Below are positions 1-64,000 of a stretch of DNA of 64,000 nucleotides, one piece after another. The position numbers and the translations under genes are program-made. The stretch covers positions 1,858,001 to 1,922,000 of the forward strand of contig NC_045148.1 in the NCBI RefSeq assembly GCF_008831285.2. The letters are read 5' to 3'. The stretch's first letter is position 1. Each line of letters opens with the position of its first letter. The notes below the pieces were generated by a model. The model was not told where the DNA came from, searched no databases, and saw only the letters and a list, made by a program, of their open reading frames with translations. This DNA is from Nymphaea colorata. Its lineage: Eukaryota; Streptophyta; Magnoliopsida; Nymphaeales; Nymphaeaceae.

Positions 1-538
1 ATATTGGTAGCTGATATTGGGATAGAAATTAGAGGACCTATGAAGATGTACTGTGACAATAAGTCTGCAATCAAGCTAGCCAATAATCCTGTACTGCATG
101 ACAGAACAAAGCATGTTGAAATTGATTGCCACTTTATCCGTGAGAGGATTGATGCTAAAGAGTTAATATTACCTTACATGAAGTCTAAAGACCAAACCGC
201 TGATGTTCTGAATAAAGCTCTATCTTCAACCTCATTTGAGAGAAATGTATCCAAGTTGGACATGTTTGATATGTATGCCCAACTTGAGGAAGAGTGTTGA
301 AGCATGTAAAGAAGGGTCATAGGACCGGGTCTGGGTCCAGACCCGATCTAGTTTGTAGTCCTTGTTGGGCTTTACTTAAAGACTTGTAACCCCAATTTCT
401 GAGTGTTAATGAAGTTTTAAGAGAGAGAGTGTCTGGCGGCTAGTGAGCACCGACCTCCTCACCCGTGGTTTTTTCTCCCTCTTGTTGAGGGTTTTACACA
501 TTACATCAGTTGTTCTTCTCGCTTTTACTGTTTCTACA
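1..538 (+). mobile_element. 3' end of a Ty1/copia retrotransposon (RNase H tail plus LTR), cut by the window edge
   Basis: An open frame running to the stop at 300 encodes the C-terminal part of a copia RNase H domain. It shows the usual order MYCDNKSAIKLANNP, then [15 protein letters not shown], then a short tail with a QTADVLNKAL motif. No stop interrupts the visible part, so this end is better preserved than the other copia copies in the window. Directly after it comes a purine-rich stretch and a sequence beginning TGTTGAAGC that looks like an LTR. The rest of the element lies to the left of the window. Confidence 0.85.
295..538 (+). repeat. putative 3' LTR of the copia element
   Basis: Starts TGTTGAAG right after the purine-rich end of the RNase H frame (AGGAAGAG) and is proposed to end at ...TTTCTACA, giving TG...CA ends and about 244 bp. 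The start is well placed by the preceding polypurine tract. The end is inferred from the CTACA terminus, which resembles that of the complete copia element at 10707-15595. No second LTR is in the window to prove the borders. Confidence 0.5.
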
Positions 539-2199
539 TTTATTTTGGCAACATTTCTTCTAGGAGGCATGACAGGTTATTGGGAGACATGCTGGCTAGG
601 TGTTTGAAACTTTGAGTTCATTACTTCGGCTCAAGGACTGCATGATTTCTTGGATGTATGGAAAGTGAACTTCACCAAGAGCAAAAGGAACTCCTCTTCT
701 CTGCTGGTGGACACTTTTCCAATTTTCTGCATCATTTTTTTCTGTACATCAATGGTTTGTAGTGCAATTGTTCTGCTATCCTATTCTTCTGTATCACAAT
801 CTTCCTGCTATTTTTTGGTGACATGGATGGTAGAGATGGTAGTTCTCTTAAGCTCACCTCATGCCTGCTTTTTTGGGTTGTTATCTTGATCATTTATTTT
901 TATGCCTTTTGATGGACGGCTTCTTTTTACTTTGTGTTTTCCTCTCATATTGGTTGCTCTGTAGGACATGATCTCGAGCAGGTCAGCTACTATCTTTGTT
1001 TTGCAGTTGATTTTGTTTATATGGTTGGAGTTCATTTTTCAGGAAGTGATTATGTTCGTTTGGTCTATCATGTCAGGAATGTTCTTTTGTCTTGAAGTGT
1101 TAACCCTGACTTGTGCTGCTGTTTATATATGGTATGTTCTGATCATTAGAGTATTTCAGGGGAGCAATTTTGTTTTCTCATTGTATGTCATTTCAATGAT
1201 TTTTCTTCATTTTCTTGTTCATAGGGTGGATATCCTGCTTCTTTAGTCTTTCGAGAGAGATTTGTTTTCTTTGGATAGATGGTTCCTTGTAATAGAGTAG
1301 GATTGATGCATAAATTTGAAAATATACGGGTAGACTGTGATCCTTTATAACTCTGATGCTTGTTTCTGTTTATAGTAGATAGTGCTGCGAATCTTGGTAC
1401 ATGATTATAACTGATTTTCGTATGCAATTCCTGGCTCCTGTTGCATGTGAAGTTTACTTGATATTGGGTTCGTAGTTTATGGTAATCTTTTAAAACCAAA
1501 GTTTCTACCACGGTTTTATCCATCGTCATAAAAAATGTGGGGTTTCTCAAAAGAAATACGTTAAAACATGAAAAGTAAGTCAACCGAAAAAAACATCCAA
1601 AGAATTCCGTGTTTAAAAAAAGGCCAAATGAAAAACACTTTCTTTTTCCTTTTTTTTGTCCCGTTTTCCCATTTTTTTTCATTTTAGGTTTTTTCGTGGG
1701 TTTTTAATGTGAAAGTCTATGTTTCCTTTTAAATTTTTTTTTTAATTTGTTGTTTATCTATTTATTTTTATATCTTATTAGTTTCTCATTTATTTTATGT
1801 TTCCTACTTTTTAATTGAATTTATATATATTTTTTAATTTACGTTATTTTTCCTGTTTTTTTTTAAGGTGACCATATTATATCCAAGAAAACCTCACCCT
1901 CACCGTTTAAAACCAGAATCACAAAGCTAACGATCTCCTAGTTATAAGGAATATGTGAATCTAGTAACTTTAAAAGATTTTTTTTTTTAACAAAAGACAT
2001 GCTTGAAATTTGGTGGCCTAACAAAAACATGCTTTAATGTGGATTCATGTACCTTAACCACCTCTTTTTTTTTTTGTAATCTAAGCAGTTAAATGAAAGA
2101 ACTCAAACTTTAGAATGTTTCGTGAAGCTTTCATTTTTTTCAAAAAGTCTAGCTTGGTAGAAAACTAGCTCAGCAGAAATTTCCATTGGCTTGGCCAAT
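539..2199. other. no recognisable gene
   Basis: T-rich sequence with several short open frames on both strands (for example 650-889, 968-1246 and 1188-1682 reverse). None of them shows a motif, low-complexity protein pattern or splice context that I recognise. The 1680-2000 part is strongly AT-rich with long T runs. It may be intron or decayed repeat. Confidence 0.5.
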
Positions 2200-3842
2200 T
2201 GGAAGCAGGAGCATCAGAAGGGAAACGATTCTTGGCCGTCCATAGACAACCTGCGGTGTTGAGGAGGAGATGCTTTCTTCAGACCCTCCAAAACATTTAA
2301 AATCTTAGCCTGATTTTTCTGGAGCGACATATCAGTATGACTTCTACCTGGGCAACAAGAGTTCCGTGCATCTTGAGCAGAAATCTGCACAGGGATACAC
2401 GACAAAGACTCATGGCGTGTCCAGTTCTTTTACTTGAACCTTGGAAATTCAACAGATTTTCTGATATTCAACTCTAAGAAAGCTCTGGTGCCCGAGTCCA
2501 CATACATCTCCACATAATCAGATTCAGTCCTGAGCCACGTCCTTACGGTCTGTCTCCTGTCCTATCCTCATTCTCCCTCTTCAAGGTTCTGTGTCGTGTA
2601 ATGGTCGCCATTGCTTTCTTCTTCTGGACTGCGCGTTGAAGTTGATCCGTTTTCTATGTACCTTATTGATCCAAATTCGATTTGCAGAGACTCCTACCTG
2701 CGTGCCGTAGTTTCAATCTCGAAGCTGTTCATATGGATGGCGGTGTTCATTCCACCATAGCACATAATGGCAGCTCGATATTATCTTTTTAAACCCAAAA
2801 GACCACCGATTTCCTTCCTCTTGAAAGTAGAATTCTCAGGTTGATTCACAGGGAGAACAAGAACTTAAATAATCGAAGATCTAAAGTAGAATCCAAGGGT
2901 TGTTTCAACGCAACATGACAAGTTATCCCTTTTTGAAGTCTCATTTTGTTCAAGCCTGATATGAATGACACAATAAAGGGGTTATACAAAGCTATCCAGT
3001 GTGGAAGTGGGCCAATATTTCTACTGACAAAGGGCATTCTTTTGTTAGAAACCAGGTCCTCTCTCTCTCTCTCTCTCTCTCTCAGCGCCAAGAGAAAAGA
3101 CGAGAAGAAAAAGACAAAAGGATCTTTTATGTGATTCGGAGACTAAGGTTCTCCTACATTCATAACCACATAAGTTATTTCTTTAAATCTCAGAAAGATC
3201 GAACATCCCCCCTTTTTCTTAAACACGAGGATTAGGGCAAAACCACAAAAAAAATTAAATAAATGCCCTTAACATGAAGTTTGATCCACAGAAATACATT
3301 AAGGAAGCCTATTAATCACACCCCAACATCTTTAGTGCCTGTTGTACTTACTCGAAACTTCTTAATGGGTTGTTAATGCTGTCTCTATAGCCATAGAAAT
3401 CCAGGATGGTGATAATTTGTTTGACTGTGATCTTGCTTCATTGTAGGGGTTGGCTTGCTGAGTTTGATAGCTGTTGAGGCAAGCTTAGAGGAACTAGTGC
3501 TCAACCTTGAGGGACATGTTCAGGACGTCGCCAAGGGGAAGCTCTCTTAAGAGCTCTTGGTCCCTTCAACTTGGGAACCAAGGAGCAGTGATGGCCTCCT
3601 TGGGAATTCATTCACTTCAATTTGGGAACCAAGGAAGCAGGAATTCATTTCCTTGAATTAGGTAGCTGACATCATTGATTGTTAATCAATTCTAGCAAAA
3701 AAGAAAAGGGGATGGGGCAGCATCCAGTTGGGCAGCTTCCTAACTTCCTTTTCTTTAAATGCTCAATAATTGATCTTCATAACGCAGAAAGAGATTGCAA
3801 GCATTATTTTTATGAACCTGTAGGGTTTCCTGTTTCTCACTA
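2200..3842. other. 5' flank of CslH copy 1; no confident gene
   Basis: Contains a (CT)n run near 3058-3081 and a short coding-like stretch on the reverse strand at about 2430-2562 that I could not assign. This flank is not homologous to the upstream regions of copies 2-5, which share one another's flanks. Copy 1 therefore sits at the left edge of the repeated array, or its promoter was replaced. Confidence 0.4.
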
Positions 3843-3863
3843 AGAGAGAGAGAGAGAGAGAGG
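3843..3863. repeat. (GA)n microsatellite abutting the ATG of CslH copy 1
   Basis: About ten GA repeats end immediately before the start codon of copy 1, in the position of its 5' leader. GA runs also occur in the leaders and in intron 1 of the sister copies (for example 4157-4185), so they are a shared feature of the family that varies in length. Confidence 0.85.
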
Positions 3864-6719
3864 ATGAAGGGATCAGGAGGTCTTCCTCTGCAGGAGAGGG
3901 TAGAGCACCCCAACACAGTGGAGAGGCTCTTTCTCTGCATCCTCTCAGTTCTCATCCTGTGCTTGCTCCTCTACCGGCTGGCCGTCTTGCCGGAGCTGCC
4001 TGGCGGCGTGGCCTTCGGTGTGTGGCTGGCGGCCTTTCTTTGCGAGTGCTGGTTCGCCTTCATGTGGGTGTTGTCCTTCAACTGCAAGTGGCACTTCATT
4101 GAGCACAAGACCTTCCCCGATCGTCTCCTTCAGAGGTGAGATAAACCACGAATCTACAGAAACAGAGAGGGAGAGAGAGAGAGAGCATGAAATTCCTTGC
4201 AACTACGAAGTCACTTACTCCAAAAGCTCTGGAATTTGCAGGTTCAAATCATCTGAAGAGTTTCCTGCCATGGATGTGTTCGTCACCACAGCCGATCCGG
4301 TGATGGAGCCTCCCATCATCACCGTTAACACCGTACTCTCCATTCTCGCCGTTGACTACCCAGCTTCGAAGATCGCCTGCTATGTGTCGGATGATGGTTG
4401 CTCGCCCATCACCTTCTTCTCTCTAATAGAGGCCTCCAAGTTTGCTCACTCGTGGGTTCCCTTCTGCAAGAAGTATAGATTAGAGTGCAGGGCTCCCTTC
4501 AACTACTTCTCTCAGTCGCAAGCAGGCGACGCCCACAACCCATCCTCTACTTTCCATCAAGACTGGAAGGAGATGAAGGTAAGGACTTTTAAACGGATGG
4601 AATCGGCATAATAAAACACTGAGTATTAACTGATCAATTAGATTTCCTTCTGCGTATTTTATCTCATTACTCGATTGTGGTGTTTGAGATAATCGTGTCT
4701 AGTGTTGTTGTAGATCTTAATCGTATTTTTTTCTATATCCGATCTGTTCGAAAGGATTGAGCATATTCGTTTCAGAGCTGAGCTGCACACAATGAGTGGA
4801 GCAAAGTCGAGAATAAACTTGACTTCAATTCTAGTTCTACTCAATCTTAAATATAAACTCGAGTACGTTAACAATTGGAGTTTGAGTTAGTCGAATTCGA
4901 TTCCATTAAATTCAACTCCACTAGACTTTAATCTTATATTTTATTTTACGTTTTCAATTTTCCCTCCCTTTTTTTGTTTTTACGTTTTTTAATTTTCCCT
5001 CTGTTTTTTCCTCTCTTCACCACCACGCAGCCACGTTTAATTTTACGTTAATTTATTACACCTCACTTTCACATTTTTCTCTTTCCTCACCATTTTTTCC
5101 TCCCATTTTTATCTTTTATCACCGCGTCTTTTTACTTCCCAATGTCATTAATGAGCAGCAGCATTAATGAGCGCCTTTTTTTCTTCCATGGGTGCTGCGA
5201 CCCATCGAGGAGGGCAAGCAGTCTCGGAAAGTGCATGTGGAGTTCGAGTGGAGTTGACTAAACATAAGTCGAGTCAGTTTTTGATTCAGCTCGTGTGCAT
5301 CCCTAGTTCCACATCCCATATGTTGACATCTCCATAAACGGCCACATTCCTCCTGTGAATTTGTTTTGAGATTGTTTTCCCTAGGGAGCATATGAAGAGC
5401 TTGTTAAGAAGATAGCAGAGGTGGCCAAGAAATCAATTCCAGATAAATTTTCAGGAGAGGAATTTTCAGATTTTGCACGAGTCGAGAAGCGGAATCATCC
5501 TTCTATCGTTAAGGTACGCAACCCCAACATTTTTTGGGTGTAATGTATGGTTGAGATTGTACCCACTTTTACATCTCGAATCAAACAAGGGTGAGATTGT
5601 CCTGATGACATAGCCTTTTAATTTGTTGGTATGGAATCAGATTATAAACGAGCACACGGGAAGACAGGATGATCAAGTACCGCACTTGATTTATGTATCG
5701 AGAGAGAAACGACCTTCCCATGGACACCATTTTAAAGCGGGCGCCATGAACGTTCTGGTACTGGACAAACACGGCACCTGTCTCCCTGAACCCAGACGGC
5801 TCGGGCCAGACCCCAGCCGGTTTGCCGCAGATCCTTTTGTTTGACTTTGTTGACTTGGTTGGCATGTTCAGACTAGAGTGTCCGCTGTGATGACAAACGC
5901 ACCATTCATGCTGAACCTGGACTGCGACATGTTTGTGAACAACCCCAAGGTGATGCACAATGCCCTGTGCCTCTTGCTAGGGTTTGAGTCCGAGGCTCGA
6001 TGTGGATTCGTGCAGTTTCCGCAGACGTTCCATGGTGCGCTCAAGGATGATCCTTATGGAAACCAATACAAGGTGACGAACAAGGTGCGCCATTCTAAAG
6101 CCCCAAGTCTAAACCAATTGTATCAAGGTTGACCAACTTGGCGCCAGCCGCCGAACTAGGTTGGCATACTCCTTGGGGTTACTTTGAATGAAAATTGGAA
6201 CGACTATACCACAATTGAAACTCAGAATTGTGATTTGCTTAATAAACTCTAAAGAACCTCTTTTTTTTTTTTATTACACAAAAAGTTTACTTGTGTTTGG
6301 GGGTTGAATGCAGCATCTCATGCCGGGGACCAACAGGCTGTTTCCATAGAAGAAAAGTCATTTACGGTCAGCAACCACCAGATCGTCAAGAAGCAAAAAA
6401 TGGATTCTACAACTACAAATTAGCTAATGGTGCTGCCTATTACTTTATTTTTATGCAATGTATCATGATTTAGGCTGACGTTGCCTTTCAGCATCCCCCT
6501 TCCAACCACACACAAACACATGTGTTGCAACATAGGATGGTTAAAACTTAAAAAATTTATGGCTGAAAAGACCATATATCATTGTTAAAGCCATTATAAA
6601 CCATGGCTGCTCACATACCATGGCAACCAAAGAATTAGTAATAGCTTTTTTTTTTAACAGTAAATTTCTAACTTTTAATCATATGACAACAATTTGGTAC
6701 GTGGCAGCATCATCTTTCA

Positions 6720-6750
<31 letters not shown>

Positions 6751-9157
6751 TTGGAAGTTAGCTTTCGAGGGACGCAGTATTTGTTGAAAAACACGTAATA
6801 TTGGAAATGCAGGGCGCGAAAATGGGAGGTGTGGCATGGAAGAAGCATTGGCAACCATATTTGGATGCAACCAGCCCTTAATTGAATCAGCACTTCGAGC
6901 AGCCTCTGGAGGCAGCGCCCTCGTCGACCCTCCTCCCTCACAGACCCTCTCAAGTTCTTTGGAGGCAGCCATTGCTGTGTCTGCTTGTGATTATGAAGAC
7001 AACACCCTATGGGGCAAACAGGTTCTCTCTCTCAAACAATTGACTAAATGGCATTTTGCGATTAGATGTTGTAGAGCTGAACTTGCAGTGTGTCGGATTG
7101 TAAATTATCTTCTCATTAATCTTTCTCAATGGCTTGCAGTGCTTTCATTTCCCTTTTCTCCAAACATGAATTTTATTCAAACCGTGTTGCGCCGTAAAGT
7201 AAGAATAGAAAATCATGGTGACATTGTTTGGTAAACAAACATACTTCATAAAAGGGCTTAACTGGTGGTTTATAACAAATTCACGAAACATTCACAAAGT
7301 AATCCATCTGTCAAACGACCCCTAAGAGCTCTTCCAGAGTTCTTGGGCTTTCATGTTTATTTTGCTTAACACACTATCTCAAAGGCTGAGTTTGTTTCAG
7401 ATTGGTTGGGATTATGGATCAACAGTAGAGGACGTCATGACAGGGCTTAGGATCCACTCCTCAGGCTGGAACTCAATCGCAAGTTTACCTGAGCCACCAG
7501 CATTTCTTGGTGCGGCGCCGTCCACCGGACCCGACACGATGGTCCAGCAGAAGAGATGGGCCACCGGTTTGCTTGAAGCTCTCATCAGCCGGCGGAACCC
7601 GGTGAAGGCTACCATTAGGGGGAAGCTGCAACTACGACAGTGCATGGTCTATCTTATTTTGTTGTTGTGGGCAGTTCGATCCGTACCCGAATTTTGCTAT
7701 GCCATTCTGCCTGCATTATGCATATTCACAAACACCTCCATCTTCCCAAAGGTATCATCTCTCTTTTCCCTTCATATTCAAGTAGTCGTCTGATCAGGTC
7801 TTCTAAGGTACTAGTTTCAGATTTCGGTTAAGAGTCCCTCTGGTCTTAGATCATCAGATCCAGAGCACAAGGGATTGAGTTTGACTCATTAATGCAAGAG
7901 CAATGTTCGAAATCAAGTCCTTAGGAAAATTTTCAGCAGAGGGGAAATCTTATAACAAGGAAAGTAAAAGTTTAGGTGCAAAACATTGTGAAAGTATCAT
8001 GACATATGAATAGGTGTAAAAAATATAAAGATTTATAACAAAGAAGGAAACAGGATGAGCTATATGAATGTGAAAATGTTTGAAACAAACTGGATCCAAT
8101 AGGCAGATCCGGGCTTGGATACAAGCTTGTCTCGATGACTCAATATGTCATTCCCTATTCGTATTCTCAAACAACTAGATGGACATGGTTCAGTTCCTCC
8201 AAAGTCCTTGATTGGCTCAGATTTGAATACCATGGAAAGATCCAAATATAAATCGGAATCTACACTACATCTGATGTCAAAGGTCGAACCAAGATCCTAA
8301 AAGTGTATGCCCCAACACTAGATCCAATAAAAAGGAGCACTCTGTTTGTTATAGAAATTTGGATTGTATATTAACAAACCAACATGTAGGTTCAAATCCT
8401 AACCAAGTTCCTATACTAATAAACCAAAATGTGGGTTCAAATCCTAACCAAGTTCAAGATCATTGACATCAAGGAAATTCAGATATGATTTAAATGAAGA
8501 TGTGCGCAGTACTTTGTCAAACAAAAACTCGGCATTGGCATGAATTCTGACAGGTTATCTTATTTGCTCTGTTTGCACACAGACTGTACAATTAAGTTTT
8601 GGTGGCATCTTCTTTTCTTGCAGATAACTGATCCAGAATTCAAACTACCAGCTGCAGTTTTCATAATCTTCAATATCTACACACTCGTGGAATACCTTCT
8701 TTGTGGTCTATCATTGCGAGAATGGTGGAACAATCAGAGAATGGCCAAGATTGTGAGTTCAACTGCCTGGTTGTTTGGTCTCCTAGCTGTGTTGCTAAAG
8801 GTTTTTGGGGTCTCACAGACGGTCTTCGAGCTCACTCGCAAAGATGATTTGGAAGGTGCCTCGCCTGAGGCAGGAAAGTTCATTTTCGACTCGTCGGCCA
8901 TTTACGTGCCTGCAACTACGCTGCTCTTTGTGAACTTGGCTGCTCTGGCTCTAGGCCTAGCCAAGGTGGTCATGGACATGGAAGCTACTGCTAATGTGGG
9001 AGAGTTGGTGTGTTGTGCTTGGGTAGTTCTGAGCTTCCTGCCCTTCGTAAAGGGAATCTTTAGACGTGGGCAGCATGGTATTCCTTGGCCAACGATTTGC
9101 AAGTCCGGCACGGCCACTTTGATCTTCGTCTGCTTATGCAGGTGGTTCTCAAATTAA
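3864..9157 (+). pseudogene. cellulose synthase-like H (CslH) copy 1, nine exons, frameshifted in exon 6
   Basis: Exons by splice sites and homology: 3864-4135, 4242-4578, 5385-5513, 5641-5757, 5872-6084, 6314-6429, 6813-7021, 7401-7751, 8624-9157. All introns are GT-AG. The exons encode a GT2 glycan synthase of the CslB/CslH clade. There is an N-terminal pair of membrane helices, [11 protein letters not shown] (first Asp), LNLDCDMF (DCD), [10 protein letters not shown] (ED), QQKRW (QxxRW) and a C-terminal membrane bundle. Short stretches such as [11 protein letters not shown] and KDDPYGNQ match rice CslH best. Exon 6 is 116 nt instead of the 145 nt of copies 3, 4 and 5: 29 nt are missing within the [10 protein letters not shown] segment. 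The frame then hits TAG 12 codons into the exon. Skipping exon 6 would not restore the frame. Every other exon is open, so the inactivation looks recent. The exon structure is certain; loss of function is inferred. Confidence 0.88.
6719..6745. repeat. (AT)n microsatellite in intron 6 of CslH copy 1
   Basis: About 27 bp of alternating TA just upstream of exon 7. The same site in copies 3, 4 and 5 carries (AT)n of very different lengths (about 84, 16 and 47 bp), so this is one orthologous, fast-changing microsatellite. Confidence 0.9.
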
Positions 9158-9419
9158 TGACTGGACTTAAGGCCAATTCATGAATAATCTTCCAACCGGG
9201 CAAAGATGCTTCTTCTTATTTTCATATATTACTGTCGCACCAGATTTACCAAGATATATGCATCTGGCAGGTGCAACAGGAGATGCTCAATGGTTGTGGC
9301 GTTACGCAAGATATTTTGCTGTTACAATAATTATACAGAATGTTAAATAAGGATTTAGTTGCTATCGTATGGCAACTAAACCTCATCTTTATTTAAGACT
9401 TTTCTAAAAGAAATCTGAT
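9158..9419 (+). other. 3' flank of CslH copy 1, shared with copy 3
   Basis: Nearly identical by eye to 23006-23270 behind copy 3, including the stretch ending in a CTATCGTATGGCAACTAAAC motif. It is unlike the flanks behind copies 4 and 5. It probably contains the 3' UTR and polyadenylation region; no unique polyadenylation signal can be singled out. Confidence 0.6.
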
Positions 9420-9665
9420 ACATCCCCTCAAGTTGGGTGTGTAAGTCTGCAACACACCCAACTTGCTCACTAACAATTGAATTATTTAAGATGTCTGTCA
9501 ATTGTCAATGGGAAGACGCATGATGTGGATGGATAATGCCATTTGGAATCTTGATCTTTTCCCTCACAAAATGATAATCAAGCTTAGTGCCATCATGAAA
9601 TACGGGATTTGGAGGGATGTGTGAAGCAGCTTGATTATTGCAATTTAGAGGAACGTTTGATATAT
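9420..9665 (-). mobile_element. decayed copia RNase H fragment
   Basis: Reverse-strand sequence homologous to the fragment at 23274-23660. That copy still reads LYCNNQAASQVSPNPIF and HEGTNHIELDVVILREK, a degraded copia RNase H C-terminus. Its presence behind both copy 1 and copy 3 shows the insertion predates the duplication that produced these two 3' ends. Confidence 0.65.
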
Positions 9666-10310
9666 CTAGAATCATTGACTTTTAAAATCAAAATTCTTAT
9701 CTTGTTTGATTAAAATTATTAATCAAACAAGATCTTTTGTTTATGGAATTAGGAAATTAAAACTTGGAATTTGTTTCTCATTTCAGCTCGAAGAGAAAAT
9801 TATGTAATGAAATTTTCATTTTTTATTCAAAATTCCAAACCATCAACACTCACAGCCAAATAATTTCACTTGGTCGCCACTTCTCGATACTTTGCTTCGG
9901 TACTTTTTTGTTTTTTTGGGTGTGTACCTGGAGCACGCCACTCAGAATGAGTGGCTCTCGCACAAGTCTCTTCATTTATCTCACTACAAACTAATAATTA
10001 AAATACACCGGTGTTACTACGGTGTGAATCGGCTCAAATTTCTAAAAGATATTTATCTAAAAATATAAAGTTAATTAAAAATAAAAAACCTCAAAATATT
10101 TAAAAACTCATTAATAATTAACTGACACTTAGCACCTTACAATTTGCCATTGGACAGACTGGTGATTACCCTATGACTTATGAAGGGAAAATAACGGCGG
10201 CATGCCTCCTTATAATTGGTTGTGGCAAAAGAACCCATGAAAAATAAATCGAAAATTTTGCATATTTTTTAAAGGGGCGTTTGATATATTTTTTTAAAGT
10301 TATTAGACAG
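9666..10310 (+). promoter_or_regulatory. fossil CslH upstream region preceding copy 2
   Basis: Matches in order the upstream regions of copies 3, 4 and 5. It has the GTGGCTCTCGCACAAGTCTCTT block, the CACCGGTGTT...CGGCTCAAATT block, the AAATATAAAGTTAATTAAAAA block and the block around CAGACTGGTGAT. It then breaks at about 10300 and runs directly into the middle of exon 1. The core promoter, leader and first codons of copy 2 are therefore missing. Confidence 0.6.
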
Positions 10311-10667
10311 AGGAGGGTGTTTCTCTCCATCCTCTCGGTTCTCATCCTGTGATTGCTCCTCTACCGGCTGGTCATCCTTTTGGAGCTGCCTGGCGGTGCC
10401 GCCTTCGGCTTGTGGCTGACGGACTTTCTGTGCGAGTGCTAGTTTGCCTTTATGTGGGTGCTGTCCCTCAACTACAAGTTTGTCGAGAACATGACCTTTC
10501 CCCGACCGTCTCTTTCAGAGGTGAGATAAACCACGAATCTACAGAAACAGAGGGAGAGAGAGAGAACCGTGCCATGCAACTACGAAATCAGTTACTCCAA
10601 AAACTCTGGAATTTGCAGGTTGAAATATATGAAGAGTTCCCTCCCATGGAGGTGTTCGTCACCACAT
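10311..10667 (+). pseudogene. CslH copy 2, 5' remnant (exon 1 and start of exon 2)
   Basis: The sequence starts within the first membrane helix of exon 1 (GTGTTTCTCTCCATCCTCTC) and lacks the ATG. Two nonsense changes are visible against the sister copies: TGC to TGA in the LILCLL segment and TGG to TAG in the ECWFAF segment. A short deletion removes the KWHF residues. The exon 1 donor (CAGAG/GTGAGA) and intron 1 are kept. Exon 2 begins after TTGCAG and stops matching right after GTGTTCGTCACCACA (about 10667), before the catalytic region. Clearly non-functional. Confidence 0.85.
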
Positions 10668-10706
10668 GTAGCCTTTCATATGGTTGACTAGTTGGTGCCA
10701 AAAAGA

Positions 10707-11065
10707 TGTTGAAAATGTTGGTTGCCGTTTTTATCTCCCATCCGTTGAATCATTAACGTGTTGAATCATTAACGTTTAGAGGAACGTTGGACGAGCGTTG
10801 GAGAATGATCTCCTTTGGAAATTCCTATACTGCCATGATGACCTTCCTTAATGCTAATGTTGTCTTGTAAAGAGCCTTTGCTCTGCTAGTTCCCCTTTTT
10901 TGTTCCTTAATGGGATTGGAACATTATATTATGTATTGTTTTCTATCCATAACACAATGAAGAAAATCACACGAGGGGTGTGAAGCTGTTTCTCGTGGTC
11001 GTAGGTTTGATTGACCGAACCACGTAAAATTGTGTTCTCTTTTATTATTTGATTTATTTTCTACA
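10707..11065 (+). repeat. 5' LTR of the copia element
   Basis: 359 bp, TG...CA ends, followed directly by the primer-binding site. It contains a short tandem duplication of GTTGAATCATTAACG that the 3' LTR lacks, which accounts for the length difference between the two. Confidence 0.92.
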
Positions 11066-11077
11066 TGGTATCAGAGC
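11066..11077 (+). other. primer-binding site (initiator tRNA-Met type)
   Basis: TGGTATCAGAGC, the common plant copia primer-binding site, directly after the 5' LTR. Confidence 0.9.
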
Positions 11078-11103
11078 TAGGTTCTCTAAGTTTGTGTTTC
11101 TCC

Positions 11104-14100
11104 ATGGCTGCAACAAACGTGGCATCTGATTTTTCGGTTGAACGAATACTCGTTCAAGAACAAGTACCAAGTTCAAAAATCACCTCTATTTTGTTAGATG
11201 GAATAAATTATCACTCTTGGTCGAAATCTGTTTCCTTATATCTTAGTGATAGATCAAAACTCAGATATGTTGATGCGGAAATTACTAAACCAGAAATTCA
11301 TGATGCTAAGTATAAGGAATGAAAATCGGTCAATGATATGGTTATGTCGTGGCTCTTCAATTTCACGGAATAAAAAATTGTTGAAAATTTTATGCTTGCT
11401 ACTACTGCCCTTGACATATGAATTAATGCTCAAGAAATGTTTGTTGAACAAAATAATGTGGCTCGGATGTATCAATTGTCTTGCTTAATTCATAGTCTAA
11501 AGAAAGATGATCTTTGCATTGCTTATTACTATGGTAAAATGAGACGTCTATGAGATGAATATGACCTATGTACCATGACTTACTCGGAGAATGCTCCATC
11601 AAAAAAGCTTAGAGAACATGAAAAAACCTTTCAACTTCTTCCTGGTCTTGGAAATGACTTTGAGCATCTCCTAAGTCAAATTCTTCTCTCGTTGGAATTA
11701 CCCTCAGTCAACAATATCTTATCTATGCTTATGAGAGAGACGTGTCATGAACTCAGATCAACACAAGCCACAAGCTATTCCATCAGTTGGTGGTTTAGAT
11801 AAGGCAACATATACTACTACCAATACTACTGCCTTTGCTGCCACCATGGGAAAGAAAGACAACAACAGTTTCCTTGGAAATAAACCAAGAAACCAAAATC
11901 GCAGCAAGTTCACCTGTACTTATTGTAAGAAGGACGGACATACCGGTGAGAGGTGCTGGATTTTGCACGGGAAGCCAGACCAACCTTTGATTCGTCGATC
12001 AAATGAACCTACTGCAACAACCCATTCCGCTGCTATAGAAAATGTTGACATGGTTGCTCGGTTGAAAATTATTACAGAACTTCTACAAAATGTCTGCAAA
12101 CAAAAGGAAACAATTGCTATGGTGGCCTATGCAACAAGTGCAAATACTTCAGGTATGTTTTCTACTCACTTTCATTGGGTTATTAACTCTGGAGCAAGTG
12201 AAAATGTGCATCTCAGTTATAGATCAATCAAATATTAAACGTGCACATGGAAATGACTATGTGATTATTGCAGATGGATCAAAGGTAAAAGTAGAGGGTA
12301 TTAGTAATGTTCATCTTCTTGATTGTGAACAAAATATTAATGCTCTAGTTGTTCCTAGTCTATCTACAAATTTATTATCCATTTCTAGGCTCACTAGGGA
12401 ATTGAACTGTGATGTTATATTCTCACCTCATGATGTGGGTTTTCAGGACAGATTGTCGAAGAAGATGATTGGTAAAAGAAGATTAGCTAAATGTTTATAT
12501 GTATTGGAACAAGAAAACAAAGCCATGGTTGCTAGACTTGATAGCTCATTGTGGCACAAAAGGTTAGGCCACCCCTCTAGCTATAAACTGAATTGTTTAT
12601 TTCCTACATATTATTATGATTGTCAAACATGTGATGTGTGTCGCTATGCTAAAATGAGTAGACTTCCCTTTCCAAAGTCTGATACTAATACTGAAAATTC
12701 CTTTGATTTGGTTCATTCTGACGTGTGGGGTCCGGCCCCTGTGGTCTCATATTCTGGTTTTCGGTATTATGTCACATTTATAGACGATTTCTCAAAGGTT
12801 ACATAGATTTATTTGCTTAAATCTAAAGTTGAAGTTTTCGATAAATTTCAAATGTTTTATAATATGGTGAAAAATCAATATGGAAAACAAATCAAAGTAT
12901 TAAGGACTGATAATGGTACTGAATACAAAATTTTTAAATTTGATCTTTTTGAAAAACAATGTGGCATTGATCATCAATTCACTTGTGTGGGCACTCCTTA
13001 ACAAAATGGAGTCGCCGAAAGGGAAAATCGGCATCTTCTTGAAGTTGCTCGTGCTTTATTATTTCAAATGAATGTCCCTAAGATTTATTGGAGTGATGCC
13101 ATCATGAATGCTTGTTATATTACTAACAGATTACCTAGCAAAAATCTTCAGGATCATGCGCCCCTTGAAATTTTGAAGGGACATAAGCTCAATTTAAACC
13201 ACATGCGAACCTTTGGATGTATTGCTTTTGTTTCTAGGCAGTGACAAAACATAGATAAACTTAGTAGTGGTGCTCTTAAATGTATTTTTCGAGGGTATTC
13301 TATATCACAAAAAGGATACCGATGTTATTGTATAAAAGAAAAATGACTTTTTTATGTCGAGAGATGTTGTGTTTGATGAAAACACACCTTACTTTCATCA
13401 CCCAATACCAGAAAATCGTATTATGAAAGAAAATTTTCCTCCTACATCTAACGTTCTTGATGAGACTTGCCTTCAGGGGGAGATCGTGCTACCAACTATG
13501 GATCCTTACAATGAGTTTACAGTCATAAGAAGAAACCAAAATTCACGAGAAGGATTTCAAGAGGCCAATACTGAAATTGCAGCTCCAGACCATCAGAACG
13601 ATACCCAAACCACTATAGTGGCTGCCAGTGAAAATGACACCCAAATCACTATGAGAAGATCAGAGCAACAAGTCAAGCCACCTACTCCGTTATCAGATTA
13701 CATCACTTATACTTCTACAAGCTATCCTATCGAACATTATATTGAATACGAGAAGATTAACCACATGTATAGAGCATATATATCAAGAGTCTCTAATTGT
13801 TTAGAGCCAACTACATATGAAGAAGCCAAAAGAGACTCGATGTGGTTAAAAGCCATGGATGAAGAACTTAGTGCCTTACATCAAAACAAAACTTGAGATA
13901 TTGTTACGCTACCTCCAGGAAAAAAGGCTGTTGGGTGTCGTTGGGTGTTTAAAATAAAATACAAAAGCGATGAAAGTATTGAAAGATACAAGGCCAGACT
14001 TGTCGTAAAAGGGTATACACAGACTCAAGGCTTAGATTATGAAGAGACCTTTGCGCCTATAGCAAAAATGGATACAATAAGGGTGATATTATCAGTTGCA

Positions 14101-15247
14101 TGCAATTATAATTGGCCCTTATATCAACTTGATGTTAAAAACGCTTTTCTGCAAGGAGATTTGAAAGAAGAAGTGTACATGAATCTTTCTCCTGGACATC
14201 CTCAAGAAGCTAAGAAAAAATTGGTGTGCAAGCTTTACAATGCAATCTATGGCTTGAAACAATCTCCAAGGGCATGGCACTATCGGTTGAGTAATTTCTT
14301 AGAAGAACATGGTTTCGTAAGAAACAATGCTGACAACTCTTTATTTATCAAATGAAAGGATGGTAATCTGGTTATCGTACTAGTATATGTAGATGACATT
14401 ATCGTGACAAGGACTGATGAAGAAAAGATCTTGAGAACTAAAGAACTGCTTCGCAATGTTTTTGACATAAAGGATCTGAGAAAGCTTCGTTATTTTTTAG
14501 GCATTGAAATTGCTCACTCAAGCAAGGGTCTATTGCTCTCTCAAAGAAGATATACCTTAGACTTGCTTAAAGAAGTCGGAAAAATTGGGTGCAAGCCAGT
14601 ACAGACCCCAATTGAAGTTGGACAAAAAGTTGAAATTACTCAAGATGATCCAGTCTGTAACAAGGAAGGCTACCAACAAATAGTAGAAAAACTTATATAC
14701 TTGACTATTACTAGACCGGACATAACCTATGCAGTCTGTGTTGCTAGCCAGTGTATGCATGCACCCACAGAACATCATTGGAAAATTGTTCATCGCATTC
14801 TGCAATACTCAACAGGAACTCCAGGACAAGGCATATGGTATAAAAGGAATGGTCATCATCAAATTCAAGGATTCACTGATGCTGATTGGGCAGGGAATTC
14901 AGACAGAAAATCTACAATTGGCTACTGTGTGTTTGTTGGAGGAAATATTGTGTCTTGGAAAAGAAAAAAACAGAGTGTTGTGTCCAGATCTTTCTATGCC
15001 TTTGCACTGTGATAATCAGGCCGCTATTCATATTTCAGCAAATTCAGTTTTTCATGAAAGAACCAAACATGTAGAAATAGATTGTCACTATGTTCGTGAG
15101 AAAGTACAAAAATGCGAAATATCTACCCCCTACATCAGAAGTTCAGAACAGTTGGCCGACAGGCTCACTAAGGGCTTGACTCGAGAGTTACATCAGAAAA
15201 TATTGAGCAGGTGGGGATGTATAAATATCTACACCCCACTTGAGGGG
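11104..15247 (+). pseudogene. copia gag-pol polyprotein, multiply broken
   Basis: Starts at the ATG at 11104. Gag is followed by a CCHC knuckle at 11915-11956 (CTYCKKDGHTGERC). The protease reads WVINSGAS at about 12176, with Asn where the catalytic Asp should be. Next come the integrase HKRLGHPS zinc-binding start (about 12552), HSDVWGP and LRTDNGTEY, then NGVAERENRH after an in-frame TAA near 12998. Reverse transcriptase follows (RWVFKIKYKSD, QLDVKNAFLQGDL, YGLKQSPRAW, LVYVDDIIVT), and then RNase H ([26 protein letters not shown]). Stops at 11322, 11553, 12804, 13894 and 14355 and a frameshift near 12215 break it. A deletion near 15000 removes the middle of RNase H, joining SRSFYAFAL to [10 protein letters not shown]. 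Not able to move on its own. Confidence 0.9.
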
Positions 15248-15250
15248 GAG

Positions 15251-15595
15251 TGTTGAAAATGATGGTTGCCGTTTTTATCTCCCACCCGTTGAATCATTAA
15301 CGTTGAGAGGAACGTTGGACAAGCGTTGGAGAATGATCTCCTTTGGAAATTCCTATACTGCCATGAAGACCTACCTTAATGCTAATGTTGCCTTGTTAAG
15401 AGCCTTTGCTATGCTCGTTCCCCTTTTTTGTTCCTTAATGGGATTAGAACATTATATTATGTATAATTTTCTATGCACAACACAATGAAGAAAATCACAC
15501 GAGGGGTGTGAAGCTGTTTGTCGTGGACCTATGTTTGATTGACCGAACCACGTAAAATTGTGTCCTTTTTTTTATTATTTGATTTATTTTCTACA
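15251..15595 (+). repeat. 3' LTR of the copia element
   Basis: 345 bp, starts TGTTGAAAATGATGG after the polypurine tract and ends TTTTCTACA, aligned along its whole length with the 5' LTR. Confidence 0.92.
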
Positions 15596-16304
15596 CAAGA
15601 CAAACTAATGAATTCCATAAAATTGAAAAAGTTTACCACAGACACTCTCTCTCTCTCTCATGTCGAGAATAATAGACTAAGTAGTGGATCAGTCAAAGTG
15701 TTTATGCTGGGCAGGACGCATTCTTCAACAAAAGAAACAACACTTTTGAATTTTAAAACATTTTTGTTCCGTCTTTTTCCCTGTTTGATGACCGCCACTT
15801 TTGTCTTGCTACTTCGACAATGCACAAGACTTTTTGGTATTGCGGCCAAAACAAGTTAGTATTTTAAACTTAAGTGGTAAATGTGGTTTTCTGAGATGCA
15901 TCTTATGCTGCTATATTTCCTCCTCTCCACTTAGCACCGGCTACATCTTGACACTCACTAAAATAAGGAAATCAATGCTTTCGAAACGGCATAAAATCAT
16001 TCTGTATTAGGTTACCAGCTGATTTGAATGACCTTTGTGTTCCACAAGTTGCAAATTTACTCAACGATCCAGTTAAATGTTCCTAGTGTATAAACCCTCT
16101 GCATAGCCAGTTTCTGGCTTCAAAGCCTCGGCTCGAATGTCGATAAACCAATGCCATGCCGGATCTAAAATACAAACATTTACTATGCTATAAAAGTTAA
16201 TAAGTGGGTGCATTAATTTTATTGTAGTCAGTGTCAAGAGTGTCATGTGTCGATTCTTATTATAATGGCTTTTAATATTCCTTTTAAAGGCATTATTTTC
16301 CCTG
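15596..16304. other. intergenic or intronic debris of copy 2
   Basis: No coding match is visible. The piece just before 16305 (ATTCTTATTATAATGGCTTTTAATATTCC...) resembles the end of intron 2 in the sister genes. A (CT)n run lies at about 15648-15659. The rest of exon 2 is absent, so it was lost in addition to the retrotransposon insertion. Confidence 0.5.
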
Positions 16305-16983
16305 CAATTAGAGCATACGAGGAGCTTGCTATAAGAACATCGGAGGCGGCTAAGAAATCAATTCCAGACAAATTTTTCAGGGGAAGAACTGTCAGATTTT
16401 GCCCGAGTCGAGAAACGGAATCATCCTGCTATCGTGAAGGTACCCACTTAAAAACTTTTCTGAGGTGTAATGAATGGGTTCCGGGGCGGGGTTAAAAATT
16501 CTTTTTAGGAAGGACTTAATAGTATTTTCAAAATTTGTAAAGTAATAATTTTTAGATTTTTTACATATGTAAGAAGTTTAAAATTTTCAAAAAGATATGT
16601 ATAATTTTTTTTTTTTTTTTTCCCTAAGATGTGAGGGCCCTTAACAGCCACCCCTGAATAACACCCATGAGGCCATGGCTTCCTGAACCCAGACAGACTC
16701 CGCCGGAACCCGGCTGGGCTGCCTCGGATCCTTTTGTTTGACTTTGTTGGCTTGTTCAGACAAGGGTTTCTGGAGTGATGACCAGTGAACCGTTCATGCT
16801 GAACCTGGACTGTGACATGTTTGTGGACAACCCCAAGACGCTGTACCATGCCCTGTGCCTGTTGTTAGGGTTTGAGTCGGAGGCTCAGATTGGGTTCGTT
16901 CGTGCAGTTTCTACAGACGTTCCATGGTGCGCTCAAGGACGATCGATATGGGAACCAACTAAAGGTGTTCAACAAGGTGCGCC
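16305..16983 (+). pseudogene. CslH copy 2, 3' remnant (exons 3 and 5 only)
   Basis: Exon 3 (about 16309-16439) aligns with the RAYEELA...EAAKKSIPDKF segment but has one extra T in the AAATTTTTCAGGGG run, a frameshift. Exon 4 is deleted. Intron 4 and exon 5 follow (from about 16766), with [24 protein letters not shown] and a 4-nt duplication (GTTCGTTCGTG) that shifts the frame before the FPQTFHG motif. Exons 6-9 are absent, and the upstream region of copy 3 begins soon after. This is a dead remnant that preserves the DCD-encoding exon. Confidence 0.87.
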
Positions 16984-17505
16984 ATTGTAAAGCCTCAAGT
17001 TTAAATCAATTGTGTCAAGTATGACGAAAATAACACCATGAGTAGACACTTTGAGTAGCCGATCTAAGTCTAGTGAGGACATCACATGTGATTGAAGCTA
17101 GGTCTAATTGCATTGAAATGGGACGCTTGAAGGAGTGGTGCCGGCCAATTTATTACACGATTGTGGGTGGACCTCAGTCTAGTTATATATGACGGTTACA
17201 TGTACCTACCTATAATTAAAATGCTCCCCACAATGATCAGGAAAAAGGCATTGGTTGCGGCACCTACGAGGACAAGTCTCTTTCTTTATTTCACTTCAAA
17301 ATGTTAGGTCTCACACTGTTTTAGTAATTATAAAATAGACCTGTGTTGTTACGGTTTGAATCGGCTCAAATTACTAAAAGTTATTTAACTAAAAATATAA
17401 AAATATAAAGCTAATTACAAATAAAAGACTCAAATATCTAAAAAGTTTACATATACAGAAAGACAGAGAAAGGGGAAGAGGAAGGGGAGGAAAGGGAGGG
17501 AGACG
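16984..17505 (+). promoter_or_regulatory. upstream region of CslH copy 3, with a shortened proximal promoter
   Basis: Homologous to the flank of copy 5 down to the CAAATATCTAAAAA block. About 355 bp present in copy 5 (roughly 40462-40815) are then missing, and the match resumes at GTTTACATATACAG. At the TATA position copy 3 reads TACATATA (17448-17455), where copies 4 and 5 read TATATATA. A purine-rich leader runs to the ATG at 17506. Confidence 0.6.
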
Positions 17506-20498
17506 ATGTCGGGGTCAGCTGGTCTTCCTGTGCAGGAGAGGGTAGAACACCCCAACACAGTGGAGAGGGTGTTTCTCTCCATCCTCTCAGTTCTCATCCT
17601 GTGCTTGCTCCTCTACCGGCTGGCCGTCCTGCCGGAGCTGCCTGGCGGTGCCGCCTTCGGAGTGGGGCTGGCTGCCTTTCTGTGCGAGTGTTGGTTCGCC
17701 TTTATGTGGGTGTTGTCCCTCAACTACAAGTGGCACTTCGTCGAGAACAGGACCTTCCCCGACCGTCTCTTTCAGAGGTGAGATAGACCACGAATCTACA
17801 GAAACACATTCCCACACACACACAACCATGAAAGTCCATGCAACTACGAAATCAGTTACTCCAAAAGCTCTGGAATTTGCAGGTTGAAATCATCTGAGGA
17901 GTTTCCTCCCATGGATGTGTTCGTCACCACAGCCGATCCGGTGATGGAGCCTCCCATCATCACCGTCAACACCGTACTCTCCATTCTCGCCGTTGATTAC
18001 CCAGCTTCGAAGATCGCCTGCTACGTGTCCGATGACGGTTGCTCGTCCATCACCTTCTTCTCCCTAATAGAGGCCTCCAAATTTGCTCATTCATGGGTTC
18101 CCTTCTGCAAGAAGTATGGAGTAAAGTGCAGGGCTCCCTTCAAGTACTTCTCTCAGTTTCAAACTGACCACAATCCATCCTCCACTTTCCATCAAGAGTG
18201 GAAAGAGATGAAGGTAAAAATGTTTTATGTTGATGAAATAGACAAAAAACTGGTCTATTTTCCCCCTTTTTTCTGCAATTTATTTTTATGAAATTTGAAA
18301 AAAAAAAAGAAACGTGTTGGGCATGTGGTGTTTACCTGGCGAGAATGCCATGACCCGGCAATTACCTAAAACTTTCACTTCACTCCTTGTCTTCTTCGTA
18401 AAACGCTGTATCTAAAGTGTTATCTTACTAGGTTTTGGGCAACACATGCCATGCAGCCTCGGGCTCGATCGTGAACTGATCGAACCATGTCGATCTTGCT
18501 TTTGTCTTCTCTTGAGAGGAGATTGATATTAAATGGCCGGCACCACCCAAAGAAAGAGATTGAAGTTACCAATGTTGTTTACAAAAACAAATGCAGGAAT
18601 ATTCGCTTGGGAACTTGGACAAAGCCTGTTCGCTCGCAGTAAAATAGTTTTCCATTTTCTCAAAATTTTATGTACATGTGTGGAGATATTGGAAACTTGT
18701 TCACAAGTTAGACAAAAATCAAGAGTTGTTCATAATGCAGCCAATTCAAGAGTGTCATGTGTCAGTTTTCATTGTAATCGTTTTTAATATTTTTTTTAAC
18801 GACATTACTTTCCCTGCATGTAGAGATCATACGAGGAGCTTGCTAAGAAGATATCGGAGGCGGCTCACAAATCAATCCCAGCAAAATTTTCAGGACAAGA
18901 ATTTTCAGATTTTGCCCAAGTCGAGAAGCGGAATCATCCTGCTATCGTGAAGGTACCTAGTCAAAGCTTTTTTGGCTGTAGTGAATGGGTGCAAGGGTGG
19001 AGCCAGATTTTTTTTTTCCTTTTTTAAGAGAAAAATAACAATTTTTTAGAATCTTTACATATAACAAGTTTAAAATTTTCAAAAATATATGTATAACTTT
19101 ATCAAACACTGGTGAGATTGCCCGTGCCCAGGGTTTACATTGTTTCATGTCCTAATGAGATAGCTTCTTAATTTCTTGGTGTGAAATCAGATTATAAACG
19201 AGCACAAGGGAAGAGAAGATGATCAGGTGCCACACTTGATTTACGTATCCAGAGAGAAACGACCTTCACACGCACACCACTTCAAAGCAGGAGCCATGAA
19301 CGTTCTGGTATTGACCAAGGCCCATGTCTCCCTGAACCCAGACGGCTCAGCCGCCTCAAATCCTTTTGTTTGACTTGGTTGACTTGGTTGGCTTGTTCAG
19401 ACTAGGGTTTCTGGAGTGATGACCAATGCACCGTTCATGCTAAACCTGGACTGTGACATGTTTGTGAACGACCCCAAGGCGTTGTACCATGCCCTGTGCC
19501 TCTTGCTGGGGTTTGAGTCAGAGACGCAGAGTGGGTTCGTGCAGTTTCCACAGACGTTCCATGGTGCGCTCAAGGACGACCCATATGGGAACCAACTCAA
19601 GGTGTTGCTCAAGGTGCGTCATTCTAAAGCCTCAAGTTTAAATCAATTGTGTCAAGTTTGACCAAATTATAAGTGGCGGAGCACTTTGAGTCGCCGACTA
19701 GAGTCTGGTGTGGGCATTTGCAAGTGATTACAGGTAAGTCTAGCCCCATTTCAATGGGGTGTTTGAAGGGCGAGTCTGGTGTGGGCATTGCATGTGATTG
19801 AAGGTAGGTCTAGCTGCATTGCATTTCAATGAGGTGTTTGAAGGGCTGGTGTGGGCACTGGCTCACCCAAAGGTAAAACTCTCGAGAACAACTGGCCACC
19901 TACACACTGGTGACACGTTATGTGCACCAAATTGCTCGGGCTACTTTCAATATTAGTGAAGACAACAATTACCGTGCCATGTTGAAATCCAAGGGTGGAT
20001 GGAGGGGGGCCCACATTGGCATTGGCCCCACCCAAGCTAATTGGTAACAAGAAGATTTACACTAAATAAATTAAAAATTTGTAGTTGCGTAATGTATTTT
20101 TTGGATTTGAGTTTACTTCGAGCCTATCTGGATAAGTTCATTAGATTGTTTGGCCGACCCCCAAAAAAAGTCCTCGTTCTATCCTTGTTGAAATCGACAA
20201 TTAGAACTCAGAAGTCCTAGTTCTTTCTCTGTTTTCTAAATAAAGATGAATGAACGAACATCTGATTCGCCTTTGTTTTACTAAGTTTCACATGTGAGTG
20301 CAGCATCTCATGCCAGGGAGTAACGCATGTCAAGGGCCCATGTATGGGGGCACATGCTGTTTCCACCGAAGGAAAGTCATTTACGGTCAGCAACCCCGAG
20401 AGCGTCTACAAGCAAAGGACGGACCCCACAACTACCAATTTGCTAATGGTGCAGGCTATTCATTCTTTTTTCATACAATCTTTATCACGAGTTAGTGC

Positions 20499-20591
<93 letters not shown>

Positions 20592-23005
20592 TCTATGTAG
20601 AGTTACTCAGCCATCTAATTAGTGTCGTCTATCTGATATAAATAGATGGTTGAAAGAAAAATATGAAGAAAAAAGTGAGAATTAATAATAGATGAGTAAA
20701 ATGTCTAACATTTTTCTCATTGTTTTTCTCGTGACTATTCATCATGTTGGATCGAATGGTCCTGGTTAGATGGTTGGATGATTCTAAAAAACAAAATTCA
20801 CTAGTTAAAACACATGTATAATGGAAACTCAGGGCGCCAAAATGGGATGTGTGGCATGGAAGAAGCATTGGCAGCCATATTTGGAGGCAACCAGCCCTTA
20901 ATTGAATCAGCACTTAGATCAGCCTCTGAAGGCAGAGCCCTCGTCGACCCTTCTCCCTCACAGACCCTTTCAAGTTCTTTGGAAGCAGCCATTGCAGTGT
21001 CTGCTTGTGATTATGAAGACAACACCCTATGGGGCAAACAGGTTCTTTCTCTCTCAAACAATTGACTAGATGACATTTTCCAATGAGATATTATAGAGTT
21101 GATTTTAGTGAGTCAGATTATAAGTTATCTTCTGGTTAATCTCTCAATGGCTTGTAGTGCTTTCAATTTCCCTTCCCTCGATAAACTAATGCAATTCAAA
21201 GCGTGTTCTGTTGCAAAATAACAATAGAAAACCATGTTTAGTTTTTGCCATCCACGCATCTGCAAACATGCTTCAGAGAAAGGGCCTACAGGGCAGGGAA
21301 TAACTTTTCAAAAATAAAAAAATTGATTCATGTTTTTGAAAAAAACTCTTACTTCCCCTTAAAATTAAGATCTCCCTGATTTTGCTTTTGGCATGTGCAG
21401 TTCATTCTGGGTTCATGCGCTTTAATGTGTTTGTGCTTAATGCACCAATTCTAATGGACTAGTTTTTTTTCCAGGTTGGTTGGGATTATGGATCAACAGT
21501 AGAGGACGTCATGACAGGGTGTAGGATCCACTCCTCGGGCTGGAACTCAGTCTTATGTTTCCCTGATCCACCAGCATTTCTTGGCGCCGCGCCGTCTACC
21601 GGACCCGACTCCTTGGTCCAGCAGAAGAGATGGGCCACCGGTTTGCTTGAAATTCTCATCAGCAGACGGAACCCCCTGAGGGCTACAGTGAGGGAGAAGC
21701 TGCAACTGAGACAATGCATGGTCTATCTCAGTGTGTTGTTGTGGGCAGCCCGATCTGTACCCGAACTTTGCTACGCTATTCTGCCTGCATTATGCATATT
21801 CACAAACACCTCCATCTTCCCTAAGGTATCATCTCTCTTTCCCCTCTTATTCAAGTAGTCATGTGATCAGGTCTACTGAGGTACCATTTTCAGGTTTTGG
21901 CTAGGAGCCTGTCTGGTCTTAGATCGTCATATCCAGGACACAAGGGGTTGTGTTCGACTCATTGCATGATCAGTGCTCCAATTTAAGTCCGTAAGAAAAT
22001 TTTCAAAAAAGGTAAAATCTTATAACAAGGGAAGAACAAAGTTTATGTGCAAAACATTGTGAAGATATCAGGATATATGAAGAGTTGTCAAAAATCTAAA
22101 GATTTATAAAAGAGAAGGAAACACGAAGAGCTATGTGAATGTAATGTGAATACTCCTTTGATACTTGAAAATGTTAAAACTTTTTAAAATTATGGCATGT
22201 TATTGGTGTGTTCATGTTTCTAATATATCCCCACAAGAATTGTGGTTCGAAAATTGGATGCAATTTTAGACGCCACCTGAACTTAAACAAATTTGAGTCC
22301 TTATAAAAAGATCCAAATCGTTTGATGGATAAACCTAGTCGCCGTTATGCGTAAATTTGACTAAGTTGGGACTGGCCGAAATGCACTTTGAGACAACTAA
22401 TTTGAATCAAAGTGGATCCAGTAGGCAGATGACGGTACAACTAAGTTCTGGTGGCATCCTCTGTCTTGCAGATAACTGATCCAGAATTCAAACTACCGGC
22501 TGCGGTTTTCATCATCTTCAATATTTACACACTCGTGGAATACCTTCTTTGTGGTCTATCACTGCGGGAATGGTGGAACAATCAGAGAATGGCCAAGATT
22601 GTGAGTTCAACTGCCTGGTTGTTTGGTCTCCTAGCTGTGTTGCTAAAGGTTTTTGGGGTCTCAGAGACGGTGTTCGAGCTCACTCGCAAAGATGATTTGG
22701 AAGGTGCACCGACTGAGGCAGGGAAGTTCATTTTCGACTCGTCGGCCATTTACGTGCCTGCAACTACGCTGCTCTTTGTGAACTTGGCGGCTCTGGCTCT
22801 AGGCCTAGCCAAGGTGGCGATGGAAATGGAAGCTTCTGCTAATGTGGGAGAGTTGGTGTGTTGTGCTTGGGTAGTTCTGAGCTTCCTGCCCTTCGTAAAG
22901 GGACTCTTTAGACGTGGGCAGCATGGTATTCCTTGGCCAACGATTTGCAAGTCCGGCACGGCCACTTTCATCTTCGTCTGCTTATGCAGGTGGTTCTCAA
23001 ATTAA
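17506..23005 (+). CDS. cellulose synthase-like H (CslH) copy 3, intact, 766 aa in nine exons
   Basis: Exons 17506-17777, 17883-18213, 18824-18952, 19191-19307, 19401-19613, 20304-20448, 20833-21041, 21475-21825, 22472-23005; all GT-AG, sum 2301 nt, no internal stop. The product is a GT2 membrane glycan synthase expected in the ER/Golgi, moving glucose from UDP-Glc to a growing beta-glucan; rice and barley CslH makes mixed-linkage glucan. Helices lie at residues about 22-42 and 49-72. Catalytic motifs are D141-D142-G143, D300-C-D302, E482-D483 (VED rather than the usual TED) and QQKRW at 521-525, followed by a C-terminal bundle of about six helices. Length is normal for CslH (about 750). Gly to Cys in the usual GTGCFHRR gives GTCCFHRR. 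The start is the only Met before the first helix and is shared with copies 4 and 5. The promoter is shortened relative to copy 5. The clade call is firm; the product polysaccharide is inferred. Confidence 0.93.
20502..20586. repeat. long (AT)n microsatellite in intron 6 of CslH copy 3
   Basis: About 85 bp of uninterrupted alternating AT, the longest in the window, next to a MITE (20598-20786). The length in an assembly may be uncertain. Confidence 0.95.
20598..20786. mobile_element. MITE-like element in intron 6 of CslH copy 3
   Basis: About 189 bp bounded by imperfect inverted ends TAGAGTTACTCAGCCATCTA and (read on the other strand) TAGAATCATCCAACCATCTA, 16 of 22 positions shared. The interior has no coding potential. 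Related copies lie at 43702-43891, 62382-62475 (partial) and 62853-63012. It sits beside (AT)n, suggesting preference for TA-rich targets. Confidence 0.65.
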
Positions 23006-23273
23006 TGACTGGACTTAAGGCCAATTCATGAATAATCTTCCAGCCTTGCAAAGATGCTTCTTCATATTTTCATATATTACTGTCGCACCAGATTTACCAA
23101 GATATATGCATATGGCTGGTGCAACAGGAGATGCTCAATGGTTGTGGCGTTACGCAAGATATTTTGCTGTTACAATAATTATACAGAATGTTAAATAAGG
23201 ATTTAGTTGCTATCGTATGGCAACTAAACCTCATCTTTACTCAAGACTAATTTAAAAGAAATCTGATATACAC
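23006..23273 (+). other. 3' flank of CslH copy 3
   Basis: Almost the same as 9158-9419 behind copy 1, giving the shared 3' UTR of this pair. Confidence 0.6.
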
Positions 23274-23660
23274 CCTCAAGTTGAGATGTGTAAGTTTGTG
23301 ACATCCAAATTGCTAGCTTACATTTGAAATATGTCTCGCCATAGTGGTTTTGTGAATTAAGATGTCTATCAATTGTAAATGAGCCTGCACACATGATCTG
23401 GATGGATAATGCCATTCTGGATTTTTCTCTCGTAAAATGACAACATCAAGCTCTATATGGTTGGTGCCTTCATGAAATATAGGATTTGGAGATACTTGTG
23501 AAGCAGCTTGATTATTGCAATATAGGTAAATTGGTTCAATATGATGCTGACCTACGTCAGCCAACAACACTCAGAGCCATATAGTTTCACTTGACGTCAT
23601 CGCTATATATTTTGCGTTGGTAGAATATTCAAAGTGGGTTACATATGCCACCAACATGCA
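23274..23660 (-). mobile_element. copia RNase H C-terminal fragment
   Basis: On the reverse strand it reads STNAKYIAMTSSETIWL, then LYCNNQAASQVSPNPIF and HEGTNHIELD. These correspond to the copia RNase H core and its ERTKHIEID-type motif, with a stop between the two parts. It belongs with the reverse transcriptase fragment at 24130-24620 as one reverse-oriented remnant, interrupted by a fold-back element. Confidence 0.75.
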
Positions 23661-23875
23661 CAAAATCTTTATATAGTCATCATGAAAAATGACCTTGATT
23701 AATAGAAAAGAGATCTTTTTGTAGGGACAAAAAAAGAAAAAAGAAAAAAAATAAGATTTTGTGATTTGATAAAGCTCAAACCAAACGATTTGTATCAATT
23801 CGTATATGCATATCATGAAAACTAATGTACCTCTTTGAGTGGTAAATTAGCATTTTTGTTTTTTTTGTCCCGTTC

Positions 23876-24075
23876 ATTTAGTTATTTCATATTTCTGTCA
23901 TTATTTGTCATCTCTTATACATTATCTAATACTTTTGTCCTTATCTAATATTCCTGTCATTATCTCATACTTTTTTTATTATCTCATACCACCCCCTGTT
24001 AATATCTCAGACACTATGAGTATGTGATAATGAGTATGAGATAATGATAGAGGTATAGACAATAACAATGTTAAG
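23876..24075. mobile_element. fold-back (palindromic) MITE-like element, unit A copy
   Basis: Arms of repeated TTATCTCATAC(CTC) units face their complement (GTATGAGATAATGATAGAGG), forming a potential hairpin. The unit B copy (35138-35302) is more symmetric: GTTATCTCATACCTCT at one end and AGAGGTATGAGATAATAAC at the other. It interrupts the copia remnant, so it is younger than that insertion but older than the duplication. Confidence 0.6.
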
Positions 24076-24129
24076 AATGTTGTTGTGCACATGTAATGTT
24101 AGGACATTGAAGTAAATATGCATATTGGT

Positions 24130-24620
24130 AGTAGGGTCCACCCTTGGCATATGTTCGTCGATGGGTCGATGACTTGATGGGTTTTCAGGCCAGTCAGAAT
24201 CACAATAGGCCCTTAGTTTTCCATTGCTTGAAGATAGTAATAAAATTTCCTTGCTCGGTGAAGATTTCAAATCTACGAAGAGCATCATCATAATGTGTAA
24301 GTTTTGGAACTTCATAGACTGACTTATATGAACTTACACACAAAACATAATACCTGGGTGTGCCACATTCAACTTGATCAACTGTCCAACTAAACAACAG
24401 TACTTGAAGCTTGGAAGCATCCTTTAATGGTTTGCCATCATCCGAAGTGAGTTTCAACTTTTGATCTATGGGAAAATCCATAGGTTTCACTCCTAGTAAT
24501 CTTGCATCCGTTAAAATATCGAGAGTAAATTCATTTTGGCCAAGAAATATTGCGGACGGTGCACAAGCAACTTCCCGCTTCTGCAACCTATAGCAAATAC
24601 AATCGGAGAGACCAACCCCT
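24130..24620 (-). mobile_element. copia reverse transcriptase/RNase H fragment, unit A copy
   Basis: Reverse-strand reading includes IFLGQNEFTLDILTDARLLG, KPMDFPIDQKLKLTSDD and, in another frame, LRAYCDSDWPENPSSHR. These match the copia RT thumb (YTLDILxDxGLLGxKP) and the start of RNase H (CDSDWA). Frameshifts and a deletion of the TRPDIxYAV region make it non-functional. Confidence 0.8.
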
Positions 24621-24839
24621 CAACTGGCTTATTTTTCTTTGTAATCTACCAGCACTTGAAGCAAATAAATACATATCTGTCAGCAAGTAGTACACAAGGA
24701 GGAGGATTATGCGGCTTAGTTTGAAAATGACGCTTTGCTAAATGAGATCCTCTTTTTCTTTTTCTTGAAAAAGTTCAGCACAAACAAGAGAGATCGAGTT
24801 GTGTGAAGGAAAAAAAATGGGGTTGATGTATTTTTGAAA

Positions 24840-25720
24840 CTTATTATAAAGAAATGTACATTTTAAAACTTTTGACTTTTTTATGATTTTTTTTATTTCT
24901 TCAATTTAAAAAAAAAACTTAAATATAAGTATTTTGATCATTACATACTCATGTGCATATTTTTTTTTGGACAGAAGTACACACATAACAACTTCCACAA
25001 ACATAAGGGGGCCAACATATTATGATGCCATAGGTTCCACCAACATTCAACTTTTTCATAATCCTCTTTTTAGCTTCTTAAAAAGTTTCTTTTGTACTTA
25101 AATATCGGTTTTTTGGTAGTTACACATCTATGTGCACAATTTTTTGTGCACAGGGACATACACATAACCACTTTTGCAAATAGGAGGGCTGACTTATAGG
25201 ATGCCATGAGTTCTATTAACTTTTAACCTTTTCATAATCTTATTTTATCCTCTTAAAGAAGTTTATTTTTTTACATAAATACATGTATTTTGGTCATTAT
25301 TACACACTCATGTACACATTTTTTTGTGCACGTGGGTGTACACATAGCCACTTTGCAAACAAGAAGGCCGACTTATCATGATGCCATGGATTCCATTGAC
25401 TTTTAATGTCTTTGCAATTTTATTTTTATCTTCTTGAAAAGCTTCTTTTTCACTTACATATAGGTATAATATAGGTATTTTGGTCATTACACACTTATTT
25501 TCACAATTTTTGTGCGCAAGGGCCTACATGTAATCACTTTTACAAATAAGAGTGCTGACTTATTATGATACATGGGTTCTAGTGACTTTTAACCTTTTCA
25601 TAATCCTATTTTTATCGTCTTAAAATGTTTTTTTTTACTTAAATATAAGTATTTTGGACATTATATTTTTTTGTTTACGTGGGTGTACACATAAATACTT
25701 TCGCAATCAAAAAGGCCAAC
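24840..25720. repeat. tandem array of about 180-bp units upstream of CslH copy 4
   Basis: Five imperfect units are visible from the recurring block TATTTTGGTCATTACACACT...TTTTTTGTGCAC...ACATAACCACTTTTGCAAA...GACTTAT.ATGATGCCATG...GACTTTTAACCTTTTCATAAT. The block TATTTTGGTCATT recurs near 24927, 25103, 25281, 25468 and 25648, spacing 176-187 bp. The homologous array in unit B is at 39350-40060. Confidence 0.85.
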
Positions 25721-26823
25721 TAATTGTGATGTCATGCGTCCCACCCTCTAAGCTAGGATTTTTTTAGAGGTAGGCCAAACAGTTCGCGGGTCCGGTCAAG
25801 AGGAGGAACAATAGGACAAAACTAAAAAAATTTGATTTTTTCAATATGATTTTTTTTTCCTACGCTAACCCGAGCCATGACCTAAACTAGCCCCTGCACC
25901 CTCTCCACACACCTAAACAATGTGTTCCCCACACACCTAAACAATGTGTTCCCGAACTTGAAATTGAAAGGGACAATCTGTTCCAGAACTTGAAATTGAA
26001 GGGCCCAATAAGAGTGGAGTCCTGACGTGGGGGGGTGGACCTGAGTCCAATTATATGATGGTTATATATACCTACCCGTAATTATAAAGCTCCCCAGCCT
26101 TTTGTAAAAGGCTGACTATAAGACAAAAGGAAAAAACGTGTAAGGCTGACAAGATCTTTTTGTTTTTTAATTCTCAAAATACCCTACTCGTTTTTGTTTT
26201 GGGTAGCAAAAAAGCCTTTTGTAAAAGGCTGACTATAAGGAAAAAGGAAAAAGCCTTTTGTAAAAGGCTGACAAGATCTTTTTTTTTTTTAAGTTTTAAA
26301 ATACTCTCTTTTTTGTGGGTAGATATCACGTGCAGGCAACCAATTCTGTATGGCTGTTCGGCTCAAATTAATAAAAGTTATTTATCCAAAAATATGAAGT
26401 TAATTAAATAAAAAAACTTAAATATCGAAAAAATGATTAATCAAAAACTGACCAGACTGGTGATAAGGCCTATGAAACGGGAGTGCAAATCATGTTTCAT
26501 GGCCGCATGCGCACAACTCATTGTGGCAGAAGTACCCACGAAATTACATTGAAAATTTTGCAAATCTTCAAAATCATGGAATTTGATAATTAAAATGCTC
26601 ATCTTTTAAAAAATTAAAATGATTAAACGAACAAGTTATTTTGTTTTCAAAATTATGAAAATAAAACCTCCAATTTTGTTTTCAGTCTAATTTAAGGAGG
26701 AATTGTGATTCTTTAGCTGGTTGAATTTGACAACGTGGCAAGTTCTCTGTTCCCCGCCAGGTCTCAGCTACATAGTCTATATATAGAGAGAGGCAGAGAA
26801 GGGGGACGAGTGAGAAGGAGACG
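25721..26823 (+). promoter_or_regulatory. upstream region and core promoter of CslH copy 4
   Basis: The part from about 26100 contains small direct repeats of AAAGCCTTTTGTAAAAGGCT, which is itself palindromic (26214-26271 holds two), and then the conserved CslH upstream blocks. A TATA box TATATATA lies at 26778-26785, 39 bp before the ATG. This leaves room for a start site with a very short purine-rich leader. Copy 5 has the same box at the same distance. Confidence 0.6.
26778..26785 (+). promoter_or_regulatory. TATA box of CslH copy 4
   Basis: TATATATA, conserved in position with 40820-40827 in front of copy 5 and replaced by TACATATA in front of copy 3. Confidence 0.6.
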
Positions 26824-29800
26824 ATGTCGAGGTCAGCTAGTCTTCCTCTGCAGGAGAGGGTAAAACACCCCAACACGGTGGAGAGGGTGTTTCTTTCCAT
26901 CCTCTCAGTTCTCATCCTATGTTTGCTCCTCTACCGGCTGGCCGTCTTGCCGGAGCTAACTGGCGGCGTGGCCTTCGGTGTGTGGCTGACGGCCTTTCTG
27001 TGCGAGTGCTGGTTCGCCTTCATCTGGGTGTTGTCCGTCAACTGCAAGTGGCACTTCATTGAGCACAAGACCTTCCCCGACCGTCTCCTTCAGAGGTGAG
27101 ATAAAACACGAATCTACAGAAACAAAGAGAGAGAGAGAGAACCATGAAACTCCATGTGACTACAAAATCACTTACTCCAAAAGCTCTGGAATTTGCAGGT
27201 TCAAATCATCTCAAGAGTTTCCAGCCATGGATGTGTTCGTCACTACAGCCGACCCGGTGATGGAGCCTCCCATCATCACCGTCAACACCGTCCTCTCCAT
27301 TCTCGCTGTTGATTACCCAGCTTCGAAGATCGCCTGCTACGTGTCGGATGATAGTTGCTCGCGCATCACCTTCTTCTCCCTAATAGAGGCCTCCAAATTT
27401 GCTCATTCATGGGTTCCCTTCTGCAAGAAGTATGGAGTAGAGTGCAGGGCTCCCTTTAAGTACTTCTCCCTATCTCAAACTGACCACAATCCATCCTCCA
27501 TTTTCCATCAAGATTGGAAAGAGATGAAGGTAAAAGTGTTTTAAGTTGATGAAATAAACAAAAAATGGTCTATTTTCCCCCTTTTTTCTGCAATTTATTT
27601 TTATTAAATTAAAAAAAAAAATGTATTGAGCATGCGGTGTTCACCTGGTGAGCATGATGCCATGACCCGACAAATAACCAAAACTTTCACCTAATTCTTT
27701 GTCTTCTTATAACTAAAACCTGAAACCTGCTTTCTTTGTGTCTTAAGTACCATCTCACTATGTTTTGGGCAACACATGCCCCTCAGGCTCGAACCATCTC
27801 GAGCCTGCTTTTGTCTTCTTGAGGGGAGATTGAAATTAAATGGCCGGCGCCACCCAAAGAAAGTGATTGAAGTTACCACTGTTGTTTTCAGCAACAGATG
27901 TAGGAATATTCGCTTGGGAACTTGGACAAAGCCTGTTGGCTCGCAAAAAAATAGTTCCTGATGAGCATACGTGTGTCAGTTCTTATTGCAATCGTTTTTA
28001 ATATTTTTTTTAACGACATTATTTTCCCTGCAAGTAGAGAGCATACGAGGAGCTTGCTGAGAAGATATCGGAGGCGGCTCACAAATCAATTCCAGATAAA
28101 TTTTCGGGGGAAGAATTTTCAGATTTTGCACAAGTCCAGAAGCGGAATCATCCTGCTATCGTGAAGGTACCTAGTCAAAGCTCTTTTGGCTGTAGTGAAT
28201 GGGTGCAAGGGTGGAGCCAGATTTTTTTCCCTTTTTTTAAGAGAAAAATAACAATTTTTTAGAATAATATGTATAACTTTATCAAACACTGGTGAGATTG
28301 CCCGTGCCCAGGGTTTACATTGTTTCATGTCCTAATAACATATAGCTTCTTAATTTCTTGGTGTGGAATCAGATTATAAACGAGCACAAGGGAAGACAAG
28401 ATGATAAGGTGCCACACTTGATTTACGTATCCAGAGAGAAACGACCTTCACACGCACACCACTTCAAAGCAGGAGCCATGAACGTTCTGGTATTGACCAA
28501 GGCCCATGTCTCCCTGAACCCAGACGGCTCAGCCGCCTCAAATCCTTTTGTTTGACTTGGTTGACTTGGTTGGCTTGTTCAGACTAGGGTTTCTGGAGTG
28601 ATGACCAATGCACCGTTCATGCTAAACCTGGACTGTGACATGTTTGTGAACGACCCCAAGGCGCTATACCATGCCCTCTGCCTCTTGCTGGGGTTTGAGT
28701 CAGAGACGCAGAGTGGGTTCGTGCAGTTTCCACAGACGTTCCATGGTGCGCTCAAGGACGACCCATATGGGAACCAACTCAAGGTGTTGCTCAAGGTGCG
28801 TCATTCTAAAGCCTCAAGTTTAAATTAATTGTGTCAAGTTTGACCAAATTGTAAGTGGCAGAGCACTTTGAGTCGCCGACTTGAGTCTGGTGTGGGCATT
28901 GCATGTGACTGAAGGTAGGTCTAGCTGCATTTCAAAGGGGTGTTTGAAGGGCTGGTGTGGGCACTGGCTCACACCAACCACACTGTAGCTCCGTTACTGA
29001 ATTGTGTCGAGTTGGACTGATTGGGCTCGAGCTTGCGACCAGTCTACTGGCTTGTCTTGCCAAGAGTAGAATCATGTTTGATCCCTGGATATGGATCTGA
29101 TAATCTCCAGTCAACCGGCACCTAGTTTAGTGAATGTGGACCAGGGATGACAACTCAATGTAACACCCTTGTTGTAGTGCCTCAATTGGGTTCAGTTCGT
29201 TTTTTGTTTTACTTACTTTCACTTGTGTGACTGCAGCATTCAATGCCAGGGAGCAACGCATGTCAAGGGCCCATGTATGGGGGCACCGGCTGCTTTCACC
29301 GAAGGAAAGTCATTTACGGTCAGCGACTCCTAGAGCATCCACTCGTCAAAAATGGACCCTACAACTACAATTTATCTAATGGTCCTGGCTCTTCACTCGT
29401 GTCTCATATAATCATTATCACGAGTTAGTGCACAATATATATATATATATGAAATTTGAAAGTTGGGTCTTCAGGGATGCATTATTTGATGAAAAACACA
29501 TGTATATTGGAAATGTAGGGCGCCAAAATGGTATGTGTGGCATGGAAGAAGCATTGGCAGCCATATTTGGAGGCAACCAGCCCTTAATTGAATCAGCACT
29601 TAGAGCGGCCTCTGAAGGGAGTGCCGTCGTCGACCCTCCTCCCTCACAGGCCCTTTCAAATTCTTTGGAAGCAGCCATTGCTGTCTCTGCTTGTGATTAT
29701 GAAGACAACACGCTATGGGGCAAACAGGTTTTTTCTCTCTCAAACAATTGACTAGATGACATTTTGCAATTAGATATTATAGAGTTGATCTTTAGTGAAT

Positions 29801-31687
29801 CAGATTATAAGTTATCTTCTGAGTATTCTTTCTCAATGGCTTGTAGTGCTTTCAATTTCCCTTCCCTCAATAAACCAATGCAATTCAAAGCGTGTTCTGT
29901 TGTAAAATAACAATAGAAAACCATGTTTAGTTTTTGCCATCCACACTCCACAGCATCTGCAAACATGCTTCACAAAAGGGGGGCAGGGAATAGCTTTTCA
30001 AAATTAAAAATTGATTCATGTTTTTGAAAAAACTCTTACGCCCCCTTAAAATTAAGATCTCGCTGATTTTGCCTTTGGCAAGTGTTGTGCAGTCCGGGTT
30101 CATGAGCTTCACTGTGTTTTTTGCTTTATGCACCAAACTTAAATGGTCTAGTTTCTTTCAGATTGGTTTGGATTATGGATCAACATCAGAGGACATGATG
30201 ACAGGGTGTAGGATCCACTCTTCAGGCTGGAACTCAGTCGCATGTTTACCTGATCCACCAGCATTTCTCGGTGCGGCGCCGTCCACCGGACCCGACACGA
30301 TGGTCCAGCAGAAGAGGTGGGCCACCGGTTTGCTTGAAATTCTCATCAGCCGGCGGAACCCGGTGAAGGCTATCGTAAGGGAGAAGCTGCAACTGAGACA
30401 GTGCATGGTCTATCTCATTTTGTTGTTGTGGGCAGTTCGATCCGTACCCGAACTTTGCTATGCTAGTCTGCCTGCATTATGCATATTCACAAACACCTCT
30501 ATCTTCCCTAAGGTATCATCTCTATTTCCCTTCTTATTCATGTTGTCATGTGATCAGGTCCACTGAGGTACCAGTTTCAGGTTTTGGCTAGGAGTCTGTC
30601 TGGTTTTAGATCATCAGATCCAGGCCACAAGGGGTCTGATTTGTTTTATTGCAGGACCAAAGTTCTAAATCAAGTCCTTGAGAAAATTTTAAGCAAAGGG
30701 GAGATCTTACAACAAGGAAAGATATAGTTTATGTACTAAACATTATAAAGAATTGTAAAAAAAACCAAGGTTTACAAGAAAAGGGAAACATGAAGAGCTA
30801 TATGAATGCGAAACTGTGAATAATCAATTGATGCTTAAAAATGTCAAAACTTTTAAACTAATGACATGTTATTGGTGTGTCGATGCTTCTAATATATCAC
30901 CACAAGGTTTGTGGTTTGAATGTTGGATGCAATTTTAGACCACCCCCCCCCCCCCCCAGACAAAACTTAAACAAATTTGCATCCTTATTATTCAGATCGT
31001 TTGATGGATAAACCTAGTAACCATCATTCATAAATTTAACTAGGCTTGGACTGGTCGACATGCACTTTGAGACAACCGGTTTGAATCTAAGTGGATCCAA
31101 TAGGAAGAAGACTGTACAACTAACTTATGGTAGCATCCTCTGTCTTGCAGATAACTGATCCAGAATTCAGACTACCGGCTGCAGTTTTCATCATCTTCAA
31201 TATCTACACACTCGTGGAATACCTTCTTTGTGGTCTATCAGTGCGAGAATGGTGGAACAATCAGAGAATGGCCAGGATTCTGAGTTCAACTGCCTGGTTG
31301 TTTGGTCTCCTAGCTGTGTTACTCAAGGTTTTTGGGATCTCAGAGACGGTATTCGAGCTCACTCGCAAAGACGATTTGGAAGGTGCACCGGCTGAGGCAG
31401 GGAAGTTCATTTTCGACTCGTCGGCCATTTACGTGCCTGCAACTACGCTGCTCTTTGTGAACTTCGCGGCTTTGGCTCTAGGCCTAGCTAAGGTGGTGAT
31501 GGATATGGAAGCTAATGCTAATGTGGGAGAGTTGGTGTGTTGTGCTTGGGTGGTTATGAGCTTCCTGCCCTTCGTAAAAGGACTGTTTAGACGTGGGCAA
31601 TATGGTATTCCTTGGCCAACGGTCTGCAAGTCCGGCACGGCCGCTTTGATCTTCGTATGCTTATGCAGGCGGTTCTCAAATTCATGA
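26824..31687 (+). CDS. cellulose synthase-like H (CslH) copy 4, open frame of 767 aa with altered motifs
   Basis: Exons 26824-27095, 27199-27529, 28038-28166, 28373-28489, 28583-28795, 29237-29381, 29519-29727, 30162-30512, 31151-31687; sum 2304 nt, GT-AG introns, no stop. Same fold and presumed membrane glucan-synthase role as copy 3. It departs from the family at several conserved places. DDG is D141-D142-S143 and the following CSPITF is CSRITF. The Gly-Trp before the third catalytic site is Gly-Leu (GLDYGS). The ED motif is preceded by Ser and followed by MM (SEDMMTG). DCD and QQKRW are kept. The stop is shifted one codon, giving ...FSNS. Exons 1 and 8 resemble copy 1, exon 5 copy 3, and exons 3 and 9 copy 5. 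It may encode an enzyme with altered activity or a gene beginning to decay; expression is unknown. Convergent with POP5 copy A. Confidence 0.88.
29434..29449. repeat. short (AT)n in intron 6 of CslH copy 4
   Basis: About 16 bp at the orthologous site of the long array in copy 3. No MITE is present here. Confidence 0.8.
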
Positions 31688-32551
31688 CCGGAATTTAGGC
31701 CAATTCATAAATGATCTTCCCACCGAACAAAGAAGCTTGTCTTTGTCAAGATTCATTTAAGCTAGATCCTCCTGAACCTTTCGCAGAAAACGGTTTCCGT
31801 AGTTGCTTAGAGAGTTGCATGTTCTTTCTTTCCCTTATTCTCTGTGTGAACGCTCACATCTATGTCAGTCTTTGTGTCGCATTCCCTTTTATCGTATGTT
31901 ATTTATAATCGTATGTTATTTATAAACGACGTGTGTTTTACCTTTCAACTGAAAGCAAGCTGCATCAAATTACAACTACAGGTGGAAAGAAGGCAACTGT
32001 GAAGGTTGTATAATCATTGCCTCTGCCGATACAAACCTGCTAGAGGAATAAAACATTTCAACCACATAAAGGTCGCCTCAAACAAGTGAAATTGTGACAA
32101 AAGTAATGTCTTGCGCTCATTCCTCACTGACATGACAAGTGCTACTGCACTTTTCAAAGCAATAAATGATGCCTCACATTACGTGCTCTAATATAAAAAA
32201 ATTTATTGGTTGCCCAAAAAAACCTTTTGTTTTACATTCAATAGTGGCATTGTTAATACACATTAAAATCAAACACACCTCTCGCAATCTGCCTGGCATG
32301 AACTCTCCATTTCGAAATCATCCAGTTTACCAGCAATAATAAAACAACAGCAGAGCCACTAGCTAAGCTGTTCTGCGAACCAGAGCCTTCTCAAGTATTG
32401 CAACAGCTGTATTGCAACAGCTGCTGCTACTCATTCGCAATCCCATGTCTGAACCATGTGCTAATGATGGTACTCCATAAACACTTGGTGGACCCAGCCC
32501 AAAAAAGCAGATTTAGCAAACACATGTAGAGCAATGCCAGAAGTTTCACCT
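31688..32551. other. convergent 3' ends of CslH copy 4 and POP5 copy A
   Basis: Matches 46101-46948 almost throughout. The right part, read on the reverse strand, follows the POP5 stop and is its likely 3' UTR. Unit A carries an extra 14-bp tandem copy of TATTGCAACAGCTG near 32397-32424. No other gene is visible. Confidence 0.6.
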
Positions 32552-33980
32552 TTACATTTCCAAAGCTTTTATTTTCTCAAAATAGTTGTGTATTTCTTGG
32601 AGAAGTTGTGGCGAGTTCCCATCTTTAGCTGTAAGCTTGTAGTGTTCAAATTTTGCCTCATCACATTTCATGGCAACAGTTTTACCTACTTTCAAGCTCC
32701 CTAGAACAGTAAGAAGATTGGATAAGCTTTCAGAAAGAGAGAAGAATGAAATGGGGGGGAGGGGAGGAGAGAGAGAATCACACTATCAGCATTGTTTCCA
32801 TCTACTTGAAGCTACCGAGATGGACAACCAAGTATATACTAGCTAGAGACTTATTGGTTAAAAAAATAGTGACTATAAGTTGACCTGCTGTCATGTATCT
32901 TGCATGACAATCTACTTTGCTATCTGACTAACTTATACAGAAACTTGTTTTGCTTATGTCATAAGCAACTTGATTAGACAATAAAAGAGACGGAAAGAAA
33001 TGAGATGAAGGTTCCAAAGTTGTATTGTATGTGTAAACAGGAACAAACTACAGAACCTAATTGAAGGAAAATCAGCAATAAGAAACAGCCACTGACACAG
33101 GTCTCCAACGAAGCCAAGCACTTCTCCACAGTTTCCAAAGAAAGCATCTCTCTAGCAAGCAAAATAAATGTGCTAAACAGGGTTCTAAAACAATACAGTA
33201 CAAAATGTAATCCTATGCACAGATCAAGAGGAATCATGGTTCATTTTCATTGAAAAAAAAATGGTTTGGATTGCAGGGAAGGTCAAGCAGGCTCGCTCGT
33301 AGCATGTACCATTGCCAACCATAAAGAAGCAATTGCTCTATCATTTTGTCAAATTAGAAAAGTGTATCAATTGACAATGCATTCTTTAACATGAAAGCTC
33401 CCAGCACACTAAGAATTAGCCTTCTAGGAAAATATATTCTATTATATGAAACAAATCTAGCAATTAGTAACAAACCAAATTGACTTACCACTCAAGTCCA
33501 ACAAGTTGAATATTATTGGACATTGCCCAATGCTCTTAACCGTGGTGATAGCAGACCATACCATTTGATGTTCTTTGAAAGCCACTCTAATAATGCATAG
33601 CTTTGTTATTGGATTCACATACTTCACTGCCAGTAGAAACAGGGTCTAATGAGAGAAGTGAGGCTGATTCTGTAAGAATGCTCAGCAGATATATGGATTA
33701 CTAAAGATTATTTTGTGCATCTCACAGGCATTTTCTTAACTAGACTAGTGGGCTGTAAATTCATGTTAATCCATACATTTTGGACCTCTAGGTTGTCAAA
33801 ATCAGAAGTTAGAAACAGGTTGTTCAAGAATGGACTAGTCTGAACTATATAAAATCATGTTAATCCATACATTTTCGACACATTAAATTGAGTGAGAATA
33901 ATCGTCTCATCTCCAGCGAAGTCCCGATTTTGGTCCAGAAAAGCTTCCACCACCACATACCGGTTTCTGAAAAGTGGCAT
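32552..33980 (-). pseudogene. POP5: POP5-like (RNase P/MRP subunit) copy A, exon 1 truncated and promoterless
   Basis: Exons 2 (33626-33489) and 3 (32700-32552) are open and splice-competent like those of copy B, with Arg to Phe, Met to Thr and Cys to Gly changes. Exon 1 starts at the ATG at 33980 (MPLFRNRY...ILTQFNVSK) but breaks at about 33877. The last 23 residues of the exon and its splice donor are gone. In their place is a copy of ATCATGTTAATCCATACATTTT, a sequence also present at about 33763-33780. The 5'-UTR exon and promoter are missing too, because unit A ends inside the 5'-UTR intron. Non-functional on both counts. Confidence 0.9.
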
Positions 33981-34956
33981 CTCTGAAAAGGACGTTAACC
34001 CTGCAGTTGGTGTTTTCATCTTAATCAACACTTTACACGCAAGAATGTTTGACATGCAAAGAATATATGAACCAGTAAATAATCTTCAAAATTCAGCCAC
34101 ATTGAAATGAATAATATAAAAATTATGGAAGATATCCTGGTTCAGAATAATTAAACAGATCAACCTGAAGCAAAGGGAAACTACGAGAGCTCATGCATCA
34201 CCATGTTGCTATCGAATTTTGAACTGCCAAAGCACCGCCCAATTGCATAACAATGGATCTTAGAGAAACAAAAAATAAGGTCAAATTCAAATACCTGAAG
34301 AGAGACAGAAAAAGAAAGATTACATGCTCGTGTCAAAAGGATTGAACAATATCAAGATTGAAGCATAGTCATGCTTTTAGGAAATAGTTAGAGGCAACGG
34401 CAAGTGATTTAAACTTGTGAGCTTGATCTCCATGTGCGATTGGGTCATCCTCATTGGCTTAATTTGAACGACTTGATGCTCTTATTATGCATATGGATTG
34501 AACACAAAATCAAAAACAGTTCAAGCATCCAATCAGAAAACGAAAACAAAAGAAAAAGAAAAAAAGAAAACAACCAATGCCACAGACATAAAACCATGGA
34601 CAAAAATCTACGAATAAAAGTCCACGGGTGAAAATCCATGCGACAAAAATCACTTGCCCTAAAGTTTCTATCTGTGTGTGATAGGTTCAGACAAAAAAGT
34701 GTGGACCTCCTGTTTGATGAAACAGGCTACAATTGCAGGGATAAAAAGTTTAACCATTGGCAACAAAGTTTTAGGTTGTGAAGGTAAACGGTCTACGTGA
34801 TCACAAGAAGCAAATCATGAAATTTTTTAGGTTGTCCATGTAAACAGTCGACATGTCAGAAGAAACAAATCATGAAATGGATAAGAAGAGACACCACTAA
34901 TAGCAGCGTGATACATGAATCCAACTGTGCTTTATTAGACAAAGAATCTTCCTGAT
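33981..34956. other. remnant of the POP5 5'-UTR intron, copy A
   Basis: Aligns along its length with 48792-49780, which is intron between the non-coding first exon and the ATG exon of POP5 copy B. No coding signal on either strand; short frames here are chance. Confidence 0.6.
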
Positions 34957-35137
34957 CGATTAATAGTAAAAAAGAACTTTTTGTAGGGACAAAAAAATGA
35001 AAAAAATAAAGTTTCAGGATTTGATGAAGCTCAAACCGAATGATTTGATTTGTATCAGTCCGTTATGCATATCTTGAAAACCAAGATACCCTATGAGTGG
35101 CAAATTAGCTGTCTTTGTTTTTTTTATCCCGCTTATT

Positions 35138-35302
35138 TAGTTATCTCATACCTCTCTCACTATTTGTTATCTCATACTTCTGTCCTTATATCATTATCTT
35201 CTACCATTATCATTATCTCATACCACCCCCTGTTAATATCTCAGACGCTAAGAGTATGTGATAATGATTATGAGATAATGATAGAGGTATGAGATAATAA
35301 CA
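35138..35302. mobile_element. fold-back MITE-like element, unit B copy
   Basis: AGTTATCTCATACCTCT at the left mirrors AGAGGTATGAGATAATAAC at the right, with further palindromic TTATCTCATAC units inside. Same position relative to the copia RT fragment as in unit A. Confidence 0.65.
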
Positions 35303-35429
35303 AGGTTAAGAATGTTCTTTGTACACATGCAATGTTAGAACATTGAATTAAATATGCATATTGGTAGTAGGGTGCACCCTTGGCGTTTGTTCATTGTGTA
35401 TGATAGGTTATGGGATTCCAGGCCAGTCA

Positions 35430-35800
35430 AAATCACAACAGGCCCTTAGTTACCAATTGCTTGAATATGGTAGTAAAATTCCCTTGCTCGGTTTTGGAAC
35501 TTGCATAAACTGACTTACAAGAATTTGCACACAAAACATAATATCTGGGTGTGCCACATTCAACTTGATCAACTGTCCAACCAAACGACAGTACTTGGAG
35601 CTTGGAAGGATCCTTTAATGGTTTGCTATCATCCGAAGTGAGTTTCAACTTTTGATCTATGGGAAAATCCATAGGTTTCACTCCTAGTAATCTTGCATCA
35701 GTTCAAATATCGAGAGTAAACTCATTTTGGCCAAGAAATATTGCGGACGGTGCACAAGCAAACTCCCGCTTCTGCAACCTATAGCAAATACAATTGGAGA
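35430..35800 (-). mobile_element. copia reverse transcriptase fragment, unit B copy
   Basis: Reverse-strand reading includes KPMDFPIDQKLKLTSDDSK and VECGTPRYYVLCANSCKS, parallel to the unit A copy at 24130-24620 but with a further deletion removing most of the AYCDSDW end. Confidence 0.78.
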
Positions 35801-35988
35801 GACCAACCCCTCAACTGGCTTACTTTTCTTTGTAATCTGCCAGCACTTGAAGCAAATAAATACATATCTGTCAGCAAGTAGTACACAAGGAGGAGGATTA
35901 TGCGGCTTAGTTTGGAAATGACGCTTTGCTAAATGAGATCCTCTTTTTCTTGAAAAAGTTCAGCACAAACAAGAGAGATAGAGTTGTG

Positions 35989-38900
35989 TGCATACTCCTA
36001 CGCACACTGGTGGGAACCTCTAGACCCGGCTTGACAAATTCACGCCCGAGTGTAGACCCCAACTCCAGGATCACTCGTGGGAGCCAAGACTAACTAAAAA
36101 CAAATTATATTTACAAAGACTTATTAACAACCCTGGCTTAATAGTTCCCTAGGTCAAAGATACAAGTGTGTTTACCCTGACCCAAGACTTCAAACCTATT
36201 ACAATGCTAAGGGGATTAAGGCTGGTAGAAACGTGAGCGATACAATTTTAACTCTCACAACTCACTCATCATTCATTCCAAACCATTCATACAATCCCTA
36301 AGAATGGCCAAACCATGTCCTTTCCCTTTGGTGGTCTAGCTACTCGCAACCGTGTCCTTGGCAAGGTGACTTGGAGGGACTATCGACAGTAGCAAATGAC
36401 TAGAGTCTGACTTAGAAAGGAAAGTGCACCCAATTACCCACGTTCTATAGGGTGGTTAGAAGTTACCTTGCCGATGAGAGACCGGCTTAAACAGCAATAG
36501 GATCCGAGTGAAATCCAGTGGCAAAGCCACTCTCAGATATCGCAGCACGATGGTGAGGAGGCAGGAGCTCGGCCCACCTGGCCAAGGTTGCCTAGGCGCC
36601 TGCGTGGTTGATCTGCTGTTGTAGGCTATGAGTGCAGCAATAAGGCCGTGTGAAGTTGTCGCCTGCTGAACTGATAGCTCTGATTTGAACACAAACAGCC
36701 CTGGAGATGAACCTAATTAATGGACTCCAAGGGGTAAGGTCGTGCTCGGAACAAGGAGGTGAGCTCGGTATGGGTTAGATGGGTCCGGTCTAGGTAGATC
36801 TGGATAAGGTATGACTCAATGGCGATAGGGATTGGATGGTGCGGCTAGAGGGAGTGGGTTAGAGTAAATGCTAGTGAGTTAAACATAAGAGCGGTTAGGC
36901 TTAGGGGAATGCTAAGGGATGGCTTGTGTGATGTGAGGGAGTAAAGGCTAGAGGTTAATGACGAGGGGAATGGTAATTAGGAATGATATGGCAAAGGCTT
37001 AGAGTTATGACTCGGGTGAGAAGGGTGATTAAGGTATGAACGGTTGTGCGAAGGTGGGCAAGTGAAGGGTCATGCGAGAGGCAATAGGGAGTTAATGAAC
37101 TTAGGGCTTGGATAATGATGGAGTGGGGTGTTAACGATGGAGTGGTGCTAGGTGGCGAGCTATGAGGATGAAGACCCTTGAGTTCGTATGGGTTTAGGAA
37201 CGGTTACAAGGAGAGGAAGGGTCTAACGAGGGGAGGAAGGGACACTCTGGCAAGTGTTAGAGAATACTTACCTTGTGCGTGATGATGGAGGCGGAATTGA
37301 CGAGAGGAGGGAATTAAATGCCTTGTGCGCGCGGTTTGGAGGTGAATGGCCTTGAACGTTGGATGAGGGACAGGTGTCACAATGAAGGGCTGGAATTGAG
37401 GATGCTTGAGAGTTTTGTAACTCTCGCTTTAATGTGAATGAGAAGGAGCTCGAAGGGAGAGCGTCGAGGTGTAACACTCGTCGTTCACACTTCTTTCTTA
37501 ATGTGCTTAGGAGGTGGAATGACTACGGTGCCCTTGCTAATTAAAATTCAACTTACTACCAATTGATACTGACCAAGGGTAATATGGAAAGAAGCGGCAA
37601 ATGTTTGAAGTCCGTCGAGTTTCCGCCGGAAATAATGCAGCGTCCGGTTTGACGGCGTTCACGATTTGGATTCCGACCGACGCTCGTTCTCCACCGTGGG
37701 ATGTCAGATTCGCCTGAGATTTTGCAAGGATGTTGCTGAGATCTGGGCGATCCTAATTGAGCCAACGAGAGAGTGAAAACTGCATTGACCTTCCTCAAAA
37801 TTGATATTAAACTTTCGCTCAATTTGGAGTTTTATTCCTGTGTATGATATTACGCACGATTTGGGAAAGACGAGCAGGGAACAAATCTCCTTCCTCGACA
37901 GCAACTCAAGTACGATGCTGGATTGATTGGGACAAGTTTCAAAGAGGATTAACCGGTCACTTTCGCTGAAATCCTATTGGCCGTCTACCAACGGAATTCC
38001 GACGAGCTCTCTCGGTTTTTCACCATGAAAATCAGTCCTCTAAGAGCTAGCGTCGATCTTCCTTTGGGAAGAAGCTGGGAGATTACCTACCTCTTCTTTT
38101 GCAACCGGAGTCATGTGCTTGGATGCTAGCCAGCTACTAGGTGGCCTTCTCGCCCGAGGGTACTAGTCCAGCCTCTCGACTGGTCTTCTCCACCGGCGGT
38201 ACTAATCGCTTTCCACTAGTTTTCTCCAAGCCTTCCGGATTTCTTCTCCAGCCTCTAATTCCTTTCGTGGTTGAAGGAATTGCACTGTGAGAAGCTTGCA
38301 ATTCAGTTGGGGAATTTGAGCGTAGGATGAAGATGCTCAAGGAGCCGGTGGCCTCCGAAGACGTCTTCAAGTCTGTCGTTCTTCAACCAGAGCCATGGGT
38401 TGAAGCTTGATGATTCCTATCACCGCCGGCAAGGTCGGTGAGGAAGAGAGGAACTCCCACACGGGGAAGAAAAACAACGAACAAACAACATAAGGAAAAA
38501 AGACTTACAAAAGAGTTTAAGTACTTAAAATAAAACCAGCTCTAACACATGAACCAAGACACTTCCTGAAATGAAAATGACTCAACTTAAGCAAATGCAT
38601 AAAGGAAAATGAACCGAGACGGGACGTCTCGAAAGCTAGAACCCCTCGAACCTTGTGAGCTCGAGGTGGCGACTTGTCTGGGTGCCACCCAGACTCGGTA
38701 AGTATCGAGTTAGCCTTACCTATGAGGGCTTAGCCATATAATTTGTCTAAGTTAGCCTTAGACTAGCACGTTGGACCCGGTTGTAGGACTAGATTCTAGA
38801 TTCGAACTTGTTTCAGCCGGGTCTAGGTCTTGATCTGCCTTGAAGTTCTCGGCCCTCTGTCCATGTTTAGATGTTGATGCTCTGCCCGTACTTGGTCGCT

Positions 38901-39325
38901 TGGTGCTCCGCCCACTGCACCTACAACAAGTATTTTGTTAACCTCCCTAAGCTCTAATTCCTCTGCCACTACAATCGGTCTCCTAAAGCCTCGGGAGATA
39001 TTCTCTTTATGCTCCTTGCTGCTCACGCCTAACATCATCATCTTAGCGTGAGCTATACATGCTCGACCCTTCTTAGCCGAGTATGCTTTGGCCTTGCTGA
39101 CCACATTGGCGCTTCTCTCCTTCGGTTTACGCCCTTCATTGGCCGTGCGTTGGCCCGCTGTATCCTTTGTCTTTAGCCTCCCTTGCTCGACACTCAAATT
39201 TTGCACTGCCTCGCTGCGGCTTAAGCCCTTGTTACGAGCTGTTGGCCTGGCCTCGACGACTCTCTCGGCCACGGCCATCGTCCACTGAGATAGATTTAGG
39301 CTCGCATCACACACACAAGTATGCA
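35989..39325. mobile_element. 3.3-kb insertion of unknown class in unit B
   Basis: Absent from unit A, where GAGTTGTGTGAAGGAAAAA is continuous at 24796. The insert is richer in G+C than its surroundings and starts TGCATACT and ends AGTATGCA, a perfect 8-bp terminal inversion with TG...CA ends. No transposase, integrase or reverse transcriptase motif is visible. The longest frame (39326-38823, reverse, 167 codons) is basic and matches nothing I know. TG...CA ends and lack of coding fit a large solo LTR or a non-autonomous LTR element. Flanking pentamers (TTGTG, CCGTA) do not match, so no target duplication supports this. Confidence 0.6.
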
Positions 39326-39349
39326 CCGTAGGAAAAAAAGAAATGGGAT

Positions 39350-40060
39350 TGAGGTTTTTTTTAAAGTTATTATAAAGAGATGTACATTTTAGACTTTTAA
39401 CATTTTTATGATCTTTTTTTTCAATTAAAAAAAAGACTTAGAGATAAGTATTTAGGTCATTACACACCCTTGTTTTTGGGGAAAGGAGTATACACATGAC
39501 CACTTCACAAACAAAAGGGCCAACACATTATCATATGCCATAGGTTTCGCCGACTTTTAACTTTTTCATAATCCTCTTTTTAGCTTCTTAAAAAGTTTCT
39601 TTTTTACTTAAATATCGGTCTTCCTTTGGTCGTTAGATGTGCACATTTTTTTGTGCACAGGAACATACTTATAACCACTTTGGCAAACAGGAGGGCCGAC
39701 TTATATGATGCCATGAATTTTATTGACTTTTAACCTTTTCATAATTCTATTTTTATCCTCTTAAAAAGTTTCTTTTTTGCTTAGATATATGTATTTTCGT
39801 CATTACACACTCAGAGTACACAATTTTTTGTGCAAATGGGTGTACACAACCACTTTTGCAAACAAGAGGGCCGACTTATCATGATGCCATGGGTTCTATT
39901 GACTTTTAATGTTTTCATAATTTTATTTTTATTCTCTTGAAAAACTTCTTTTTTACTTAAATATAAGTATTTTGGTCATTATACACTTGTGTAGACAGGG
40001 GCCAACTTATAACCACTTTAACAATCCAAAGGGCCAACTTATTACCATGCCAATGGTCTT
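39350..40060. repeat. tandem array of about 175-bp units upstream of CslH copy 5
   Basis: Four units homologous to those at 24840-25720, recognised by TATTT(T)GGTCATTA blocks near 39443, 39611, 39785 and 39960. One unit fewer than in unit A. Confidence 0.83.
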
Positions 40061-40864
40061 ACCCCTCTCCACACGCCCAAACAATCTGTTTGAGCACTAG
40101 GAACTTGTTTATATGAAGGAGCATGGATGGGTGGAGTTCCAGATGTGGGTAGACCGGAGTCCAGGTAGTTATATGTATCTATTAATATGCTCCCCACAAT
40201 TGCAAGGAAAAAGGAAAAGCTCTTTGTAAAAGACTGACAAGATTTTTTTCTAAAGTTCTCAAAATACCATAGTCTCAACGCAACTCATTCTGTGTGGCTC
40301 TCGCGTGCGACTCGCAAGAGCTACGAGCACAAGTCTCTTTCTTGATTTCACTACAAACTGTTAGTTCTCACACTGTTTTAGTAGTTAAAATAGACCGGTG
40401 TTGTTACTGTCTCAAATTACTAAAAGTTATTTATTTAAAAATATGAATAAAAAAACCTAAATATCTAAAAAATGATTAATAAGAAACTGACACGTAGCAA
40501 CTTGCAATTGGGCATTGAACAGACTGGTGATAAGTCCTATGATTTAGGAGTGCAAATAATTGATTGTGATAGTAGTACCCAAGAAATTATAATGAAAAAT
40601 TTGCATATCATTAAAATCATGGAATTTTATGATCAAAGTGCTCATCTTTTAAAAAATTAAAATGATTAAACGAACAAGGTATTTTGTTTTTAAAATTAAG
40701 AAAATAAAACCTCAAATTTTGATTTCATTCTAATCTAAGGAGGAATTATGATTCTTTAGCTGGTTGAATCTGACAACCTGGCAAGTTCAACGTTCCCCTC
40801 AGGTCTCAGGTACATAGTTTATATATACAAGAGACAGAGAAAGGGGACGAGAGAGAGGGAGACG
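40061..40864 (+). promoter_or_regulatory. upstream region and core promoter of CslH copy 5
   Basis: The fullest version of the shared CslH upstream region. It carries the GTGGCTCTCGCG block, the ACCGGTGTTGTTAC block, a CACGTAGC element (ACGT core) at about 40491 and the TATA box 40820-40827 (TATATATA), followed by a purine-rich leader to the ATG at 40865. Confidence 0.6.
40820..40827 (+). promoter_or_regulatory. TATA box of CslH copy 5
   Basis: TATATATA 38 bp before the ATG, the same position as in copy 4. Confidence 0.6.
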
Positions 40865-43800
40865 ATGTCTGGGTCAGCTGGTCTTCCTCTCCAGGAGAGG
40901 GTAGAACACCCAAACACTGTGGAGAGGGTGTTTCTCTCCATCCTCTCAGCTCTCATCCTGTGCTTGCTCCTCTACCGGCTGGCCGTCCTGCCGGAGCTGC
41001 CTGGCGGTGCGGCCTTAGGAGTGTGGCTGGCTGCCTTTCTGTGTGAGTGCTGGTTCGCTTTTATGTGGGTGCTGTCCCTCAACTACAAGTGGCACTTCGT
41101 CGAGAACAGGACCTTTCCCGACCGTCTTTTTCAGAGGTGAGATAAACCACGAATCTACAGAAACAAACACACAGAGAGGGAGAGAGAAAACCATGAAAGT
41201 CCATGCAACTATGAAATCAGTTACTTCAAAAGGTCTGGAATTTGCAGGTTCAAATCATCTGAAGAGTTTCCTGCCATGGACGTGTTCGTCACCACAGCCG
41301 ATCCGGTGATGGAGCCTCCCATCATCACCGTCAACACCGTACTCTCCATTCTCGCCGTTGATTACCCAGCTTCGAAGATCGCCTGCTACGTGTCGGATGA
41401 TGGTTGCTCGCCCATCACCTTCTTCTCCCTACTAGAGGCCTCCAAATTTGCTCAATCGTGGGTTCCCTTCTGCAAGAAGTATGGAGTAGAGTACAGGGCT
41501 CCCTTCAAGTACTTCTCCTTGTCTCAAACTTACCACAATCCGTCCTCCACTTTCCATCAAGATTGGAAAGAGATGAAGGTAAAAATGTTTTGAGTTGATA
41601 AAATAGACAAAAACTGGTCCATTTTTTCCCTTTTTTCTGCATTTCATTTTTATTAAATTAAAAAAAAAAAGTGTTCAGCATGTGGTGCTTACCTGGTGAA
41701 AATGCCATGACCAGGCTAATAGCCAAAGCTTTTGCCTAACTCTTTGTCTTCTTATAAATAAAACCTGCTTTCTTCGGTGTCTTGCCATCTCACTATGTTT
41801 TGGGCAACACATGCCATGCAGCCTCGGGCTCGATCGTGAACTGATCGAACCATGTCCATCTTGATTTTGTCTTCTCTTGAGAGGAGATTGATATTAAATG
41901 GCCGGCACCACCCAAAGAAAGTGATTGAAGTTACCACTGTTGTTTTCAAAAACAGATGCAGGAATATTCGCTTGGGAACTGGACAAAGCCTGTTCACTCG
42001 CAATAAAATAGTTTTCCTTTTTCTCAAAATTTTATGTACACTTGTGTGGAGATACTGGAAACTTGTTCACAAGTTAGACAAAAATCAAGAGTTGTTCATA
42101 ATATTCAAGAGTGTCGTGTCAGTTTTCATTGTACTCGTTTTTAATATTTTTTTTAACGACATTACTTTCCCTGCAAGTAGAGAGCATACGAGGAGCTTGC
42201 TGAGAAGATATCGGAGACGGCTCACAAATCAATTCCAGATAAATTTTCGGGGGAAGAATTTTCAGATTTTGCACAAGTCCAGAAGCGGAATCATCCTGCT
42301 ATCGTGAAGGTACCTAGTCAAAGCTCTTTTGGCTGTAGTGAATGGGTGCAAGGGTGGAGCCAGATTTTTTTCCTTTTTTTTTAAGAGAAAAATAACAATT
42401 TATTAGAATAATATGTATAACTTTATCAAACACTGGTGAGATTGCCCGTGCCCAGGGTTTACATTGTTTCATGTCCTAATGAGATAGCTTCTTAATTTCT
42501 TGGTGTGAAATCAGATTATAAACGAGCACAAGGGAAGAGAAGATGATCAGGTGCCACACTTGATTTACTTATCCAGAGAGAAACGACCTTCACACGCACA
42601 CCACTTCAAAGCAGGAGCCATGAACGTTCTGGTATTGACCAAGGCCCATGTCTCCCTGAACCCAGACGGCTCAGCCGCCTCAAATCCTTTTGTTTGACTT
42701 CGTTGACTTGGTTGGTTTGTTCAGACAAGGGTTTCTGGAGTGATGACCAATGCACCGTTCATGCTAAACCTGGACTGTGACATGTTCGTGAACAACCCCA
42801 AGGCGCTGTACCATGCCCTGTGCCTCTTGCTGGGGTTTGAGTCCGAGGTGCAAAGTGGGTTCGTGCAGTTTCCACAGATGTTCCATGGTGCACTCAAGGA
42901 CGACCCATATGGGAACCAACTCAAGGTGTTGATCAAGGTGCGTCATTCTAAAGCCTCAAGTTTAAATCAACTGTGTCAAGTTTGACCGACTTGTAAGTGG
43001 TAGAGTAATTTGAGTCGCCGACTAGAGTCTGGTGTGAGCATTACATGTGATTGAAGCAAGGTCCAGCTGCATTTCAATGGGATGTTTGAAGGGCTGGTGT
43101 GGGCACCGACTCACACCAACCACACTGTAGCTCCGTTACTGAGTTGTGTCGAGTTGGACTGATCTGACTCACACCAACCACACTGTAGCTCCGTTACTGA
43201 ATTGTGTCGAGTTGGACTGATTAGGCTCGACCTTGCGAACCGTCTAAGGGCTCGCCTTGCCAAGAGTAGAATCATGTTTGATTCCTAGATATGGATCTGA
43301 ATCATCTCCAGTCAAACAGCAACTGGACGTTTAGTGAATATGGACCAGGGATCACAACTCGACGAACAACTAGTTGTTCTTCTGCCAGCCTCTTATTTTT
43401 CCTGGGACTTGTAACACCCTCGTTGTCGTCCCCCAATTGTGTTCAGTTCGTTTTTTGTTTTACTAAGTTTCACTTGTGAGTGCAGCACCTCATGCCAGGG
43501 AGCAATGCATGTCAAGGGCCCATGTATGGGGGCACCGGCTGCTTCCACCGAAGGAAAGCCATTTACGGTCAGCAACCCCTAGAGCGTCCACTCACCAAAA
43601 ATGGACCCTACAACTACAAATTAGCTAATGGTGCTGCCTATTCACTCTCTTCCTCATATAATGAGTATCTTAGTGCTATATATATATATACATTGACTAT
43701 GTAAAGTTACCCAGCCATCTAATTAGGGTTTTTCATCTGATGTACATAAATGGTTGACAGAAAAACATAGACAAAAAAGTGATAATTAATTCTAGATAAC

Positions 43801-43907
43801 GAAAATGTCAATCACATTTTTCTCATTATTTTTCTCTTGACAATCTTCATATTGGATCAGATGGTACTAGTTAGATGGCTGTATGATTCGAAATAGCTAG
43901 AGTTACC

Positions 43908-43959
<52 letters not shown>

Positions 43960-46100
43960 GTCCATAACTGTGCTATGAAATTTGAAACTTGGACGCATTA
44001 TTTGGTGAAAAGCACATGTATATTGGAAATGTAGGGAGCCAAAATGGGAGGTGTGGCATTGAAGAAGCATTGGCAGCCATATTTGGAGGCAACCAGCCCT
44101 TAATTGAATCAGCACTTAGAGCAGCCTCTGAAGGCAGAGCCGTCATCGACCCTTCTTCCTCACGGACCCTTTCAAGTTCTTTGGAAGCAGCCATTGCTGT
44201 CTCTGCTTGTGATTACGAAGACAACACCCTATGGGGCAAACAGGTTGTTTCTCTCTCCAACAATTGATATTATAGAGTTGTTCTTTAGTGAGTCGGATTA
44301 TAAGTTAATCTTCTGATTGATCTTTCTCAATGGCTTGTAGTGCTTTCATTGTCCCTTCCCTCGATAAACCAATGCAATTCAAAGCGTGTTCCATTGCAAA
44401 ATAACAATAGAAAACCATGTTTAGTTTTTGCCATCCACAGCATCTGCAAGCATTCACAAAAGGGCCTACAGGGCAAGGAATAGTTTTTCAAAAATTAAAA
44501 AATTGATTCATGTTTTTGGAAAAAAACTCTTACGCCCCCTTAAAATTAAGATCTCCCTGATTTTGCTTTTGGCATGTGTGGTTCATTCTGGGTTCATGCG
44601 CTTTAATGTGTTTTTGATTAATGCATCAATTCTAAATGACTAGTTTTTTTTTTTTTCAGGTTGGTTGGGATTATGGATCAACAGTAGAGGATGTCATGAC
44701 AGGGTGTAGGATCCACTCCTCAGGCTGGAACTCAGTCACATGTTTGCCTGATCCACCAGCATTTCTTGGTGCCGCACCGTCTACCGGACCCGACACCATG
44801 GTCCAGCAGAAAAGATGGGCCACCGGTTTGTTTGAAATTCTCCTCAGCCGGCGGAACCCCCTGAGGGCTACAGTGAGGGAGAAGCTGCAACTGAGACAAT
44901 GCATGGTTTATCTCAGTGTGTTGTTGTGGGCAGCCCGATCTGTACCCGAACTTTGCTACGCTATTCTGCCTGCATTATGCATATTCACAAACACTTCCAT
45001 CTTCCCTAAGGTATCAGCTCTCTTTCCCTTCTTATTCAAGTAGTCATGTGATCAGGTCTATTGAGGTACCAGTCAGGCTTTGGCTAGGAGTCTGTCTGGT
45101 TTTAGATCATCAGATCCAGGCCACAAGCTGTCTGATTTGTTTTATTGCATGAGCAGAGTACCAATTCAAGTCCTTGAGAAAATTTTAAGCAAAGGGGAGA
45201 TCTTATAACAAGGAAAGAAATCATTTATGTGCAAAACATTATAAAGAATTGTAAAAATTCCAAGGTTTATAAGAAAATGGGAAACATGAAGAGCTATATG
45301 AATGTGAAACTGTGAATAATCCATTGATGCTTAAAAGTGTCAAAACTTTTAAACTGATGATATGTTATTGGTGTGTTTATGTTTCTAATATATCACCAAA
45401 TTTGAATCCTTATTATTCAGATAGTTTGATGGATAAACCTAGTAACCGTCATCCATAAATTTAACTAAGTTTGGACTGGCCGACATGCACTTTGAGACAA
45501 CTAATTTCAATCAAGGTGGATCCAATAGGCAGAAGGCTAGTTATGGTAGCATCATCTGTCTTGCAGATAACTGATCCAGAATTCAGACTACCGGCTGCAG
45601 TTTTCTTCATCTTCAACATCTACATTCTCCTGGAATACCTTCTTTGTGGTCTATCAGTGCGAGAATGGTGGAACAATCAGAGAATGGCCAGGATTCTGAG
45701 TTCAACTGCCTGGTTGTTTGGTCTCCTAGCTGTATTACTCAAGGTTTTTGGGATCTCAGATACGGCATTCGAGCTCACTCGCAAAGATGATTTGGAAGGT
45801 GCACCGGCTGAGGCAGGGAAGTTCATTTTTGACTCGTCGGCAATTTATGTGCCCGCAACAACACTGCTCTTTGTGAACATGACAGCCCTGGCTCTGGGCC
45901 TAGCCAAGACGGTGATGGAAATGGAAGCTGCTGCTTATGTGGGGGAGTTGGTGTGTTGTGCTTGGGTGGTTATGAGCTTCCTGCCCTTCGTAAAAGGACT
46001 GTTTAGACGTGAGCAATATGGTATTCCTTGGCCAACAGTCTGCAAGTCCGGCACGGCCGCTTTGATCTTCGTATGCTTATGCAGGCAGTTCTCAAACTAA
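40865..46100 (+). CDS. cellulose synthase-like H (CslH) copy 5, intact, 766 aa in nine exons
   Basis: Exons 40865-41136, 41248-41578, 42181-42309, 42515-42631, 42725-42937, 43486-43630, 44035-44243, 44660-45010, 45567-46100; sum 2301 nt, GT-AG introns, no stop. All diagnostic motifs keep the family form apart from V for T before [13 protein letters not shown] (D141, D142), LNLDCDMF (D300, D302), [24 protein letters not shown] and QQKRWATG. Two N-terminal helices and a C-terminal membrane bundle ending [10 protein letters not shown] are present. With a full promoter, TATA box and clean motifs, this is the best candidate for a working enzyme in the array. Expected role is beta-glucan synthesis at the Golgi or plasma membrane, by analogy with grass CslH. 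Exons 1 and 8 match copy 3; exons 3 and 9 match copy 4. It is convergent with intact POP5 850 bp away. Confidence 0.94.
43108..43223. repeat. 58-bp direct duplication in intron 5 of CslH copy 5
   Basis: Two adjacent units beginning GACTCACACCAACCACACTG (43108 and 43166), almost identical. The sister intron of copy 4 has one unit. Confidence 0.85.
43702..43891. mobile_element. MITE-like element in intron 6 of CslH copy 5
   Basis: Related along its length to the element at 20598-20786 in the same intron of copy 3 (GTTACCCAGCCATCTAATTAG at the left, TTAGATGGCTGTATGATTC at the right). It lies between two (AT)n tracts. Copies 1 and 4 have no such element in intron 6. Confidence 0.65.
43910..43956. 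repeat. (AT)n microsatellite in intron 6 of CslH copy 5
   Basis: About 47 bp of alternating AT. A shorter tract lies on the other side of the MITE near 43677-43690. Confidence 0.92.
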
Positions 46101-46948
46101 TGACCGAAATTTAGGCCAATTCATGAACGATCTTCCCACCGAACAAGGAAGATTGTATTTGTCAAGATTCATTTAAGCTTGATCCTGCTGAACCTTTCGC
46201 AGAAAACGGTTTCCTAGTTGCTTAGAGAGTTGCATGTCTTCTTTCTTTCCCTTATTCTCTGTGTGAACGCTCACATCTATGTCAGTCTTTGTGTCGCATT
46301 CCCTTTTATCGAATGTTATTTATAAACGACGTGTGTTTTACCTTTTAACTGAAAGCCGTTCATAAACAAGCTGCATCAAATTACAAATACAGGTGGAAAG
46401 AAGGCAACTGTGAAGGTCGTACAATCATTGCCTCTGCCGATACAAACCTGCTAGAGGAATAAAACATTTCAACCACATAAAGGTCGCCTCAAAGAAGTGA
46501 AATTGTGACAAAAGTAATGTCTTGCGCTTATTCCTCACTGACATGACAAGTGCTAGTGCACTTTTCAAAGCAATGAATGATGCCTCACATTACGTGCTCT
46601 AATATAAAAAAAAATTATTGGTTGCCCAAAAAAACCTTTTGTTTTACATTCAATAGTGGCATTGTTAATCCACATTAAAATCAAACACATCTCTCGCAAT
46701 CTGCCTGGCATGACTCTCCATTTCGAAATCATCCAGTTTACCAGCTATAATAAAACAATAGCAGAGCCACTAGCTAAGCTGTTCTGCGAACCAGAGCCTT
46801 CTCAAGTATTGCAACAGCTGCTGCTACTCATTCGCAATCCCATGTCTGAACCATGTGCTAATGATGGTACTCCATAAACACTTGGTGGACCCAGCCCAAA
46901 AACGCAGATTTAGCAAACACATGTAGAGCAATGCCAGAAGTTTCACCT
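46101..46948. other. convergent 3' ends of CslH copy 5 and POP5 copy B
   Basis: Counterpart of 31688-32551. The left half is the CslH 3' flank and the right half, on the reverse strand, the POP5 3' UTR. The forward frame 46656-46877 is antisense to the UTR and not a gene. Confidence 0.6.
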
Positions 46949-48791
46949 TTACATTTCCAAAGCTTTTATTTTCTCAAAATAGTTGTGTATTTCTTGGAGA
47001 AGTTGTGGCGAGTTCCCATCCTTCGCTGTAAGCTTGTAGTGTTCAAATTTTGCCTCATCACATTTCATGGCAACAGTTTTACATACTTTCAAGCTCCCTA
47101 GAACAGTAAGAAGATTGGATAAGCTTTCAGAAAGAGAGAAGAATGAAATGGAGGGGGAGGGGGAGAGAGAGAGAATCACACTATCAGCATTGTTTCCATC
47201 TACTTGAAGCTACCGAGATGGACAACCAAGTATATACTAGCTAGAGACTTATTGGTTAAAAAAATAGTGACTATAAGTTAACCTGCTATCATGTATCTTG
47301 CATGACAATCTACTTTGCTATGTGACTAACTTATACAGAAACTTGTTTTGCTTATGTCATAAGCAACTTGATTAGACAATAAAAGAGACGGAAAGAAATG
47401 AGATGAAGGTTCCAAAGTTGTATTGTATGTGTAAACAGGAACAAACTACAGAACCTAATTGAAGGAAAATCAACAATAAGAAACAGCCACTGACACAGGT
47501 CTCCAACGAAGCCAAGCACTTCTCCACAGTTTCCAAAGAAAGCATCTCACTAGCAAGCAAAATAAATGTGCTAAACACGGTTCTAAAACAATACAGTACA
47601 AAATGTAATCCTATGCACAGATCAAGAGGAGTCATGGTTCATTTTCATTGAAAAAAAAAAAAAAAAAAAAAAAGTGGTTTGGATTGCAGGGAAGGTCAAG
47701 CAGGCTCGCTCATAGCATGTACCATTGCCAACCATAAAGAAGCAATTGCTCTATCATTTTGTCAAATTAGAAAAGTGTATCAATTGAAAATGCATTCTTT
47801 AACATGAAAGCTCCCAGCACACTAAGAATGAGTCTTCTAGGAAAATATATTCTATTACATGAAACAAATCTAGCAATTAGTAACAAACCAAATTGACTTA
47901 CCACTCAAGTCCAACAAGTTGAATATTATTGGACATTGCCCAATGCTCTTAACCATGGTGATAGCAGACCATACCATTTGATGTTCTTTACGAGCCACTC
48001 TAATAATGCATAGCTTTGTTATTGGATTCACATACTTCACTGCCAGTAGAAACAGGGTCTAATGAGAGAAGTGAGGCTGATTCTATAAGAATGCTCAGCA
48101 GATGTATGAATTACTAAGATTATTTTGTGCATCTCACAGGCATTTTCAAAACTAGAGTAGTGGACTGTAAATTCATGTTAATCCATACATTTTGGACCAC
48201 TAGGTTGTCAAAATCAGAAGGTAGAAACAGGTTGATCAAGACCTTACTAGTCTGAACTATTCCATTCAAGTCAGGCCAAGTTGATTGGCTAAAAATAAAT
48301 AAACCTATATATTTGTTACAAAACAGATACAGAAACACATATCTTTAAGTGCACACACACACAAATATAATATATTAGCTTTGGATTAGTCAGCTGACCA
48401 AGGACAAGGCTAGTCAATGACCAGCTTCACCAATCACGGGTTTAACAACACAGTATTGACAATTGACTCAACTGACTAGTCAGGATCTGACTACAAAGGT
48501 CGAGATGACACTCAATGATGTATGATGAAAACAACAGCACCAGAAAATTAAGATCCGCTGATAAATTAACAACAATTATGGAGCAACTCAAAGACAAATT
48601 GCAAATAGATTACCCTGGAAGGATCCGAGAGAGGCAGCTAAGCCACATTTTCCAAAATTGAATTGAATACTGTCTTTAATTGCTTTTGACACATTAAATT
48701 GAGTGAGAATAATTGTCTCATCTCCAGCGAAGTCCCGATTTGGGTCCAAAAAAGCTTCCACCACCATATACCGGTTTCGGAAAGGTGGCAT
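46949..48791 (-). CDS. POP5: POP5, RNase P/RNase MRP protein subunit, 154 aa, three coding exons
   Basis: Coding exons 48791-48614, 48039-47902 and 47097-46949 sum to 465 nt and join in frame (both introns phase 1, GT-AG). The product begins MPPFRNRYMVVEAFLDPN and continues with ILTQFNVSKAIKDSI, GKCGLAASLGSFQ, VKYVNPITKLCIIRV, VWSAITMVKSIG, and near the end AMKCDEAKFEHYKL and EIHNYFEKIKALEM. This is the whole plant POP5 family pattern at its usual length (about 150 aa). POP5 is a core protein of nuclear RNase P and RNase MRP, which trim the 5' leader of pre-tRNAs and process pre-rRNA. The ATG is chosen because it matches the family N-terminus and lies 2 nt after a TTTTCAG acceptor, so a 5'-UTR intron precedes it. 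Housekeeping, single functional copy here; copy A in unit A is broken. Confidence 0.94.
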
Positions 48792-50268
48792 CTCTGAAAA
48801 GTACGTTAACCCTGCAATTGGTGTTTTCATCTTAATCAACACTTTACACACAAGAATGTTTGGCATGTAAAGAACATATGAACCAATAAATAATCTTCAA
48901 AATTCAGCCACATTGAAATGAATAATATAAAATTATGGAAGATATCCTGGTTCAGAATAATTAAACAGATCAACCTGAAGCAAAGGGAAGTTACGAGAGC
49001 TCATGCATCACATGTTGCTATCGCAGTTTGAACTGCCAAAGCACCGCTCAATTGCATAACAATAGATCTTAGAGAAACAAAAAATAAGGTCAAATTCAAA
49101 TACATGAAGAGAGTACAAGAGAGACAGGAAAAGAGAGATTACATGCTCGTGTCAAAAGGATTGAACAATATGAAGATTGATGCATAGTCATGCTTTTAGG
49201 ACATAGTTAGAGGCAACGGCATTCAAGTGATTTAAACTTGTGAGCTTGATCTCCATGTACGATTGGGTGTTCCTCATTGGCTTAATTAGAACGACTTGAT
49301 GCTCTTATTATGCATATGGATTGAACAAAAAATCAACGACAGTTCAAGCATCTAATCAGAAAACGAAAACAAAAGAAAAAGAAAAAAGAAAACAACCAAT
49401 GCCACAGACATAAAACCATGGACAAAAATCTACGAATAAAAGTCCACGGATGAAAATCCAAGCGACAAAAATCTCGTCCTAAATTTTCTATCTGTGTGTG
49501 ATAGGTTCAGACAAAAAAAGTGTGGACAAATGTCTCCTGTTTGATGAAACAGGATACAATTGCAGGGATAAAAAGTTTAACCATTGGCAACAAAGTTTTA
49601 GGTTGTGAATGTAGACAGTCTACGTGAACACAAGAAGCAAATCATGAATTTGTTTAGGTTGTCCATGTAAACAGCCAACATGTTACAAGAAACAAATCTT
49701 GAAATGAATAAGAGACACCACTAATAGCAGCATGATACATGAATCCAACTGTGCTTTATTAAACAAAGAATCTACCTGATAAGGAAGAAATAAGTGTGCT
49801 TCAACGATCATGTTCAATTAAAGCATTCGACTTCAACATCAATGACCACTACAAGAGATCAAATATTCTAGCGAGAAAAACAAACTAAAAACTGACTTCC
49901 AGCTGGTTGGAAAACACTGAACGAGGAAAACCACCGCCCAGTCCTCACAACAAGAGATCAAAAGATCAAACACTAAGACATCATCGGTGACTACTAAGAC
50001 GGAAGTAAAGCACATATATATACAATTTCTGCAGCTTCCGGAATGTGGGTAGTCGCCGAAACCAAAAAATCGACGCAAGGATTGAAAAACAGACAAATAC
50101 CAGTCGCTTGATCACCGGTGCTGTTCCCCCGACCGTCGAACACCGGAGAGCAGGCAGCAAAAGACCCAACTACAAATCATAGAGTATTCAATGTTGTTCC
50201 AACGAAGAGGGGTTTTACCTCTCATTGGCGGAGAGCGAGTCAGAAAAAACAAAGAGATAACAACATAC
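48792..50268 (-). other. 5'-UTR intron of POP5
   Basis: Bounded by an AAG/GTATGTTG donor (exon ends at 50269) and the TTTTCAG acceptor ending at 48794. The duplication endpoint 49780 lies inside it. No coding signal. Confidence 0.6.
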
Positions 50269-50450
50269 CTTGTGCTGCGGTGGAGACGGCAGCTGATGAG
50301 AAAAGGGTCTGCTTCTGCAGCTATGCCCGCTGCTGCGGGCGGTGGAGAGGAAGACGAGCGAGCGCTTGAGCAGGAGGAGAACGAGAAGCTCTAACGGGCT
50401 TTTCTTTATCAGCGGACAAAGTTCAGCCCGACTTATTTTCATGGGCCGAA
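50269..50450 (-). promoter_or_regulatory. probable POP5 first (leader) exon and promoter edge
   Basis: A GC-rich, CT-rich stretch on the reverse strand (CTTCTCGTTCTCCTCCTGCT...) ends in a good splice donor at 50269. A TGGGCC site II-type element lies at 50442-50447; such TGGGCY elements are typical of plant ribosome-biogenesis and other housekeeping promoters. An upstream ATG at 50442 is in frame through this exon if the splice uses CAGAG/ATG. I treat the exon as leader because the family protein starts at MPPFRNRY. The transcription start is not defined. Confidence 0.5.
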
Positions 50451-50766
50451 AGTCCGCGCTCTCGCCCTCTAGAGCGCCAACTTTTTTGGCCGCGCGTGAC
50501 GAAGAAGCACGGACAATATCAATAACGCGGGCAAAGGTCCCCCTTAACTCTTAAGAGGAAAATCCGCTCCTATCAAACGCCTTAGATATATAGAACCTCA
50601 GTTAATTAAGAAATACTTCTAAAAAAATTTAAAATTGTAAAAAAATAAATGCTAGATATTTCTCCAAATTTGAAGAAGTCTCAGTAACCTGGATGCATCC
50701 AAACAATCGCACACTCGATCCTGTAATTTCTTGATCAAGATCCCTCCAAAGTCATCCGAATGCTGA
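50451..50766. other. upstream of POP5, no gene seen
   Basis: GC-rich to about 50530 (CGCGCGTGACG), then AT-rich. Probably the distal POP5 promoter. Confidence 0.4.
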
Positions 50767-51100
50767 TAGAGATGTCAACACTATACCAGTTTTTAAGATA
50801 TTCATATATTCAAATTTGAAGATGAATTAAAAAATCATATCCCAATCTAAATCTAAAATCTGATTTTACAATCTCAATCTGACTTTGACTAAATTTTAAA
50901 AGCATTGGATATAGGATAAATATCCTTCATAACTAAACGTGACCTGAATCCGAACCTGATAAGATATTTATGTCGGATCAAATGTCATTTCTTACATTTG
51001 AATTTAATCGGACTTTTTAATCGAATATTAATTATTTTTTTTCATATTTGATTTTTTTGAAATGTTTATCTAATCTAAATTAGAAATATTGACATTCGTA
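50767..51100. mobile_element. degenerate non-autonomous relative of the hAT element
   Basis: Begins TAGAGATGTCAAC and ends ATTGACATTCGTA, degraded forms of the TAGGGATGTCAAC terminus of the hAT element at 51754-56757. The interior shares its ATTCATATATTC and AATCCGAACC-type subterminal motifs. About 334 bp, no coding capacity. No convincing 8-bp target duplication. Confidence 0.45.
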
Positions 51101-51753
51101 AATGGAAGATATTCTAAGGGATCGTTTCTCCTGAAAAAATTAAAACATGACATGATCGAACGATATAAGAAAAAATATAAGCCTTAAGTGGAGGCATAAT
51201 TCTAGCTTGACAAAATTTTGGGATAAAAAAGGTAAATTTTGCAAGAAAAAGTCTTCCTTCAAAGATTTGACACTTTGGTATACAAGGAAAATGACTTTAA
51301 ACTTTACAATAGCACTGCCATACATGGCTTGAACACTCTCCCATCTCATTCTTATCAAGCATTCATGCCTAAAACGCAGCAAACCATGCCCCAAATGCCC
51401 CAAGGTTAATGTTAGCAGCGTTCGGATATGAGGTCAGAGGTCATTTCAATTAAAATTTGATGGTCTTATCGGGTGGGTTTAGTCTCTCTCCCTCTTGATG
51501 AGGGTTTGTTTTTTGCCCTCTTTTGTTGCAAATGACAGCTATGCCCACCCATTGGGGATGTTCATTGAGTTGAGCCAGCTTCAACTAGATTCAAACTCAA
51601 CTTATTTAATAAACATGTCAAGTTCAAGTTAGAAATGTACTCATTTACATTAACCAGTCGAACTCAAGCTTGAACTCATGAAAGAAAAATACATAAAAGT
51701 AGTCATATAAAAAACCAAGTCGAACTAAGCTTAAACTCATGGAAGGAAAAACT
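51101..51753. other. no gene; partial direct repeats
   Basis: The motif ACATAAAAGTAGTCAT.TAAAAAAC occurs at about 51690 and again at 56782 on the far side of the hAT element. The hAT therefore inserted into a small pre-existing repeat of the form GAACT(C)AAGCTT(G)AACTCATG. Confidence 0.5.
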
Positions 51754-51769
51754 TAAGGATGTCAACGGA

Positions 51770-52200
51770 TCAGATTCAGATCGGATATACCTTTTACCAT
51801 ATCTGATTTTTCGGATATTCATATATTCGGATTTGGATTATGATTCGAATTTGGATGAATTTTTTTTATACCATATTCGGATCCGAATTTAAAATCTACA
51901 TCCGAATCCGATTTTTAGTTATACTTGAATCCGATCTGAAGTTGAATTTTAATATCTGAATCCGATCCGAATCCGATTTTTAAGTTATATCCGAATCCGA
52001 ATTTTAGTTATACTTGAATCCTATTCGAATCCGAATTTTAATACATGAATCCGATCCAAAACTGATTTTTAAGTTATACCTGAGTCCGATCCGAATCCAA
52101 CTTTTAAGTTATATCCGAATCTAATCTGAATCCAACTTTTAAGTTATATCCAAATCCAATGTATGACTTTTAAGCCATATGTAAATCTGTTCCAAATCTG
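51770..52200. repeat. left subterminal repeat cluster of the hAT element
   Basis: Ten or more degenerate copies of (GA)TCCGAATCCGAxTTTTAAGTTATA. The related cluster at the other end (about 56545-56740) has GGATTCGGATATC and GGATCGGATACG copies in the opposite sense. Confidence 0.85.
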
Positions 52201-52747
52201 ATTTATGCACTAAAATTCTAAAAATATATAGTAAACACTAAATGAACTATGAAACTCAATCTTAACATCACACTAGCTCAAACTTGACTTTCAAACTTTA
52301 TTCTCTATAGTATAAAAATTTAAATTTTCAAAAATTGTACTTGGTTGTTGTTCATTGATGCAATAAGTGACTAGACGAGTCATCCTTCACAACTTCAATA
52401 ATAATAAAAAAAATTATCATATAGTCCAAGCCTGTAAAATTTTTCTTTCAATGCCTCCATTTGCCATAATGGATATGACCTTTCTGTTTGGATATATACT
52501 TCAACCATGTTGATACTATATTAAGGTCCTAAGGATAATGATATCAAATTAACCTGCATTATGTAAATGAAAACTTTAATTAAATAAACATCTTAGACAC
52601 ATAACTGTAGGTTTTAATTGATGTAATGAAAACAGATAAATACAAAAGAATATATACATCTAATTTATGATTCTGATTCAGTTTAAATGTATGCAGATGC
52701 AAATGGTGCTTCCTCTTCAGGTAAAGGTGTAGGCAAATCGGAATCAT

Positions 52748-53890
52748 CTAACAAAAGAATAAAATAAGCAACACAAAAATATGTTTAAAAACATTAATAA
52801 TAAATATTTTACCTTCAGTCTGATCTTGCAACCAATCTTGTGCACAAATCAAAGTCTTCACGGTCTTGGAACGTAATCTACTTCTGTATAAATCAAGAAT
52901 ACGTCTACATGTGCTCAATGTTGACTCAGATGCAACAGTTGATATAGGAATAGCCAAAATATCACATACCATTCTAAATAACACAGGATATTTAGATGCA
53001 TTAATTTTCCACCAAGTCAAAATGTCAATTGGATTGTTTTTAGGGTAAATGGACTCTTCCAAATACAACTTCAAATCTGATTTTGTGTGTTGGTTTTGTG
53101 ATGATTCTTCAAGATAATCATCTAGTGCACTTGTTATAGGTTTCTTATTAGAAGAAACCTCAATCAAAGAAGTAAAACTATATGCATCATTATCATTCTC
53201 AACATCAACAATATAACCAGCACCAGCAGAGAGTGTCTTCAATGCATAAGTAGCTTTACATTCATTATAAAGATCACAAAGATAATTCTTAATTACAGAG
53301 ACAAATTCATATGTTTCATCTTTGTAAAATTGCCTATAATAAAACTCAATTATTTTTATCTTATAATGAAGATCAAATACCACTGCAACTGCTAAAATTA
53401 AATTGCATATATCTCAATACTTGTCAAACTTTATTTTCATCCTTATTGTCATATTTGAAAGACAAATATCTGAACTTGAATGCATTTTTTTAATTTCCAA
53501 TTTTATTTCACAAAACTCTTTAAAGAAGATATTGGAAGTTGGACGCTTGACTGCAGAAATATTAGTAGCATCATAAAATACTTTTAAACTGTTATGAATA
53601 ATAGTAGTCTTCTTCCACTCGTCCTTTGTCGGTGTCAAATGATAGTGACAATTAAGTTCTTCAAAACGACCAAAAGCTTCTTTATATTGTAAAGCTACAT
53701 CAAACATAAGAAATGTTGAGTTCCATCTAGTTGGAACATCAAGACAAAACTTTTTCTCACAAGTACCTTTGACATGACGCACTGCTCGATCAAAAATTTC
53801 ACATCGAGCTGGAGATGCCTTAATATATTTTATGCTTTCTGTGATCTTGTCAAGCATAAAATATGTTCTTGAAATCACAAGCAAACACAT
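52748..53890 (-). pseudogene. hAT transposase (RICESLEEPER/BED type), C-terminal two thirds
   Basis: Reading on the reverse strand from about 53890: DKITESIKYIKASPARCEIF, LDVPTRWNSTFLMFDVAL, then KFDKY followed by TGA at 53416-53414 where the family has Trp, then AVVFDLHYKIKIIEFYY. Finally comes the hAT dimerisation region with DILTWWKINASKYPVLFRM, CDILAIPISTVASESTLST and LICAQDWLQ. The order and motifs are those of plant zinc-finger BED/hAT transposases with the RNase H-like core. The N-terminal part, including any BED finger and the first catalytic Asp, is missing, replaced by the DUF26 fragment and AT-rich DNA. Apart from the one nonsense codon the frame is open. Confidence 0.88.
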
Positions 53891-53971
53891 CAAAACCAAG
53901 AGGCAGGAAAAAACTTTAGGGGACAAAAACATTACCTTAGGCATTGGCGACGATAAGGGCAAGCGCTTTCA

Positions 53972-54143
53972 GGATGAAATGGTCGAGTCCTCCCTTTTGG
54001 TACTGCACCAGCAACTCCAACTACACGGCAAACAACAACTTCGACCACAACCTACGCCGTGCGTTGGCCTCCCTGGAAGCCAACGTTTCCCTCACCAACT
54101 TCTACAATGCCACCGAGGGCAGGAAACCCAACCAAGTCACCTC
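53972..54143 (+). pseudogene. captured DUF26 (Gnk2-type) domain fragment inside the hAT element
   Basis: Forward-strand frame with WYCTSNSNYTANNNFDHNL, ALASLEANVSLTNFYNAT and a following EGRKPNQV. This is the start of a DUF26/stress-antifungal domain, as in cysteine-rich receptor-like kinases and plasmodesmal proteins: Cys, then N-Y-T-x-N-S/N-x-F, then FYN-T/A-T-x-G. It is markedly richer in G+C than the DNA around it, and only about half of one domain is present. It lies head-to-head against the broken transposase. A transduplicated host exon fragment, not a working gene. Confidence 0.78.
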
Positions 54144-54420
54144 AAACTTTTTTTGTTTTGACCCTGAGTATCATGTGCTTGAGACAAGGATGCGAGAGAG
54201 AGAAAGGAAGAAGAAAAGAGGGGAGGAACAGGTTCTTCTTCAGAACAGGGAAGGAAGAACGTCGAGCAGTTCTTCTTCTTTTTTTTGTTTTTTTTTTTGT
54301 TGGGCCGTACGGAAGAAGAAACGACACCCAATCATCTTCAATAACTTCATTCAACAGCCAATAAAAATGATTGCTTTTACAAGCAAACAAAGTGGGCGGG
54401 AAGCTTTATTTTCATTTTAA
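54144..54420. other. low-complexity purine/pyrimidine stretch within the hAT
   Basis: Continues the open frame of the DUF26 fragment as GA-rich and then T-rich sequence. The predicted peptides (Lys/Arg/Glu runs) are low complexity. Perhaps further captured non-coding DNA. Confidence 0.4.
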
Positions 54421-54894
54421 ATTAGGTCAAATTAACTTGAACTTAAAGGAAAAACTATGGTTTTTTAATTTCGTCCAACCTAAAGCTAGTTGAAAATTGT
54501 AATCATTATTTTGTTATTATTTTTATTTTTAATTTATTATGTATATAACAAAATAACCATTTATATATTATTATTACAATTTAGTTATTAATGTATACAA
54601 CATACTTAAATAATTGTATTCCCTTCAAAAATATCAGAACAACATATATTATATAAGTAATTTACTAATATGACATTCTAATTTCTAACTGGGCTCGGGT
54701 GTGAGTCGGAGCTGCACCCATGTCCGGTGCGCACCCGACTTGATGCGACGCGGGTGCGACAATAAAATAAAAGAGTTCGGATGACTCATTGCTAAAAAAA
54801 ATTTAAAAAATTATGTCTTGGCTTCACCTAAAATTTTAAAACTATAGTTTGACTCTGGCAAGAAAACAACTGCTAAGTATATTGTATATAAAAA

Positions 54895-56150
54895 AACTAT
54901 TATTTGATGATGATCACTTATTGTGAATTATTAAATTAGATGACCCATATTATTTCTCATTAAAGAAAAATCTTATTTAATGATTTTTGTTCATTTCATT
55001 GAGTTAATTAAAATATTTTATGTTACATCCGTAAAAAGAGTGTTCAATTATATATCAGATAATTTATTAAATTGAACAATTTGTTATTTTGCTACTAATT
55101 AAAGGTTTTTGTTTTCAAATTTGTGAAATCTATGTTATATATTAAATACCTAAGACTTTTGGATAAGAATTTATTTGATAAATAAAATTTTTTTATGAGT
55201 TTAGCAGTTTTTTTATATTAAATATATTTATTTGAGATTATATACAGTGAAGAAGTTTTCAATTAAAACGAATATCATAATGTGTTTAAGATTTTCTATT
55301 TCTTATAAAACATTTTTTTTAAATTAGTTTTAAAAAAAAATATTGTTTGCTATCAACTTTTTTTTCATAAGTGACATACATGTCAATAGTTTTTCTTGAC
55401 ACCTTTCCTTTTTTAAATATATAATATAGTTATTCTTGAAAACAATTTGACTTAAAAGTCCATTAAGATTTATAGCTTTAAAAAGGGTTTTTTCATATTT
55501 TAAAAATCCCATTATTTTGAAATTTTTATTGAAGTTTTCTTTATTATTTTTAATTAAATAAATATATTATTTAAGATTTCCTACTAAAATACACAATGAA
55601 GAAGCTTTCATGCTTTCGTTACAAAAATTGTGAATATTGAACATTAATTGGTTCATTTTTAACTAATAGTGTATTTTAAATTGAGTAAACTATTATTTCA
55701 TGATGATCACTTATTGTGAATTATTAAATCATGTGACCTATATTATTTATCATTAAAAAAATATTATTTAATGATTTTTTTTCATTTTATTGAGTTAATT
55801 GAAATAATTTGTGTTACACCCATAAAAAGAGGATTTAATAATATATCAAATAATTTATTAATCCTCTTACCTTCATTACAATAATTATTCTTTACATAAA
55901 ATTGTATAATTATTCCAATGATATGTAAGATAGTTTATTAAATCGAACAATTTGTTGTTTTCCTAATAGTTAGAAGCTTTTGTTTTCAAATTTGTGAATT
56001 ATGTGTTATATATCAAATACCTAAGACATTTGGACATATTATATGATTATACAAAATGATTTACTTGATTGATTAAATAAATAATTTTTAATTTCATAAA
56101 TTAAAACTTTTTTATGAGTTCAAGAGTTTTTTTATATTAAATATATTTAC
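54895..56150. repeat. two diverged direct repeats in the AT-rich half of the hAT element
   Basis: Block ACTATTATTTGATGATGATC...CTTATTGTGAATTATTAAAT (54897) recurs at 55689. The later block TTTGTTTTCAAATTTGTGAA...AAATACCTAAGAC (about 55106) recurs at about 55979. Spacing is 790-870 bp with indels. Hence an internal tandem duplication of roughly 0.8 kb, with no coding capacity. Confidence 0.75.
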
Positions 56151-56757
56151 TTGTGATTAATTTTTATATTTTTAAAAATACTAATTTTATTGAAATTTCT
56201 TGATAGAAGTTTTTATTATTATTTTTAATTAAATAAATACATTATTTAAGATATCCTGTTTAGTAAACTATAATAGTTTGCTTGTTTACACAAAAACGTT
56301 TAATTAAATATAATATTAATTATTAATTAATTAGTTTTAAATGATATAGTTTTAAATACTTTAAGTTAAATGGTATACATAGTAACTATATGACTATTAT
56401 TATATGTAACTTCGTAAAAACCGTTAACTCTTAATCAGATTATACGTTCATATACAATTTAATTTTTTTTTATATCATAACTATAAGTTGGTGTGCTTGG
56501 TTAAAGCTTTTGCCTAGGTCTCTACTTCAAAACATAGGGACACCAACTCAAACTCTGAGTTTGGATTCGGATATCAACTCACGGTTCAGATTCGGATGTC
56601 AAGTTGTAATTCAGATTGTTAAATATTCGATCAAATATTTACTTAAAACTGAATCTGAATCTGTATCCTATCGAATGTTACTTCTTAAATCTGATTGGTA
56701 ACCATATCTGAATTTTTACAAACAATTCGGATCGGATACGATCCGTTGACATCCCTA

Positions 56758-59700
56758 AGAAAAATAGATAAAAGGAAAGTACATAAAAGTAGTCATCTAA
56801 AAAACAGAAGTTGTGACCATAGAGTTCCTTGTGGCTAGCAAGCACCAAGTTGAGAGATTGAACTTGGTTATTCCCATGTGTTTAAAAAAAGTTAAATTTT
56901 TAACAACCGGCTCAGCTAGTTCTCGGCTGAGTTGAGTTATTTGAGGAGCCCCTTGGAACTCAAGTCGAAGGACAGTGGATATATGAGATTTTAGTTTTTG
57001 AATAACCTGAGGGGAATTAAGTTTTTCCCTCCTTTTTATAAAACCATGTTTTGTCAAAAGTAGGTTCTCTTCAAATCCAGTTTTCATGAAACCCAAACAC
57101 TCTAAAAATCCGGTTTTGAAGGCAAAAACAGGTTTTTTGGGTTGCTGCCATTCAAACACCTTCTAAAACGGAGACGTCGGATGGGATCTAAGGCCAGCCG
57201 GCCCTGCCACTCATTAAGCAACCCCCTCCATTGCCGGAAAAACAATGAGAAGCAAGGAGAAGCTGGTGGTGCTAGAAACATAAAGAACAAGTGAAACACA
57301 CCAGAAAAACTACAATTCAAATGCTACTGCTCACAGTCTCCGGAAAACTACTGCTCGGCTTAACCCCGGATTTTATTAAAACAAAATTAGGAATGGTATG
57401 CACAGAACAAAATGGGGATCAAGAAGGTCTTATCCGTTTACAAGCAGTCCCGGAAAGGTAGCCAATCTTTAGGTAGCCTATGCCAGAGTTTACAGAAATC
57501 TGCTCTATCAAAACAGTTCAATAGGTGGAAAGTTTCGGGTGCAGGAAAGCCTCTAGCAAACACTTCTTATCTTCAAGTTCTCACAGAAATCATCAAAACA
57601 GGGAAGATGGTAGCCCTGGTTACTACTTCTCTCAGTGTCAAGTGTCTATATGCTAATGCATGCCCATTTGTTGCCTTTACATGCATGAATAGATCCGGGT
57701 CTAGGCGATCAAGTGCAGATCCACCAGACCCATTACTTTGTAACTAGAAGCAAGTTCAATGAGTCAGAGAGAAGTTGGCTGCCCATTACTGGTTTAATCA
57801 AGTGGCTCAAACCTAATGGACATAGACCCATGTTGCTGGGCTCACTGTCAATTCTCAGGGAAGTGAGTCTTCGACGAGCAAGTTAAACCAACACAACCAA
57901 GTCTTGGATGAAAATTAAAAAAACAAAGGTGACGGCAAAATTAATGCAGATCATGTTGCCTGGGTTGGAGTCACTTTAGGAGCTGCCATATGCTGGAACA
58001 ATTTGCCCGTTCAAAACTGTGCATGCGATTTTCATCTCACACGGCTCCAAAGTGATGAAAAGAAAGAAGAACTTATCTTGTTTGTTTTTTGTTACCTTTC
58101 TTAGAAATATGTATGACCGAATCCATTCAATTTTTTTTTAAAAAAAAATTGCTAATCTTTAACTTTTTGAGAAATTTCTGGTTGTGATTGATTTTCTCAA
58201 TCTTTTCGACCTTGGTTCTGCAAGAGCAAGTCGATCGGAAAGGTTAAGAAATAGAATCATCCAATTCGATTTGTTCTCAATAGCCATGAGATGATCATTT
58301 TAAGGTGATCTGTTTGTTGATGGATGCTTTTATTCATCCCTTGGAACAGAAAATGATAAGTTCTTTTATTATAGAGACAGAGGAAAGTATGCTGATGTTG
58401 GTGGCTGTGATATTAATGGCGACAATGTCAATTTCAGGATAAAAGTATGACAGGAAAACAGAAAGTCCAGCAGCTGTACTTGGCCGTAACATGACCGAAA
58501 ATCCAATGTTACGATCTCGCGATTGTTGGAGTAATCTAGAATTCGGAATGAGGAACCATTAAGTTCCCATTTGATCAGAAACTTAGAAACTTGAAGCCCA
58601 TTCTAAAAATCTTAGAACTGATTGATATTTGCTTTTAATGCAAATACATCAAAAAGTTGAATTTGCAGCTTCATTGTGAGTAAGCATCCCAAACCTACAT
58701 CAGCATAAGCAGCTTTTCATGTTGCTTTGCATGATCCTTGGCTATTGCAGTCATGACCATTTTGGTATCAAATCCAGTTCAATTTTGGCCCCAATGCTTG
58801 CGCCTTAAGGTGGGTGGATTGTAACACTCTATTAAATAGTTTAATTACGTATCTAAAATTATGAAGAATCTTAAGGAAATTATACATGAAATTGTTAAGT
58901 AATTGGTTGTCATGGTTCATAACTTTTTTGGGGTTGAAATCAAAGCTGCTAGAAAGCGGGTTGAGATATGCCAAGCAAAGTTGTGACATGTGAACCAGAA
59001 TGGAAGTTGGACCTACGTTCAAACCACTATATTTGGCGAGCAAAATGGGTTCATATTGCATACTAAGTAGCCGTAGTAGACTCTACTTGGGTCCATTATT
59101 TTCAAGACTTGGAGAGCTTGCACTTATCTTCTCCCACGCATGTAACTAACTTTCTTAGTAACTGTCCTGAGGAGTCTTGGTGTGCCGGGCTTGAGCCAGT
59201 GGCGGATACGCTTTGGGCTCCTGGCTCGAAGGGCGTGGGCGATAAAAGGACGTGCTGCAGTAATGAAATATGGATTCTAACTTATATTTGTCACTAACTT
59301 GGATTTGCAATAATTTGTAAAACGCGTAGGATTTGGACAAAGAAGATAAGTTTACTATCACTGCCTACATTAATGATGCAAATAGAAAGAGATTTTATAG
59401 CCAAAATGAAGGGAATTATATTGGTATTCATTTCATTAGTGCATTTTTCCTTTATTCGTCATTGTAAGGATTGCACTCCTTAGCTGTATAAGGATTGCAT
59501 GATGTTTATGTGTGTGTGTGTGTGTGAATATATATAAAACCTAGGTGTGTAGGTGTGTTCAGTGCGTGCTTAAAAGAAGGAAGAAGAAAAGGAAGATGTC
59601 AAGGAAGAATCACTAGGTTGCTGGTGTCCAAGAGCAACATGATAGATTCTTGTAGACAAAAAATCAAAAATGAGACGGATGCACAAGTCGAGGTCTACTA

Positions 59701-59799
59701 TTCCCTAAAGTGGGTATAGCCGGAGCAATAATGTCCTTGGAAAGCAACCTTAGTGGCTCTATGAAGAACCCACTATTTCGGGGAGACATCTCTTTCATG
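56758..59799. other. no recognisable gene
   Basis: Frames at 57412-57747 (forward) and 56797-57159 (reverse) have no family motif and no consistent codon pattern. The sequence is of mixed composition with short repeats only. I see no exon-intron series here. Confidence 0.5.
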
Positions 59800-59990
59800 T
59801 GGCCAACCAGTGTGTAACTTAGCTGGTTGGATCTGCGGCGTGTGAACTGCATGTCTCAGGTTCAATTCTCATGGGCATTATACACTCAGGTCCTGCAGGC
59901 TTGCCGGACCGCATTGAGAGGTAAGCGCTGAGGGTGAGGTCCTGCGGGCTTACAAGACGGCTGTGGTTGTCGTTGCGGCCCCTCTCCCCT
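59800..59990 (+). mobile_element. possible tRNA-derived SINE
   Basis: TGTGTAACTTAGCTGGTTGG (about 59812-59831) resembles a pol III box A region, and GGTTCAATTCT at 59859-59869 fits box B (GGTTCRANNCY) at the right spacing. A GC-rich body follows with two CAGGTCCTGC.GGCTT / GAGGTCCTGCGGGCTT repeats, ending near a T/C-rich tail (CTCTCCCCTTGCTCTC). Only one copy is in the window, so borders are approximate. Confidence 0.4.
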
Positions 59991-60375
59991 TGCTCTCTTT
60001 CATGTGATTGATCAAAACCCTAGAGATATCTCCTATTGCAGCTACATATATCCTTTGGATCGTCATCTTGGAAGGTCCACCTTTCTTGCCAGTATCAAAT
60101 CAACTCCCAATTTCTATAGGTCATACTCCACAACAACAAGGGAAGTTTGGACACCAAGTGGTTTTGCATCTTGGGTTTGGATCCATTTATTTGATCCAAT
60201 TAATGAAATGATTAACAAGAAGTCAATTATACATCAAATTTTTCTACTAGACAATGCTAGGTTTAAAGCATGAATTGTAACAGTCAGTCAATTGCAATTA
60301 CCAAATGTTATGTCTGTCCTTATAAATTAACCATTACATAGGGCAGCCTAAATGCAAAATCGTTGATTTGGCCTC

Positions 60376-60379
<4 letters not shown>
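59991..60379. other. no recognisable gene
   Basis: The frame 60004-60273 shows no known motif. Nothing else is visible. Confidence 0.4.

Positions 60380-60419
<40 letters not shown>
60380..60419. repeat. (GA)n microsatellite
   Basis: About 20 uninterrupted GA repeats. Confidence 0.95.
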
Positions 60420-60420
<1 letters not shown>

Positions 60421-62381
60421 CCAAGTCCTGAAACTAACGGCAGGAAGTGCACGTACTGGTTTTCAAGGGTCCTTCAATGAAAACATGTGATAGAAGATAA
60501 GATTTCTGCGCTATAAAAATCCAACGTACATGAACATGTTATTGTACTATAAAAATAATCATGTGGGTTGTCGTATGTGCACAATTTGCTAATCACTGCC
60601 AGATCCACAAACAAACAATTATAGCCGCAATCTTCAAACTTTTCCCTACACTCACACAAGAACAAGAAGAAGAAGAAGAAGAAGAAGAAAACTAAATCTA
60701 AATAGGGTTCATCTAGGGCCACAGATCAATTTGAGTCTTCTCGATGTTGGCATTTGCTTTTGCAAACATTTTTTAATCACTCTGGTATACCAAAAACCCG
60801 AAGAACTACATGTGAGAAGCAATAACAATAATAATAATACTAATAATAAACTTCTTAAGGTTGATTACTATGAGATAACTTGCAAGAGCCTTGTTCATTT
60901 AGTGAGGATGAAAAGATGAGAATTGTCATTGACATAATTGAGTCCAAAACCCTAGCAGGCATGCTAATTAGGTTTTTAAGAAATTAAAGGTAGGGTTTTC
61001 ATATTTTCCGCACCGACAAGCTTCGATTGCTCGCCAGCTTTATTTTTAATCATTCTCAAATTAAAAAAAAAAAAAAAGGAGGAAAGAAAAAGAAATATAT
61101 ATGTAGAATGTTAGCATCATGTGCTTATTAATATGTTCATACATGTTAATATTGAGGGACCAACCAGAATTCTAGGGAAGGCATGTGATGCCCATATGAT
61201 GTGGAATTGAATGCGCCCTCTCAAGACCCAAAAAAACAAGAATGTGAAAGAAGCCTTTCAAGATCAGATGAACAATTGAAGGGATATGTCCACTTAAGTG
61301 GTCCTAAGTGTTTGTATGTATGAAAAGGTAATGTCTCATTCTGTTCAGCTTCGAATGAACCAGTGGCCTGACAAGGCCATGTGAAGCTTCACCCCAAGGG
61401 GAGAACACTGAGGGCGCAGGGGGGAGACACAGGTGAGGCCCCCATTGCTGGTAAGATCTCAATTATGTGAACCAGCAGGGCCTGACCTCCTAGGATTCAT
61501 AAATCCTCAAAGAATTCAGTGTCCAGTTGATTGCCTCGGATTCCGAGCCCCAGCGTTCTGTACCAATGAGATCCGGAGGGAAACATTTTTCCACGTTGCC
61601 ACACCAAGGCCGTCATCTCTGGTTCTTCAGTTAATTTAAAAAAAAAAAAAAAAACAAAAAAGGAAGACTGCAAAGGGCATAGCATAGCTGGTCGGTTTGA
61701 GAGACATGTTGAATATATGTCCCTCAATTTGATTATGAGTGATGTTCAAGTTTAAGAATATACGGTAAAACCACCCACGTCCCGAAACAGGGCTACATTC
61801 TGGAGGCAAAGAGGGAGAAGGTGGGGTGGCTTTCGTCTCTTCCATACCCCATTATGGTTGTTAAAGAATGCATCATGCATGGATTTGGATCTGAAACTGG
61901 ATCAAAATTTAGTTCCATTAAATTTAACCTTTTGGAATAGATAGTGGTTAACAACAATGTCGATCATTTCCACTAGACTGGCAGATAAATCAAGATTAAA
62001 AAAAAAAATGATCCTGAAACTAATGGTTATTTTGGAACTCAATGTATTCAAAACTAGGGAAACCGGAATATGATATTTTTGGTTGATCTACAAGCTGCCA
62101 GGTCTTAAACTCATTCCATTAAAACTCAAAACCAAGTATCAATATAAACATTATATTCAGGTATACAAACCTTTCGTCCAGTTAGCGGACAAGAACCCAT
62201 GGCTTCCTCCTCCGCTTTACTATAGACCCTAGAAATGCATTAGCTTGGACAGGAAGCTGGCAGCCAAGGAAATCAAACTAAGGACTGGCGTATTAATAGT
62301 TGGTATGACTGGTTATAGTAAAACTCATGCCAAATGTTGTACATATATATCATATAAAGTAAATGATGACTCTGGCTTTTC
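60420..62381. other. no recognisable gene
   Basis: A (GAA)n tract near 60665-60690 and poly-A near 61062-61077 and 61636-61655 are the main structure. Short frames are low complexity. Confidence 0.5.
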
Positions 62382-62475
62382 AGAGTCACTCAGCTATCTA
62401 ATCAAGACCATCTAATTCATAATAGATAGTTAAAAAAAAAAATAAAGAGAAAAAGATGATGGACATTTTCACCAA
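62382..62475. mobile_element. partial MITE of the intron-6 family
   Basis: CAGAGTCACTCAGCTATCTAATCAAGACCATCTAAT followed by an A-rich body matches the left part of the elements at 20598 and 43702. The right end is missing. Confidence 0.5.
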
Positions 62476-62852
62476 GTCATGGACAAGATCCAGATCTCTT
62501 AAATTCTTGGAAGAAAATATTTTAAACATGTTAATATTCTCGTGTGTTTATAAGTACTAATTCAACATAGAATATGTCTTATTTAAAGTTGTTTCTAAGG
62601 AAAGCATTGATTTTTATAGTATTAAAAATTTGAAGTCATAAGAACCCTTATTTTTTCTGTTGTCATATTGACAAATTAAACTAAAAAAAAATCACTACCT
62701 TAGTGTATGATTGTCATCAAAACATTCCTAAGATAATATTCAGACGATTGGGTTATACACAAAAACAAAAAAAACTGCAAAATATCAAGTGATCCAGTTT
62801 TTGTCCCGACCTAATGGTTTAAGATCTAACAATCTCTCTCTCTCTCTCTTTG

Positions 62853-63012
62853 TCATCTAATTAGGACCATTTGATCTATCATGACGGTTAAGATATAGAC
62901 AAGAAGAAAAATGAATGACATTTTCGTTATTTAGTATTAACTCACATATTTTTTTTCTTGTTTTTTCTCTGCTTCAAATGAACGGTTTTGATTAAATAGT
63001 TGGGTGACTCTA
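62853..63012. mobile_element. MITE of the intron-6 family
   Basis: TCATCTAATTAGGACCATTT at the left, a body with ATGACATTTTCGTT, and GTTGGGTGACTCTA at the right. Read on the other strand, the right end is TAGAGTCACCCAAC, the same terminus as the sister copies. The left terminus is replaced by (CT)n. An (AT)n tract (63040-63064) lies just beyond, as in the intron copies. Confidence 0.55.
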
Positions 63013-63064
63013 CTTTGTATTTTTTTTTTTCCTTTAAGATATATATATATATATATATATATAT

Positions 63065-64000
63065 TGAGGATTGGATTGGGTTAGGCTCAAATTGATCATA
63101 GAAAGCACCAATGTGAGAGCATCAACCGAATGCAACTCATTTGCATCCCAATTGGGATGAGTGACTCTCCATCCCCAACACATCAAATCAACTCTAAAAG
63201 TTGGTCTAAATGAATTCTACGAGTAGACAAAGGGTGACCACCTATCGAACTTATTCTTTTCCATAGAGAGACCCTGACTAAGCCACCAACTCACGCTGCC
63301 AGTTGGCACAATCCCTAATGCCGCCACGTCCCTAGACATGTGAAGGTGCGCTGGTCTCCCCCAAAATCATTGACCAGTCAAACATTCCTGTCATTGGGTC
63401 CCACCGGATTGGACCCACGCTGCCCAAGTGGACAACAGATGCTCATGGACTGTAAACGGGTCGGGTCGTGGGTCCATATACGACTACAATGAAGCGGCTT
63501 TTAGTCAACCAGTGTTCTCTCTGTCAAATCCTAGTAGGCCATGTCCGGTCATGAACATCTAGTATTATCCATACAAAACATATTTCAATTAAGAAATCAC
63601 TTAGAAATTGCACTCTCAATGCATTTGCACTTGCACAAAACAGAAATAAACTTCCATACCAATTAGCGAAAAGCTCAAAATTATTCTTCTCCATTCTTAT
63701 TTTCAATAATAACCAAAAGAAAACAAAAGTGTACTATGAGCAGAAACAAACATGAAAAAACTTGTAAAATTATATTTATCCACTTCAAAATATTTAACAG
63801 CACAAAGATATCTCACCCTTGAATTTCAATTCATCCTAATCTTATCGATACATATAAGAGAAATGCTCACAAGAAAATTTCAAATTTAAGCCTACTTCAC
63901 CATTGGTGAACCCAAGTTTTCTTGCATGCAAGGTCTTACAAGTTCATTTAACGATGGCGATTCTTGTTCGACTCGAACTCGTTCGAAAAAACTCAGTTCG
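63065..64000. other. no recognisable gene
   Basis: Short frames only. No splice-consistent exon series or RNA gene seen. Confidence 0.45.

Follow-up and report, generated by a model that had tools for sequence, protein, structure and literature searches.

The 64-kb window, the whole stretch of DNA that was analysed, carries on its + strand a tandem array of five copies of a plant cellulose synthase-like gene, and the pairing of these copies changes along the gene. The paralogues showed a significant conflict between trees within the gene, and it is highly probable that the array grew by segmental duplication and was afterwards patched by short ectopic gene conversion. A sequence-only reading had claimed that the pairing changes from exon to exon; the site patterns confirmed this, as no single tree fits. 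The gene models start with a first ATG at 3864 and end with a last stop at 46100, which reproduces the span given in that reading. The copies are as follows.

3864 to 9157, + strand: copy 1, nine exons, exon 6 frameshifted
3864-4135, 4242-4578, 5385-5513, 5641-5757 and 5872-6084, + strand: exons 1 to 5 of copy 1
6314-6429, 6813-7021, 7401-7751 and 8624-9157, + strand: exons 6 to 9 of copy 1
10313 to 17140, + strand: copy 2, a fragment split by a retrotransposon
17506 to 23005, + strand: copy 3, nine intact exons, 766 aa
26824 to 31687, + strand: copy 4, nine intact exons, 767 aa
40865 to 46100, + strand: copy 5, nine intact exons, 766 aa

All eight introns of copies 1, 3, 4 and 5 displayed GT...AG borders at aligned places, and the stop of copy 4 was located one codon past that of copies 3 and 5. 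Copy 1 is a probable pseudogene because of its frameshifted exon 6 (116 bp, compared to 145 bp in the other long copies) and a reading frame whose first stop falls at residue 368. Copy 2 lacks most exons. It consists, in this order, of an exon 1 interrupted by in-frame stops, the first part of exon 2, a Copia element bearing two LTRs, and segments that contain exons 3 and 5. The Cellulose_synt profile (PF03552) scored above its cut-off in all four pieces of copy 3 that were given, and the spliced 766-aa product of copy 3 matched plant CesA chains with a best E value of 2e-145 over residues 28-744 and CslF6 with an E value of 5e-102. By these matches, the array genes belong to the plant cellulose synthase superfamily (Pfam PF03552). 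Copies 3 to 5 were also examined for the motifs of this superfamily: D, DxD, TED (the third D), and QxxRW. SDDG (SDDS in copy 4), LDCD, and QQKRW were all present. The third-D motif read VED in copies 3 and 5 and SED in copy 4 and not TED; its D is kept, and the motif aligned to the TED of CesA. Within the superfamily, the genes presumably represent the CslB/CslH clade.

The four long copies (1, 3, 4, and 5) were aligned together with their introns, and each site was scored by the copy pair that it joined. Both the tree tests and the site tests were run on the copies of this one contig alone. All informative sites of exon 1 (12/12) and exon 8 (15/15) supported (1,4)|(3,5), and so did the last two sites of intron 7, in agreement with the pairing that had been read for both exons. 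Exon 5 joined copies 3 and 4, again as claimed, with five of five sites for (1,5)|(3,4) that were followed by four such sites at the beginning of intron 5, and this grouping was marginal in the tree tests. The arrangement (1,3)|(4,5) was supported by 4/4 sites in exon 3, 5/5 in exon 6, 26 of the 32 in intron 8, 17/17 in exon 9, and 191/191 in the 3′ flank; for exon 9 and the flank, this matches what had been proposed. The flank count owes its size to the absence of homology between the 1/3 flanks and the 4/5 flanks. Three informative sites in exon 2, one in exon 4, and four in exon 7 were undecisive, and introns 2 (8, 11, and 6 sites) and 7 (4, 3, and 3 sites) carried mixed short signals. The peptide strings quoted in the earlier reading were found in the copies that it named. 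Switching sites also occurred in codons without a residue change, where 10/10 sites followed (1,4)|(3,5) in exons 1 and 8 and 6/6 followed (1,3)|(4,5) in exon 9; thus, protein convergence is not needed to account for the pattern.

The association of exon and topology reached a chi2 of 113.3 (p = 5e-5 in 20,000 shuffles), and PHI-type tests gave p = 5e-5 on the exons and likewise on the whole gene. Introns alone yielded p values of 0.0002-0.0055. None of 1,500 simulations on a single tree (500 on each of three trees) reached the observed conflict: the simulated maximum of chi2 was 46.9 compared to the 113.3 observed, and the second-commonest pattern was supported by at most 14 simulated sites compared to 29 observed. 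In approximately unbiased (AU) tests, the other trees were rejected at 0.0005-0.0006 for exon 1, 3e-6 for exon 8, 1e-5 for exon 9, and 0.002 for intron 8. For exons 5 and 6, both other trees were rejected at 0.04-0.045 only, and the SH test was not significant for either exon (0.07-0.08). Exons 2, 3, 4, and 7, introns 2 and 7, and the first part of intron 5 were undecided in the AU test at 0.05, and exons 1, 8, and 9 were the only ones to survive correction for nine AU tests. The earlier pairing of copies 4 and 5 in exon 3 and intron 3 therefore stands by distance, with zero synonymous differences in exon 3, but not by the tree test. The possibility that one tree fits every part of the gene, which had been raised together with the claim, is contradicted by the shuffles, the AU tests, and the simulations alike. 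Trees built from whole coding sequences of such tandem copies mislead, because all exons taken together gave no choice between two trees (AU, 0.65 versus 0.35).

A GENECONV-like run test on the exons was significant in two of the six pairs (3-4, 1e-4; 4-5, 0.02) and not significant for 1-4 (0.23), 1-3 (0.26), 1-5, and 3-5. With introns included, all six pairs fell below 0.02, but these values are inflated by the intron divergence of copy 1. The 1-4 and 1-3 tracts, which showed no significant runs, may be older and may have acquired later substitutions.

The synonymous distance between copies 1 and 3 was 0.08 in exon 7, 0.09 in exon 9, 0.59 in exon 5, and 0.77 in exon 4. The same two copies were 0.97 apart in intron 2 and 0.41 apart in intron 8, two introns in which copy 1 lies 0.4-1.0 away from the other copies. 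A fixed rate per exon cannot explain such distances, because copies 1 and 3 are closer to each other in exon 9 than copies 3 and 5 are (0.25). Copies 4 and 5 differed by 0.36 in exon 1 and 0.29 in exon 8 and had zero synonymous differences in exons 3 and 4; exon 4 and introns 3 and 4 were nearly identical across copies 3, 4, and 5. Four-fold sites were compared in groups of exons that were picked after the synonymous distances had been seen. Copies 4 and 5 differed at 23 of 93 such sites in exons 1 and 8 and at 25 of 238 in the other exons (Fisher p = 0.0016). For copies 1 and 3, the counts were 19/51 in exons 4-6 and 9/119 in exons 7 and 9 (p = 6e-6), and for copies 1 and 4, they were 20/47 in exons 4-6 and 12/93 in exons 1 and 8 (p = 2e-4). 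When exons 1 and 8 were set against all other exons, the rise for 3-4 (p = 0.09) and the fall for 1-4 (p = 0.06) were not significant.

The switching segments were located as follows.

26922 to 27183, + strand: exon 1 tract, copy 4 with copy 1; 12/12 exon 1 sites and one intron 1 site for (1,4)|(3,5); approximate bounds, transferred from copy-3 positions 17604-17867
30150 to 30471, + strand: exon 8 tract, copy 4 with copy 1; 15/15 exon 8 sites and two intron 7 sites; bounds transferred from copy-3 positions 21463-21784, the 3′ end possibly reaching up to about 93 bp inside intron 8
19456 to 19811, + strand: exon 5 and the start of intron 5, copy 3 with copy 4; 5/5 exon 5 sites and four intron 5 sites for (1,5)|(3,4)
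22472 to 23205, + strand: exon 9 and the first 200 bp of the 3′ flank, copy 3 near copy 1 (8624-9357)

These include interstitial tracts with a switch on both sides. The exon 8 tract is bordered by mixed intron 7 signals on its 5′ side and by (1,3)|(4,5) in intron 8 on its 3′ side, the exon 5 tract precedes (1,3)|(4,5) in intron 5 and exon 6, and exon 1 contrasts with a 4-5 pairing just upstream. Around exon 5, two stretches of 257 bp and 147 bp are identical between copies 3 and 4; they start at 19225 and 19497 in copy 3 and at 28407 and 28679 in copy 4. In the last segment, copies 1 and 3 displayed the low exon 9 synonymous distance of 0.09 and a 3′ flank difference of 2-4%, compared to 0.41 in intron 8. 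The switch that follows exon 8 was mapped to copy-3 positions 21774-21918, an interval that begins 51 bp short of the 3′ border of exon 8 and reaches 93 bp into the intron. The earlier reading had noted such a switch, which does exist; however, it lies further 5′ than the 100-150 bp into intron 8 that had been stated.

Copies 4 and 5 are part of a larger repeated unit.

23697 to 34956, + strand: duplication block i, with a repeat fragment, tandem repeats, upstream sequence, gene 4, and 3′ spacer
34958 to 49780, + strand: duplication block ii, with the same order around gene 5 and an insert at about 35991-39335

Blocks i and ii meet at 34957 and constitute a tandem segmental duplication of one 11-kb unit, block ii having received its insert later. 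Between the two, seven of nine upstream windows differed by 0.11-0.18 and nine of eleven 3′ spacer windows by 0.01-0.04. The spacer contains a Pop5-like gene on the strand opposite to the array. Coding constraint was rejected as the reason for the low spacer values, as the three pieces of this gene (29 differences in 642 positions) were no more alike than the rest of the spacer (93/2585). A uniform age of the block was likewise rejected, given the uneven divergence of upstream sequence and spacer; a later homogenisation is likely. Such uneven divergence is as expected from conversion after duplication.

Unequal crossing over alone, in which reciprocal exchange of misaligned copies would have produced hybrid genes without any conversion, could account for part of these observations. 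Copies 4 and 5 arose, together with their spacers, by tandem duplication, and copy 5 groups with copy 4 in its 3′ part and flank but is nearer to copy 3 in exon 1 and parts of intron 2. For the 3′ ends that copies 1 and 3 have in common, this mechanism is still viable. However, pairing switches on either side of the interstitial tracts in exons 5 and 8, each of which would require two crossovers a few hundred base pairs apart, and both sides of the exon 8 tract keep the same partner. As an explanation of the whole array, we therefore consider crossing over alone improbable. Gene conversion fits better, since the tracts in exons 5 and 8 switch and switch back and exon 1 differs from the 4-5 pairing upstream of it. 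The earlier proposal of repeated gene conversion or unequal exchange is thus supported, with conversion favoured for exons 1, 5, and 8 and duplication for copies 4 and 5.

An assembly artefact, that is, a contig in which segments of paralogues were mis-phased, had also been named as a possible objection. If exons 1 and 8 had been swapped between copies 3 and 4, (1,3)|(4,5) would likewise have become (1,4)|(3,5), and the exon 5 tract, in which copies 3 and 4 are nearly identical over about 400 bp, is the least protected against it. The longest identical run between copies 3 and 4 was, however, 41 bp near exon 8 and 27 bp near exon 1, and that between copies 1 and 5 was 32 bp and 37 bp, respectively; since none of these runs exceeds 41 bp, a mis-join would have lacked a long bridge. 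The paired segments of exons 1 and 8 were separated by synonymous distances of 0.11-0.19 and not by values of about 0, so that duplicated or mis-phased reads and collapsed alleles are unlikely. On these grounds, exons 1 and 8 do not seem to have been mis-assembled, and as a general explanation we regard an artefact as very improbable. Convergent or diversifying selection on the protein types of exons 1 and 8, without DNA exchange, was rejected as the cause and has next to no probability: 17 of the 27 switching sites do lie in codons with residue differences (8/12 and 9/15), but the 10 sites without a residue change all follow (1,4)|(3,5), dN between the types (0.06-0.09) is well under dS (0.23-0.41), and the exon 9 pattern continues into the noncoding flank.

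Segmental duplication followed by short conversion tracts would give the following history. The 11-kb block was tandemly duplicated to yield copies 4 and 5, with the junction at 34957. A copy-1-like donor then most likely overwrote exon 8 and probably exon 1 of copy 4, the exon 5 tract was probably transferred between copies 3 and 4, and exon 9 with the 3′ flank was probably homogenised between copies 1 and 3. The position of the switches near exon borders could be due to the diverged introns of copy 1, which probably limit pairing to the exon islands between them. Copy 4 is most likely the recipient of a copy-1-like exon 8, judging from the distances in this exon: those of copy 4 to copies 3 (0.26) and 5 (0.29) match those of copy 1 to the same copies (0.26 and 0.29), the distance between copies 1 and 4 is low (0.14), and that between copies 3 and 5 (0.11) falls inside the range of this pair in introns 7 and 8 (0.08-0.17). 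The exon 1 distances (1-4, 0.19; 3-5, 0.19; 3-4, 0.23; 1-3, 0.25) are less clear, and a transfer from copy 1 to copy 4 is probable there, though less sharply indicated than in exon 8. The exon 1/intron 1 piece of copy 2 carried the state of copies 3 and 5 at 10 of 13 sites, that of copies 1 and 4 at one, and another at two, which makes copy 4 the odd one. In exon 5, copy 2 sided with copies 1 and 5 at three of five sites, with copies 3 and 4 at one, and with neither at one; thus, the states shared by copies 3 and 4 look derived. In exon 3, it sided with copies 1 and 3 at 3/4 sites. We infer the direction from copy 1 to copy 4, a route through break repair, and the limitation of the tracts by homology. 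The 27 switching sites of exons 1 and 8 gave no signal of GC-biased conversion, with G or C in the 1,4 state at 14 sites and in the 3,5 state at 16.

A further idea, which we find doubtful and offer tentatively, is that the frameshifted, dying copy 1 serves as an exon reservoir: its exons 1 and 8, which are still homologous to those of the other copies, would have been transferred as cassettes to copy 4, a live gene. If this were true, copy 4 would be a chimeric synthase with other N-terminal and QxxRW-side segments, and the rest of the gene would be protected by diverged introns.

The array is most likely a new and clear-cut example of a well-known process, ectopic gene conversion. Its value is that one 64-kb stretch displays the tract limits, the likely donor, and the duplication junction of exon-bounded conversion. 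CslB, CslE, CslG, and CslM genes usually form tandem arrays of two to four genes (PMC9062648), and paralogues of CslB and of CslH are often clustered and similar in gene structure (PMC3091534); the tandem arrangement described here resembles these arrays. A word search for "conversion" gave 0 hits in PMC9062648 and a single one, in the title of a reference, in PMC3091534. A CslF paper was rejected as an earlier report of conversion, as the subject of its available part is GC content. A search of the open-licence literature retrieved no report of gene conversion or concerted evolution in the cellulose synthase-like family. In a rice survey of gene conversion (PMC2277409), tracts had a mean of 130 nt and a range of 4-1237. 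As in our array, short tracts in less similar sequence were found there between similar paralogues, and pseudogenes were partly involved; here, copy 1 is frameshifted and the tracts are a few hundred base pairs long. The survey relied on cDNA alignments, whereas the present tracts are exon-bounded against the diverged introns of one genomic array. Clusters of spider silk genes (PMC9779670) likewise contain paralogues with homogenised coding sequence, for which intergenic conversion was proposed, and their coding units are similar although the introns are highly divergent; however, they differ from the present array in their repetitive coding sequence, in homogenisation within genes, and in being compared between species.

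Within the tandem array of plant cellulose synthase-like (Csl) genes, exon 2 of copy 2, a gene fragment, was mostly absent where a Copia-type retrotransposon sits. The two LTRs of this element were 89% alike. A 3.3-kb insert in the duplication block around copy 5 was absent from the block around copy 4. A short inverted GTGCATACT is common to the ends of this insert; no inverted repeat of at least 20 bp was found. The longest ORF in the insert gave no Pfam match. The coordinates of these elements, of tandem repeats and of a hAT remnant are as follows:

10707-15595, Copia-type retrotransposon inside copy 2 (gag-pre-integrase and RVT_2 matches)
10707-11065 and 15251-15595, its LTRs
35991-39335, insert
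24917-25739, degenerate tandem repeats upstream of copy 4 (period, ~180 bp)
39437-40052, degenerate tandem repeats upstream of copy 5 (period, ~180 bp)
52748-53968, - strand, hAT transposase remnant (Dimer_Tnp_hAT and hAT RNase-H matches)

The 3′ spacers behind genes 4 and 5 showed 96-99% identity over most of their length (31685-33818 versus 46101-48230), making them much more alike than most upstream portions of the same duplication block. Both spacers contained pieces of a gene resembling the RNase P/MRP subunit Pop5:

32552-34085, - strand, after copy 4 (Pfam Rpp14/Pop5)
46949-48896, - strand, after copy 5 (Pfam Rpp14/Pop5)

Coding constraint on these pieces was ruled out as the cause of the high spacer identity. 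About 400 bp are missing from the Pop5-like copy downstream of gene 4, among them a portion of its first piece with a match, and on the strength of this gap the copy looks broken. Since Pop5-like pieces lie behind both copies, the Csl duplication took along a second, unrelated gene.
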